Shown: positions 1 to 64,000 of the stretch, piece by piece
Layout of the letters: each line of letters opens with the position of its first letter
Numbering within the stretch: the first letter of the stretch is position 1
Assembly (NCBI GenBank): GCA_027605045.1
Contig: JAQFWX010000008.1
Location: forward strand, 1,178,001-1,242,000
Direction: 5' to 3'
From: Phallus indusiatus
Lineage: Eukaryota > Basidiomycota > Agaricomycetes > Phallales > Phallaceae
Length of the DNA stretch: 64,000 bases
Notes under the pieces: model-generated
Databases searched by the model: none
The model's input: the letters and a program-made list of their open reading frames with translations, nothing else
Told to the model about the DNA's origin: nothing
Made by a program: the position numbers and the translations under genes

Positions 1-1171
1 GCACACTCTTAAAAAGATGGTGGGAAGATGCAAAGGGCAGGGAGAGGAGAGAAGGAAACTAGGTGTGGTATCGTTTCGTTTAAATGGGCTTCTTGATGTA
101 TTTTAGGAGATTTTTCCAAATCTCCTTTATACCATCATGACAGGGCTTTGCGTTTAGAGTATGTCCAATCACTGGCGTCAGGAGAGAGAAGGAGATAATT
201 TAGGCCTAGGCTTCAACTAGCCGTGAGTACGTAATCCTGAGCATGTGAATTTCGTCTTGTCGAGTCAACAATGAACTACTCAATGACCTGGACGTACTTC
301 ATGCACTCTTGATTAAACATCGCTATGGGTGCTCTGATGCTCATCTGACTCGAATTAGCTGATTCTCTGTTCCGGAGCCGTTGGCACACATTGTGTCTAT
401 CAGGGACCACTGCAACAAGTTTTGGTTTTGCCTCAGGCTATACAAAACTGGAGTCATTTGAAATATATTAGCTTTTTTTCATAGAGTTCATCAACACCGG
501 CGTATCTGCACAATCCCCGTCAATATGTAACGCTGGCAATTGATCAATGATCTTCTTTCATCATTCCGAACAATCTTGACCAACCACCTACCTCCGAAAT
601 ACTCATTCTTTGGCTGCGACCAGAATCAGGCGTATAGCTCCAATATGCACAGAGTAAACGAGAATGGATTTATATTTCACAGATATCCTTCATTGCGAAC
701 CATTTCGAAGGGAGGTAGGGCAAGGCTTTGATATTGAAAGATTGACGGACCGGTTTCAAAAGCCTCCGAAGAGTACATGACCGTTCCATTTGAATCCTTC
801 ACGTTCAGGACTCCTTGTCATACAGAGCCGTCAAAGTCCAAAACGAGGGCGTTATTCAGGGTACCGCTTCCAAAAATCCAAACCTTGTAGCCAAGGGGAT
901 AAGTTTGGTAGTGATTAGTAGTCTGTACCAGTAATGTGTTGATCTGTTCTCCGAGCCTCACGATACCGGTGTGCGATTTAGAGAGAGAAAAAGACTGAAG
1001 GATATAAATGTTGCGCAAAGCTGATTATCTCAAAACCAAGTCCACTACCAAGGGAGTCACGCATTATTAATGGTTCGTAGGATTTGAAGGTGTATTTTAA
1101 GGTCATAGGAAAGGGACATGATATGTGTATATAGATGTTGACCGGGACCGGTAGATCCGGCGACTATTGCA
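1..1171. other. No clear gene; degenerate coding-like stretch on minus strand
   Basis: I recognise no complete gene here. On the minus strand at about 540-1020 there are short open stretches with protein-like composition, for example GYKVWIFGSGTLNNALVLDF near 830-900 and GVLNVKDSNGTVMYSSEAF near 760-810. They vaguely resemble beta-rich lectin-type sequence but are separated by stops and frame changes. They could be exons of a small secreted or lectin-like gene or a pseudogene remnant. The rest shows no recognisable feature. Confidence 0.25.
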
Positions 1172-2190
1172 TCACGGCTTATTAGGGCAGTACTTCCACC
1201 GTCTAAGAGGAAAGAGAATGAATTAGCAATTTTGGAGAAACTTATCTTTGAAATATGGAATGAAAAACTTACCCGCTGTGCACTGGAACGATAATATAAG
1301 GTATAACGAAATCGCGCATGAATTTGGGGAAATTAGGGGGAAAGTGAGGCTTGTATTCTGCGGGTACATTGCTAGCCAAAGAGTTCACAGTTTCCTTTTC
1401 CTGGTCTGCAGTGCGAATGATAAAACGTACCCTAATACAAACGGAAAGTGATTGACTAAACCACCTTCCTTTCTGGCTTCAATATCAAAATCGTCTGATA
1501 TGGCTTTTAATTCTGCTTCTGTGAAGACCTTCAGGTTCTCCACCGCTAAATCTTGAACCTCATGATCCAGATGTGCGAACTGACAAAGGGAAAGGGGGGC
1601 AAGGTCTATTTCGTTTCTGCTATTAAACGACATAAGCCAACTACGTACTAGAATTTCTTTGAAAGGGACCATGAATTTCCGTAGAGCAGGTGGGTCGAAT
1701 TTACTATGGTCAGCTTTCGCTTCTCTTAATATCTCAATGAATTTGTCGAGCTTCTCGTGAATCCCTTTATGCTGTTCAAGCTCTGTGGAGAAATCAACCT
1801 TCTTTTGAAGCTCGACAAACAAATATCGTTCTAGTACGCAGAATTGGAAGACCGAGGTCAGCAGCCAATATTAAACAGCAGCAGACAGAATCCCTCTGAC
1901 CTTCTAAGCCATGATGTTTAGTGACTATCTCTGTCCAGACGGTGCAGTAGCTAAGAAAATTATCAAGATCGTTCAATGGAGGATTCTCCAAATGGTCGTA
2001 AATGCTGTTAAACCCATTCTTGAGAGTTTCGTGGGCTAATAGGTAATGCAAAAAGAAGAGCAATTAGCTTTACAATGATAGCGGCTGAGGCTCCCCGGCA
2101 AGAAAGTTGTCCTTCACACTTACCGATAATCATGGCCCATTGTAGGTGTTTATAAATGTCCTTGGGAGGTCCGTATTTGTCGTCAGCCAT
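1172..2190 (-). CDS. Hemerythrin-like HHE cation-binding domain protein
   Basis: Multi-exon gene read from ATG at 2190 (MADDKYGPP...) to TGA at 1172-1174. Exon 1 ends at a GTAAGT donor near 2123, the second exon starts after CCTATTAG near 2035, the third after TACTAG near 1838, and the last after CTCTTAG near 1200. Spliced text shows the fungal HHE pattern: a helix with HETLKNGFNSIYDHL, then W-T-E-I-V-T-K-H-H-G-L-E-E, then a helix with E-L-E-Q-H, ending in FPPNFP...VPVHSG and WKYCPNKP. Hemerythrin-like domains bind a di-iron or other metal centre through such His and Glu residues; cytosolic in fungi as far as known. The expected HxxxE of the last helix reads N-S-R-N-E-I-D, so one metal ligand may be lost. 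Near 1391-1415 the frame continues only if a 25-nt GTACGT...TGCAG segment is removed, which is very short for an intron and may instead mark a frameshift. Confidence 0.7.
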
Positions 2191-2249
2191 CGTAAAAAGG
2201 CGTTCTGTCTCTGACTGAAAATGCTTCGTGAGGGCATCGCCGCCATGGT

Positions 2250-2259
2250 TTATATATAC
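2250..2259 (-). promoter_or_regulatory. TATA-like box upstream of the HHE gene
   Basis: TATATATA lies about 60 bp upstream of the HHE start codon on the minus strand. The spacing suits a core promoter, but AT runs are common and no other element is recognised. Confidence 0.3.
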
Positions 2260-2589
2260 GCTGTAAGGTCAAGGACGTGTCCTCGGAGTTATGTGTCGAT
2301 GATCTCAGATTTAGCCACGACGAGTAACGCGCGTAACGAATCATATGTAACGGCAATGGCAAAGGTCAGCCGGAGCCAACTGCTCCATTATGTGGAAATA
2401 AGCAAACATTGTGCAAGGTAACAAGACCGCTTGGCAAGTATTCCAAATAAGGTGGTTTGACCGTTCCCTAGTTGCTTGCATCCACCTTCGTGCTCAAGCC
2501 CATCTCTGTACCGCGATTGAATCGTCGGGATGGACCTATCATCATAGCATCATGTTCGACGCGTTGGCTACAATTTCAATCAACGTTTC

Positions 2590-3375
2590 TTAGAACTTCT
2601 AGACTATGATCAGTTCTGGCTGTCCTGCTTCACTCCAAGGGGCTCGTCACATCTTCGGTCGTTCAGAACTTTCTACCCGGAAACAGCACCCGGGACTGGA
2701 TGAACTCCATTCATCCAATCTGTCCTGCTACACTTGCAGGACCCTTCAATCGCATTTTCGATAGTGACGATAATGGGCAGCCCGCTCTTTCAAGTGCCGC
2801 GATGAGTTGCATTTCAGGTTTTAAAGATCCATGCGGCGACCTCTTCTACAATTCTACATACTACAGTTGCAAAATCAATACGAAGAATTGGCAAACTGAA
2901 TCGACTGACAGTGCTGACGCTTGGTGGGCACATGGCGGAAAGCCATATTCGGACGTTGTATGTGCATAACGCCTTCGTTAACGCCGATACGGGTGCATAC
3001 ACTTGTATGGCCAATGTGCGCAGAATAACGCGGAGAAAAATGGGCTGATTCAACTCGTAAGAGTCTCTTATTATGTCTCTGCACCGCTGTGGGCAATGAC
3101 TGGATATTTCAGATTCCTGAAACCAGGCGCGACGCGAATTCAGGCATCCAGCTCGATGAGAGAGAGGCATACGTATCTTCCTTCGTTCAAGAACGCGAAT
3201 GGAGTTCAATTTTGTTGATCAATGCAGCACATCTGGGATATCTGGTGTCGGTCGATCCGAAAGGCGTTCAGGCTAAGATGGTGGCTGTGCTTGACAAATT
3301 GTGAGGCGATTGGCAGACTTCTCTGTGGAGGGTTCAAGGTTCACGGCAGCGGTGGAACCACGGGCTATGAGAAGA
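2590..3375 (+). pseudogene. GH30-type glycoside hydrolase fragment, copy 1
   Basis: Plus-strand coding-like pieces in shifting frames: CGDLFYNSTYYSCKINTKNW and QTESTDSADAWWA (2840-2930), then YVHNAFVNADTGAYTC after a frame change (2958-3005), QNNAEKNGLIQLV (3017-3060) and a C-terminal part with LWAM-GYFRF-KPGA (3088-3130) and ILLINAAHLGYLVSVDPKGV (3212-3271). Family GH30 (beta-1,6-glucanase/galactanase/xylanase group) has the same order: W-TE, nadasaY, RLWA...SRFIRPGA, then a beta-sandwich. Catalytic activity is unlikely because of frameshifts and the missing N-terminal half. The 2200-2590 stretch upstream holds no recognised gene but is shared with 48970-49560. Confidence 0.6.
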
Positions 3376-3543
3376 CTCTTCCTACAATGATTTAATTGAT
3401 AAGATAAAACATACATGTATTAAGACAAAATTAAAAGAGATAATTCCGGGTAGGCATAACAACCAAATAAAGACAAATTGAACTAGTAGTGAATGTCACT
3501 CCAGCGATTGTAAACTCGTAAAATCTGATGTTAGTGAAAAGTG

Positions 3544-6436
3544 TTACTCAGTCTCATGAGCGTCGACTGATCCGCACTCTGCTTCATCGCTCGCTCCGTC
3601 CTCTACTTCAACATCCACTGCTTCACCCTCTGCTGTATGATAAGACTTGGAGCTATCAGAATCTTGATCAGAATCTTGCGAAAAAGTGAGAAATTGATGC
3701 ATCAGTTACGATTCAATTAGGCTCACCGTCGGATACATCGCCTGGTTCAGGTTGAATAGGACATATTAACGGAAGACCTGAGATACGAGCAGCTTCATCG
3801 CTGTTTGGATCGATGCCCAACACAGCGTGAGCCTCCTGGATATACTCAAACCCTCCATAACCAATATTAAGCACACGGAGGGTTCGACGAGTTTGGACTC
3901 GGAATGAATTTGAATCGAAACCGAGGGTATCCATATCATCAGAACAATATAGTCTTTCAGATCCCGAAGAATAAAGAGACCAGTATGTATCCAGCGTTTC
4001 ATCGTGTACCGCCGGTTTCGAAATAAAGAAGTATAACTGTTTATACTCAAAAGTTCCAACCGAACACCTGAGCCTGGAAGGAATCTGAATGTCCCACGAG
4101 AATCCAGTAACTACATTGACCGTATGTTTGATTAAATCATCCATACAATGACATGTTAGTAGTGGAATTGGCGTACCAACGCAAACATCACAAGACTCAT
4201 GCAATCCATCGGTTCTTGCAAGTAAGCAGCCAATTTGACTAACATATGCACGAGCCAATCGTTCCCAGGAAGCATAACCGGACCATTCAACATCACATTC
4301 AACCACCACTGTCTGGAGATCGTCGGTTGTCGAAATGTCTGCTGTATCTACAGGAACGCGAATCCTGAAAACATTCAAGCCATATTCAGTGCCGCTCCAT
4401 GATGGGAAATGTGTTATACCTGAAATGTTCACCACAATCTTCGATACCCAATTTTGTATGCAGTATAACATCACGAACAAACCAGTTCAATAATGATGGT
4501 CCTTTGCATGGAATAAACCCTAACACGGTTGCATTCGAAGCGTCAAGTGTATTGTTGTGTCGATCGGCTAATAAAATGTCACCGGTGTAGACAGAATTTG
4601 CTGGTGCGGAGACGTCCTTCCATATAAAGACATCTATAGCACCATAGAGATCCCATAAGAAAGAGGGGTCCAAAGGAACATTCGACCTTGGGGACGAACG
4701 CAGCATGTCTACTCTTTCCATAATCTTGGTCATCTCCTCTCCAGACAAAGCGCCAATGCGCACCCTCTGCCACTGAGTAGCAGGAACGGCTTGTAGAATA
4801 TTCGGCGACCATTCCTGATTTCGAAGAATGAATTCACAATAATAATTTTTCATGCGTTTGAGGATGAGAAAAATGAACTAACAAATACGACAAGCCCGCG
4901 TCCGTCTAGAACGTTCACATAAATAGAGGCAAGATATCCATCCTCATGGTCTTTGAAACTGATAAAATTTTGAGAGAATCCCAGGTCCCACCAAGATATA
5001 ATGGCATGGTGAGATATATCCTTTGCCACGTAGTCACGGCCATCCTGTAAGCAGAAGGCAAACGGTGAGATACAAACAATTGGCGGAATTGTAATCGGTT
5101 CTCACAAAAAAAGACGACCACTGAGATGTATTTGAGGAAGAAATTTCATCAAATATTGTGGCAGCTTACTGCATAGCCCAAATCTATGTGCCAGCCTAAT
5201 ACATCACTGAATCTTGGATTGAATTGTTCAAATGGAATACACCACGCTATATACATAAATCGTAAGTGTTGATTTCATTTCATGAAGTGACATAAACGAA
5301 CAATTGTGTGTAAAGACAAGGCCGAGGCTTTCTTTTGACTTGATTATCCCGAATAGCTGCAACACATTTCGATGTCTTGCATGAAGGATGAGCTACCGTT
5401 GATAATTATTTCACAAGAGAAGAGTGTATTACCGATATCCCAAATACCATTCCTTTTCTTTTTCAAATTTCTGTTTAAAGTATAAGAATATAGCGAAAAA
5501 ATAGCTGTATTTTTGTGTGACGCACGGAAATAGCATCCCGACCTTTGTAGACACGGACCATCCGTGTTTGACTCTCTTGTTTCCATTGGACTTTCCAGTG
5601 TTCGACTTGTCCATTAGAGCTATAATCAAGCACATTTAGATCACAAAGTCTGATTTTTTCGAACTAGCTATTTTCAGGAGACTTCAGAACGCGAACGAGC
5701 AATTCGACTTACATGAGAGTCTATAGGCTCGTCTGTGTTGCTGCCTACATGGAAACGTATCACACCCCTGAGCTTGATATAGGACCGGAATGAAACCAAA
5801 ATATGCGTTAAAATATATTCGTGCGCACCACAAGATTAATCCGAAATTCTTCTATCTGACTTTGATATCGTGCCAATGAATTTTTTTCACGATCAGCCGT
5901 GAAATATTTCCTAAGGAGTTTCGATTTATACGGTTTATTGAATGACTGGAGATCATTCGAGATGTTTTGTAAGCATCTATTAAAGTGGATTCAGACTTGT
6001 AAGTATCTTATATGAGCAGAATTGCATACTGGTAAAATTCTTCACAACCTTTCTCAAAGCTGTTGAAAGAGTCGGATGCGATATCATGGTTCTTCTTGGC
6101 CTCCTCATGGAGTATTTGGAGAATAGTCGTGATTTTGATTGTCAGAGTCTTATAATCGTCTTGGTTTTGTTGCATTTGCTGATTTTCTATCAGTACTCAC
6201 GAGTCGAGATCCAATGACTGACTCACTTGGACAGGCTTTAATAGAACCTTGACTAGCTCCGCTGCACCTTTTAGATATGGGAATGGTAGGAGACCCCCTA
6301 CCACACTAGCTAATTCAGCAGCCCGGAATGCGTTAGATACCCAGTCAATTTCGCTCTGCATAACAGATACTGCGGTCGAAACTGATGGTTCGTGTTCATT
6401 CTGAAGGATAGGAGACCTCTTCTTCTTCAAAACCAT
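3544..6436 (-). CDS. Repeated fungal kinase-like (pseudokinase) protein, copy A
   Basis: Multi-exon gene with starting ATG at 6436 and stop at 3544-3546. Exon 1 (6227-6436) encodes a basic start and amphipathic helices with GGLLPFPYLKGAAELVKVLL; exon 2 (6030-6178), exon 3 (5829-5976) and exon 4 (5713-5772) continue a helical region. Exon 5 (from 5663) has a beta-rich piece with MVRVYKGRDA, followed by RHRNVLQLFGI, as in the alphaC/beta4 part of a kinase N-lobe; HRD and DFG are not seen. Exons around 3713-5060 encode IPPIVCISPFAFCLQ, EWSPNILQAVPATQWQ and a C-terminal domain with DTYWSLYSSGSERL, LGF and EAHAVLGIDPNSDEAARI. The last exon is an acidic Ser/Asp/Glu tail. The C-terminal pattern (YWSLDPSG-ERL, LGF, FDPxSxxxAR) is a large repeated Agaricomycete family of unknown role. 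All junctions I tested keep frame, so it may be functional. A helical-bundle plus pseudokinase layout recalls MLKL-type proteins, which is inference. Confidence 0.7.
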
Positions 6437-8358
6437 AGCTGGAGATAGATTGTGAGTATGGGGTGAATCGATTCGCGTCGATTATGTCGATTATTTATGT
6501 GTCAAACGTCACGGTGCGCTTGTCCTATGCCTGTCAAGAAGCTTCATGCTTCCCGTGCTGCCTCTGGGAATGACAGCAAATGCTGAGTGAAAGTAACTGC
6601 ACTGCATCAAATGCGCAGGTGTCCACGAACTGGACCGCATTTGATTTTCCAAGCAAATGGTCAAAGGTTTCTTGAACAGCACCTAACAGCACAGCGTCCT
6701 TTACGGGCGCCAGAATTCATTCGAGTCCTGTTCGTCATTCGTATCATTCCAGCCCTCGGCACCATAACTCTGAAGCATGACCCACCCTAAATCCGCCAGT
6801 CCTCAACCTTTTCTTCATTTTAACTTCCACACGATTTACCTGACGCGTCAGCTTCATCATCGCTCGTAATATCCTCGAATTGGCTGTAGAACCAATCGGC
6901 ATACTCGAGTCAAGCTGACGAATTCCTGCTGAGGCAGTGTCGAGGTTGCTCTATATGAAGAGATAGCATCATTTAGGAGGGCACAGCAACAACCACTCAT
7001 CATTTCATTTCGGTAGCTGAACTGCTTGCACAGGTTTCAGGAGAGTCCCTGGAGATATGGGAATGACAGATGCCCCCCCGCTGCATTAACCGATTCAGCG
7101 AATTTGATACTGTATAATACTATGTTCCTGGGGTTATAAGGTCTTCCACTTGTGTATGTGAATTGTTACACTGATTATAGGACAAATTGATCCATTCACA
7201 TCGACCTTTTGCAAGCATCAAACATGCGTCAAGCGCTTTTCCTTAGGCTATGCCTCTCTCGAGGAGTTTTGTGCATCGTCTCTGAGAAGGTGGATACGTG
7301 GAAGGGCAATCGGTGCTACACTGTGCTACACAGAAGTGGCTGCATTGCGTCGAAATGCCCGCTTGCGCAGTCTTCCAGCCGCTTTCCGAGTTAATGCAAG
7401 ACCCTCGCATTATGCAGCTTCTTGGGTCAGAACGATCTCTGGGTAATTATTCGTGATGAGGTCCGTGACCTCATCGCTCGGGTGAGATATTTGTCAAGAA
7501 AACCCTCACGAACCCGCGCATACAATCGTTTCCAACAGTTTGATATCGTCTTTAGTATTTCGCCGTTTCGCAAGTTTAACAGCCCGTTTACTTCATTAAC
7601 TACATCGCATACCGTTCTTCTCGCCTGGTCTTTTTGTGCAGTTCTCGTTTCGTTTCGGCTGGTCTTCCTTGGTCTCATTTGCCATTCCTCTTTTTGTCGG
7701 TTTTTGCTGGTATCCGTTGGTCTTTCGTTGATCTCTCGTGTCTCTGGTCTCTGTTGGTCTTTCATTGGTCCTTGTTGGTCCTCTTTCGTGTTCGTTTCAT
7801 GAGCACTAGTAGCCTATTGGCGTTTCCTGCGCCGTAACACCAACTCGCCAGATTCATTTTCATCCCCGAGCGGTTTTAATTAACTCTTTCTCGATTTCCT
7901 TGAAGAAGAGTCTTCTCTTTTATCAGTACTAATCAACAACGGAAGATCTGTTGGGTAGGGTCACTTTATTTTTCACCATTGTTCGGCATCGTTTGTGAAA
8001 GAATAGAAAATTCGTCTCCAGTGCTTGAAATTCCTTAGCGGGGTTCAAGATATTACAGCGTTTACTATTACGCTTTGCGTCCCCGTCCGATTCAACTACA
8101 AGATTCGTGAAATGTTTGTAAATGTACTGGCTTTGGGACGACGTTCCCAGTTCCCCGGCACCAACCCCAAAAATGAGTCCATCCGTCTCTGCATTGTCGC
8201 CTCCGTTCCTTTAACTGACAAAGGTCTCTTAGTCGTCCAACTCACTCGTAGAGAAAGAGGTGACGCGCGTAATAGGACAATAGAAAGTAATGTCAAACGA
8301 TATGACCATAATCATATGTTTGTTGATGATACACACTGTATTGTTGACAATATATAAA
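6437..8358. other. Intergenic spacer type I, copy 1
   Basis: Promoter side of kinase-like gene A and 3' side of the BRAP2-like pseudogene. No gene is recognised. Open stretches such as 7422-7802 are rich in Ser/Phe/Leu and lie in pyrimidine-rich low-complexity text, and they are not kept open in the sister copy at 53354-55226. Notable only as duplicated sequence. Confidence 0.6.
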
Positions 8359-9990
8359 TTACGTGTTTCTACTAGTCTTCTTCTTAGTCTTCGCAATATT
8401 CTCGCTCTCACGAATCTCTAAAGATCCACCAGCCGCCTCCTACAGCACACTACCATTACTCTTTCCGTCGCCATGATATCCAGCAGCAGCAGAAATCCTT
8501 TCCTTCACATCCAAATCTGCTCCTCCAGCTTACCAACTCTCATCTCAGTCTTCTTTTCTCTCCACCTCAGGAATCTCCGCCTTTCTGGCTTCACTTTCTT
8601 CAAATTCTTCCTTCAACTCCCTCTCCAACGTTCTCGCAACCTCCACAAACTTTTTACATCGCTCCTCGATCCTCGTTTTTCTCGTGCTACCATCTTACAA
8701 CCTGCTCTTCCTCTTCCTCCTTCAGCCGATTGATCTCATCCCCTGTCAAACTCCTTTTGAGCCATCAACTCCTTCTCAAGTACATTAATCTGATTCTGCG
8801 TGGGTATGAGCATATTCTCCAAATGGCTCTTTTCGCTGCTCATAATAATCCCGCTGCGAATCCAACTGCGGCGTGGGCAGGTACGAGTACTAGTGCTCAA
8901 TTCCAATCGCTTCCATCTTCTCCGCGTGCATCGAATCAACAGACGTGGGACCTAACCTCAATCCATCCGCATCACTCCCAATCGTGTTTGAAACGGCAAA
9001 AGCAGAAGGCAACTCGACAAGTTTCCCATCCGCCTTATTCTGAATTAACCGATGCACATACCCGTCACCCGCGTAATCCCAACCTCGGCGTTCGCTGTGT
9101 TTTCAAGCTCGAGGGAGTACAAATGCATCGGCATCGTCAGCTCGTAGTGCACGTGCGCGTGGGCTCGACCGTGTCGTCCACAGCCCGTGTTCCCGCACAT
9201 CAGACAAATCCAGAGATTAGACGTCGAATAACAGTCAAAGCGGACGGATAGAGAAGGTCCGTTTGCGAGTCAACAGCCGCAGTGGTAGATGCCAGTTAGA
9301 CTGTGACGTTGTGCTGTTGGTGTCATGCGCCGGAAGACGCGTTTGAAAATACTGGTACACTAAACATCTGTAGGCCAATACGGAAACTTGGGTCGGCAGG
9401 TCGGGGTAAGGGGTAAGGTATGTGTGACCTGCTCTCTCCCCACTTGGTTAAATATACAATGAAAAGTATGCGAACACGGGTATGGCTACAAGTCCTGCAA
9501 CGGACGTGCCCATCAGTTCACAAATTGGACAATTGGGAGCTCATGTAAATTGCTCTGAGCAGCGGCTAGACGGGATATAGCGAGAGACGTGGCATCGTTT
9601 AATTCAATTTCGATGGATTTCACATTGACTATGTACGTGACATATCTTACTAGGCTTTGAAAGCGCATATAAGTGTTTTGAACTCGTTCAACTGAATTGT
9701 TTATGTATGGACACACATACCTCTAAGATCTAAGACGTTGAACGGACGGCCCATTGTATTCTTGTGAAAAGAGCACGGCGTCGTCCCTAGATCTGAACTT
9801 CAGCAATATTGAGCGATTTGGCGACGAACCGCTAAAAACGGGACAAACCGTTGATCAAGAAAAGAGTTGGATGAATTGTGAATCACCGAATCATCCTCAA
9901 ATGTCGTTCCATCTTTTGAATCTTCCACCTTGACGACGCCATTTAATTTCAGTGGAGTTTCAAATTTGTTAGAGAAGAGTAGGTGTTTTT
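8359..9990 (-). pseudogene. BRAP2/ETP1-like RING and ZnF-UBP protein pseudogene, copy 1
   Basis: Minus-strand remnants follow the order of BRAP2/ETP1 (an E3-like Ras/stress regulator with BRAP2 domain, RING, ZnF-UBP and coiled coil): LKFRSRDDAVLFSQEYNG near 9750-9800; a RING start near 9500-9570 where CPICELMGTS is out of frame with the preceding ATAQSNLHEL-like text; LICG-NTGCG-like and [24 protein letters not shown] ZnF-UBP text near 8970-9210; coiled-coil and a Lys/Ser-rich tail ending KTKKKTSRNT with stop at 8359. Frameshifts in the RING and UBP parts make it a pseudogene. Divergently arranged with the actin-like fragment at 10951. Confidence 0.6.
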
Positions 9991-10950
9991 ATCTTCCTCC
10001 TCCTCTCCTCCTCTCCGGTCGTGATCGTTTACAAAAATCACGATGTCTTGATTATAATTGTGAATGTGTCAATAGATGTGCACAACGCCTTCGGGTAAAA
10101 TGTGCTTCTTTGTGAGAGGATATGCGTTTTGGAAGGTTGGTGACCCGGGTTTATCTGTGCTCCTTACAACAGATTTATTCTTCTCTACGGGAAAGTAGCA
10201 TTAGATGCTTGAAGAGAAGTAAAGTTTAAAAACCTACGATAAAGCTTAGAAACAGAAGCCTGAGTATTCTCCTGTTCCATTAATGAATCAGACTCGTACG
10301 CTCAGGCTCTTCCGAATACAGGCAATCAATAACAATACTCCCGAACCTCCAATTGTTCGTCGTCTTTCCGTTGTTGTTGAAATCGGGGCGGTGCGAGAGT
10401 AGTTTTCAAATGGTTTTTTGAGCCAATGAGGACTCGGGAAAGTAGTATGATGTGTGTGGTAGTAGGCCTTTAGTCAATCGGAATCGAGGGCTATAACCGT
10501 TCATGACATCTTGGGAAAGGAAGACGGTAAGAGGGAAAAGGTACTGCGCGTATTCGTCGTTTTGGTGGCGCTGGTGAATAGATCGATGGCGCGAAGCGGC
10601 AGGCTGCAGTGAATTCACCATTAGAGTAACAGAGAAACAGCCAATATCGTCAGTGTGTGGGCGTGTGTGGGCGTGGGTCTGTCTATTGTCTGCTTTTCGG
10701 GAGTCCAGTGTTATCGTCATCGAGTCCAGGAGATGATATATTCGCGCAGGTATCGGTGCCATCAATCACGTAAACGATATTCGGATACAATTCCTATCTC
10801 TGTAACCCGAATCTCAACATTAACACGCAAACGATGCTCAGTGACTTTCTCCACGTTCCACCAATCGTACGTATACCGTACTCTTTTTTTCCTTTCCCTT
10901 GCGCTTAAGACAGCGAGATAACAGGAGGTGCAGCACGCGTTGGACTACAC
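9991..10950. other. Region between BRAP2-like and actin-like pseudogenes, copy 1
   Basis: Probably the former 5' exons and shared promoter of the two divergent genes. Contains a polypyrimidine CCTCCTCCTC stretch near 10000 and short open stretches on both strands (for example minus 10406-10765) that I cannot tie to a family. Nearly identical to 56770-57700. Confidence 0.45.
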
Positions 10951-11365
10951 AAAACACCCTCAACATCCAGGATGGAAAATCTTCTATGAAAACAGCTGTT
11001 CCCAGTTCCGCTAAACGCATTAGTCGTTCTCGTAAACCACGCAGTCCCGTGCCGAGTACAAAGGTGTCCAGCAATTAGATGATACACTTGCATCTGGCGG
11101 AAATGTTGAAATATATTGGCCGTTGAGATGATATCCGTTGCTGGTCGCAGATTGAGGCACTTTGGTGAGTATTAACGTTGACGCGTTGACGGTTTGTAAA
11201 GGCTAGCCTCTGATGGTCATGTTTCTTCCAGAATATACATCTTGTTCACGCGTCTAGGCCTTCACCGTATTAGTAAACAGAACGAATCACCCGAAACATT
11301 TTGTGTTTCATGCTACCCACACTCAACATCAGAATTACTAGCGCAGCTATTTTTCGCCCCAGCCC
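10951..11365 (+). pseudogene. Actin-like (ARP9-type) fragment, copy 1
   Basis: Plus-strand text VPSSAKRISRSRKP (about 10990-11040), then GGNVEIYWPL and DDIRCWSQIEALW ending at a GTGAGT donor near 11165, then after a TTCCAG acceptor at 11231 a piece with KYILFTRLGLHR and SELLAQLFF ending at 11353. The full-length relative at 19170-20676 continues SELLAQLFFQWFNVAAF, as in actin-related proteins of the ARP9 type (chromatin-remodelling subunits). Here the gene stops after LLAQLFF and GH30-like text follows, so this is a truncated chimera. Confidence 0.5.
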
Positions 11366-12235
11366 CACGGGCCGATGCCTGGTCTCCCGAAGGCCTTCGG
11401 TGCTGAGACAGGGAAGGCGGCTCCTTGTACAATGTACGAAGCACAAATCTCCTTTCCAGCGACTGATAGCAAGCCTACACGATCTACGTTGTGCAATACG
11501 TTCCCTCCTACGAAGAACGAGGCATCAACATTTATACCATCACGGGAGAAACTAGTAACGAACCCGCTAACGCTATCGCATATGCATGTATACTTTCCGA
11601 TGGCTTCGGCTCCTCGAGATTCTACCCCCCACATCCTCGGACGTTAATGTCCCCTGCTGCCATTAGACCGGTTCCAGACAAGGTGAGCAGAAACCAACTA
11701 TCTGAACAATACTGAATGTTTATGCGTATCACAGCTACCAATCCGATCCCAAGATGCCTTTCAATACCGCAAACAATTGGCAAACTGAGTGGGCTGACGA
11801 TGACAACGCTGGGATTCTTAATTGAAACGTCTTTGGAATCGTTGGGGCCATAATTGGGTGCTGCATATGCATAACACCTTTGTCAACAGGTGTACAGTTG
11901 TACCTTGGCAATGTGTGCAGAATAACATGAAGGATAGTGGCTGATTTAATTCACAGGGTCTGTTTGCGCGGCTGTGGGCAATGACCGGATATTTCAGGTT
12001 CGTCAAATCAGGTGCGAGACGAATTCAAGCAACTAGCTCGGCGGGAAAATTGTATGTATGCATTCAAGAACGTGAATAGGACCGTTTCGTTTCTGGTTAT
12101 CAATGAAGCGCACGCATCTTAGGTATCGGGTGTCGACTTGAAGCTGGCTAATTGCTAGACTTTTCTGTACCGGGTTCGAGGTTCATGGCGACGGTCAGCC
12201 GGTCTATGAAGATAAGCTTTTCTAAATAATGAATT
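11366..12235 (+). pseudogene. GH30-type glycoside hydrolase fragment, copy 2
   Basis: Text joined directly to the actin-like fragment: YVPSYEERGINIYTITGE (11500-11560), as in the GH30 strand that ends in the acid/base motif QNEP (here SNEPANAIAYACILSDG); a GTGAGC...CACAG intron near 11682-11734; then NWQTEWADDDNAG; then HNTFVN, RLWAMTGYFRFVKSGARRI near 11965-12020. Several stops and frame changes. The catalytic surroundings are therefore broken. Confidence 0.6.
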
Positions 12236-12393
12236 GATAGGATAAAACATACATTTATGTATTTAAATTACATGGAGAGATATTATGAGATGCGAGGAAA
12301 ACACCAAATATTTAAAGAGAAACCCGAACTAGTCTTGAATGTGACTGCAGTGATTATAAACGCTCCGTAAAACCTGGTATTAGATGAAAAGCG

Positions 12394-15308
12394 TTACTCA
12401 GTCTCATAATCAGGAGGGTCGACTGGTCCACCCTCTGCTTCATCATCCGCTTCATCACTCTCTTCATCCACTGCTTCATCCTCTCCATCCCCTGCGGTAT
12501 GGTAGGATTCGTAGCTATCAGAATCTTGATCAGAGTCTTGCGAAAAAGTGAGAAGTTGATGCATCAGTTACGACTCAAGTAAGCTCACCGTCGGACACAT
12601 CGCCTGGTTCAGGTTGAATAGGACGTATTAAGGGAAGACGTAAGATACGAGCAGCTTCATCGCTTTTTGGATCGATGCCCAAAACGGCGTGAATCTCCTG
12701 GATATACTCAAACTCTGCATGATTAATATTAAGCACACGGAGGGTTCGACGAATTTGAATGTTGAATGAATTTGAGTTGAAACCGAGAGTGTCCATATCA
12801 GAACAATACAGTCTCTCGGATCCCAAAGGATCAAGAGACCAGTATGTATTCAGCATTTTGTCGTGCCCCTCCTGTTTCGAAATAAAGAAATATAACTCTT
12901 TATACTCAAAAGTTCCAACCGAACACCTAAGCCTGGAAGGAATTTGGATGTGCCATGAGAATCCAATAACTACAGTGACCATATGTTTAAATAAAATCAT
13001 CTTATACAATGACAGATAGTAGTGGAATTGGCGTACCAAGGCAAACCTTATGAGTGCAAATCACACAAGACTCGTGCAATCCATTGGTTCCTGCAAGTAA
13101 GCAGCCAATTTGACTAACATATGCACGAGCCAATCGTTGCCAGGAAGCATAACCGGACCATTCAACATCACATTCAACCACCACTGTCAGGAGATCGTCG
13201 GTTGTCGAAATGCCTGCTGTATCTACATGAACACGAATTCTGAAAACATTCAAGTGATATTCAGTGCCGCTACATGATGGGAAATATGCTATACCTGAAA
13301 TGTTCACCACAATCTTCAATACCCAATTTTGTATGCAGTATTTTATCACGAACAAACCAGTCCAATGATGATGGTTCTTCGCATGGAATAAACCCTAGCA
13401 TGGCTGCATTCGAAGCGTCAAGTATATCGTTGTGTTGATCGGCTAATAAAATGTCACCGGTGTAGACAGAATATGCTGGTGCGGAGACGTCCCTCCATAT
13501 CAAGACACATATGGTACCATAGAGATCCCATAAGAAAGAGGGGTCCGGAGGAACATTCGACCTTGGGGACAAACACAGCATGTCTACTCTTTTCATAATC
13601 TTGGTCATCTCCTCTCCAGACAAAGCGCCAATGCACACCCCCTGCCATTGAGCAGCAGGAACGGCTTGTAGAATATTCGGCGACCATTCCTGGTTTTGAA
13701 GAATAAATTCACAATAATAATTTTTCATGCGTTTGAGGATAAGAAAAATGAACTAACAAATACGACAAGCCCATGTCCGTCTAGAACGTTCACATAATGG
13801 GAGGCACGATATCCATCCTCACGGTCTTTGAAACCGATAAACTCGTCAGAGAATTGCAGATCCCTCCAAGATATAATGGCATGGTGAGATATACCCTTTG
13901 CCACGTAGTCACAGCCATTCTGTAAGCAGAAGGCAAACGGTGAGATACAAACAATTGGCGGAATTGTGGTCGGTTCTCACACAAAAAGACAAAGTCTGAG
14001 ATGCATTAGGAAGAAATTTCATCAAATATTGTGGCAGCTCACTGCATAGCCCAAATCTATGTACCACCCTAATACATCGCTGAATCTTGGATTGAATTGT
14101 TCAAATGGAATACACCACGCTATATGTATGTAAACAGTAAGTTTTTATTTTTATTTCGTGAAGTGACATAAACGAACAATTGTGTGTAAAGACAAGGCCA
14201 GGGCTTTCTTCTAACTTGATTATCCCGAATAGCTGCAACACGTTTCGATGTCTCGCACGAAGAATGAGCTACCGTTGATAACTATTTCACAAGAGACGAG
14301 TGTATTACCGATATCGCAAATACCACTCTCTTTCTTTTTCAAATTTCTGTTGAAAGTATAAAAATACAGCCAAGAAATAGCTGTATTTTTGTGTGACGCA
14401 CGGAAATAGCATCCCGACCTTTGTAGACACGGACCATCCGTGTCTGACTCTCCTGTTTCCATTGGACTTTCCAGTGTTCAACTTGTCCATTCGAGCTATA
14501 ATCAAGCACATTTAGATCACAAAGTCTGATTTTTTCAAACTGGCTATTTTCAGAAGACTTCGGAACGTGAACGATCAACCCGACTTACATGAGAGACCAT
14601 CTCGTCTGTGTTGCTGCCTATATGGAAACGTATCACGCCCCTGAGCTTGATATGGGACCAAAATGAAACCAAGATCTGCGTCAAATATATTCATGCGCAC
14701 CACAAGATTATCCCGAAACTCTTCTATCTGACTTTGATATCGTGTCAATGAATTTTTTTCACGGTCAGCTGCGAAATATCTCCGAAGGAGCTTTGATTTA
14801 TATGGTTTATTGAAGGACTCGAGATCGTTTGAGATGTTTCGTAAGCATCTGTTAAAGTAGATTCAGACGAGTAGGTATCTGATATGAGCAGAATTCCATA
14901 CTGGTAAAATTCTTCACAACCTTTCTCAAAGCTGTTGAAAGAGTCGGACGCGATGTCATGATTCTTCTTGGTCTCCTCATGGAGTATTTGGAGAATAGTT
15001 GTGATTTTGATTGTCAGAGTCTTATAATCGTCTTGATTTTGTTGCATTTGCTGATTTTCTATCAGCACTCATAAGTCGAGATCCAATGACTGACTCACTT
15101 GGACAGGTTTTAATAGAACCTTGACTAGCTCCGCTGCACCTTTTAGATATGGGAATGGTAGGAGACCCCCTACCGCACTAGCTAATTCAGCAGCCCGGAA
15201 TGCGTTAGATATCCAATCGGTTTCGCTCTGCATAACAGATACTGCGGCTGAAGCTGATGGCTCGTGTTCATTCTGAAGGATAGGAGAACTCTTCTTCTTC
15301 AAAACCAT
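12394..15308 (-). CDS. Repeated fungal kinase-like (pseudokinase) protein, copy B
   Basis: Same exon plan as copy A, starting ATG at 15308 (MVLKKKSSPILQ) and stop at 12394-12396. Helical N-terminal exons at 14820-15308, MVRVYKGRDAIS near 14400-14440, RHRNVLQLFGI near 14220-14260, EWSPNILQAVPAAQWQ near 13650-13690, YWSLDPLGSERL near 12800-12850 and IDPKSDEAARI near 12650. A pre-tail intron lies near 12540-12590 and the acidic tail is somewhat longer than in A. I found no disabling stop in the exons inspected. Kinase catalytic HRD and DFG motifs are not seen. Confidence 0.65.
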
Positions 15309-16899
15309 AGCTGGAGATGGATCGTGAGAATGAAGTGAGTCGATTCGTGTCGATCATGTCGATTATTTATGTGTTAAACGTGCGCTTGTCAGGCTAAATA
15401 TGTCTGTCAAGAAGCTTCATGCTTCTCGTACTGCCTCTGGGAACGGCAGTAAATGCTGACCGAAAGTAACTGCACTGCATCAAATGCGCATGTGCCCGCG
15501 AACTCGACCCCATTGACTGTACGAAGGAGCGGCGTGCAACGAAAGCAGTCAAGTTGGTAAAGACCTCGAGTGTTGTGTCGTTCTATAGCATATCCATTGG
15601 CAAACCGTCTACAATCTCAGACCGAGCGTACCACCGTATTCTTCATTTAAAGCTCGGTGGAAGCGCTGGAACAGCGACAGCGTGTCGTTTCACGGGCGCC
15701 AGAATCCATCTTACTTTAGTACCCATCGCAGCAGACGTGATACGTGCTAGCGATTTTTTAGAGCCATCAGTCCTGTTCATCGTTCTTATCATTCTAGGCT
15801 AGTCTAGCCCTCGGCACCATAACGTCCTGAACCTTTTTCTCATTCTAACTTTTCCTCACGATTAACCTGATGCATCAACTTCACCATCACTCGTAGTATC
15901 TGACTCCTGAGTACTAAGTCCTCGAATTGACCGTAGACACAATCGGTGTACTCAAGTCAAGCGGATTTCCTTCTGGGGCAGTATTTATCAAGAGATACTG
16001 GCAGTGTGAATGAGTCAATCAGTCAACAACACTGCCGTCCCTAATCGCGATATGGCTAATCTGGCAATTTGCTGTGTCTAGGTGAGTTTTGAACGCCTTA
16101 GCTACTCTTACTACATTTCCTTACATCCTGAATAAATAAACGTTCTTCCTTGCCCTTCAATTTGTTCCATGGTAGCAGCAGGTGAGATAGATTCCAAGGA
16201 AATCCTCACAAATTTGTGCATATAATCGTCTCTGACTGGTTCATATCGCATTCGTGTTCAGTACTTCGCCGTTTCGCAAGTTTGGTCAGTGCGTTTGCCT
16301 CGTCAATTCCATCGTGTCCCGTTCTTCTCGCCTAATCTTCCTACGCAATTCCTGTTTCGTTTCAGCTGGTTTTCATTGGTCTCATCGTCAGTCTGCTATT
16401 AATCTCCATTGGTCGTTGTCTGGTTTTTTGTAGGTCTTACCATCGGTCTTTGTTGTATTGGGTACCCGTTCGGGTTCGTTCCATGAACGACAACCCTGTA
16501 ACACCAAGTCGCCAGATTCCTTACACTTCGTTCTTCACCATCCGGCATCATTTTTGAAAGAATAGAAACTGACCTAGATTCGCCTTCAGTGCTCGAATGT
16601 TTCTTAGCAGGATTCAAGGATTCAAGATACTAGAGCATTCAAAATTATGCTTTGCGTTCCCGTCCGATCCAACTACAAGATTTGTGAAATGTTTTTGTAT
16701 GTACTGGCTTTGCGAAGACGTTCCCAGTTCCTCGGTGCCAACCTTTGTTTCGATACCCACAAATTAGTCTATCCGTCTCTTTCTTCTGCCTTTTCGCCTT
16801 CTTTCTTATAACTAACAAAGTCTCTTAGTCATCTATCTGACTACTGAGAGAGGTGACGCGTGTAATAATACGATGGACAGTAATATATTATTATATAAA
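15309..16899. other. Intergenic spacer type II, copy 1
   Basis: Upstream flank of kinase-like gene B and 3' flank of BRAP2-like copy 2. No gene recognised. It differs from spacer type I (6437-8358) in the middle but shares the first 150 bp and scattered blocks; the near-identical sister copy is 62349-63815. Confidence 0.55.
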
Positions 16900-18450
16900 T
16901 TAGGTCTTTCTACTAGTCTTCTTCTTACCCTTCACATTACTCTCGCTCTCGCAAATCTTTAGCGATCCACCAGCTGCCTCCTGCAACACTTCACCGTCAT
17001 TCCCAGCAGCAGCTGTGGATATCTTCTCCTTCACGTCCAAATAAACCATCAAATCCCACACCTGTTCACCAACTCTCATCTCAGTCTTCTTCCTCTCCAC
17101 CTCAGCCATCTCTGCATTCTGCTTCAGCTTCTCCCAATTCTTCATCAACCCCTGACTAACAGCTCTCTCTTCCTTCAACTCCCTCTTCAACGTTCTCGCA
17201 ACCTCCATAAACTTCTCACATCGCTTCTCGATCCTCGTTTTTCTCGCGCTGCCATCCTACAACCTCCTCTTCCTCTTCCTCCTTCACCCGATTGATCTCA
17301 TCCCCTGTCAAACTCCTTTTGAGCCATCAACTCCTTCTCAAGTACATTAATCTGATTCTGCGCGGATATGAGCATATTGTCGAAATGGCTCTTTTGCTGG
17401 TCATAATCCCACTGCGAACCCAACTGCGACGTAAGCAGATACGAATATTCGATTCCATCTTCTCCATATGCATCGAATCAATAGACGTGGGACCCAACCT
17501 CAATCCACCCGCATCACTCCCGATCGTGTTTGTCACGGCAGAAACAGAAGGCAACTCGACAAGTTTTCCATCTGTCTCATTCTGAATCAACCGATGCACA
17601 TACGCACGCTGTGTTTCAAGCTCGAGAGAGTACAGATGCATCGTTAGCTCGTAAGTGTGCGTAAGCGTGGGCTGGACCGTCTCATCCACAGCCCACGTGC
17701 CCGCATATTAGCCAAATCCAGAGATTAGACGTCGAAGGTCAGTCAAATAGAGAAGATCTGTTTTGCGAGTCGGCACACTGGACATCTATAAATCAATATA
17801 GAAATTAAGTCAGCAAATCGAAGAAAGGGAGATAGCGATAAAACATGCATGAACCGCTCTCTTCCCACTTGGTTAATTACATACAATGAAAAGTATGCGA
17901 ACACGGTACCCGTAACGGACGTGTCCATCAGTTCAAGACAAACTGGACAACTGAGGAGGCCATGTAAATTGCTCTGAACAGTGGCAAGGTGGGATACAGC
18001 GAGAGATATCGCATCGTTTGATTCAATTTCGATGGATTTCATGTACGTGATATATCTTATTGGGCTTTGAAAGAGCATATAAGTATTCTGAGCTCATCAA
18101 ATTGAGTTGTTTATGTATGGACACACGTACCTCTAACGTTGAACGGACGACCGTTGTATTCTTATGAAAAAGCACCGCGTCGACCCTAGATCTGAACTTT
18201 AGCGACACTAGTGAGCGATTTGGCGACGAATCGCTAAACACGGGACAAGTCATTAGTTATAAGAAAATAGAGTTGAATGAATTGTGAATCACCGAATCAT
18301 GCTCAAATGCGCCACACTTTCCGGAGGAGGAGGAATAAAAGTCATAAAATCAACAGGAGTCATATATGACGGCACAGCAAGAATAGCAAGAATCATTCCA
18401 TCGTTTGAATATTCCACTTTGACGACGGCATCTAATTTCAGTGGGGTTTT
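16900..18450 (-). pseudogene. BRAP2/ETP1-like RING and ZnF-UBP protein pseudogene, copy 2
   Basis: Best-preserved copy of this family here. Order on the minus strand: ILAILAVPSYMTPVDFM (18350-18420), SPNRSLVSLKFRSRVDAVLF (18160-18215), RING start [15 protein letters not shown] (17910-17950) and RCPVCR after a TAG acceptor near 17775, ZnF-UBP text SNLWIWLICGHVGCG (17690-17735) then [11 protein letters not shown], then [19 protein letters not shown], coiled coil and KGKKKTSRKT tail with stop at 16900. A key Cys of the UBP finger reads Trp (LWIWLIC instead of LWICLIC) and a stop/frameshift follows, so it is a pseudogene. Confidence 0.65.
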
Positions 18451-19169
18451 GAATTCATTTGTAAGAGTTCTCTCCGGTCATGATCGTTTACAAAAGTCGG
18501 AATATTTTGATTATAAATGTGTGCACAACGCCTTCGGGTCAGAATGTGCTTCCTCGTGAGAGGATATAGGTTTTGGAGGATTGGTGGCCCAAATTTATCT
18601 GCGTTCCTTTATTCTTCTCTACAGATGATAACTTTAGAATCTTTTAGAATGAAGAATAAAAGTTAAGATTTTAGAAGCTTACGCTGAAGTTTAGAAACAG
18701 AAGCCTGCGTACTGTGTATTCTCCTGTTCCATTCTTAAATCAGGCTCTTCCGAATCTAGCCAATCGACAACGAAACTTCCAATCGTTTGTCGTCGTTTCT
18801 TCATTGTTGAAATTGGTATAATAATATGTATGCGAGGATGATTTTTCAAATAGATCTCTGGGCCAATAAGGACTCGGAGAAGTAGTGCTAGTGAGTAGCA
18901 GAGAAACAGTCGATATGGTCAATGTGTGGACATATGTGGGCATGTGTGCATATGAACGCGTCTATTTGCCCTGTGACTTTCTCCGCGTTCCACCAATCGT
19001 AAGTACCCATACCGTACTCTTTTTTTCCCTTTCCCCCGCGCTTAAGACAGAGAGATAACAAGACACCCTTAACGTCCAAGGTGGAAATCGAAGCTGAAAT
19101 CACAAAAAACAATACTAATACCAATGGCCCATCACGCAAAGCGTTCAACCTTTTAAAGATGATGTTGAA
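18451..19169. other. Region between BRAP2-like copy 2 and actin-like gene
   Basis: Former bidirectional 5' region, a diverged relative of 9991-10950. Short open stretches on either strand have no recognised family. No other feature seen. Confidence 0.4.
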
Positions 19170-20676
19170 ATGACTAACGACTATCAAAGCGAGAGACCGC
19201 CCCTGTTCTCCACTTCAACGAAAACGGGTGTTCCCAGTTCCGCGAAACACATCAGCCGTCTTCGTAAACCATTCAGTCTCGTGCCAAGTGCAAAGGTGGT
19301 TGGACTATCTCGTTGGACAACAATGAGATATATTGGTCGTTGGACGAAGATGATATTCGTTGCTGGCCTCAGGTTAAAGCACTCTGGTGGGTACTGACTT
19401 GTAGATGCTAGCCCCTGATGCTTACATTTCTTCCAAGAAATACATTTTGCTCACGCGTCTGGGTCTTCGCTGTAAACGAAACGAATATTAATCACCGGTG
19501 ACATTTTTGTGTTCTATACTGCCCGCGTCCAACACAAGAATTACTAGCACAGCTATTCTTCCAATGGTTCAATGTGGCGGCGTTTATGCTTGTAGAACGT
19601 CCCCTGGTGCAGTTATTTGACGAATGTTCTGTGATCGACATATTTTACTCTAGGACGAATCACCTCTGTCGTGGAGTCTCTAGTCCAGTATCACTACACA
19701 ACGTGTCTCAACTTCGGTATGAAAGAGTTGCGAGATCTATTTAACTCATCGATTGCACCACAACCTAGTGTGTAGCTGCAATTTCTGAAGGAGGGGACAT
19801 ACACAGAAGAACATCTAAATACCCAGCTATCAGAGCTAACTCGTCAAATCTGGCGAGACGGTCTTATCTTCAAATTTCCATCAGACGGTGAAACCGCGCA
19901 ATATGAAGAAGAAGGCATAACGGATATCGCAGATTTATTAGTTGCCGGTAGAAAAAAAGCTGCTATCGAGGCTGATACAAAACGCAAATTGACCACAACG
20001 CAAACTCAAGCTAAACGAGAACGGGAAAGAGAAATAGCCCAACTCAATTTTATACAAGAAAGGAAAGACGCTCAGATTGGGACAAGAGCGTCATCGATTT
20101 TGTGAACCGAGTTTGACCCGAGTTTGCTTGAATTCGCTGGACGCGGTTAAAAAAGATCCAATTGTGAGTTATGACTTTACAGGAAAGAGTCCACGTGGTT
20201 GTAAATAGTCTTTCACACCTCTGTCGCTATCCTGTTTGGAGCGGGGTTTTTGTTACAGGTGAATTACGACGGGAGTGAAAGGTATGAAAGAACCTACTTT
20301 TCTTGTTCCATATTTGTGTCTCTCATTGATCTTGCGCTTTTAGGTCTCAGTCCCGCTCTTCAATCAAGACTGTTTCCTTACCTTCTATTGGAACAAAGCG
20401 GTCATCAACACATCTGGATGCTCAACGTACCTGAATATTTTGGCGACTATCGTGGCAAGAGCAGTGAAGACCTCGCCGCGCATTTGGGAAAAAGCATTAC
20501 CGCAAAAGTATGTAATTTGAGTACCACGCTGACTATATTCTTAAATTCCTCATGTCCTTGATTTATAGGTCGCGTTCAATGAACCAGCTAGTAGAGATTT
20601 TCTCTTGAAGGCTGATTATAATTCGATAGGATCTCGTGCCGTCCTTGAATCCCTCCGCCGCAAATTAATACGATAA
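19170..20676 (+). pseudogene. Actin-like ATPase domain protein (ARP9-type), longest copy
   Basis: Plus strand. VPSSAKHISRLRKPFSLVPS (about 19230-19290); RRCWP-like WPL region to a GTGGGT/GTGAGT-like donor near 19387; QELLAQLFFQWFNVAAFMLV then ERPLVQLF (19545-19620), the actin-fold segment before the second phosphate loop; TSVVESLVQYHYTTCLNFGM then KELRDLF (19667-19745); TEEHLNTQLSEL, WRDGLIFKFPS, GITDIADLLVAGRKKAAIE and a charged coiled coil (19800-20060); after introns, WMLNVPEYFGDYRGKSSEDL, GKSITAK (20415-20507), then VAFNEPASRDFLLKADYNS to TAA at 20674-20676. The last part matches the actin C-terminus (PEYF, FLG, KADY). There is a frameshift near 19650 and an in-frame stop near 19774, so it is probably dead. 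ARP9-type identity is from motif order. Confidence 0.55.
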
Positions 20677-21430
20677 GAAGTATTGAATGTATTTTATCAA
20701 GTGGTGTGGTAGTTTATAGTAATAGATTGCCGATGATACAAGCCTTGGTGAACCGGTATGGACCTATTTATATCGACGCTCGTCGGATGCAGCAAGCTTC
20801 ACGCACTTTTCCCTAGGGCATGCCCGTCAAGACTCTCCTTGCATCGCCTGAAGAAGCCTGAATGCAAGTTGGAGCGACATTGCATCCAAAAAAATAAGTG
20901 CGACGCTTGCTAGTAGGACTTGCCAGTGGTCGCCCAAGTTCTTCAGTCTGATCTAAAGGCGTAGATCAGCGTGGTTTCTCTCTGGAGTCTGAAGCATATG
21001 CGCAAAGCACATAAATTACTCCACCAGCAAAGAGTCCACAAGCTGAACATACCATCATATTCCTCCATGTGGAGCTCACTGGCAGAGACGCCGACAGACT
21101 TGCAGGCGCCAGAATCCATATTCGTCGTTCATCAGACCTTTCCGCCATTGCATTCTCGCCCTCAGTTTTGCTGTTGCACTCGGGTTTGGGTCTTCCTAAA
21201 TGTGCCGATCTTCAATCTTTTCAACGCTTCAAACTCCCGTCGCGATCAACATGGTAGTATGTATCCCTATTATATCGATCGTTTGACATCCTCAAGCTAC
21301 GAGACGGTGTCTTCATGACCTGCAGTTATCTTGCAACGGGACAGTACCTCCAGAACTGTTCGGTCTATCTTCATGACCGATGGGTTATTACATAGAAAGA
21401 TTATGTCTTCTCGATCTGTTTGTCGAACTA
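20677..21430. other. Spacer between actin-like and GH30-like pseudogenes
   Basis: No gene recognised. Scattered short blocks (for example GCGCCAGAATCCAT near 21107) resemble parts of spacer type II at 15696, suggesting shuffled duplicated fragments. Confidence 0.35.
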
Positions 21431-22690
21431 TCAAGCAGCCCCCTCGAGCTCAGCATTGCCTAGCGTGTTGACGAGTAGCTTTGGCTTTGACTGCAATCAA
21501 ACTCGCGAGCATTGAGCAGCCATATGAACACCACTCCAGGGCAAGAGCCAATCGGTCGGTTTACAGTGTCCTATACACATAGCTTCTTGACTGCGACCGA
21601 TCTAGGCATTACCGTGTCGCTCATAAGCCCTTAATATTTTATTCCAACAGCCTTCGCGTCGCATTATCGCATGAAACCTTACCTGGCCTTACCACCGCCG
21701 TTTTGTTTTGGAATTGGATGATTCTTCTCCCTCGTGAGCGTCTCTCAAATCGCACGAATATATCTATCAGTTCAGAGGGCGTTAGAGTTCCATCATTGCT
21801 GAACCAGCATCGCAAATGGACGCGCACCGTCACAAGTCCACGCATGATGCCCATTGTCTGAAGACCGTCGGTGGAAGACAGCTTGTACGGTGTACGAGGC
21901 ACAAATTTCCCTTCCAGCGACTGGCGGCAAGCCTACACTATCTACATTGCACAGTACATTCCTTTCTACGAAGAACAAGGCATCAACATTTATGCCGTCA
22001 CGGGAGAAGCCACTGGCCAGTAACGAACCCGACTCCAATGCTATTGCTTATGCATGTACTGTATACTTCCTATGATCTCAACTCCCTCGAGATTTTGTGC
22101 CCAACAATCAAAGCCAAATCCCTGGACATTAATGCCGCCTCCTGCCATTGAACCAATGCTCGACAAGGTGGGCAGAACTCAACTATCGGAACAACGGTGA
22201 ACATTTATGTATAAATACGTACCACAGCCACCAATCCGATCTTGAGATACCTTTCAATACCCCAAACAAAAATTGGTAAACTAAGTGGGCTGACGATGAC
22301 GGCACTGGGATTCTTGATTGAGACGTCATTGAAGCCATAATGGGGCACTGCATATGCATAACACCTTCAACTAGTGCACACTTGTCTCTTGGCAATGTGC
22401 GCAGAATAACATGGAGGATAGTGGTTGATTCAATTCGCAGGGGACCCATATTATGTGTTTGCGCGGCTGTTGGCAATGAACGGATATTTTCAGCTTCGTC
22501 AAATCAGATGCGAGACGAATTCAAGTGACCGTATATATGCGTTTGAGAACGTGAATAGGACCGTTTTGATTCTGATTATCAACGAACCGCAAGCATCTTA
22601 GAGCAATTGGCAGGGTTTAAGCTTCGAAATTTCAAGGCTCACGGCGACGGTGGAAAAACCACGGTCTATGAAGGAATCTTCCTACAATAA
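21431..22690 (+). pseudogene. GH30-type glycoside hydrolase fragment, copy 3
   Basis: Longest N-terminal remnant of the family. Text includes YIAQYIPFYEEQGINIYAVT near 21945-22005, which in GH30 precedes the QNEP acid/base motif; here the motif is lost. A donor GTGGGCAG near 22166 is followed by a CACAG acceptor near 22224, then NWxTKWADDDGTG-like text, HNTF near 22360, FARLxAMNGYFQL-like text and ILIINEPQAS near 22565-22595. Stops and frameshifts throughout. Confidence 0.5.
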
Positions 22691-22838
22691 TATTTCGGTA
22701 GGATAAAGCATACATGCATGTATTTAAAAAAAGTTTACATTGAGGGATATTGTGAGGTGTGAAAAAAACACCACCAAATTAGTTGCGAGTGTGACTGTAG
22801 TGATAAACACGCCGTAAAATCCGATGTTAGTGAAAGCT

Positions 22839-24855
22839 TTACTCAGTCTCGTGAGCGTCGACTGATCCATCCCCTGCTTCACCTCCCCCTCCGTCTTCTG
22901 CTTCAACACCCACTGTTTCATCCTCTGTTGTATGATAAAATATGAAGCTATCTGTATCTTGATCAGAATCTTGCGAAAAAATAAGAAATTAATGCATCAG
23001 TTACAACTCAAGTAGGCGCACCGTCGGATACATCGCTTGATTCGAATTGAATAGGACATATCAAAGGAAGACCGCAAATACGAGCACTTTCATTGAATTT
23101 TGTATCGATGCCCAATACAGCATGAGCCTCCTGGATATACTTAGATGCTTCATAATTAATACTAAGCGCACGGAGAGTTCGACAAATCTGAACGTTGAAT
23201 GATTTTGAATCAAAATCGAGGGTGTCCATATCGGAAAAATATAGTCTCTTGGACCCCGAAGGATCAAGAGACCAGTATGTATCCAACGTTTCATCGCGCA
23301 CTGCCGGTTTCAAAATAAAGAAGTATATCTCTTTATACTCAAAAGTTCCAGCCGAACACCTGAGTCTGGAAGGAATTTGGATGTGCCACGAGAATCCAGT
23401 AACTACATTCACCATACGTTTGAATAAAGTCATCTATACAATGACACAAGAGCGGTGGAATTGGCGTACCAAAACAAACCTTACGAGCGCAATCACTACA
23501 AGACTCGTGCATTTCATCGATTCTTGCAAGTAAGCAGCCAATTTGACTGACATATGCACGAGCCAATCGTTGCCAGGAAGCATAATCCGAATATATAACA
23601 TCACATTCAATCACCACTGTCTGGAGATCGTCGGTAGTCAAAATGTCTGCTGTATCCACAAAAACGCGAATCCTGAAAACATTCAAGTGTGATTCAGTGT
23701 TGCTACATAATGGGAAATATACTATACCTGAAATGTTCACCACAATCTTCGGCGGCCAATTTTTTATGCAGCATTTTTTCACGAACAAACCAATACAATG
23801 GTGATGGTCCTTCGCATGAAATAAACCCTAACATAGCTGCGTCCGAAGCGTTAAGTGTATTGTTGTGTATACCGGCTAATAGAATGTCACCGGTGTAGAC
23901 AGAATATGTTGGTGCGGAGACGTCCTTCCATATATTGACACATATGAGACCATAGAGATCCCATAAGAAAGAGGGGTTCAAAGGAACATTCGACCTTGGG
24001 GACAAGCACAGCATGTTTACTCTGTCCATAATCTTGGTCGACTCCTTTGGAGATATAATGCTAATACGCATCGTCGTCCACTGAGTAGCAGGGATGACTT
24101 GTAGAATATTCGGCGACCATTCCTTATTTGGAAGAATGAACTCAGAATAATAATTTTTCATGTGTTTAGAAATGAAAAGAATGAACTAACAAATACGACA
24201 AGCCCGCATCCGTCTAGAACATTCACATAGCAAGAAGCAAGAAATCCACCCTCACGGTCTGTGAAACCGATAAAATTGCGAGAGAATTGCAGATGCCACC
24301 AAGATATAATGGCATGGTGAGATATATCCTTTCCTACGTATTCACAGCCTTCCTGTAAGCATAAGGCAAACGGTGAGATACCAATAATTGGCGGAATCGT
24401 GGTCGGTTCAAACTCACAGAAAAAGACAAATTCTGAGATGTATTTGAAGAAAAAATTTCATCAAATACTGTGGCAACTCACTGTATGGCGCTTATCTATG
24501 TACCGACCCAATGCATCGCTGAATCTTGGATTGAATTGAGTCGTTGGAATACACCACGCTATATACATAAATCGTAAGTTTTGATTTTCATTTCGTGAAG
24601 TGACATAAACGAACGGTTGTGAAAGACAAGACCAGGGCTTTCTTTTGACGTGATTATCCCGAATAGCTGCATTACGTTCGGATGACTTGCACGAATGAGT
24701 TACCATTTATAACTAATTCACAAGAGATGAATGTATTACCGAAATCGCGAATACCACGCCTTGTCTTTTTTAAATTTCTGTTGAAAGTATAAGAATATAG
24801 CGAAGAAATGGCGGTATTTTTGTGTGACATACCGAAATAGCATCGCAACCTTTTG
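22839..24855 (-). pseudogene. Kinase-like copy C, 5' part lost at transposon junction
   Basis: Minus-strand relative of copy A. Final stop at 22839-22841. C-terminal exons are present: YWSLDPSGSKRL near 23250, IDTKFNESARI near 23095, EWSPNILQVIPATQW near 24080-24120, IPPIIGISPFA near 24370, QLFGI-equivalent region near 24660. Sequence matches its sisters up to the text before TTTGT at about 24855 (compare 5541 in copy A), where the Plavaka inverted repeat begins. The first five exons are absent at the other side (48525 onward), so the gene lacks its N-terminal helical region and start codon. Confidence 0.7.
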
Positions 24856-24884
24856 TCGCAAAAATCGAAACCGCCGGATCTAGG
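24856..24884 (+). repeat. Left terminal inverted repeat of Plavaka element
   Basis: TCGCAAAAATCGAAA followed by two unmatched bases and GCCGGATCTAGG. The right end, reverse complemented, reads TCGCAAAAATCGAAA, two bases, GCCTGATATTGG. Confidence 0.75.
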
Positions 24885-25052
24885 AGGCCAAAATCTGACG
24901 GAGGCTGACGGGGACTGGCGCAGCCTGAAGGCCTGATTGGGGCTGACCGGGTCAGATATGAACTGGAGTTTTCATATCCAACCATATCAGAATACCAATA
25001 ATTGAATAAATGTTTATCTGGTTGTAGGTACATGGAATTGAGCTATAAATTG
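24885..25052. other. Left subterminal region of Plavaka element
   Basis: Contains clustered short motifs CTGACGG, CAGCCTGAAGGCCTGAT and GGCTGACCGGGTCAG, matching in style the GTCAGGC cluster at the right end. Such subterminal repeats bind transposase in CACTA-type elements; role here is inference. Confidence 0.5.
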
Positions 25053-25236
25053 TTATATGTCTGTCTGACGGAGCCGCTGATCAAGATAAAATCGCAAAAA
25101 AGAGTCGGAATCAACCAAGTCATTGAGATAGAATATTCTCTTTGATTTCTCGAATGCCGGAATCATATGGCACCCTCGAATGAGATATTTGACGAACACG
25201 AAATCAGACTTTGTTTTCTCCTCAAAGACGCGGCAG

Positions 25237-25254
25237 CCTTCCCATTTTGTTTTC
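25237..25254 (+). repeat. LINE target-site duplication, 3' side
   Basis: CCTTCCCATTTTGTTTTC, 18 bp, identical to 32585-32602. It lies in the transposase codons for KTKWEG. Confidence 0.9.
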
Positions 25255-25274
25255 TTTTTTTTTTTTTTTTTTTT
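25255..25274 (-). other. LINE poly(A) tail
   Basis: Uninterrupted run of 20 T on the plus strand directly next to the target duplication; the poly(A) end of a target-primed reverse transcript. Confidence 0.9.
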
Positions 25275-25448
25275 ATGGAGCTATAGTCGATAAAGTGTTT
25301 AGACATGGTCTAGCATTTACGGACAGCTGGAGAATCACGCGTGGTGACCTGGGTTAAACATGTGGCATAGGCATATAATTCATAAACCGTTGACGCTCTC
25401 AGGGGAAAAATGCAATTACGCACGCCTCTATTTGAGGCAGTGTGGGAC

Positions 25449-28400
25449 TCATGGCGGGCGCCATCTTGCTATACCCACTAAAAAACCCCTGATGCTGTCC
25501 GGTGTGGAGTCTTTTATGTGGTCGTTATGGAGCACTGGGCCCCAGATTGCCTGGACCTTCTTTATCTTCTTTGATTTTTTTCCGTATTTAGGGTTTGTGG
25601 CTCTTATGTCGAAGTGGATTCGTTCGGTTAGGGTGTTAATCCATTTGTTGGTGAGTTCGGCAGTTGATGGAATCTTATCTGGGTCTGACTCGTGTTCGAT
25701 CTTCCACTTGCATCTCACTTTCCAGTGAAGGAAGACAGTCTCTGTCATGAGAATGGTGTACAGGCTTGATTTCCCTCCTATTGTTTTGTTGTCATTGTCT
25801 TTGAAGTTCACTGCTGTGCTTCCTAGGATTGTTCCAATGTTTCTCTCGGGCCAGGTGTATCCTGTTTGTTCCCAGAGCTTTTGGGTGAGGTTCCACAGGG
25901 TATTGTATTTGATTGCATCGCATTCTGTGAGTATGTGTATAAGGGATTCAATGGTATTGCACTTTTGGCAGATACCGTTGTTTTCGGCCCCTGCTATGTG
26001 AGTCCAAAAGTTCCCTACTTTATACGCGTTGTGTATTGACTTCCATAGGAAGTTTTGTACTTCTTTGCTCAGGTGTTTATTTCTTAGGGACTTCCAAAGT
26101 CGTTCATCTGTTGGCGGTTCTCCGGTGGTCAGTTCTAGGTTCGTCTTAATAACATCGAGCATAATTTCGGTCTTTCGACGTTCATTATAGTCTCTGTGTT
26201 GGATGAGAGCTCGATATGTGAGCGCCTGGGACGCTTGGGCTAATTTTATTCCTCTTATTTTGTGGGAATTAGGGACTTCAAGATTTATTAAGTCTTCGTG
26301 TTCCTTTTGAAGGCCTTGTGTGGCTAATTCGTCCGCTCCCTCGTTACCTTCGATGCCGGAGTGACCTTTCACTTTAGTGAAGGTGGTTATTGCATTTCTC
26401 GAGTTCAGCCATGCCATCATCGCTTGTAGTATTTCGCTGTTCGCGTTTCTGGTCCATCCTTCGTCTTCGTTTCTCTGTGCATGTTTTGTTATTTGGTCAA
26501 TTGCATACTGTGAGTCTGTTCGTATTTCCAGGTCTTCGTCTTTAGGTGTTGTTTGCAGGAGTTTTAGTATTGCTATTAGTTCTCCTGCGTTGTTTGTGTT
26601 GAATCTGGGTGGTAGTTTGATGGACTTATTTTTTGGGTGGTCTTTCCCGTGCCAGATGCCTCCCGCGGCGGTCGCATTATCACATCCGTTTTTGCAGCAT
26701 GCACCGTCTGTGTATGCTAATGTCTTGTTTCTTATGAGAGGTACTGGTTCTCTTATAAGTTGTACATTTGATCTTTCGGTGTTGTTTGTTATTATTCTGA
26801 ATCCTTCATAGACATTTTGTAGTGTTATGTTGTGTCGGAATTGGACTGGAGGGTCGTTATCCTCTTCGTCTTCTGGGTCTTCTGCTGGAGGTATTGGTTC
26901 GTTTATAGGTGTGTTTGGATTCCATTTTTGGGGGAGTGCGTCGAGTAGTTTGGCCGTGGCTTTGCGGCACGTGGAGAGATTTCTGCAGCCCGCTTCCTTT
27001 GTCTCTTGGCATAGATGGCATGTGCATTTGTTATTGGGGGTATGGTCTTCGGGGAGTTCCTGGTTTAGGAATTGGTGCGCGTCTCCAACTGTTTTAATGT
27101 GGTGGGATGTCCTTAGGCATATTTTGGAGCCCCTGTTCCATCCAATTTTGTTATCTTCTAACCCTATGTGGTGCCATAGCGGCATTGATAGTTTGGTTTC
27201 TTGAGAGATTTCGAGTCCGTCTATTATTGTACCGTATTTGTATGCTGTTGTGATCATTCTTTTTAGGTTATTAGGAAGCGTTGAGTAGTGGTTGAGTTTC
27301 GGTTTCCATGTTTGGAGGAAGATATTATCGGTTGTTTCTGGTAGGTCTGTTCTTATTCCTTCTCGTGCATTGGCTTTTATGAGCTCGTCTGCAATGTAAG
27401 CCCACGTTGGTCTGGAGTTGTCCCTTATTAGGTAACTTTTGAGTTTCATTAGTTCTATCGCGTCGTTTCTTATTTTGACATCTAGGCACTTTTTTCCACC
27501 TTTAGAGTGTGGTTGGCTCATTGTGTCCATCTTGATATCTGAGCGCTTGTCGTCCCATAGGAAGTCTCTGACTAGTTTCTCTATTTGTCGGAGGACTTCC
27601 GGTGGCATTCCTTGTGTTCTGGTGAGGTATTGTGTTCGGCTCCCGACTTCTAGGTTGATTATAAGGCGTTTGCCTTCTAGGGTGAGATGTTCTTTTTTCC
27701 ACACTCCGAGGTTGTGGCGGATGGTTTCTACCATCGGAGTCCAGATTGATATCTGGTCTATGCCATTGCCTATGAAGCTTCCTAGAACTCTAACGGGGTG
27801 GTTGTCAGGGATAATTGGGATGTTTTCTGGGATTTCCTGGTGAGTTACATCTAGTTTTCGTGTGTCTATTACAGTTGATCTGTATTCTGATGTTCCTATA
27901 GGTAGGACGTTCGTCTTGGATAGGTTAAATTTAGCTCCGGGGGCTTTGCACCATTTCTGGAGGATGACGTTTAGGTCGTGGAAATTATCTTGGGAGGATA
28001 GGTATGTGGTGGTATCATCTGCGAATAGGGATGCTATTAGGCGGTCCCTTTTGGCCGGTATTTCAAATCCGTGGAGGTTGGAGTCCCTTAGCATTTGTGC
28101 TAGTGATTCTATTGCCGTATTAAATAGCAGGCATGACAGTGGGTCTCCTTGTCGGACTCCTCTCGTTATTTTTATTGGTTCACTTAGGACTCCATTGAGT
28201 ATTACTACTGTTTCTGCATTCTTATATAGGTTTTTTATTGTTTTAATAAACTTATCTGGAAATTCTAGTGCTGTTAGTGATTCCCAGAAGAAGTCATGTC
28301 TGATTTTATCGTAGGCCTTTTCTTGGTCTAGACTGACAATTGCACCATTGTGTTCCATTGTTTCGGCATAGTGTACCATTGTTTGTGCCAGGTCCGTCTG

Positions 28401-30662
28401 GTCAAGGATTTGTCTGCCTTTCATGAATCCAGCTTGGTCCGGGTGTATGATTTCTTTTGCTATTAGACCTAGGCGGGTTGTTAGGATTTTTGTCATAATC
28501 CGGTAGTCGGTGTTTAGTACTGTAATCGGCCGGTAGTTCCCGATGTCTTTTTTGTCTCCTTTTTTGTATATTGGACATAACCAACCTTCGTTGAATTTAA
28601 GATCTGGGTGGGGTCCATTTAGCTCAATGTCGTTGAAAACCTTTTCGAGGATTTTTCCTATGTCTAGTTTAGGAATTTCTTCTTGGTTTTTTTCCTTCTT
28701 AGGGGTGAACACAAGAAGTCTTTTCCATAGCTCGTTTGGTATGCCATCTAGTCCAGCAGATGATGCATTTGGGGCTTTTTTTATTGTGTAGTTTATTTCT
28801 TCTTCACTTATCGCGTTTTCTAGTTCACGTTGGCTCTCTAGGGAGAGTCTGGCAGTGAGATGTCGGGTGATTTCTCGTATTTCTGCAGTTCTCTCCTCCT
28901 GGCTTTGGGTGGGATTTATATCGGATTGCTGGAGGTTTTCATGGTGTTGACGCGCGATCTCTGCCATCCGTTTGGATGATTTTACTGTGCCGGGGTTTGG
29001 GCCCGGTGAGTTGTGTAGTCCGGTGATCACGCTGTTGTTTCGCGGTTCTTTTGTTTTCTTTAGCCAATGTTTACCTATGGTTTCTTTTTCTAGCTTCGCT
29101 CTGGTAGAAATGTTAGATCTTTTCCTTAGGTGTTTTGTTCTTGTAAGTTCGAAGATTTCTGCTTCCAGGGTGCTTATTTTTATTCGTTTTTCTTGTTCGT
29201 CTTGACCTTCTAGGTTTTTGATTCCTTCTAGGGATCTTTGTAGGTCTTGAATTCCTTTTTCTAGGATTTGTCCATGTTTTCCGGCATATTTACGAGCTAT
29301 GCGAATAATTTGGTCTTTTAGTTGTTTGTACGCTATTTGTGGGGACGGCCCGTTTATGATTTCTTGGGCTGCTAGGCGAGTTTTGTCGCATACCTCTCTT
29401 AGGAAGCGGTTGTTATCGGTGACGAACGCTGGTATGTACCATCTTCCTTTTCCTGTTTTTGGTTCGTGGGGGTATTGAATTTGGCAGGATATTATCTTGT
29501 GGTCTGTTGGGATTGCTGGGATGTTGATCTCCCATTTATTTGCGAATTTAAGGTATTTGCGGGTTATGTATATGCGGTCTATTCTGGAGTGTCTGTGTGT
29601 GCCGGAGTGGGAGTAAGTGTAATCTAGTTTTGTAGGGAAAGTGTCTCTCCAGCCATCTATTGAGTCCGTAAAGGTTTTGAATATTTGTAGAGCTTCTGTA
29701 TTCTTTTCTAAGTCGGGGTGGGGTGGGAGGCGATCCGCGGCTTCTTCAACTATGTTGAAGTCTCCTAGGGTTATGTCCGGGCGTTTAAGCCTTTTCCTTT
29801 GGATCTCTCGTCTGAGAATATGCCACAGTTCGGCATGTTTGGTTTTATCATTAGGAGCATATACGTTGAGTATTGCTAAGTTTTTTGATTCTGTCCAGGG
29901 GATCTGAATATATACTGCTCTTCCTGGGACTAGAACTTTATGTTCAATGTTGGCCCACTTTATACGTTGTTTCCGGATGAGGAATGATACACCCGCCTTG
30001 GAGGAGGCCTTCCTGGGGTGGGGTGAGTTAATTATGAGCATTTGTCTGGCAAATAGTGTTTCCAGGTTGGCTTGATTTGCTGCATTTAGGTGGGCTTCCT
30101 GAATTGCTAGGATATCTATATTTTTGTCTTTCATGAGCTGGTTTAGTTCATTCCATTTCGCTTGGTTGTGTCCTCCACCTTTAATGTTTAGTGACGCAAT
30201 TTTAAATGATTTTTTATTTGTTTTATTGTTTTGCGCCAGTCTAGTCTCTGGTGCGCATGTCGGTGAGTCTTCTTCATCAGACGATTCGCACTCTGTTGGG
30301 TCAGAGTCTGAGGATTCGTTTTCAGACTCTGGGCTTGGGGGGTCATTTTCGTTTCTGTCGTCTTCCGAGTCAGAAATGTCAGTGTTGTCGTCATTTCTGT
30401 TCTCGGTTTCACTCTCATATACATTGGGTGATTGCTCCTCGTTATGAGGGTCTGCCCTATCGTCCCAGGCCACCCGGGACGTTAGGTGGTTGGTGAATGA
30501 GTTTTGGTGTGGGGGTCTGCTTTCCGTCGCCCCAACAGTGTCCTCGGGCCGGGTTGCAGCAGTTGACTCCCCGACCCTTCTACTGCTGGGGAGTTGCGTG
30601 AACCGGTTGCCTGAATCAAGTGTGCCGTGTGTGTGTCTCTCTGTATATAGTTGTAAATTCAT
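25449..30662 (-). CDS. LINE ORF2: endonuclease, reverse transcriptase, RNase H
   Basis: 1737 residues, uninterrupted. After an acidic Ser/Asp/Glu-rich leader, an APE-type endonuclease starts near residue 155 (IASLNIKGGG; LGDFN near 296; RIDRIYI; PTDHK near 387). Reverse transcriptase follows: GLDGIPNELWK, GNYRPITVLN near 709, QAGFMKGRQ, SLDQEKAYDKI, GVRQGDPLSCLLFN, then the catalytic FADD near 881. A Cys cluster (CTCHLC) sits near 1216. RNase H begins near 1316 (AYTDGACCKNGC) with NNAGELIAIL, RTDSQYAI and VKGHSGIEGNEGADEL, so the D-E-D-D set is present. A C-terminal zinc-like motif CQKC-x8-H-x4-C lies near 1562. Nicks target DNA and copies element RNA at the site. The EN-RT-RNase H order and zinc motif point to the Tad1 group. 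Confidence 0.93.
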   Translation of the reverse strand: MNLQLYTERHTHGTLDSGNRFTQLPSSRRVGESTAATRPEDTVGATESRPPHQNSFTNHLTSRVAWDDRADPHNEEQSPNVYESETENRNDDNTDISDSEDDRNENDPPSPESENESSDSDPTECESSDEEDSPTCAPETRLAQNNKTNKKSFKIASLNIKGGGHNQAKWNELNQLMKDKNIDILAIQEAHLNAANQANLETLFARQMLIINSPHPRKASSKAGVSFLIRKQRIKWANIEHKVLVPGRAVYIQIPWTESKNLAILNVYAPNDKTKHAELWHILRREIQRKRLKRPDITLGDFNIVEEAADRLPPHPDLEKNTEALQIFKTFTDSIDGWRDTFPTKLDYTYSHSGTHRHSRIDRIYITRKYLKFANKWEINIPAIPTDHKIISCQIQYPHEPKTGKGRWYIPAFVTDNNRFLREVCDKTRLAAQEIINGPSPQIAYKQLKDQIIRIARKYAGKHGQILEKGIQDLQRSLEGIKNLEGQDEQEKRIKISTLEAEIFELTRTKHLRKRSNISTRAKLEKETIGKHWLKKTKEPRNNSVITGLHNSPGPNPGTVKSSKRMAEIARQHHENLQQSDINPTQSQEERTAEIREITRHLTARLSLESQRELENAISEEEINYTIKKAPNASSAGLDGIPNELWKRLLVFTPKKEKNQEEIPKLDIGKILEKVFNDIELNGPHPDLKFNEGWLCPIYKKGDKKDIGNYRPITVLNTDYRIMTKILTTRLGLIAKEIIHPDQAGFMKGRQILDQTDLAQTMVHYAETMEHNGAIVSLDQEKAYDKIRHDFFWESLTALEFPDKFIKTIKNLYKNAETVVILNGVLSEPIKITRGVRQGDPLSCLLFNTAIESLAQMLRDSNLHGFEIPAKRDRLIASLFADDTTTYLSSQDNFHDLNVILQKWCKAPGAKFNLSKTNVLPIGTSEYRSTVIDTRKLDVTHQEIPENIPIIPDNHPVRVLGSFIGNGIDQISIWTPMVETIRHNLGVWKKEHLTLEGKRLIINLEVGSRTQYLTRTQGMPPEVLRQIEKLVRDFLWDDKRSDIKMDTMSQPHSKGGKKCLDVKIRNDAIELMKLKSYLIRDNSRPTWAYIADELIKANAREGIRTDLPETTDNIFLQTWKPKLNHYSTLPNNLKRMITTAYKYGTIIDGLEISQETKLSMPLWHHIGLEDNKIGWNRGSKICLRTSHHIKTVGDAHQFLNQELPEDHTPNNKCTCHLCQETKEAGCRNLSTCRKATAKLLDALPQKWNPNTPINEPIPPAEDPEDEEDNDPPVQFRHNITLQNVYEGFRIITNNTERSNVQLIREPVPLIRNKTLAYTDGACCKNGCDNATAAGGIWHGKDHPKNKSIKLPPRFNTNNAGELIAILKLLQTTPKDEDLEIRTDSQYAIDQITKHAQRNEDEGWTRNANSEILQAMMAWLNSRNAITTFTKVKGHSGIEGNEGADELATQGLQKEHEDLINLEVPNSHKIRGIKLAQASQALTYRALIQHRDYNERRKTEIMLDVIKTNLELTTGEPPTDERLWKSLRNKHLSKEVQNFLWKSIHNAYKVGNFWTHIAGAENNGICQKCNTIESLIHILTECDAIKYNTLWNLTQKLWEQTGYTWPERNIGTILGSTAVNFKDNDNKTIGGKSSLYTILMTETVFLHWKVRCKWKIEHESDPDKIPSTAELTNKWINTLTERIHFDIRATNPKYGKKSKKIKKVQAIWGPVLHNDHIKDSTPDSIRGFLVGIARWRPP

Positions 30663-30951
30663 GGTAAAAGTAGTGTGTATAAGCCTCTGCTTGCCGTCGC
30701 CCCAGCAATGTCATAGGACCGATTTGCAGCAGTTGACTCCTCGGCCCGTCAATTACTGAGGAGGTGATAAACCGTGAGCCAGATAAAGTTAACCGTATTT
30801 TGAGTTGGGGAATAGGAGTGTTTGGCTCGTTTTCCCGGGAGTTCCTTGATGGTAAGGAAAGTTCAGGTAACAGACATTATTAATTTGTATTGTATGTATC
30901 TAGTGGTGGGCATAGTTCGACTTATGGCATATATCTAGCTAGGTGGGATAT
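30663..30951 (-). other. LINE inter-ORF region
   Basis: 289 bp between ORF1 stop and ORF2 start. It contains a diverged repeat of the ORF2 leader (a GTTGACTCC-type block at 30561 and 30731), which may matter for reinitiation; this is inference. Confidence 0.4.
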
Positions 30952-32346
30952 CTAGTTCCCTCTTCTTCCTCTAGAGCCTCTACCTCTTCCGCGGTAAGCG
31001 TTGTTTGGAGGGGCTGTTTGGGGGGATCCGCTCTCCTGTCCTTCTTTATCATATGGGTGCGAGGTAGGCCATCCTAGGATGTTGGTGTATGGGCATGAGG
31101 TTTTCCGGTGCCCGAGGGACTTGCAAACGAGGCAGAAAAGTTTGTCTGGTTCCTGTACGGTGCCGCTCACCGTAGCGCTGTCGTACTTGACTTTTAGGAT
31201 TAGGTCTCTCCATGTTTGAAAGTCAAGGGGGGAGAGGGGAGGTGGGGTGATGTGTACGCGATATACCGGTGTCCTTGCAAGTTGTGTGTGGCCGTTGTTT
31301 CTACGCGGGTTGTTCGGAGCCTGGTATAGGCCGTCAACGCGTACTTCCAGTTCGAAGTTGGATTTCACGGTCTGGTTGACGAAGTGTACGAACTGGGGGT
31401 TTGCCCGAAGGCACGATATTACGCACTGTTTGACCTCTTTATAAGCCTCCTCTGATAACTCGAGGGGGACGTCCATAAGGCTGAAGAGGAAAGAGGGGTT
31501 GGGAGGGTTAAAGGGGATGGCGAAGAAGGTGAACTCCTGGTAGGCCCAGCAGTGGCGGGTTATAAGGGTGTTCGCGTTTTCCTCTGAGAGGTTGAAGACT
31601 AGGTAGGGAAAGATCCAGCGTCTTCTTCCTTCAGTGAAGACGGGGCTCGGGATGAGCATGCTTGGTTTTTCCGTCAGGTTGAGGGCTTTGCGTATGTATA
31701 GTTCGAAGCGGCTTCGTCTGTCGAGCGTTTTTTCGGTGACTTCGTCGTAGGCAGCGTATACCAAGACTTTGTGGTCTGCTGCGTTGACCCAATGAGGGAT
31801 TTTGTTGGGCTGGATCTGGGCGAGGATGTCCTTTTGGTTAAGGCCCTCGAGGCGTGCAAATCCCTCTTCTGGGATGGGAAGAGGTAGTTCGTCTGGTTCT
31901 TCTGAGGGGCCGCCGCTGGCTTGGTTGTTTGATTGGGAGTTGTCCTTGTCAGCAGAGGAGGCGGCGTCTTTGTCTGGGATTGGTGGGGAGGCGTTGTTGT
32001 TTCCCAGGTTCACCCGGAAAGAGAATTGTGTGATGTCTTTGGGTGCTTGGGATGGGATAACGTCCATTGATGATTGATCTGGTGTGGCGTTCTGGCTGGC
32101 AGCTTGGGTGAGGGGGTGTGGGATGACTGCCCCGGATTCTTCTCCAGCGCTCATTCTCGGTCTACGTCGTTGGTCGTTATGTCCTGACGGGGAGCGTTCG
32201 AGATAGGTACGTTTAGCGTTTGTGGGTGGTGGAGTTGTAGCTCTCAGAAGGCGTTCTTTTTGGGCAGCAGAGAGTGATTGCATTCTTAGAAGAGTCGGTA
32301 CTTGTATTATGCCACGATGTTTTAAGGAGTCACGTGGTATGTTCAT
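30952..32346 (-). CDS. LINE ORF1: Gag-like nucleic acid-binding protein
   Basis: 464 residues beginning about 240 bp inside the element. The N-terminal third is Ser/Pro/Gln-rich and likely disordered. A conserved middle (PHWVNAADHKVLVYAAYDEV, FPYLVFNLSEENANTLI) resembles the globular region of fungal LINE ORF1. A CCHC zinc knuckle, C-x2-C-x4-H-x4-C (CLVCKSLGHRKTSC), lies near residue 410 and a Gly/Arg tail (RGRGRGSRGRRGN) ends the protein. Such proteins coat element RNA. No frame break seen. Confidence 0.9.
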   Translation of the reverse strand: MNIPRDSLKHRGIIQVPTLLRMQSLSAAQKERLLRATTPPPTNAKRTYLERSPSGHNDQRRRPRMSAGEESGAVIPHPLTQAASQNATPDQSSMDVIPSQAPKDITQFSFRVNLGNNNASPPIPDKDAASSADKDNSQSNNQASGGPSEEPDELPLPIPEEGFARLEGLNQKDILAQIQPNKIPHWVNAADHKVLVYAAYDEVTEKTLDRRSRFELYIRKALNLTEKPSMLIPSPVFTEGRRRWIFPYLVFNLSEENANTLITRHCWAYQEFTFFAIPFNPPNPSFLFSLMDVPLELSEEAYKEVKQCVISCLRANPQFVHFVNQTVKSNFELEVRVDGLYQAPNNPRRNNGHTQLARTPVYRVHITPPPLSPLDFQTWRDLILKVKYDSATVSGTVQEPDKLFCLVCKSLGHRKTSCPYTNILGWPTSHPYDKEGQESGSPQTAPPNNAYRGRGRGSRGRRGN

Positions 32347-32584
32347 CAGGAGTCGTACGATGCTTGGTTTTTTAATTTGTGGTCACTCAGTCTTTGGTAC
32401 ATGGTTCTAATTGTCGTGGTTTTTCTTTTGTTTGGGGGGTAGCTAAACTTGAGACGTCGGATTTTTAAGAGCTTGTTTAGGTCTACTAAACAGTGGCTGT
32501 CCGTTTTTTGTCTCACCCGTGTAAAGAAGTGCGCTTTTTCCACTCCAGTGACCGAGATGGTCGTGGTAAAAAGGCAAGGGACCC

Positions 32585-32602
32585 CCTTCCCATTTTGTTT
32601 TC
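32585..32602 (+). repeat. LINE target-site duplication, 5' side
   Basis: Perfect 18-bp copy of 25237-25254. Confidence 0.9.
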
Positions 32603-32684
32603 GGTTTCCATGAAGAGGGGTCAAGGTAAGTGATTAAAGCAATATCGTGGTAGACGTTAGGAGATTCGTGAAGCCGGAACAAAC

Positions 32685-33485
32685 TGTCAGGGTACGCTAC
32701 CGCCGTCTCTCATTTTCTTATTTATTATCATCAGCATCACTTCTTTTCTATTTTATTTATCATTTCCATATTTTACTTTCACTCTCCGTTTCCTTGTTCT
32801 GTCTCTATTTCACTTTCTCTACTTGTAAGGATACGATCGTTCGGTGGTTTAGACTTAAGGATCAGACGTTATAACCCAGTAGTCCAATCTATAATAGCGC
32901 AAGGAGCTACACTTGCACGCACAGTAGTACTTATATACATGAGTGGGCTATCTCTGTCCAATAGTGCTCAGGTGCTCTATCTACCAATAGGAAAGGAGGC
33001 AGTCGACGACAAATGAGAAACAGGAGTGGAAAGGAAGATGGTGACAGTATGGAAGCGTATGGAGAAACGGGGAATATACGGGAGAATACGGGAGGATAAC
33101 ACGGACCGGCATACTGGGTACCGTACGATGGATATGGTAACACGTAGGTCAGCATATACGTCTATACTATACGCACAGTATACTAGATTAGCCCTTATAG
33201 TCCTAGCACGTACCCTGACACTACTCGCGCGCGTTGCGCGCTCGTACCCGGCATGATGCCCGTGACATCACGTCGCTTAGGTTCGGCTTGGGTGCCTGGC
33301 ACTTAGCTGTGTCAGGGCCGCATGCCGCGTTGTTGTTGTTTTATGTATATAGTAGCTGTACCTAGAGTGAGGGTCCCTAAGCTTGTTCTCTTAGGATCCC
33401 CTCCCTCTAGGTGAGTAGTTAGTATTCTCCTTAATATATTATCTTAGGATCCCCTCCCTCTAGCCTGAGCTGAGTAGCCCTAACA
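32685..33485 (+). mobile_element. Alpha-family LTR-like element (alpha1), containing nested gamma1
   Basis: Starts TGTCAGGGTACGCTACCG and ends GAGTAGCCCTAACA, with a 5-bp duplication CAAAC on each side (32680-32684, 33486-33490). About 399 bp of its own sequence after removing gamma1. No gag or pol. It splits the transposase between QLHG and LFRLH; joining at the duplication restores frame. Confidence 0.85.
32824..33220 (+). mobile_element. Gamma-family LTR-like element (gamma1)
   Basis: Starts TGTAAGGATACGATCG, ends CACGTACCCTGACA, 397 bp, flanked by CTACT duplications (32819-32823 and 33221-33225). Lies inside alpha1, so it inserted later. Confidence 0.85.
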
Positions 33486-35731
33486 CAAACCATGAAGTTG
33501 GCCGAACGATATGGGGTTTGTGTTGATCACAACGCAATCATAACGAGGCTGACCGTGGAAACAAGGGTTACACCGAAGTATGTCCCTTTTCTCTTGCCAG
33601 TTTTCGAGCGAACGGTATTGAAGATACAAACACTGGTATGGTGTTAACTGGGAATGTGAGCATTGTACAGTATCTAATGACAAATGCTTGATCATACCTT
33701 AATAAATTCAAATGACCGCGTCAGCTCCGGTAAGAACTCCGTTAAGAAATGTTTGAGTTGGGATGAAAAGTGCTGAATAGGACGGCAATCGGTCTGCCTT
33801 GCTGTTCGTTTAGCAAGCTCACAAGACTCCCATTCTTCAGGCGAAACCTTGCGAAGGTGTGAACCAAATTTCCAGTGGTCATCGCTGGCTATGGCTGTCG
33901 GCAGAGGTTCATCATCATCGTTGACGGCCACCTCGTTAGCTGCCGCCTGTTTCAAAAGGTCATAGTTGCGAACGGCAAACGTGATTTTTGCAATTGCTTC
34001 TTGATTCTCGTCAATTCTAATCATCTAATAACTTAAAGATTACTACAGAATTAGAAAACAATTACAATTTACATACTTGTGCCTCAGTGTTCTGAAAGTT
34101 GGTCTGGTCATAAGCTTGCTGAACTTCCTGTTGAAACCCTTCTCCAGGCCTTGTTGAGTAATTATCGATTGCGCCTTTCATCTGTAAGTCGTAGGGAAGG
34201 TGAACAAGGGAATGGTGCTTCAGATATTCATAATTCTTCCTATAGGTTTTCGTTAATTTCTGGGATATCAATCATTCAGTTAAAATCAGTTTAGTGAACA
34301 TAAATACGAGACTTACCATGCAGTACTTTTCATACTTTGTCAGGCATTCCTTTAGGTATACTATGTGTTCTTGTGACACTGGCCGTAGGACTGCGATGCA
34401 ACGAATTACAGCCAAAGTACGGAAACAATGTATTACTGGCGAGTTTGTTGGTAATAGATTTACCAAGCAAAATATAACAGCCTAAACTGTTAGGGCTACT
34501 CAGCTCACACTAGAGGGAGGGGATCCTAAGTAAAATATATTGAGAGAACTATACTACTCACCTAGAGGGAGGGGATCCTAAGAGAACAAGCTTAGGGACC
34601 CTCACTCTAGGGACAGCAACTATATACATGAAAAACGATAACGCGGCGTGCGGCCCTGACACAGCTAAGTGCTAGGCGCCCGAACCGAGCCTAAGCGACG
34701 TGATGTCACGGGCATCACGCCGGGTACAAGCGCTGTAACGATCCGATGAATATAGCTTAGTGTATGCTGGCTATAAGTGATCGGAATAACTACTAGATAT
34801 TTGATTATAGAGGTCGTTAGTCTACCGTGGAGCGGGTCCTGGTGCTGATTTCGGGTAATGAGAGATCGGGTAGATGGGGAATGGGGATGTGAGGATGTAT
34901 GCGCTGATATCGAAACCAACACAGACAAAACACCAACAACAACTGCAACGACTAGGAGAGATCGTATGCAAATGTGCAAGTGATATAATGAACAGGCGTC
35001 GGCAAAAGACTTGAGTTGCGACTTAGTACTGAGGATCTACAATCAATGATGACAGTTATCCTTCTGCGAGTTAGTGAAGCGACAATAAAATTGAAATGAA
35101 AATCGCTAGTTTATACTCCGAGACCTCACTCAGAGTTAATCCAAAGATAAAGATGTGAGCGTAGAATTAGACTAGAGACGAAACTTGACTTGAACTTGAA
35201 CTGAGCTTGACTTAAACTGAACTGGACTTTAAACTGTGAGACAACCCGTATCGGTAGATTGCTGCTGTTACAAGTATTTACATGCAGTATATATACCTTT
35301 CAGAGTTCATAGCATTGGTGAGACGATCACTCATCGTTCACCGGAATAACAAACAAAAGAAATAATAAGACCAAAAAGAGAAATGAGAGGATAGGAGAAT
35401 CGCGAGAGAAAGAAGGGAGATACAATTACAACAAAAGAAGAGATTTCATATCGACAGGTGAAACGATGACGGGAAAATCAAGAACAAAGAACAAAAGAAA
35501 CACAAAAGAGGGATCGACAGGAAAAGAAGGAACTGACTCATAACACAGCCTTGCCATAATCAACACCTGGCACTTCCCACGCTGCCTCTTTCTTGAACCA
35601 TACCACCATCCTCTTATTCTTCCTACTGATCAGGTATCTGTCGATGAATCCATCGGGTTCTTAAAGCACCTTTGGCTTCTGTCAAAAAGAAGAGTTCGCG
35701 ATCTTGATCGATGAGTACTATTCTTCCCTTC

Positions 35732-36289
35732 TTATTCTAATCTCCTGCGCTGTCTAGGTATTGGATTGACTATCATAGGATGCATACGATTTCGATTTCG
35801 GCGAAGTTGCGGAGCATTAGGTATAAGCTCTTCAGGTTCTTCATATTCGGGTAAGGGAGCAGTGGGTTGGTGTGGAGGGGGTTCAGTGAAGACATCGAAA
35901 GGGGCATCTAGGAAAAGGACATAATTGTGAAACAGGGCAGCGCGATAGAAGATAAGATGCCAGATTAAAATTCCAGGACGATGGGATGCAAGGGCCCCAA
36001 TCAGAGTATACGAAGCTTGCATGATAGGGATATGAATGCATTCGTCTACTTTGATGTCATCGGGCAGCTTCAGATCATCGTAAAAATACTGGAAGTCGAG
36101 CACGGGATTGTAGTGTCGAGGCCATGGATCACCTTCTTCTACTTCTACTTCATCGCTTTCCAATTGATATTCACGAACCACAGTTTGAAATTCTCCATGT
36201 AGTCTATATGGAGGAGGTGAATTAAAGTCAGGATAATAAGGAATAGGGATGATGGGGAGTGTGCGATAACCAATAGGTTGGATGGACAT
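35732..36289 (-). CDS. Unrecognised protein in the 2.9-kb alpha2 element (second gene)
   Basis: 185 residues, start ATG at 36289, single open exon. Pro- and Tyr-rich start (MSIQPIGYRTLPIIPIPYYP), acidic middle, a hydrophobic segment near residues 105-135 (ILIWHLIFYRAALFHNYVLF) followed by LDAPFDVFTEPPP, and an Arg-rich C-terminus (PRQRRRLE). I recognise no family. It sits 140 bp downstream of the 231-residue ORF in the same direction and shares its style: a proline-rich region and a short hydrophobic core ending in LD-P. The two may be related or one split gene. Confidence 0.6.
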   Translation of the reverse strand: MSIQPIGYRTLPIIPIPYYPDFNSPPPYRLHGEFQTVVREYQLESDEVEVEEGDPWPRHYNPVLDFQYFYDDLKLPDDIKVDECIHIPIMQASYTLIGALASHRPGILIWHLIFYRAALFHNYVLFLDAPFDVFTEPPPHQPTAPLPEYEEPEELIPNAPQLRRNRNRMHPMIVNPIPRQRRRLE

Positions 36290-36429
36290 AATGGATAATG
36301 GGAGGTTAAGAGTTGAAAAGAGAATTAAAGCTCCGAAACAGAAAGAATGTTTTTGATAAAATGAAAGGCGCGAAACTTCTCCAGAATCGTTATTCTTTTA
36401 TTCTTTATTGTTCTCCAAATGTTTCTTGA

Positions 36430-37125
36430 TCAGGTTCGTTCTAGGAGGCCAGAACAAACACGTCGAAGTGTGCGAAGGGTTTGCTGATATCGGGGAGGTC
36501 GTATGGTCATTTCGGAGGAAGTAGGGGATTGAGGGGGTGAAGGATCACGAAATAGAGGGTTTAGAGGTTCTTTCGGGATAGGATTGGGTGATCGATAAAA
36601 TCCTAAGGCAGGTTGATGATTACATGCTATTAGGATCCATCGGCTGGGAACATCCAGGACCATAATCATGTAATCCAATCCAACTTGTGCTGTTAGCCAA
36701 ACACGATATGAATCTTGTAGAGCTGATTCTGGAGTTGAATAAACATGAGTGACTGTGAACCATCTTAATTCTTTTTCGATGTAAACTTCCTTTCCGAAAG
36801 CCAAAAAGGGGTGTACGATATCTGAACTTCTACACTTAGCGATAGTTCGAGGAACCTTGTGCGAGTAGACTGGGAGTAATGTCTTTGGGTCGATCTCGAG
36901 AATAGGAGTGGGTGAATAATATGTGAATAAAGTCGTCTCGATATCCAGATCATGAGTGCGAGGACTATCGTGAGAATAACGAAAGATTGGGGGTGAAACA
37001 TCTTCTTCTGGGGAAGGTTCTCGAGAAATAGGGGTAGGAGAAGGGTGTTTGAAAGAAATGGAGGAAGAGAGTCGAAGGTTGAACATTTTATTGTTTTGTT
37101 GATTTGGGTAAACTGGGGGTGTCAA
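36430..37125 (-). CDS. Unrecognised protein in the 2.9-kb alpha2 element (first gene)
   Basis: 231 residues; an internal Met (MFNLRLSSSISF) at 37086 is an alternative start. The N-terminal 60 residues are Ser/Pro-rich with PSPTPISREPSPEEDVSPP. A folded-looking core spans about 85-175 (EVYIEKELRWFTVTHVY, VWLTAQVGLDYMIMVLDVPS, RWILIACNHQPAL), then PSPPQSPTSS and a basic tail. No known domain recognised. It is the first gene of the element in its own orientation, starting about 255 bp from the 5' end. Confidence 0.6.
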   Translation of the reverse strand: MTPPVYPNQQNNKMFNLRLSSSISFKHPSPTPISREPSPEEDVSPPIFRYSHDSPRTHDLDIETTLFTYYSPTPILEIDPKTLLPVYSHKVPRTIAKCRSSDIVHPFLAFGKEVYIEKELRWFTVTHVYSTPESALQDSYRVWLTAQVGLDYMIMVLDVPSRWILIACNHQPALGFYRSPNPIPKEPLNPLFRDPSPPQSPTSSEMTIRPPRYQQTLRTLRRVCSGLLERT

Positions 37126-38154
37126 ATGAGCTGGAAGTGAGTAGTTCAGGAAGATAGGATTTTGAATGTCCGCTTTTAGCTGAGCAACCTAAATTACCAA
37201 AAAGGGAAGATTTTGGTGCGCGACAGCGCGCGACGCGCGCGAGTAGAGAATGCGAAATAGAGACTGAACAAGGGAACGGAAGATAAAAGTAAAATACGGA
37301 AATAGTAAATGGAATGGAAATGAAGTGATGTCGATGATAATAAATAGAAAAATGAGAGACGGTGGTAGCGTACCCTGACATAAACTACAGCTAAGTTTTC
37401 ATTGCATATTATGATATAGATAACATACCTTCAATATATCCCGGTAGCTGTTGCCGTCTGCAAAGTCAACATTTGTAACGTTACTGAAATGCTTTAGTGA
37501 TGGCCATCTCGGAACATTATTCATACTGATATTCTGGAATGTAAGGAACCGAACAAAAAAAAAGAATAATTACATACTTGACTGATAATTGTTTTTTCCC
37601 GTGGTCATTGAGGATCTTTTCATTGAGTAATTCCCATTGGTGCTTTCCCCACTCGCCGGAGTCCATTGCGTGTAAGACATCATACGAGTATGCCAAGTAT
37701 GGATCAGAGGCAAAAATACTCCAAAAGGCATTCTGAGATGATATTATTTTAATACATTTAATAAAATATTTAGTTAATGAATTACCTTTACTAAATGAAG
37801 TCCTGAGTCCCGTAATAAATTTTCAGCTGCTGTTGCGGACATTGTTAGGGCATCCTCATAGATAGTTTTCATATCTTCCTGTGTTCGAAGTTTTGGTGTT
37901 ACACTGAGGCATGTTAGTGCATTGTGATGAGTTAGACAACGTGGACATGGGTAATTTGCTCTGGCGCCACGGGTACCACACAAACACCACGCTTCCTCTC
38001 CATCAAGGGCGAGAATCATGATTCCTAGATGTATTACCCGACGCAACTTATCCCCACATGTAACAGTTTGTCCGCCACAACGAGAATGACGACGAATTTT
38101 GCGGAAGATGATGTGGTGGACCCGCTGATAGACTTCTCTTCTAAACCTGGCAAA

Positions 38155-38818
38155 TGTCAGGGTACATCCCAGGTTAACGGTCACTCTAGTATATTAGCGT
38201 AGTATAGTATAACCTACTTAGATGCCTACGCGCTCTACGTCGGTCATACGGTACCCGGTATACCGGTCCGTACTTACCCCTCGCGTATTCTCCTGAACTC
38301 TCCCCGTTTCTCCGTTCGCTCCATTCTGTCATATCTCCCTCTTTCTCTATGTCATCCGTATGTCCTCGGCTACCGCTCTTCCTATTGGTAGATAATGCAC
38401 CTGATAGCTATTGGTTAGAGATAGCGTAATCATGTATATATACAACTGTGCGCGCATGTGTAGTTCCTTGCGCTATTATAGACTGGGTTACTGGGTTATA
38501 GTAGCAGTCTGATCCTGTAACGGTTCCGCTATGAGCAGCGGACTACTATTAACCATAGTACATATTCGTATATACATACAATTGTATGCAGACGATCGTC
38601 GCCTGCACAAGTACCTAGTATTATGTAATGTACATAGGCGCCGTCACACCAGTAAATACCGCGTAACGGTAAAGGCGCCGGCAGCCTTTCTTACCTGCAC
38701 TTGCAAATATACAGCTTTATACTGTTTGTTGTGAGTCCGTAAGAACCGGGCAAATCGTAAACTGTAACGAAACGTTACAGATCCTTAAGTCTAATCGCTG
38801 AACGATCGTGCCCTAACA
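38155..38818 (-). mobile_element. Gamma-family LTR-like element, long variant (gamma4)
   Basis: On the minus strand it starts TGTTAGGGCACGATCGTTCA at 38818 and ends TGTACCCTGACA at 38155, with GCAAA duplications (38150-38154, 38819-38823). At 664 bp it is about 270 bp longer than its relatives, with an extra block near 38500-38770 of unknown origin. It splits the transposase inside EFARFRREVYQR; joining restores the frame. Confidence 0.8.
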
Positions 38819-39822
38819 GCAAATTCAACGGATGTCATGGAGTCATCCTCGGTACTACAATTCCCTTCAATCTAAAATTGTGAATTAATCAAAACTTATT
38901 AGCTGAAAAGAGTAATAAACATACTATAGGCATGTAGCCGATAAGCACACCACCACCATTTCCAGAGCCATTTCGGATTGAGCTGGGCAAGAAGCCTGCG
39001 CGCAGAATAATTGGGTGTTTTTTGACTGTCCTAGCAACATTGCTTTTATCAAGCCATAAATGTAATGGAAGGAAGCAGTGTGGTATTCCTTCTTCATTTG
39101 GAAGAGAGTCCTTAAATTCCAAAGTGCCAATGTTAGTGGATTCTAAGCGGAAGATGGACATGAATAATCATTGTTTTAACTACCTGTATCTCCCACCAAC
39201 GATCACCAGTATTGAGTTCATCATAAATCCGCGTAATGCGACCATGGTGATGAAGCCATTTCTGCTCCGGATACCATATGATGGAATCTGCCAAAGTAGG
39301 GTCCGTCACAATGTCTAAAACCCATTGCCATGGGTCTCGGTATTGGAATGTGAAGCTGTATTTTTTCCCTTTGAACTCATGTACAATGGTCTCCTCTTTA
39401 AACTATTGAATTGTCAAAAAATGCCAGTAAGGAAAGGCAGAGATATGCACTTACCCGAACGCTAAAATTACGTGCAGCTGCCAAAGACCGTTGATAGTCA
39501 GAAAAGTTTCGAAGCGTCAACTCTGTTCCAGATGCCCATCTTCTGTTAAGTCCTTCTAAAAGTGTTTCAATTGTTTCCTTGTCAAGTGCTTTTGAGACGG
39601 CGATACGACAGAATTCAAAATCAGCGCGACTGCGAAATGGGGCCCAGGGACTATCATCGTCCGGACCTTGAGTTGCAGTAGGATTGGCTGACGACGCTTG
39701 GTTTAATGTTGGATCATCAAGCAGGATGATAGTTGATGTTTTGCCGCTGTGAGGATGATGCATAACGCGTATGAATTCTTGTACAGCATCATGAGCTGCA
39801 CTGCCAGTTGAATTGGAGTTTT

Positions 39823-40175
39823 TGTCACGGTACGCTAGCGCCTTTTCCGATTATTCGATTTCTTCGATTTTCTTTCGGTTTCATTTCGTGTTACGATTTC
39901 CTTCATTTCCCGTACTTTGCCGTTTCCATTAGTTCCATCGTTTTCTCGATTTTTCGATCTCTTCGATTTTCCTCGATTTCTGTCTGTATCTCCTCGGATC
40001 CCATGGGGATCAGTCGAGCGCTTCGTATCCTGTACTTATATGCGTTTTCCCTAGAGGGGGATACCTAAGCTTGTTCTCTTAGGTTTTCCCTCCTCTAGGT
40101 GAGTAGTTAGTCGCTGCCCCTCAATAGATCTTAGGTTTTCCCTCCTCTAGGTGTGTGCCCTGAGTCGCCCTAACA
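39823..40175 (+). mobile_element. Beta-family LTR-like element (beta1)
   Basis: Starts TGTCACGGTACGCTAGCG, ends GAGTCGCCCTAACA, 353 bp, GTTTT duplications at 39818-39822 and 40176-40180. Splits the transposase between DPIDEN and SNSTGSA with frame kept on joining. Carries the CCTAGAGG...CCTCTAGG hairpin shared with the alpha family. Confidence 0.85.
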
Positions 40176-40315
40176 GTTTTCGTCAATCGGATCTTCTTCT
40201 TCAGATTCTACCTCGTCTAGGTAACACAGTAAGGTTTTTTTAATGTATGGAAAACTACAAAAAAATTGCTTACCCTGCATCTCCTCGTCAACTGGTGGAA
40301 ATATTAGCTCCGGTC

Positions 40316-40711
40316 TGTAAGGGTATGATCGTTCAGTAGTTAGCTTAAGGATCAGACGGAGTATAACCCAGTAGCCCAATCTATAATAGCGCAAGGAACT
40401 ACTCTTACGCGCACAGGTGTATATATATACATGAGTCCGTTATCTCTACCAATAACGGTCAGGTGCTATATCTACCAATAGGAAGGAAGGCAGCCGATGA
40501 CGAATAGGAGAACATGAGAAAGAGGAAGATGGTGACAGAATAGAAGCGTACGGAGAAACGGTGGAAGTACGGGAGAATACGGGAGGATAATACGGACCGG
40601 CATACCGGGTACCGTACGATGGATATGATAACGCGTAGGTCAGCATATACGTCTATACTATACGCACAGTATACTAGATTAGTCCTGATGGTCCTAGCAC
40701 GTACCCTGACA
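40316..40711 (+). mobile_element. Gamma-family LTR-like element (gamma2)
   Basis: Starts TGTAAGGGTATGATCG, ends ACGTACCCTGACA, 396 bp. Flanks CGGTC (40311-40315) and TGGTC (40712-40716) are a target duplication with one difference. Joining gives SLSGPELIFPP in the transposase. Confidence 0.8.
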
Positions 40712-41258
40712 TGGTCCAGACAAACTGTCAGGAGGAGGATCTGGCAGGATATCCACTGGTGTTCCCGCTATTGATTGTGCATGAGCATGCCTGGCCAGAC
40801 AGCTTTTTATGTGTCTGTCAAAACCCCATCTATTAACAGGCTGGTTGCAGGAATCACACAAGCGTTGATGATTTTGCAGATGGATGGTATGATTCAACTT
40901 TTTTGCAGATGTGGTTCTACTATTAAAAGGTGAGATCAAGACATAAACACAAAATTCATTTCATACCCCATGTTATCACTTTTAAATGATTCTCCAATTA
41001 GATGTTAAGGGAATGGCGAAGCTTGAGTCTTGAGAAAGCAGGGAGTCGTAGATCATGACATATGCCCGGGCTTGCACGCCGGTCCTTCACCTCGCTAAGT
41101 TAGTATCCACTGCACCTCATATGATGTTGACGCACCTTTTTTTTTCATTCTCAACTTTACTTGAACTCTTACAATCACACTGTCAGAAAATATGTCCAGC
41201 AGTCCCGAAAGTTCTGCATCCGAGGGTGGATTTGGTTCGGATATGTCAATTGGAACAT

Positions 41259-41652
41259 TGTAAGGACACGATCGTTCAGCGGTTGAGACTTAAGGATCAG
41301 ACACTATAACCCAGTAGTCCAATCTATAATAACGCAAGGAGCTACTCTTGCGCGCACAGTTGTATATATATACATGAGTGGGCTATCTCTACCAATAGCG
41401 CTCAGGTGCTATATCTACCAATAGGAAGGAAGGCAGTCGATGACGTAAGAGAAACATGAGTAGAAAGGAAGATGTGACAGTATGGAGCATACGGAGAAAC
41501 GGGGAAAGTATGGGAGAATACGGGAGGATAACACGGACCGGCATACCGGGTACCGTACGATGGATATGATAACGCGGAGGTCAGCATATACGTCTATACT
41601 ATACGCACAGTATACTAGATTAGCCCTTATGGTCCTAGCACGTACCCTGACA
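41259..41652 (+). mobile_element. Gamma-family LTR-like element (gamma3)
   Basis: Starts TGTAAGGACACGATCGTTCA, ends ACGTACCCTGACA, 394 bp, AACAT duplications at 41254-41258 and 41653-41657. Splits exon 1 of the DUF6698-like gene; joining gives SIGTLKQ in frame. Confidence 0.85.
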
Positions 41653-41830
41653 AACATTAAAACAAGTATGCATTTCATATATCCCTCATATTCATGTAGA
41701 CCTACTCTTGCTACTGCAGGTTTTGAGGAAAACACAGGCCAAGAGTAATGCAAGATCTGTTCAGCTAGCTGAAAAAGACCGGCGTATTGCTACTCTCACC
41801 AATCGGGCTGAAACCGTGCCAAAGGACCTA

Positions 41831-42355
41831 AGGCTGTCCACAGGTATTGGATTACCCGGGTTACCCGAACGGGTTGACAGGTTTTTACCCGCGGGTCACG
41901 GGTACCTGCTTACGTAATTACCCGGGTCAATTTTACCCGCGGGTCCGGGTTTCACTTTAGACAACAAGCAGGTACCCGCGGGTATGCAATAACCTCGGTC
42001 CATGTCATATAAGTACAATTTTTGAGTGAATTTCGTCGTGTTTTTTTTTTTATTTTGGCTCTAGAGAGCTCAAAATTTACTTAAAATGAAAATAAAAAAA
42101 TATGTAATAAATATTTTTCGAATATCTACAAGATAAGTCGGGCGCTTAAATAAGCGCCCGTGTTACATAATCAAAAAAATCGTCTGAAATCGTCTAAACT
42201 AGAGAGTTTTGAGACACTCTCTATGACCCGGGTACCCGCCACAGGTTACCCGTACCCGTCGGGTAATTACCCGCGGATCCAGGTTCCACTTTGAGAGCAG
42301 GTCATTACCCGTGGGTAGGTACCCATACCCGCGGGTAATTACCCGTGGACAGCCT
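41831..42355. mobile_element. TA-flanked MITE 1
   Basis: Inverted ends AGGCTGTCCAC...GTGGACAGCCT between TA dinucleotides (41829-41830, 42356-42357), 525 bp. Inner parts carry many copies of the palindrome ACCCGCGGGT and its variants on both sides of an AT-rich core. Non-coding, so mobilised in trans, likely by a Tc1/mariner-type enzyme. Confidence 0.75.
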
Positions 42356-42893
42356 TAAAAGGACCACCAGGAGCCACCAAAAAAGAATGTGTACATTCAA
42401 GATTCCAAAAAGCGCTCTCAGGTTGGGAAACTTGCAAGAGAGTTCACTTATATGTACGCTTTCTGGGTTAGTCCAACAGATGAAGAAATCCTTACACTTG
42501 AACTGGATCCATCCTACAGTGGCGCGCAAAACGGTACACGCGTTTGTAATTTTTCGCGCGCAAACGTAATATAGAGCTCAATAAATTCTTTAAAATTCTG
42601 GAAATATTTGTGTAATTAGTCTAATATATCTACTACAATTTTCGTTAAGAGCCAAAAAAAAAATAATCACTAATTTACAAGATATTAAGTTAGCTTTGTG
42701 ACAAGCTCCGGTGTACAGTTTTGCACCTTTTGTAATTAGACATGAATTTAGTACTTTGTATGGCCACCCTTGGCTTTTAGCACTGCCTCTACCCGTCTAG
42801 GCATACTGTCACGGTACGCTAGCGCCTCGCTCGATTATTCGATCTTTTCGATTTCCTTCGGTTTCATTTCGCACTTCGATTTCCTTCACTTTC

Positions 42894-43289
42894 TGTCAGG
42901 GTACGCTACCGCGTCCCCTCATTTTTCCTTATTATTATCATCGGTATATATCTATTTCCATCTTATTTACATTTCCCGTGCATTACCTCTACTTTCCGTT
43001 TATTCTCTCCGTCCATATTTCACCTTCTCTACTCGCGCGCGTTGCGCGCTCGTACCCGGCATGATGCCCGTGACATCACGTCGCTTAGGCTCGGCTTGGG
43101 CGCCTGGCACTTAGCTGTGTCAGGGCCGCACGCCGCGTCGTCGTTTTATGTATATAGTAGCTGTACCTAGAGTGAGGGTCCCTAAGCTTGTTCTCTTAGG
43201 ATCCCCTCCCTCTAGGTGAGTAGTATAGTTACCTTCCAATATATCTCTTAGGATCCCCTCCCTCTAGTGTGAGCTGAGTAGCCCTAACA
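42894..43289 (+). mobile_element. Alpha-family LTR-like element, uninterrupted (alpha3)
   Basis: 396 bp, TGTCAGGGTACGCTACCG...GAGTAGCCCTAACA, CTTTC duplications at 42889-42893 and 43290-43294. Cleanest copy of the family and the reference for alpha1 and alpha2. Nested in beta2. Confidence 0.88.
43166..43216 (+). other. Conserved hairpin in alpha/beta elements
   Basis: CCTAGAGTGAGGGTCCCTAAG pairs, with two or three mismatches, with CTTAGGATCCCCTCCCTCTAGG across a CTTGTTCT loop. A second direct copy of the right arm follows at 43247-43267. The same plan occurs in beta elements (about 40052-40100 and 43434-43482) with partly different stem bases. Confidence 0.7.
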
Positions 43290-44814
43290 CTTTCCGTATC
43301 TTACCATTTCCACTACTTTTGTCGTTTCTTCGATTTCTCGATTTCTTCGATTTACTCCGATTTCTGTTTCTATCTCCTCGGATCCCATGGGGATCAGTCG
43401 GGCGCCTCGTATTCTGTATTTATATGCGTTTTCCCTAGAGGGGGATACCTAAGCTTGTTCTCTTAGGTTTTCCCTCCTCTAGGTGTGTGCCCTGAGTTGC
43501 CCTAACACATACTTTCAATCAAGTTCTGACAAACCTCAACATCTATCCCTGACCAAACCTCTAAAATTCTTTCCCAGAGTGCATGTATGCTGGTTGGGGG
43601 TGTGTCATAGTCAAAAAGCCGTCTCTTCACAATACTCCAAAGGTGTTCTATTGGATTAAGGTCTGGTGATTGTGGTGGCCACTTCATAACTTCGATCCCA
43701 TTGTCTTCAAACCAGTCTTGGGCCTTTTTGGAGGTGTGTTTTGGGTCATTGTCCTGCTGGAAGATGATATCCCGGGCTTTCTTCCTGTATTTCTTCAGAG
43801 ACCCCTTCAAATGTTTGTCCAGGATTTTGCAGTATGAATCTGCATTCATAATTCCGTCTATATCGATCGCCTGGCCCACCCCATCCCAGCAGAAACAGCC
43901 CCACACCATAATACTACCACCACCATGCTTCACAGTTGAGTCAACCACCCGGTCACTCAGGCCTTCCCCTGGCCGTTTCCACACCCACTTTTGGCCGTCA
44001 CATCCAAAACGATTTATTTTTGTCTCGTCTGACCAAATCACCCATTTCCAATCCTCGATTGTCCAAAATTGGTGTTTGCGAGCCCAGTCAAGCCTCTGCT
44101 TCTTATGCCGGGTGACAAGCAGTGGTCGTTTAATCTTTGTTGTGGCTGTAAGACCGAGGTTTTTTAGGGATCGACGCAGCGTGCAAGTATGGAAAGACAT
44201 TTCTCTGGAGGATTACAAAATTTTTTGGGCATCTACTGCTGTAGTTGCTTGTCCGGAAAGCAAACAACGGGCGGCATATCGGACATCATGAGGAGAAAGT
44301 GATCGAGGACGGCCACTGGCTGCTCGGGGAAGCTCATTTCGATGTTCTTTTCTAATTTTAGTGATTGCCCCACGACTAACACCAACGATCCGTGTCATTT
44401 TTTTGACCGGTGTTCTTAAGTCGATGTGGTGGAGGACTCTATCTACTTTTTCTTGAGGAAGCTTCACCATGCTGAATTTCTTGCCGATTTCGTGCTCAAA
44501 AGTTTCTTTTGATATATACCTTAGTTTTCTATAGTCACATGACTTAAACTTTATTTGCTCAAAAGTCGAGAAAACCTTATTTTACTATTCATCTTCAACA
44601 CGTGCAAAACTGGCCACGTGATACCAGTCAAAAAATATATATATTGTGGGCGAACGAGCGACATTGAGCGCAACTTTCATTAAGTAAACATGTTCCCAAC
44701 ATACTCAGGTACGTTCACAAATATTTTCAGATTTATTGAGATTTTATTGACGGAGCTAAATAGGTTACACTGAAAATATCGCAAGTGCGTGTACAGTTTT
44801 GCGCGTCACTGTTA

Positions 44815-45068
44815 AGGGTCTCAATGGGTTTCGGGTATGACGGGTAATACCCGCGGGTATGGGTATTTTCGTGCAAAAAGCTAAACCATACCTGCCCCGG
44901 GTTTTGCAATTTTCAATTTTTGAGAAACGGGTTTGACCCGATACCCGCGGGTAAACCCGTGAAAAACCCGTACCTATACCCGCGGGTTTTGGAAAAAATC
45001 AAACCCACAGGTTCGGGTACCTGCGGGCGCGGGTACCCATACCCACGGGTAAAACCCGTTGAGAACCT
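44815..45068. mobile_element. TA-flanked MITE 2
   Basis: Inverted ends AGGGTCTCAATGGGTTT / AAACCCGTTGAGAACCT between TA dinucleotides (44813-44814, 45069-45070), 254 bp, filled with ACCCGCGGGTA-type palindromes like MITE 1. Its left TA is also the flank of the Tc1 element. Confidence 0.75.
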
Positions 45069-45316
45069 TAGTCACTGTATAATCCAAGGGAACGGTTTTC
45101 ATCAGCTGGAGAAAAGCAGCAGGGACTCGTGTTTGACTTGATAAATTTAATCCCAAATGACATACACACTAGATTTCAGGAATCAGATTATGTTGAACAG
45201 GTATTTTCTTTTCACCACATAAATATGTCTAAGAAATTTAATATCTGCTAGTTTTTCGCTGATATGGATCAGCAAAGGTCCAATGCCTCTAGCCAACTAA
45301 CACAGACCGGTCCCTA

Positions 45317-45893
45317 TAAGATAGCGGTCACGTCGATCCGACTACCCTTAAGCGCCCATTATGTAATCATTAGGGTTAGGGGTTAGGCGGCGAATTTTTC
45401 CAAAAATATAAATTTTTTAACCCTAATGTTCTTTGACCGTGATAAATAGAGGTGCAATGCATCATATAATCCTTCAGGCAGTTATATATTATAAAACCAA
45501 TGTAAATTTCACTGTAAATATATGAAGAATTGATGCTGCCGACTCACGTCCACCAGTGCTATGGTCGCTTATTGTCGCTTAGCGCTTCGGGATTTGCCGG
45601 TGCTTATGTAAAGGCGGCGAAATTCCTGTCGGCGAAAAAATGAAAAGTCACCAAATCGTCGAAAAAGAGCTTTGGTGTATTGCGCAGGGGCTTAGTAATG
45701 TTTGTGCTATAACTTTTTAACCGACAGCTTTTTCAAAAAAATAAAACCGTAGAAATCTTCTCTACCTTTAACTGAAACTTTCTATGGTTTTAATTTATTG
45801 ATAAATTCCAGGTGTGGCGAGCAGAAGAGCTCGACAGACTAGGGTTTATTTTCGGCGCCTAAGGGTAGTCGGATCGACGTGACCGCTATCTTA
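45317..45893. mobile_element. TA-flanked MITE 3 with long inverted ends
   Basis: About 38 bp at each end are inverted copies (AAGATAGCGGTCACGTCGAT and CGACTACCCTTA) with one difference, flanked by TA or TATA. 577 bp, no coding. Contains a short telomere-like TTAGGGTTAGGGGTTAGG near 45372. Inserted between QTGPY and the next coding block of the DUF6698-like gene. Confidence 0.8.
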
Positions 45894-47151
45894 TATTGGG
45901 TTGTACGAAAGAAGTGTTTGACGATGTCCAGTGTCGCTTCAACACATTTAAGTCATTAATTGGATTTTGTGGTCAAACAGATGGAAAGGACACGTACACT
46001 GTTCTAGCACCGATTTTGTATAAGGAAGATCCCAATGAAAAGAGAAAAATGGAGGATTTTCCGCCATCCGATTTTAATGAGGGTATGAAAAATATACTTT
46101 TCGCACTTTTTCAGGCTTTCTCAATTACAGCTAGACTTACTCTGCGCTTGTTCGAGGACCGAGTTCAGTGAAGTGCCTTTCGGACGGACAGGTGACGAGA
46201 AAACTCTCCCATGCAAATCTTGAAAGCCAGTGGAAACTCAGCTATATTACACCTGGCGCAATTGCTATGGCTGCTACTCTCGTATGTCATTTGCACCTTT
46301 CTGATCATTTTCTTGTTAATATTCCGTTTAGGCACGCTTCATAGCTTCCGCTGACCGCTCTCTACTACCATGCGGGGCTCAGACTCAAATCAACTATCAA
46401 AGCGATTATGATACTTACTTCGAGTACCTCCACACCGGTCTTCATGAGAAAAGAGTTTCCGTCATTGATATCTTCAAGACATGGAATGAAATCTTTTATC
46501 CGGATTCCGCAAATCTTCCTGCCAAGTCTAGTTCTTCTGTGCCAGAGGACGTTACGTTTCTGTTTGATGACCTAAAAGATGATGAAATCGCTGAAGAATC
46601 GAGTCAATCAGAGCCGGAACAAGACCCACCGCTGACACAGGCTGAGGCAAGGAACTCGACACCAGCTTCCCAGGATGAGGAGGATGATACATTGGCACCA
46701 AGAATGGTATCTGTCCTCACCTTTTATCGGTTAGTTGAGCTGACAGGTAAATTGATAGTCTCCTGCTTTCAATCAACCACCATCACCTTTGACGGATATA
46801 GAAGCTACTACTCCATGCGTCCATCTCGACGGTCAGCCATCGTCACCTTTAGGAGACATTAGCAACGTTTTGCATGGTCATCATGCCAGTCAAAATCCCA
46901 TCATTCGCACGCAATCTTCGGCGAACCAAAGTTTAAGGAAGCGACGGGTCATCCAGAGCGATGAGGAAGAGGAGAGCACAGGGCCTACATTTGCAAGACG
47001 CAACAGAGGTGAAAGGAAGAAGAGACGAAAGGCCGTCCCGTTGGAATCCGCAAATGAAAATGTGTCCCCTCAAGTTCGCCGTAGCAGCCATTCTAAGAAA
47101 CACTGATGCAATCGCGATTTGATATAAGAATCAATTTGAATAAACTTTGTA

Positions 47152-47722
47152 TTACAACTTTTTTTCCAATACATTACTTATACTTTCAAATCCACACTGG
47201 TTGATAAACTGTAAAGCTCTGATCTCTTCAACCATCTTTCTTTGTCCGTGCTTCAGTTTTTCTACCTCCGTCTTTAAAGCTTGAACTTCGGCCGTCAACC
47301 CTCCTGACACGCTATCGGTTCGCTGTTGCTTTATAGGCCGTCCCACTTCGGTTATCGTGTGGTTAAATGTTGCTGAGACTTTACGCTTGGGAATGGGGGG
47401 ATGAGAAATAAGTGTTTGCGGAACAACGGAAGCCTAAATTCCATCATTTTTGGCCCGACGTTGTCAAGAAAAGACATACCACGATTGTTCTGTTGTCTGG
47501 TCTTGAGCCTAGAGGAATTGCAGGTTGTAGATTTTCTACTGTCTCAGAATCTTTGAAGCGTCCCTATAAGCACCTACTGAGCACAATGGCATTCAGCTAC
47601 ATGATAAAATCACTTACAGGGTTCAATCTTTCTCTTAACGCTGGTATAACTTCACTGTCCGTGTCAGGTTCGGTCTCCGAGTCGTCGATGATCTCTGCTG
47701 GAATGTTTTCTTTATTAGACAT
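47152..47722 (-). CDS. Small coiled-coil protein inside the Plavaka element
   Basis: Start ATG at 47722 (MSNKENIPAEIIDDSETEPD), first exon ends LRERLNP at a GTAAGT donor near 47625. An intron (possibly with a small middle exon) leads to PIPKRKVSATFNHTITEVGR at about 47400 and then a heptad-rich helix AEVQALKTEVEKLKHGQRKM (47215-47290), ending VLEKKL with TAA at 47152-47154. It faces the DUF6698-like gene tail to tail, 45 bp apart, and lies inside the transposon ends. No enzyme motif; probable oligomerisation or DNA/protein-binding partner. The product would be about 120 residues. Function unknown. Confidence 0.55.
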
Positions 47723-48495
47723 GACGGAAAGGGACAAAAATGCAGCTTTAAAGAAGAAAAATGCAGCTATGAGAGGGTGCACGAATTAGACGCATAATTG
47801 AGACGACAATTTTCCAAAACGGGATCGGACGGACCTATGACGGTGAATTAGACGCTGGTTGGAGCCGCTCCACATTGGTGAAGGTATATAAGACCTTCAA
47901 CAATGCTCCACTAGTCCTATCGCTCTTGTCCTCGTTCTACTACCATCGCCAGCAAAAACGAAGTGTCGTGGAAAACGCGTGTGGAAATGAGTGCGCGCTC
48001 TTATTACGTAAAGACAATGACTAACTGCCTAACTGTCTTGTAGATAATCGCTAGGTGGGTGTACTCAACCTGTAGTATAACACATTTTTGTAGTCCATAG
48101 TATAATGTTATGTAGCTATTTACTTACCCGTGGTTATAAAATATACGTATATTGTTGCTTATAAATCCGATGTGGTGTTTGTAGTGGTTTGAAGCCGATC
48201 CGTACTAAGGTTGAGCTAGTATGAAAGCCTAAAAACAGATTTTCGACTGTCAGGCATTCCGGGTCATATACGAAGCAAGCCTGCAGATACCGAAACCCTC
48301 TCCCAGATACCAAAACCCTCTCTCAGATAGAGACACCGTCAGGCAGATACAGATACCCGTCAGGCAGATTTGAGGCAGATCAGAAAGTTGCCATCCAGAT
48401 ATGCATTCGTGTTTTGAAGTCCATTTTCTCGATCTGATCAAGCCGTCAGGCTAGATCAGGCAGACCTCGTCTGACCGGACTTATGGCCTGATATG
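47723..48495. other. Right subterminal region of Plavaka element
   Basis: No gene. From about 48250 it carries repeated short motifs: CCAGATACC/AGATACCGAAACCCTCTC units, CCGTCAGGCAGAT three times and TCAGGCAGACC, as in the left end. Likely transposase-binding array. The stretch 47900-48240 shows nothing recognisable. Confidence 0.5.
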
Positions 48496-48524
48496 CCAAT
48501 ATCAGGCACTTTCGATTTTTGCGA
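48496..48524 (-). repeat. Right terminal inverted repeat of Plavaka element
   Basis: Reverse complement of the left end: TTTCGATTTTTGCGA at 48510-48524, with imperfect extension inward. Confidence 0.75.
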
Positions 48525-49560
48525 AATACTTATGGGTTACGGGTCCGAAATTCCCGCCCACCAACTCGGGAGACATGAAAATTCATGGTTTGTGGGGGGT
48601 TATGGGTTTGGAGAAGTATGGGGTATAAGAAGTTTGACTGTATGTCAAATGTGCGCTTTTTTTATGCCTGCCAGGAAGCTTCCTATATTGCCTCTGGGAA
48701 CAGCAGTTAATGTTGTCCAATTGCAGTTGCATTGCATCAAGATGCACGCTTGCCCTCAGGCTCAGGCTTAGTGATTAGTGACTTACATTTAACCGCGTAT
48801 ATAGGTCTCAGCCTCTTCTACGTCAAAACTCAACCCTACTGAGCGCGTTTTCGCAGGTGCCTGCATGTCGTCAGCAGTTTTCAGTAACCGGAAGAGTATG
48901 CTAGAGGAGTTAAGTCGTAGACACAACCGGAAATAACATTCAGAGAAGGACTGGACAATCTTATACGAGTAACGATAAGTAACGGCAACGACAAGGTCAG
49001 TCGGAGCCAACTGTTCCATTATGTGGAAGAAATAAGCAAACATTGTGCAGGGTAACAAGACCGCTCAATTATTCCAAATAAGGTTGTTTGACCGTTCCCT
49101 AGTTGCTCGCATCTCGCCTTCGTGTTCAGGCTTCTGCTAGCACAGCCGCACTCAAGCCGCACTTCCACCTCTCGTACGACGTATACCATGAGAAATCAAT
49201 TTAGTCCAACGAGCATCAGGTTCTTCAAACTTGTCTTGCGATATGAACTTGGACCTGTCCACCAGAACAGTCCACGACAAAACGTCCTTACCGATATTCC
49301 CGATAATGTAAAGACAATGGTCACGATCGGCGCGTAACCGCATCAAGAACTGAAACATAGCCGATTTAGTCCTGGTGCATCATCCGACAAAATGGACAAG
49401 ATGACCTTGCATATCCGCACGGAGTAGGCTGGATAAGCCGAGACTGACTGAAACACATTGATTAAAGCGACCCTTCTCTGTACCACGGTTCAATCGTCGG
49501 GATGGACCTATAACCATAGCATCATGTTCGACGCATTGGCTACAATTTCAATCAACGCTT
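48525..49560. other. Right flank: remnant of kinase-like C promoter and duplication junction
   Basis: 48635-48760 matches the upstream flank of the kinase-like genes (compare 6498-6600 and 15370-15490), so it belongs to copy C. 48525-48630 has no match seen. The second copy of the 23-kb duplication starts near 48966, where text matches 2320 onward. No gene recognised. Confidence 0.5.
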
Positions 49561-50320
49561 CTAGACTATGATCGGTTCTGGCTGCTCTGCTTCAGTCCAA
49601 GGAGCTCGTCACATCCTTGGTCGTTCAGATCTTTCTACCCGGAAACAGCATTTGGGACTGGATGAACTCCATTCTTCCAATTTGTCTTGCTACACTTGCA
49701 GGACCCTCCAATTATATTTTCGATAGTGACGATAATGGCAGCCCGCTCTTTCAAGTGCCGCGTTGAGTGGCACTTCAAGTTTAAACATGTATGTGACGAC
49801 CTCTTTTACAATTCTACGTACCACAGCTATCAAGGTTCCTTTTAATACTCTCAAACAGAATTGGCAAACATAATGGACCGACAGTGCTGGTGTTTGGTGT
49901 TTGAACACATGTCGGAAGGCCATATTCGGATAACGCCTTCGCCAACGCCGATACGGGTGCATACGCTTGTATTGCCAATGTGCAGAATAACGCGGAGGAA
50001 AATGACCTGATTCAACTCGTTGGAGTCTCTTATTATGTGTTTGCACGGCTGTGGGCAATGACTGAATATTTCAGATTCGTGAAACCAGGCGCGGGGCGAA
50101 TCAGGCATCCAGCTCGTTGGGAGAGAGGCATACGTGTTTGTCATCGTGCAAGAACGCGAATGGAGTTCAATTTTGTTGATCAGTGCAGCGCATCTTAGAT
50201 ATCCGGCGGCTGTGTTTGACGAAATTGTGAGGCGATTGGCAGACTGCTCTGTGTAGGGTTCAAGGTTCACGACGGCAGTGGAACCACGGGCTATAAAATG
50301 TTCCTCCTACAATGATTTAA
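49561..50320 (+). pseudogene. GH30-type glycoside hydrolase fragment, copy 4
   Basis: Sister of copy 1. Remnants NAFANADTGAYACIANVQNN (49940-49990), AEENDLIQLVGVSYYVFARL, WAMTEYFRFVKPGA (49990-50095) and a damaged C-terminus. The W-TE segment present in copy 1 is deleted or altered here. Frame changes throughout. Confidence 0.55.
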
Positions 50321-50474
50321 TTGCCAATATAAACCATACATGTATTGAGACAAAGTTAAAAGGGAGATAATTCCGGGTAGGAAGAAAAACCAAATAAAGA
50401 CACATTTGAACTAGTCGTGAATGTCACTCCAGCGATTGTAAACATCTCGTAAAATCTGATGTTTGTGAAAAGTG

Positions 50475-53353
50475 CTACTTAGTCTCATGAGCGTCAGCGG
50501 ATCCACCCTCTGCCTCATCGCCCGCTCCGTCCTCTACTTCAACGTCCTCTCCTTCATCCTCTGCTGTATGATAAGACTCGGAGTTGTCCGAATCTTGATC
50601 AGAATCTTGCGAAAAAGTGAGAAATTAATGCAGCAGTTACGACTCAAGTAGGCTCACCGTCAGAAACATCGTCTGATTCAGGTTGAATAAGACGTATTAA
50701 AGGAAGACCTAAGATACGAGCAGCTTCATCGCTGTTTGGATCGATGCCCAACGCAGCCTGAATCTCCTGGATATACTCAAAATCATCATAACCCATATTA
50801 ATCACACGAAGAGTTCGACGAATTTGACAGTTGAATGATTTTGAGTCGAAACCGAGGGTTTCCATATCAGAACAATACAGTCTCTCGGATCCCGAAGGAC
50901 CAAGAGACCAGTATGTATCCAGCTTTTCATCGGGTACCGCCGGTTTCGAAATAAAGAAGTATAACTCTTTATACTCAAAAGTTCCAACCGAACACCTGAG
51001 CCTGGAAGGAGTTTGGATGTGCCACGAGAATCCAGTAACTACAGATATTTGGATAAATCATCTATACAACGACACGGTAGTAGTGGAATTGGCATACCAA
51101 CGCAAACATCACAAGACTCGTGCATTCCGTCGGTTCTTGCAAGTAAGCAGCCAATTTGACTAACAAACGCACGAGCCAATCGTTCCCAGTAAGCATTATC
51201 CGTATTCTCAACATCGCATTCAACCACCACTGTCTGGAGATCGTCGCTAGCCAAAGTGCTTGTTGTATCTACAGGAATGCGAATCCTGAAAACTTTTGAG
51301 TGATATTCATTGCTGCTACATGATGGAAAACATGCTATACCTGAAATGTTCACCACAATCTTCGATAGCCAATTTTGTATGCAGTATATCATCACGAATA
51401 ATCCAGTCCAATGATAATGACTCTTTGCATGGAATAAACCCTAATATAGTTGCATCCGAAGCGTCAGGTGTATTGTTGTGTCGATCGGCTAATAAGATGT
51501 CACCGGGGTAGACAGAATATGCTGATGCGGAGATGTCCTTCCATATAAGGACATCTATGGCACCATAGAGATCCCATAAAAAAGAGGGGTCCGGAGGAAC
51601 ATTCGATCTTGGGGACAAATGCAGCATGTCTACTCTTTCCATAATCTTGGTCAACTCCTCTCGAGACAAAGCGCCAATGCGCATCCACTGCCACTGAGTA
51701 GCAGGGACGGTTTGTAGAATATTCGGCGACCATTCCTGATATTGAAAAATGAATTCACACTAATAATTGTTCATGCGTTTAGAGATGAGAAAAAATGAAC
51801 TAACAAATACAACAAGCCCACGTCCGTCTAGAACGTTCACATAACAGGAGGCAAGATATCCATCCTCATGGTCTTTGAAACTGATAAACGGGCGAGAGAA
51901 TTGCAGATACCACCAAGATATAATAGCATGGTGAGATATGCCCTCAGCCACGTAGTCACGGCCTTCCTGTAAGCAGAAGGCAAACGGTGAGATGCAAACA
52001 ATTGGCGGAATTGTGGTCGGTTCTCACAGAAAAAGACGACACCTGAGATGTATTTGAGGAAGAAATTTCATCAGATATTGTGGTAGCTCACTGCATAGCG
52101 CACATGCATGTACCGGCCTAATACATTGCTGAATCTTGGATTGAATTGTTCAAGTGGAATACACCACGCTGTATACATATAATAGTAAGCTTTGATTTTC
52201 ATTTCGTGAAGTGACATCAACGAACAATTGTGTGTAAAGACAAGGCCAAGGCTTCCTTTTGACTTGATTATGCCGAATAGCTGCAACACATTTTGATGAC
52301 TTGCACGAAGAATGAGCTACCGTTGATAACCATTTCACAAGAGAAGAGTGTATTACCGATATCGCGAATACCATTCTTTTTCTTTTTCAAATTTCTGTTT
52401 ATAGTATAAAAATACAGCGAAGAAATAGCTGTATTTTTGTGTGACGCACGGAAATCGCATCCCGGCCTTTGTAGACACGGACCATCCGTGTTTGACTCTC
52501 TTGTTTCCATTGGACTTTCCAGTGTTCAATTTGTCCATTCGAGTTATTATCGAGCACATTTAGATCACAAAGTCTGATTTTTTCGAACTGGCTATTTTCA
52601 GAAGACTTCAGAATGCGAATGACCAACCCGACTTACATCAGAGTCCGTCTCATCTGTGTTGCTCCCTATTTGGAAACGTATCACACCTCTGAGCTTAATA
52701 TGGGACCAGAATGAAACCAAAATCTGCGTCAAATATATTCGTGCGCACCATAAGATTAATCCGAAACTCTTCTATCTGACTTTGATAACGTGCTAATGAA
52801 TTTTTTTCACGGTCGGCTGCGAAATATCTCTGAAGGAGTTTCGATTTATATGGTTTATTGAATGACTGGAGATCATTCAAGATGTTTCGTAAGCATCTGT
52901 TAAAGTGGACTCAGACTCGTAAGTATCTTATATGAGCAGAACTGCACACCTGTAAAATTCTTCACAACTTTTCTCAAAGTTGTTGAATGAATCAGACGTG
53001 ATTTCATGATTCTTCTTGGTCTCCTCATGAAGTATTTGGAGTATAGTTGTGATTTTGATTGTCAGAGTCTTATAATCGTCTTGGTTTTGTTGCATTTGCT
53101 GATCTTCTATCAGTACTCACGGGTCGAGATCCAATGACTGACTCACTTGGACAGGTTTTAGTAGAACTTTGACTAGCTCCGCTGCACCCTTTAGATATGG
53201 GAATGGTAGGAGACCCCCTACCACACTAGCTAATTCAGCAGCCCGGAATGCGTTAGATACCCAGTCAATTTCGGTCTGCATAACAGATACTGCGGTCGAA
53301 ACTGATGGCTCGTGTTCATTCTGAGGGATAGGAGACCTCTTCTGAAAAACCAT
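50475..53353 (-). CDS. Repeated fungal kinase-like (pseudokinase) protein, copy D
   Basis: Start ATG at 53353 (MVFQKRSPIPQNEHEPS; two Lys fewer than A), stop at 50475-50477. Same exon plan as A: helical N-terminus at 52860-53353, VRVYKGRDAIS near 52450, SHQNVLQLFGI near 52270-52310, TTIPPIVCISPFAFCLQ near 51975-52020, EWSPNILQTVPATQWQ near 51690-51735, IDPNSDEAARI near 50725. The stop seen in NNY(stop)CEF near 51765 falls inside an intron (GTTAGT...AATCAG), so it is harmless. The final YWSLGPSGSERL has Gly for Asp. Probably intact. Confidence 0.65.
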
Positions 53354-55226
53354 AGCTGGAGATGGATCGTGAGTATGGAGTGATTCGATTCGTGTCGATT
53401 ATGTCGAATATTTATGTGTCAAACGTGCGCTTGTCCTAAGAAGTTTCATGCTTCTCGTACTGCCTCTGGGAACCGCAGTAAATGCTGACCGAAAGTAACT
53501 GCACTGCATCAAATGCGCATGTGCCCGCGAACTCGACCGTATTTGGTTTTCCAACCAAATGGTCAAAGGCTTCTTTGATACTGGATGTGTGACTGTGAAC
53601 ACCGTAAGTACAAAGGAGGGACGTGCAGTTAACGAGAGCGCCAAAATTCATTCGAGTCCTGTTCGTCATTCTTATCATTCCAGCCCTTGGTACCATAACG
53701 CTGAAGCATGACCCACCTAAATCCGCCAGTCCTCAACCTTTTCGTTATTTAAACTTCCTCACGATCAACCTGACGCGTCAACTTCATCATCGCTCGTAAT
53801 ATCCTCGGTATCCTCGAATTGACTGTAGAACCAATCGGCATACTCGAGTCAAGGTGATGATTTCCTGCTGAGGCAGTGTCGATGTTGCTCTATGAAAAGA
53901 TAGCATCATTTAGGGGCACAGCAACAACCGCTGATCATTTCATTCCGGTAGCTGAACCGCTTGCATAAGATTCACGCTACACCCTGGAGATATGGGAATG
54001 GCAGATGCCCCCCCGTTGCATTAACTGATTCAGCGAATTTGATACTGTATGATCCTATGTTACGAGGTCTTCCGCTTGTGTATGAAGTTCTACACTGATT
54101 ATAGGACAAATTGATCCATTCATGTCGACGTTTAGTAAGCATCAAACACGGGCTTTTCCTCAGGCTATGCCTGTCTCGAGCCTGAGTTTTGTGCTCGTCT
54201 CTGAGAAGGTGAAAGGGCAGTCGATGCTACACAGAAGTGGCTGCATTTAATGCAAGATCCTCGCATCATGCAACTTCTTGGGTCAGAACTATCTTTGGGC
54301 AATTATTCGTGATGGGGTTCGTGACCTCATCGCTCGGGTGAGATAGTTTTCAAGAAAACCCTCACGGATCCGCGCATACAATCGTTTTTAACAATTTATA
54401 TCGTCTTCAGTATTTCGACGTATGGCAAGTTTAACAGCCCGTTTGCCTCATTGACTACACCGTGTCCCGTTCTTCTCGCCTGGTCTTCCTGTGCAGTTCT
54501 CGTTTCGTTTTGGTTGGTCTTCATTGGTCTCATTTGCCATTCGTCTTTTTGTATTTGTTGGTCTTTCGTTAATCTCTCGTGTCTCTGGTCTCTGTTGGTC
54601 TCTCGTTGGTCCTCGTTGGTCTCTGTCGTGTTCGCTTCATGACCACCATTAGCTTATTGGAGTTTTTCTGCGCCGTAACACCAACTCGCCAGATTCTTTT
54701 TTATCCCCAAGCGGTTTTTATCAAACCTCTCGATTTCCTTGAAGAAGAGTCATTATATCACTACTCTCTTACCATTACTAAATCAACGACAGAAGATCTG
54801 TTGGGTAGGGTCACTTCATTGTCACTTCATTTCACCATTGTCTGGCATTGTTTCTAAGAATAGAAAATTAGTCTCCAGTGCTTGAAATTTCTTAGCACGA
54901 TTCAAGAGATAACAGCGTTTACAATTACACTTTGCGTCCCCGTCCGATTCAACTACAAGATTCGTTGAATGTTTTTTCAATGTACTTGACGTTCCCAGTT
55001 CCCCGGTGCCAACCTCAAGAGCCAGTCTATTCGTCTCTGCATTGTCGTCTTCGTTCTTTTAATTGACAAAGGTCTCTTAGTCGTCTAACCCACTCGTAAA
55101 GAAAGAGGCGACGGGAGTAATAGTACGATTGAAAGTAATGCCTTTTAATAAAGAAAAACGATATGACCATGATCATATGTTTGTTGATGATACACGCTTC
55201 ATTGTTGAAAAAATACAATATATAAA
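53354..55226. other. Intergenic spacer type I, copy 2
   Basis: Sister of 6437-8358, with small indels. No gene recognised. Confidence 0.55.
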
Positions 55227-56720
55227 TTACGTGTTTCTACTAGTCTTCTTCTTACCCTTCGCAATATTCTCGCTCTCACGGATCTCTAAAGATCCACCAG
55301 CCGCCTCCTACAGCACACTACCATTACTCTTTCCGTCGCCATTATCTCCAGCAGCAGCAGAAATCCTTTACAACCAAATAAACCATCAAATCCCGCGCCT
55401 GCTCCTCCAGCTCACCAACTCTCATCTCAGTCTTTTTCCTCTTCACCTCAGCAATCTCTGCTTTCTGCCTCACCTTCTCCAATTTCTTTCTCCCTCTCCA
55501 ACTTTCTCGCAACCTCCATAAATTTCTCACATCGCTTCTCGATCCTCGTTTTTCTCGCGCTACAGTCCTACAATCTGCTCCTCCTCTTTCTCCTTCAGCC
55601 GATTGATCTCATCCCCTGTCAAACTCCTTTTGAGCCATCAACTCCTTCTCTCAAGTACATTAATCTGATTCCGTGCGGATATGAGTATATTCTCCAAATG
55701 GTTCTTTTTGCTGCTTATAATAATCCCGCTACGAATCCAACTGCGGCGTGGGCAGGTACAAGTGCTATCGCCTCCATCTTCTCCGCGCGCATCGAATCAA
55801 CAGACGTGAGACCTAACCTCGATCGATCCGCATCACTCCCGATCGTGTTTGACACGGCAAAAGCAGAAGGTAACTCGACAAGTTTTCCATCCGTCTTATT
55901 CTGAATGAACCGATGCTTCATCGCCCTCGTAGTGCACGTGCACGTGGGCTCGACCATCTCGCCACAGCCCGTGTTCCCGCATATAAGACAAATCCAGAGA
56001 TTAGACGTTGAAGAACAGTCAAAGCGCATGGATAGAGAAGGTCCGTTTTGCGAGTTGGCACTGGTGGTGAATGCAGGTTAGACTGTGACGTTGTGCTGTT
56101 GTTGTGCCATGAGCCGGAAGACGTGTTTGAGAATACTGGCACACTGAATATTCGTAGGCCAATATGGAAACTTGGGTCGGCGGGTCAGGGGAAGGGGTAA
56201 GAGATCCGTGACCTGCTCTCCCCCCACTTGGTTAAACAGATGCAATGAAAAGTATGCGAACACGATAGTCCCGTAACGGACATGTCCATCAGTTCAAGAC
56301 AAACCGGACAACTGGAGAGCTCATGTAAACTGCTCTGAGCAGTGGCCAGACGGGATACAGCGAGAGATGTGTTTGATTCAATTTCGATGGATTTCATATT
56401 GATTATGTACGTGACATAATTTTTACTGGGCTTTGGAAGCGGATATAAATGTTTTGAACTCGTTCAGCTGACTTGTTTATGTATGGACACACATACCTCT
56501 AAGATATAAGACGTTGAACGGACGGTCATTGTATTCTTGTGAAAAGAGCACGGCGTCGTCCCTAGATCTGAACTTCAGCAATATTGAGCGATTTGGCGAC
56601 GAACCGCTAAAAACGGGACAAACCGTTGATCAAGAAAAGAGTTGGATGAATTGTGAATCACCGAATCATCCTCAAATGTCGTTCCATCTTTTGAATCTTC
56701 CACCTTGACGACGCCATTTA
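55227..56720 (-). pseudogene. BRAP2/ETP1-like pseudogene, copy 3
   Basis: Keeps LKFRSRDDAVLF then SQEYNDRPFNVLYLR to a GTATGT donor (56500-56575), [20 protein letters not shown] and [16 protein letters not shown] (56200-56330), SNLWICLICGNTGCGEM (55945-56000) and [13 protein letters not shown] (55860-55905), coiled coil and KKTSRNT-type tail with stop at 55227. The second RING half (RCPVCR in copy 2) is damaged, reading QCASILKH/CPVF, and the UBP finger lacks its His-rich part. Pseudogene, though its first RING half is the best of the four. Confidence 0.65.
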
Positions 56721-57734
56721 ATTTCAGTGGAGTTTCAAATTTGTTAGAGAAGAGTAGGTGTTTTTATCTTCCTCCTCCTCTCCTCCTCTCCGGTCGTGAT
56801 CGTTTACAAAAATCACGATGTCTTGATTATAATTGTGAATGTGTCAATAGATGTGCACAACGCCTTCGGGTAAAATGTGCTTCTTTGTGAGAGGATATGC
56901 GTTTTGGAAGGTTGGTGACCCGGGTTTATCTGTGCTCCTTACAACAGATTTATTCTTCTCTACGAGAAAGTAGCATTAGATGCTTGAAGAGAAGTAAAGT
57001 TTAAAAACCTACGATGAAGTTAGAAACAGAAGCCTGGATGTTCTCCTGTTTCATTAATGAATCAGACTCGTACGCTCAGGCTCTTCCGAATACGGGCAAT
57101 CAATAACAATACTCCCAAACCTCCAATCGTTCGTCATCTTTCCGTTGTTGTTGAAATCGGGGCGGTGCGAGAGTAATTTTCAAATGGTTTTTTTGAGCCA
57201 ATGAGGACTCGGGGAAGTACTATGTATGTGGTGGTAGGCCTTTGGTCAATCGTAATCGAAGGGTATAATTGTTCATGACATCTTAGGAAAGAAAGACGAT
57301 AAGAGAAAGGGCACTGCGTCGTTCAAAGTCGTTTTGGTGGTGCTGGTGAATAGATCGATGGCACGAAGCCGCAGTGAAGTCACCATTAGAGAGTAGCAGA
57401 AAAACAGCCGATATGGTCAATGTGTGGGCGTGTGTGGGCGTGTGTCTGTCTATACTACTGTAAATCTCAAATGTGCTCAAATGTCTGCTTTTCGGGAGTC
57501 CAGCGTTATCGTCATCGAGTCCAGCAGATGATATATTCGCGCAGGTATCGGTGTCATCAATCACGTAAACGATATTCGGATACAATTCCTATCTCTGTCA
57601 CCCGAATTTCAACGTTAACACGCAAACGATGTTCAGTCACTTTCTCCGCGTTCCACCAATCGTACGTATACCATACTCTTTTTTCCCTTTCCCTTGCGCT
57701 TAAGACAGAGAGATAACAGGAAGTGTCATCAGCA
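56721..57734. other. Region between BRAP2-like and actin-like pseudogenes, copy 2
   Basis: Near-identical to 9991-10950. No additional gene recognised. Confidence 0.45.
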
Positions 57735-58170
57735 TGCGTTGGACTACACAAAGCACCCTCAAAGTCCAGGGTGGAAAATCTTCTATGAAAACGGCTGTTC
57801 CCAGTTCCGCTAAACACATTAGTCGCTCTCGTAAACCACGCAGTCCCGTGCCGAATACGAAGGTGTCTGACTACCCCGTTGGACAACAATCAATGACACA
57901 CTTGCGTCTGGTGAAAAGGTTGAAATTTGTTAAGATGATATCCATTGCTGGTCGCAGGTTGAGGCACTCTGGTGAGTATTGACGCTGACGCGACGGCTTG
58001 TAAAGGTTAGCCTCTGATGGTCATATTCCTTCCAGAAAATACATCTTGTTCGCGCGTCTAGGCCTTCCCGCATTAGTAAACAGAACGAATCACCCGAGAC
58101 ATTTTGTGTTCCATGCTACCCTCGCTCAACACAAGAATTACTAGCGCAGCTATTTTTCGCCCCAGTCCCA
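57735..58170 (+). pseudogene. Actin-like (ARP9-type) fragment, copy 2
   Basis: Contains VPSSAKHISRSRKPRSPVP (57800-57850), a damaged DDI...AGRRLRHSG region before a GTGAGT donor at 57972 and a piece after TTCCAG ending QELLAQLFFAPVP at 58163. Same breakpoint to GH30-like text as copy 1, so the chimera predates the segmental duplication. Confidence 0.5.
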
Positions 58171-59285
58171 TGGGCCGATGCCTGGTCTCCCGAAGGCCTT
58201 CGGTGCTGAGACAGGGAAGACGGCTTCTTGTACAATGTACGAAGCACAAATTTCCCTTCCAACGACTGATAGCAAGCCTACACGATCTACATTGCGCACT
58301 ACGTTCCCTTCTACGAAGAACGAGGCATCAACATTTATGCCATTACAAGAGAAACTAATAACGAACCCGACTCTAACGCTATCGCCTATGCATGCATACT
58401 TTCCGATGGCTTCGGCCTCCTCGAGATTCTGTGCCCCACATCCTCGCACGTTAATGTCGCCTGCTGTCATTGAACTGGTGCCAGATGCCTTTCAATATCC
58501 CAAACAAAATTGACAAACTAATTGGGCTGACGATGACGACGCTGGGATTCTCAATCGAGACGTCTTTGGTGCCATGAACGTTCAACTCCATTCATCCAGT
58601 TTGTCCTGCTACACTTGCAGGACCCTTCAATTACATTCGATAGTGAGGATAATGGACAACCCGCTCTTTCAAGTGCCGCGATAAGTTGCATTTCAGGTTT
58701 TAAAGATCCATGCGGCGACCTCTTCTACAACTCTACATACTACAGCTACAAATTCAATACTCCCAAGAAGGATTGGCAAACCGAATCGACTGACAGTGCT
58801 GACGCTTGGTGGGCACACGTCGGAAGGCCATATTCGGACGTTGTATGTGCATAACGCCTTCGTCAACGCCGATCCGAATGCATACACTTGTATTGCCAAT
58901 GTGCGCAGAATAACGCGGAGGAAAATGGGCTGATTCAACTCGTGGGAGTCTCTCATTATGTGTTTGCGCGGCTGTGGGCAGTGACTGGATATTTCAGATT
59001 CGTGAAACCGGGCGCGAGGCGAATTCAGGCATCCAGCTCGATGAAAGGGAGACATACGTGTCTGCCTTCGTTCAAGAACGGGAATGGAGTTCAATTTTGT
59101 TGATGAATGCAGCGCATCTTGGATATCTGGCGTCGGTCGATCCGAAAGGCATTCAGGCTACGATGGTGGCTGTGTCTGACAAATTGTGAGGCGATTGGCA
59201 GACTTCTCTGTGAAGGGTTCAAGGTTCACAGCAGCAGTGGAACCACGGGCTATGAGAAGACTCTTCCTACAATGATTCCTACAAT
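58171..59285 (+). pseudogene. GH30-type glycoside hydrolase fragments, copy 5 (composite)
   Basis: Joined to the actin fragment: YVPFYEERGINIYAITRE with NNEPDSNAIAYACILSDGFG (58295-58420), a near match to the GH30 acid/base NEP region. A second, overlapping piece from about 58590 repeats the region found in copies 1 and 4: CGDLFYNSTYYSYKFNTPKK, DWQTESTDSADAWWAHVGRP, then AQNNAEENGLIQLVGVS, KPGARRI, and SILLMNAAHLGYLASVDPKG. Thus it is a composite of two partial copies. Stops between pieces. Confidence 0.6.
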
Positions 59286-59446
59286 GATTTGATGGATAAG
59301 ATAAAACATACATGTACCGAGACAAAATTAAAAGGGAGATAATTCCGGGTAAGAAGAAAAACCAAATAAAGACAAATTTGAACTAGTGGTGAATGTCACT
59401 CCAGCGATTGTAAACACCTTGTAAAATCTTATGTTAGTGAAAAGTG

Positions 59447-62348
59447 CTACTTAGTCTCATGAGCGTCGACAGATCCACCCTCTGCTTCATCGCCCGCTCC
59501 GTCCTCTACTTCAACGTCCTTTCCTTCATCCTCTGCCGTATGATAAGACTCGGAGTTATCAGTATCTTGATCAGAGTCTTGCGAAAAAGTGAGAAATTGA
59601 TGCATCAATTATGACTCAATTAGCCTCACCGTCAGAAACATCGTCTGATTCAGGTTGAATAAGACGTATTAAAGGAAGACCGCAAATACGAGCTCCTTCA
59701 TCGCTGTTTGGATCGATGCCCAACACAGCGTGAGCCTCCTGGATATACTCAAACCCTCCGTAATCAATATTAAGCACACGGAGGGTTCGACGAATTTGAA
59801 CCTTGAATGAATTTGAGTCAAAACCGAGGGTGTCCATATCAGAACAATATAGTCTCTCGGACCCCGAAGGATCAAGAGACCAGTATGTATCCAGCGTTTC
59901 ATCGTGTACCGCCGGTTTCGAAATAAAGAAGTATAACTCCTTATACCCAGAAGTTCCAACCGAACACCTAAGCCTAGAAGGAATTTGGATGTGCCACGAG
60001 AATCCAGTAACTACAATGACCGTATGTTTGAATAAAATCATCTATAATGACACGACAGTGGTGGAATTGGCGTACCAAAGCAAACCTTACGAGCGCAAAT
60101 CACACAAGACTCGTGCAATCCATCGGTTCTTGCAAGTAAGCAGCCAATTTGACTAACATATGCACGAACCAATGGTTCCCAGGAAGCATCATCCGAATAT
60201 AAAACATCACATTCAATCACCACTGTCTGGAGATCGTCGGTTGTCGAAATGCCTGCTGTATCTACAGGAACGCGAATCCTGAAAACATTCAAGTGATATT
60301 CAGTGCTGCTACATGATGGAAAATGTGCCATACCTGAAATGTTCACCACAATCTTCGATACCCAATTTCGTATGCAGTATGTTACCACGAACAAACCAGT
60401 CCAATGATGATGGTTCTTTGCATGGAATAAACCCTAACATAGCTGCATTCGAAGTGTCAAGTGTATTGTTGTGTTCATCGGCTAATAAAATGTCACCGGT
60501 GTAGACAGAATATGCTGGTACGGAGACATCCTTCCATATAATGACATCTATGAGACCATAGAAATCCCATAAGAAAGAGGGGTCCAAAGGAACATTCGAC
60601 CTTGGGGACAAACGCAGCATGTTTACTCTTTTCATAATCTTGGTCAACTTCTCTCCAGATAAAGCGCCAATGCCCATCCTCTGCCACTGAGTAGCAGGAA
60701 CGGCTTGCAGAATATTCGGCGACCATTCCTGATTTTGAAGAATGAATTCACAATAATAATTTTTCATGCGTTTGAGGATGAGAAAAATGAACTAACAAAT
60801 ACGACAAGCCCGCGTCCGTCTAGAATGTTCACATAATGAAAGGCAAGATATCCATCCTCGCGGTCTTTGAAACCGATAAACGAGCAAGAGAATTGCAGAT
60901 ACCTCCAAGATATAATGGCATGGTGAGATATGCCCTTTGCCACGTAGTCACGGCCATCCTGTAAGCAGAAGGCAAATGGTGAGATACAAACAATTAGCAG
61001 AATTGTGGTTGGTTCTCACAAAAAAAGACGACCACTGAGATGTATTTGAGGAAGAAATTTCATCAAATATTGTGGCAGCTCACTGCATAGCGCAAATCTA
61101 TGTACCGGCCTAATACATTGCTGAATCTTGGATTGAATTCTTCAAATGGAATACACCACGCTATATACATATAATAGTAAGCTTTGATTTTCATTTCGTG
61201 AAGTGACATAAACGAACAATTGTGTGTAAAGACAAGGCCAGGGCTTTCTTTCGACGTGATTATCCCGAATAGTTGCAACATATTTGGATGACTTGCACGA
61301 AGAATGAACTACCGTTGATAATTAATTCACAAGAGAAGAGTGTATTACCGATATCTCGAATACCATTCCTTTTCTTTTTCAAATTTCTGTTGAAAGTATA
61401 AGAATATAGCGAAGAAATAGCTGTATTTTTGTGACACACGGAAATAGCATCAGGACCTTTGTAGACACGGACCATCCGTGTTTGACTCTCTTGCTTCCAT
61501 CGGACTTCCCAGTGTTCAACTTGTCCATTCGAAATATTCTTTAGCACATTTAGATCGCCCAGTCTGATTTTTTCGAACTGGCCATTTTCAGGAGACTTCA
61601 GAATGCGAACGAGCAATCCGACTTACATCAGAGTCCATCTCGTCGGTGTTGCTGCCTATATGGAAACGTATCACACCCCTGAGCTTGATATGGGACCGGA
61701 ATGAAATCAAAATCTGTGTCAAATATATTTGTGCGCACCACAAGATTATCCCGAAACTCTTCTATCTGACTTTGATATCGTGCCAATGAATTTTTTTCAC
61801 GGTCAGCCGAGAAATATTTCCGAAGGAGTTTCGATTTATATGGTTTATTGAATGACTGGAGATCATTTGAGATGTTTCGTAAGCATCTGTTAAAGTGGAT
61901 TCAGACTCGTAAGTATCTGATATGAGCAGAATTCCATACCGGTAAAATTCTTCACAACCTTTCTCAAAGCTGTTGAAAGAGTCGGACGCGATGTCATGAT
62001 TCTTCTTGGTCTCCTCGTGGAGTATTTGGAGAATATTTGTGATTTTGATTGTCAGAGTCTTATAATCGTCTTGGTTTTGTTGCATTTGCTGATTTTTTAT
62101 CAGCACCGTGACTCACGAGTCGAGATCCAATGACTCACTTGGACGGGCTTTAGTAGAACCTTGACTAGCTCCGCTGCACCCTTTAGATATGGGAATGGTA
62201 GGAGACCCCCTACCGCACTAGCTAATTCAGCAGCCTGGAATGCGTTAGATATCCAGTCGGTTTCGTTCTGCATAACAGATACTGCGGTTGAAGCTGATGG
62301 TTCATGTTCATTCTGAGGGATAGGAGGCCTCTTCTTCTTCAAAACCAT
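59447..62348 (-). CDS. Repeated fungal kinase-like (pseudokinase) protein, copy E
   Basis: Start ATG at 62348 (MVLKKKRPPIPQNEHEPSAS), stop at 59447-59449. All landmark blocks are present: GGLLPFPYLKGAAELVKVLL (62150-62215), QDDYKTLTIKITNILQIL (62020-62090), MVRVYKGPDAIS (61445-61480), HPNMLQLFGI (61260-61290), TIPLIVCISPFAFCLQ-type text near 60960-61000, EWSPNILQAVPATQWQRM (60680-60725), DTYWSLDPSGSERL (59845-59900), IDPNSDEGARI (59690-59725). HPN here equals the kinase consensus more closely than in A. No break seen; catalytic HRD and DFG absent. Confidence 0.68.
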
Positions 62349-63815
62349 ACCTGGAGATGGACCGTGTGTATAGGGTAAATCGATCCGTGTTGTTATATTT
62401 ATATGTGTCAGATGTGCGCTTGATCTATGCCTGTCAATGAGAAACTGCCTCTGGGAACCGCAGTAAACCAAAACTAGCTGCACCGCCGCATCACATGCGC
62501 ATGTGCCCGCGAACTCGACCCCATTGACTGTACGAAGGAGCGGCGTGCAACGAAAGCAGTCAAGTTGGTAAAGACCTCAAGTGTTGTGTCGTTCTATAGC
62601 ATATCCATTGGCAAACCGTCTACAATCTCAGACCGAGCGTACCACCGTATTCTTCATTTAAAGCTCGGTGGAAGCGCTGGAACAGCAACGTGTCATTTCT
62701 CGGGCGCCAGAATCCATCTTACTTCAGTACCCATCGCAGCAGACCTGATACGTGCTAGCGATTTTTAGAGCCATCAGTCCTGTTCATCTAGCCTAGTCTG
62801 GCTCTCAGCACCATAACGTCCTGAACCTTTTTATCATTCTAACTTTTCCTCACCATCAACCTGATGCGTCAACTTCACCATCGCTCGTAGTATCCGACTC
62901 CTGAGTCCTCGAATTGACCGTAGACACAATCGGCGTACTCAAGTCAAGCGGATTCCCTGCTGAGGCCGTATTTATCAAGAGATAGTGGCAGTGTGGATGA
63001 GTCAATCAGTCAACAACACTGCCGTCCCCAATCGCGATATGGCTAATCTGGCAATTTGCTGTGTCTAGGTGAGTTTTGAACGCTATAGCTACTCTTACTA
63101 CCTTTCCTTACAAGGAAATCCTCACAAACCCGCGCATATAATCGTCTCCGACTGGTTCATATCGCATTCGTGTTCAGTACTTCGCCGTTTCGCAAGTTTG
63201 GTCAGTGCGTTTGCCTCGCCAATTCCATCGTGTCCCGTTCTTCTCACCTAATCTTCCTACGCAATTCCTGTTTCGTTTCAGCTGTTTTTCATTGGTATCA
63301 TCGTCAGTCTGCTATTAATCTCCATTGGTCGTTGTCTGGTTTTTTGTAGGCCTTACCGTCGGTCTTTGTTGTATTGGGTACCCGTTCGGGTTCGTTCCAT
63401 GAACGACAACCCCGTAACACCAAGTCGCCAGATTCCTTACACTTCGTTCTTCACCATCCGGCATCATTTTTGAAAGAATAGAAACTGACCTAGATTCGCC
63501 TTCAGTGCTCGAATGTTTCTTAGCAGGATTCAAGGATTCAAGATACTAGAGCATTCAAAATTATGCTTTGCGTTCCCGTCCGATCCAACTACAAGATTTG
63601 TGAAATGTTTTTGTATGTACTGGCTTTGCGAAGACGTTCCCAGTTCCTCGGTGCCAACCTTTGTTTCGATACCCACAAATTAGTCTATCCGTCTCTTTCT
63701 TCTGCCTTTTCGCCTTCTTTCTTATAACTAACAAAGTCTCTTAGTCATCTATCTGACTACTGAGAGAGGTGACGCGTGTAATAATACGATGGACAGTAAT
63801 ATATTATTATATAAA
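62349..63815. other. Intergenic spacer type II, copy 2
   Basis: Nearly identical to 15309-16899 except for a deletion near 63110 relative to 16120-16190. No gene recognised. Confidence 0.55.
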
Positions 63816-64000
63816 TTAGGTCTTTCTACTAGTCTTCTTCTTACCCTTCACATTACTCTCGCTCTCGCAAATCTTTAGCGATCCACCAGCTGCCTCCTGC
63901 AACACTTCACCGTCATTCCCAGCAGCAGCTGTGGATATCTTCTCCTTCACGTCCAAATAAACCATCAAATCCCGCACCTGTTCACCAACTCTCATCTCAG
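63816..64000 (-). pseudogene. BRAP2/ETP1-like pseudogene, copy 4 (3' end only, cut by window)
   Basis: C-terminal coiled-coil and KGKKKTSRKT tail with stop at 63816-63818, almost identical to 16900-17084. The remainder lies outside the window, so whether it is intact cannot be judged. Confidence 0.55.

What the first reader, a model, noticed from the sequence alone, without database searches (positions are those of the whole stretch)
24856..48524. Plavaka transposon that carries a DUF6698-like gene and a coiled-coil gene
A matched terminal inverted repeat (15 bp perfect, 24 of 29 overall) with GTCAGGC-type subterminal arrays at both ends encloses not only the transposase but also a divergent DUF6698-like gene and a small tail-to-tail coiled-coil gene. 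DUF6698-like genes are scattered in many copies in agaric genomes without known function; being transposon cargo would explain that. Plavaka/KDZ elements with TET/JBP genes are known; a DUF6698 partner is not known to me.
Basis: partly seen in the sequence, partly recalled or inferred. Interest (0 to 1): 0.88.

Follow-up and report, generated by a model that had tools for sequence, protein, structure and literature searches.

The report
Fungal jumping gene with partner genes
This stretch of a fungal (likely mushroom-type) genome is a broken copy of a Plavaka jumping gene that carries two further genes beside its transposase; relatives of one of them (DUF6698, function unknown) lie head-to-head with a Plavaka transposase in nearly all places where they were found in this genome, so DUF6698 is likely a working part of the transposon, predicted to help the transposase handle the element's ends.

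Summary
The 15-bp end occurs 55 times in the genome. Three other copies with matched ends (7.1 kb) match the window element block by block; the rest of the window interval is ten later insertions. All three have TGT..ACA ends, 2-bp target duplications and the same genes: a Plavaka transposase (947 aa; frameshifted in one), a DUF6698 gene (527 aa) head-to-head with it, and a 156-aa coiled-coil gene tail-to-tail with DUF6698. By its ends it is PlavakaA; TET-bearing Plavaka in the literature are PlavakaB. In the window copy the transposase is cut by six inserts and DUF6698 by four; the coiled-coil frame is open.

DUF6698 is more than cargo. Of 20 DUF6698 places found in the genome (window included; about 17 loci), 18 have a Plavaka transposase as nearest neighbour in the same head-to-head layout, 16 within 3.2 kb; 0.68% of the genome lies within 5 kb of a Plavaka hit. 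This includes a PlavakaB-ended element. One diverged family keeps all three genes in order. About 18 intron-poor Plavaka places show no DUF6698.

Best reading: DUF6698 is a Plavaka accessory protein, likely a TnpA-like end-binding or regulatory factor (inferred, untested). No paper in the library mentions DUF6698.

The parts
24854..48524 (.). PlavakaA-type element, about 7.1 kb of own sequence in 11 blocks, swollen to 23.7 kb by ten insertions; right terminal CA lost
24854..24870 (+). left terminal inverted repeat TG+TCGCAAAAATCGAAA (transposase side)
48510..48524 (-). right terminal inverted repeat (coiled-coil side), 15 bp, terminal CA missing
48250..48507 (.). subterminal array of GCCTGA/TCAGGC, 7 copies
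24893..24955 (.). weak subterminal array on the transposase side: 2 GCCTGA, and two CTGACGG by eye
25053..40971 (-). Plavaka transposase gene, 12 predicted exons (40971 start to 25053 stop), cut by inserts 40316-40712, 39828-40174, 38160-38818, 34489-37380 (in an intron), 32685-33484 and 25255-32584
   Evidence: exon map from L041; Pfam PF18759 on the copy L039
41192..47106 (+). DUF6698 gene, 6 predicted exons (E1 41192-41665, E2 41720-45200, E3 45252-46082, E4 46135-46281, E5 46332-46706, E6 46759-47106), cut by inserts 41260-41652, 41829-42357, 42517-45077 and 45319-45891
   Evidence: exon map from L041; Pfam PF20414 on the copy L039
47152..47722 (-). small coiled-coil gene, 156 aa, 3 predicted exons (47722-47618, 47563-47480, 47433-47152), frame open
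25255..32584 (-). later insertion: LINE with ORF1-like (30952-32382) and endonuclease-RT-RNase H-like (25449-30710) frames, named by eye; long target duplication CCTTCCCATTTTGTTTTC; not part of the Plavaka
42517..45077 (-). later insertion: Tc1/mariner-like element (transposase frames 43502-44581, named by eye) with TA duplication; not part of the Plavaka
45319..45891 (.). later insertion: 573-bp MITE-like element with 42-bp inverted ends in DUF6698 exon 3

Best explanation
The window holds a broken copy of a Plavaka (PlavakaA-ended) DNA transposon whose sister copies carry three genes, a transposase, a head-to-head DUF6698 gene and a tail-to-tail coiled-coil gene, and the DUF6698 protein is likely an accessory transposition factor predicted to bind the subterminal repeats or the transposase. 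Shown here: matched ends, 2-bp target duplications on all three full-length sisters, frames open after predicted splicing, recurrence of the head-to-head pair in diverged copies, and fewer amino-acid than silent changes per site between two copies. Inferred: the two genes would be driven from a shared intergenic promoter region; the transposase (N-terminal zinc-finger-like motif seen by eye, plus the Plavaka core) would cut the TGT..ACA ends; DUF6698 (N-terminal helix predicted to form a coiled coil, conserved middle, acidic stretch, basic C-terminal tail) would gather the subterminal GCCTGA array as TnpA does for the maize element En/Spm; the small coiled-coil protein would pair with it or regulate it. 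The 1.8-1.9-kb derivatives that keep the ends would be moved in trans.
For: Three full-length copies with matched ends and different flanks, each with a perfect 2-bp duplication (6 of 12 paired copies of all sizes, binomial p 4e-5 against 1 in 16). Spliced models: in L039 and L041 transposase 947 aa, DUF6698 527 aa and coiled coil 156 aa all open; in L040 DUF6698 and coiled coil open, transposase frameshifted. Pfam hits. Diverged copy L067 (C112; 36-78% identity to L039 by exon) has the same three genes in the same order and orientation. Head-to-head Plavaka as nearest neighbour of 18 of 20 DUF6698 places. On C123 a diverged DUF6698-Plavaka pair (DUF6698 378128-378758) has an exact 15-bp end at 382318. 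A CATCA..TGATG-ended element on C1 (the PlavakaB ends of PMC12730594) carries a DUF6698 gene (E 1.5e-65) head-to-head with a Plavaka transposase. Constraint between L039 and L041: DUF6698 dN 0.013, dS 0.081; transposase dN 0.0009, dS 0.021; coiled coil 14 silent and 12 replacement codons. Subterminal array. Derivatives L042 and L043 keep the ends, lack the DUF6698 core and nearly all of the transposase, and have a broken coiled-coil frame. En/Spm precedent, TnpA binds subterminal repeats and TnpA and TnpD are both needed: passages of PMC2613891.
Against: No DNA binding or other activity of DUF6698 is shown; Pfam gives no other family for it, and the PDB by sequence gave only two hits at E 1.6. 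AlphaFold models are poor (mean pLDDT 46.6 and 36.4), so no fold search was run. About 18 intron-poor Plavaka places in the same genome have no DUF6698 found near them, and 4 of 17 places of the L039 kind have none (my count), so the partner is not found with every Plavaka. The subterminal array is strong at one end only. The coiled-coil gene was recognised in only two families. Five of the 18 linked places rest on E-values of 4e-5 to 6e-4, and two of these five lie 12 and 14 kb from the transposase. The CATCA-ended element shows no target duplication. One DUF6698 locus, present in two near-identical copies, has no Plavaka nearby. All the linkage comes from one genome.
Confidence: 0.5

Rival explanations
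1. DUF6698 is an anti-silencing or regulatory factor: it would protect the element from host silencing or tune expression of the shared promoter, as VANC proteins do for VANDAL elements or TET/JBP genes are proposed to do for other fungal transposons, and would take no part in cutting.
For: Fungal DNA transposons repeatedly carry a TET/JBP gene proposed to counter methylation (PMC12730594, passages); VANC proteins are sequence-specific anti-silencing proteins (start of abstracts only). The acidic stretch and basic tail (by eye) would fit a chromatin protein. Absence from some Plavaka fits a dispensable helper.
Against: No enzyme or chromatin domain was found by Pfam. The repeated head-to-head pairing in both A- and B-ended elements suggests an old and tight tie to the transposase.
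Confidence: 0.25
2. DUF6698 and the coiled-coil gene are passenger genes captured once by an ancestral Plavaka and carried along without any role in its movement.
For: No function is known. One DUF6698 locus (C195:893547 and C143:20922, two near-identical copies of a 13.5-kb region) stands without Plavaka, so the gene can exist alone.
Against: Open frames, dN below dS and the same layout in several places clearly diverged from L039 and with both kinds of ends are not expected of a passenger.
Confidence: 0.12
3. The interval is a chance mosaic: two unrelated ends, with genes from separate insertions lying between them.
For: The 23.7-kb window interval really is a mosaic with ten insertions.
Against: Three 7.1-kb copies elsewhere contain the non-inserted blocks, in order, between the same ends.
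Confidence: 0.01

Closest known systems
PlavakaA DNA transposons (Kojima 2025, PMC12730594; CMCT clade)
   Same: Plavaka transposase (PF18759), TGT..ACA ends, 2-bp target duplication
   Different: the passages read describe no DUF6698 or coiled-coil gene; the supplementary family sequences could not be read
TET+ PlavakaB transposons of Agaricus bisporus and Gymnopus confluens (PMC12730594, passages)
   Same: a Plavaka element with a second, non-transposase gene
   Different: CATCA..TGATG ends and a TET/JBP dioxygenase; here no TET/JBP domain by Pfam. A CATCA-ended element in this genome carries DUF6698
En/Spm (CACTA) TnpA/TnpD system of maize (PMC2613891, passages)
   Same: works-like comparison: two element-encoded proteins, subterminal repeat arrays, non-autonomous derivatives moved in trans; Plavaka and EnSpm transposases are related (PMC12730594)
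   Different: TnpA and TnpD come from alternatively spliced transcripts of one unit; DUF6698 is a separate, divergently oriented gene
VANDAL elements with VANC anti-silencing proteins (listing and abstract starts of PMC10398659, PMC5735166)
   Same: an extra element-encoded protein
   Different: plant host; MULE-type transposase (recalled); no similarity tested here
Pfam PF20414, DUF6698
   Same: our proteins score 44.4 and 45.7 bits (A type) and 221.2 bits (C1 type) against a cut-off of 23.7
   Different: A-type members match only about profile positions 78-203 of 206; the Pfam description seen gives no function

Membership tests
PlavakaA | Plavaka transposase domain PF18759 | tested here: met
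   L039 transposase E 4.5e-41, 141.6 bits, cut-off 26.3
PlavakaA | termini 5'-TGT..ACA-3' | tested here: met
   12 of 12 paired copies read TGTCGC..GCGACA; the window right end has lost CA
PlavakaA | 2-bp target site duplication | tested here: met
   3 of 3 full-length copies, 6 of 12 paired copies of all sizes; not seen at the window copy
PlavakaA | C(2)C and H(3-4)H between second D and last E of the transposase | tested here: inconclusive
   CPRC and HHSLVH are visible by eye in the L039 protein; not aligned to a reference
PlavakaA | position in the transposase tree | not tested
   no reference PlavakaA/B sequences held
DUF6698 (PF20414) | score over the curated cut-off | tested here: met
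   L039 44.4, L067 45.7, C1 221.2 bits against 23.7
DUF6698 (PF20414) | whole-length match to the profile | tested here: inconclusive
   C1 type 2-206 of 206; A type only 78-203 and 79-203
TET+ Plavaka | TET/JBP dioxygenase gene | tested here: not met
   the three L039 proteins match only Plavaka, DUF6698 and one sub-cut-off coiled-coil model at E up to 1
TnpA of En/Spm | sequence similarity to TnpA/TNP1 | tested here: inconclusive
   Pfam shows only DUF6698; no direct comparison with TnpA was made
TnpA of En/Spm | binding to subterminal repeats | not testable with these tools
   array present; binding needs an experiment

The most novel reading that the evidence does not exclude
DUF6698 is the founding second gene of the Plavaka transposons, older than the split into A- and B-ended lineages: a new family of element-end-binding transposition proteins, unrelated in sequence to TnpA, whose many scattered copies in Agaricomycete genomes are the footprints of Plavaka insertions; the small coiled-coil gene is a third, lineage-specific subunit.
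Probability: 0.35. Interest if true: 0.78.

Novelty: new variant of a known kind. Interest (0 to 1): 0.66.

Why it matters
It gives an orphan Pfam family (DUF6698) a genomic context and a testable role, and it shows that Plavaka elements can be two- or three-gene systems, as En/Spm is in maize. KDZ and Plavaka together make about half of the DNA elements of Marasmius oreades (PMC8290104, passages). It also means that a gene catalogue that counts DUF6698 proteins as host genes would, in this genome, mostly be counting transposon genes. The 1.8-kb derivatives and the 7.1-kb copies supply substrates and helper genes for an assay in laboratory yeast.

Tried and rejected
Chance mosaic of unrelated ends: rejected by the three 7.1-kb copies. 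A first reading of a frameshift in the DUF6698 gene was wrong: an intron in another phase restores the frame. Pfam scan of raw window pieces with stops read as X gave only one DUF6698 piece at E 0.16, as the genes are split by introns and inserts. The first look found five Plavaka-linked places among the eight; further queries brought the list to 20 places, 18 linked; a last query added no new place. Structure prediction of DUF6698 failed twice, so no fold search was made. PDB by sequence: two hits at E 1.6, ignored. Lone DUF6698 (C195:893547 and C143:20922): no Plavaka in the 7.5-10 kb read on either side; this counts against the reading. The 156-bp copies share only the 15-17-bp ends with the 7.1-kb copies and have another inner sequence, so I do not claim them as derivatives of it. 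A tree of DUF6698 against transposase was not attempted.

Independence of counts: C125, C195:1326378 and C74 are 99.7-99.8% alike over about 15 kb, and C195:893547 and C143 99.7% over 13.5 kb, so the 20 places stand for about 17 loci: 16 linked (two of them at 12-14 kb) and 1 unlinked. L039 and L040 are 99.9% alike but their flanks differ, so they are separate insertions.
Full report
What was checked. The window is C184:1178001-1242000 of an unnamed 67.2-Mb assembly in 206 contigs. The pair 24856-24884 / 48496-48524 is a 29-nt, 83% complementary inverted pair. Its 15-bp core TCGCAAAAATCGAAA occurs 55 times in the genome, 0 times for the reversed control. The inner sequence differs among the 30 ends looked at, so several subfamilies share this end.

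Anatomy of other copies. Three other pairs of ends lie 7115-7130 bp apart (L039 on C9, L040 on C34, L041 on C45). They align with the window in 11 blocks, and the blocks of L041 are 99.0-100% identical to the window. The gaps between blocks are ten later insertions in the window copy; by eye 10 of 10 have repeated target bases at their junctions: a LINE, several solo-LTR-like pieces, a Tc1/mariner-like element and MITE-like pieces. In 12 of 12 paired copies examined the ends read TG-TCGC..GCGA-CA, and 6 of 12 (3 of 3 of the full-length ones) have an exact 2-bp duplication outside them, binomial p 4e-5. TGT..ACA ends with 2-bp duplications define PlavakaA in Kojima 2025 (PMC12730594, passages read), where all TET-bearing Plavaka are PlavakaB. 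No other pair of exact ends has a Plavaka hit between them.

Genes. In L039: coiled coil 1315-1886 (+), DUF6698 3774-1932 (-), transposase 3995-7433 (+), all open after predicted splicing. In L041 the same three are open. In L040 the transposase is frameshifted and the other two are open. Pfam on L039: transposase PF18759 E 4.5e-41; DUF6698 PF20414 E 2.1e-11, 44.4 bits over a cut-off of 23.7, profile positions 78-203; coiled-coil protein nothing over cut-off. In the window the transposase spans 40971 to 25053 with six inserts, DUF6698 41192 to 47106 with four, and the coiled-coil frame 47722 to 47152 is open. Between L039 and L041, DUF6698 has dN 0.013 and dS 0.081, the transposase dN 0.0009 and dS 0.021, and the coiled-coil gene 14 silent and 12 replacement codons.

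Ends. CCTGA (either strand) occurs 10 times in the two ends of L039 against a shuffled mean of 0.9 and maximum of 6 in 5000 single-base shuffles; it is dense on the coiled-coil side and weak on the transposase side. Two 1.8-1.9-kb copies (L042, L043) keep both ends at about 90-96% but have lost the DUF6698 core and nearly all of the transposase, and their coiled-coil frame carries stops. The 156-bp copies share only the outer 15-17 bp.

Not just one family. Protein searches of the whole genome give 20 DUF6698 places, the window included; Plavaka places come. These searches score only the best candidates, so counts are lower bounds. One search took the nearest Plavaka hit for each of the 20: 18 of 20 are head-to-head (left gene -, right gene +), 16 with a gap of 1.0-3.2 kb and 2 (both on C121) with 12.1 and 14.3 kb; in the latter gap Gypsy-like frames are seen by eye. 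Five of the 18 (C140, C162:1015576, C112:150730 and the two on C121) rest on E-values of 4e-5 to 6e-4. The two unlinked places are near-identical copies of one region. The genome fraction within 5 kb of a Plavaka hit is 0.68%. Seen from the transposase, by my own count over: of 17 places whose best exon matches the L039 transposase at 48% identity or more (one only a 39-aa fragment; some may be parts of one split element; window included), 11 have DUF6698 within 3.2 kb, 2 at 12-14 kb and 4 none; the 5 places of the C1 kind all have it; about 18 intron-poor Plavaka places have none.

Two anchors. L067 (C112:157501-165500; 36-78% identity to L039 by exon) has the same three genes in the same order and orientation; the DUF6698 model is open (603 aa), the coiled-coil frame is open by eye, and the transposase is broken by an insert; DUF6698 scores 45.7 bits. 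The C1 element (local 6737-13571 of L051+L052) has ends CATCAGCAAAACGGC..GCCGTTTTGCTGATG, which are PlavakaB-type ends, and a DUF6698 gene of 221.2 bits head-to-head with a Plavaka transposase (60 bits for one exon); no target duplication is visible there, and a coiled-coil gene was not looked for systematically. Its end pattern occurs 12 times in the genome. A further diverged pair on C123 (DUF6698 378128-378758, transposase 375213-376936) has an exact 15-bp end of the window's kind at 382318.

Elsewhere. Homologues by protein search are in Sphaerobolus, Ramaria, Ceratobasidium, Clathrus, Serpula and Gautieria; the database gives no genomic context. The aligned proteins share, where complete, an N-terminal stretch before a conserved middle and a basic C-terminal tail (by eye). 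AlphaFold gave a fairly confident helix only at residues 33-66 of P0001 (block pLDDT up to 84; mean 46.6 overall); the second model was worse (36.4).

Reading. The element is a PlavakaA-type transposon with two extra genes, one of which, DUF6698, is a standing partner of a large part of the Plavaka in this genome. The likely role is an accessory transposition protein like TnpA of En/Spm, which binds subterminal repeats and is needed together with TnpD (PMC2613891, passages). This last step is inference. Anti-silencing is the main rival.

Literature. DUF6698: 0 papers; PF20414: 0 papers; Plavaka: 11 papers, of which I read passages of five (PMC12730594, PMC8290104, PMC9674265, PMC11244446, PMC11075540); none of those passages names DUF6698. 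A further mixed search gave nothing of use. Iyer et al. 2014, which named Plavaka, was not in that listing and was not read.

Noticed in passing
window 34489-37380 (ORFs 35732-36397, 36430-37188); L065 9036-9650; L066 5822-6487: A pair of ORFs of unknown function inside an LTR-like insert; by eye similar ORFs sit beside a Gypsy-like element in L065/L066, so they may belong to a retroelement or a non-autonomous partner of it.
   Followed up: no
L061/L062 (C195:886001-903000) and L063/L064 (C143:13001-31000): A 13.5-kb region 99.7% identical on two contigs, with a lone DUF6698 gene among what look by eye like metabolic and transporter genes: either alleles kept apart in the assembly or a segmental duplication; a candidate host-domesticated DUF6698.
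   Followed up: partly
L053/L054, L057/L058, L059/L060: A DUF6698-Plavaka pair with a CATCA end sits inside a unit of about 15 kb that is 99.7-99.8% identical on three contigs; its right end was not found.
   Followed up: partly
L039, L040, L041: The DUF6698/coiled-coil half differs by about 5-7% between L039/L040 and the window/L041 type while the transposase half differs by about 1% or less: a mosaic that suggests recombination between element subfamilies.
   Followed up: no
C151:1687790, C1:1198374, C123:403814 and about 15 others: Intron-poor Plavaka transposases with no DUF6698 found nearby: what, if anything, takes the partner's place was not looked at.
   Followed up: no
window 25255-32584: LINE with a long open frame (1753 aa stop to stop) and an 18-bp repeated target sequence, inserted in the transposase last exon, so probably recent.
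   Followed up: partly
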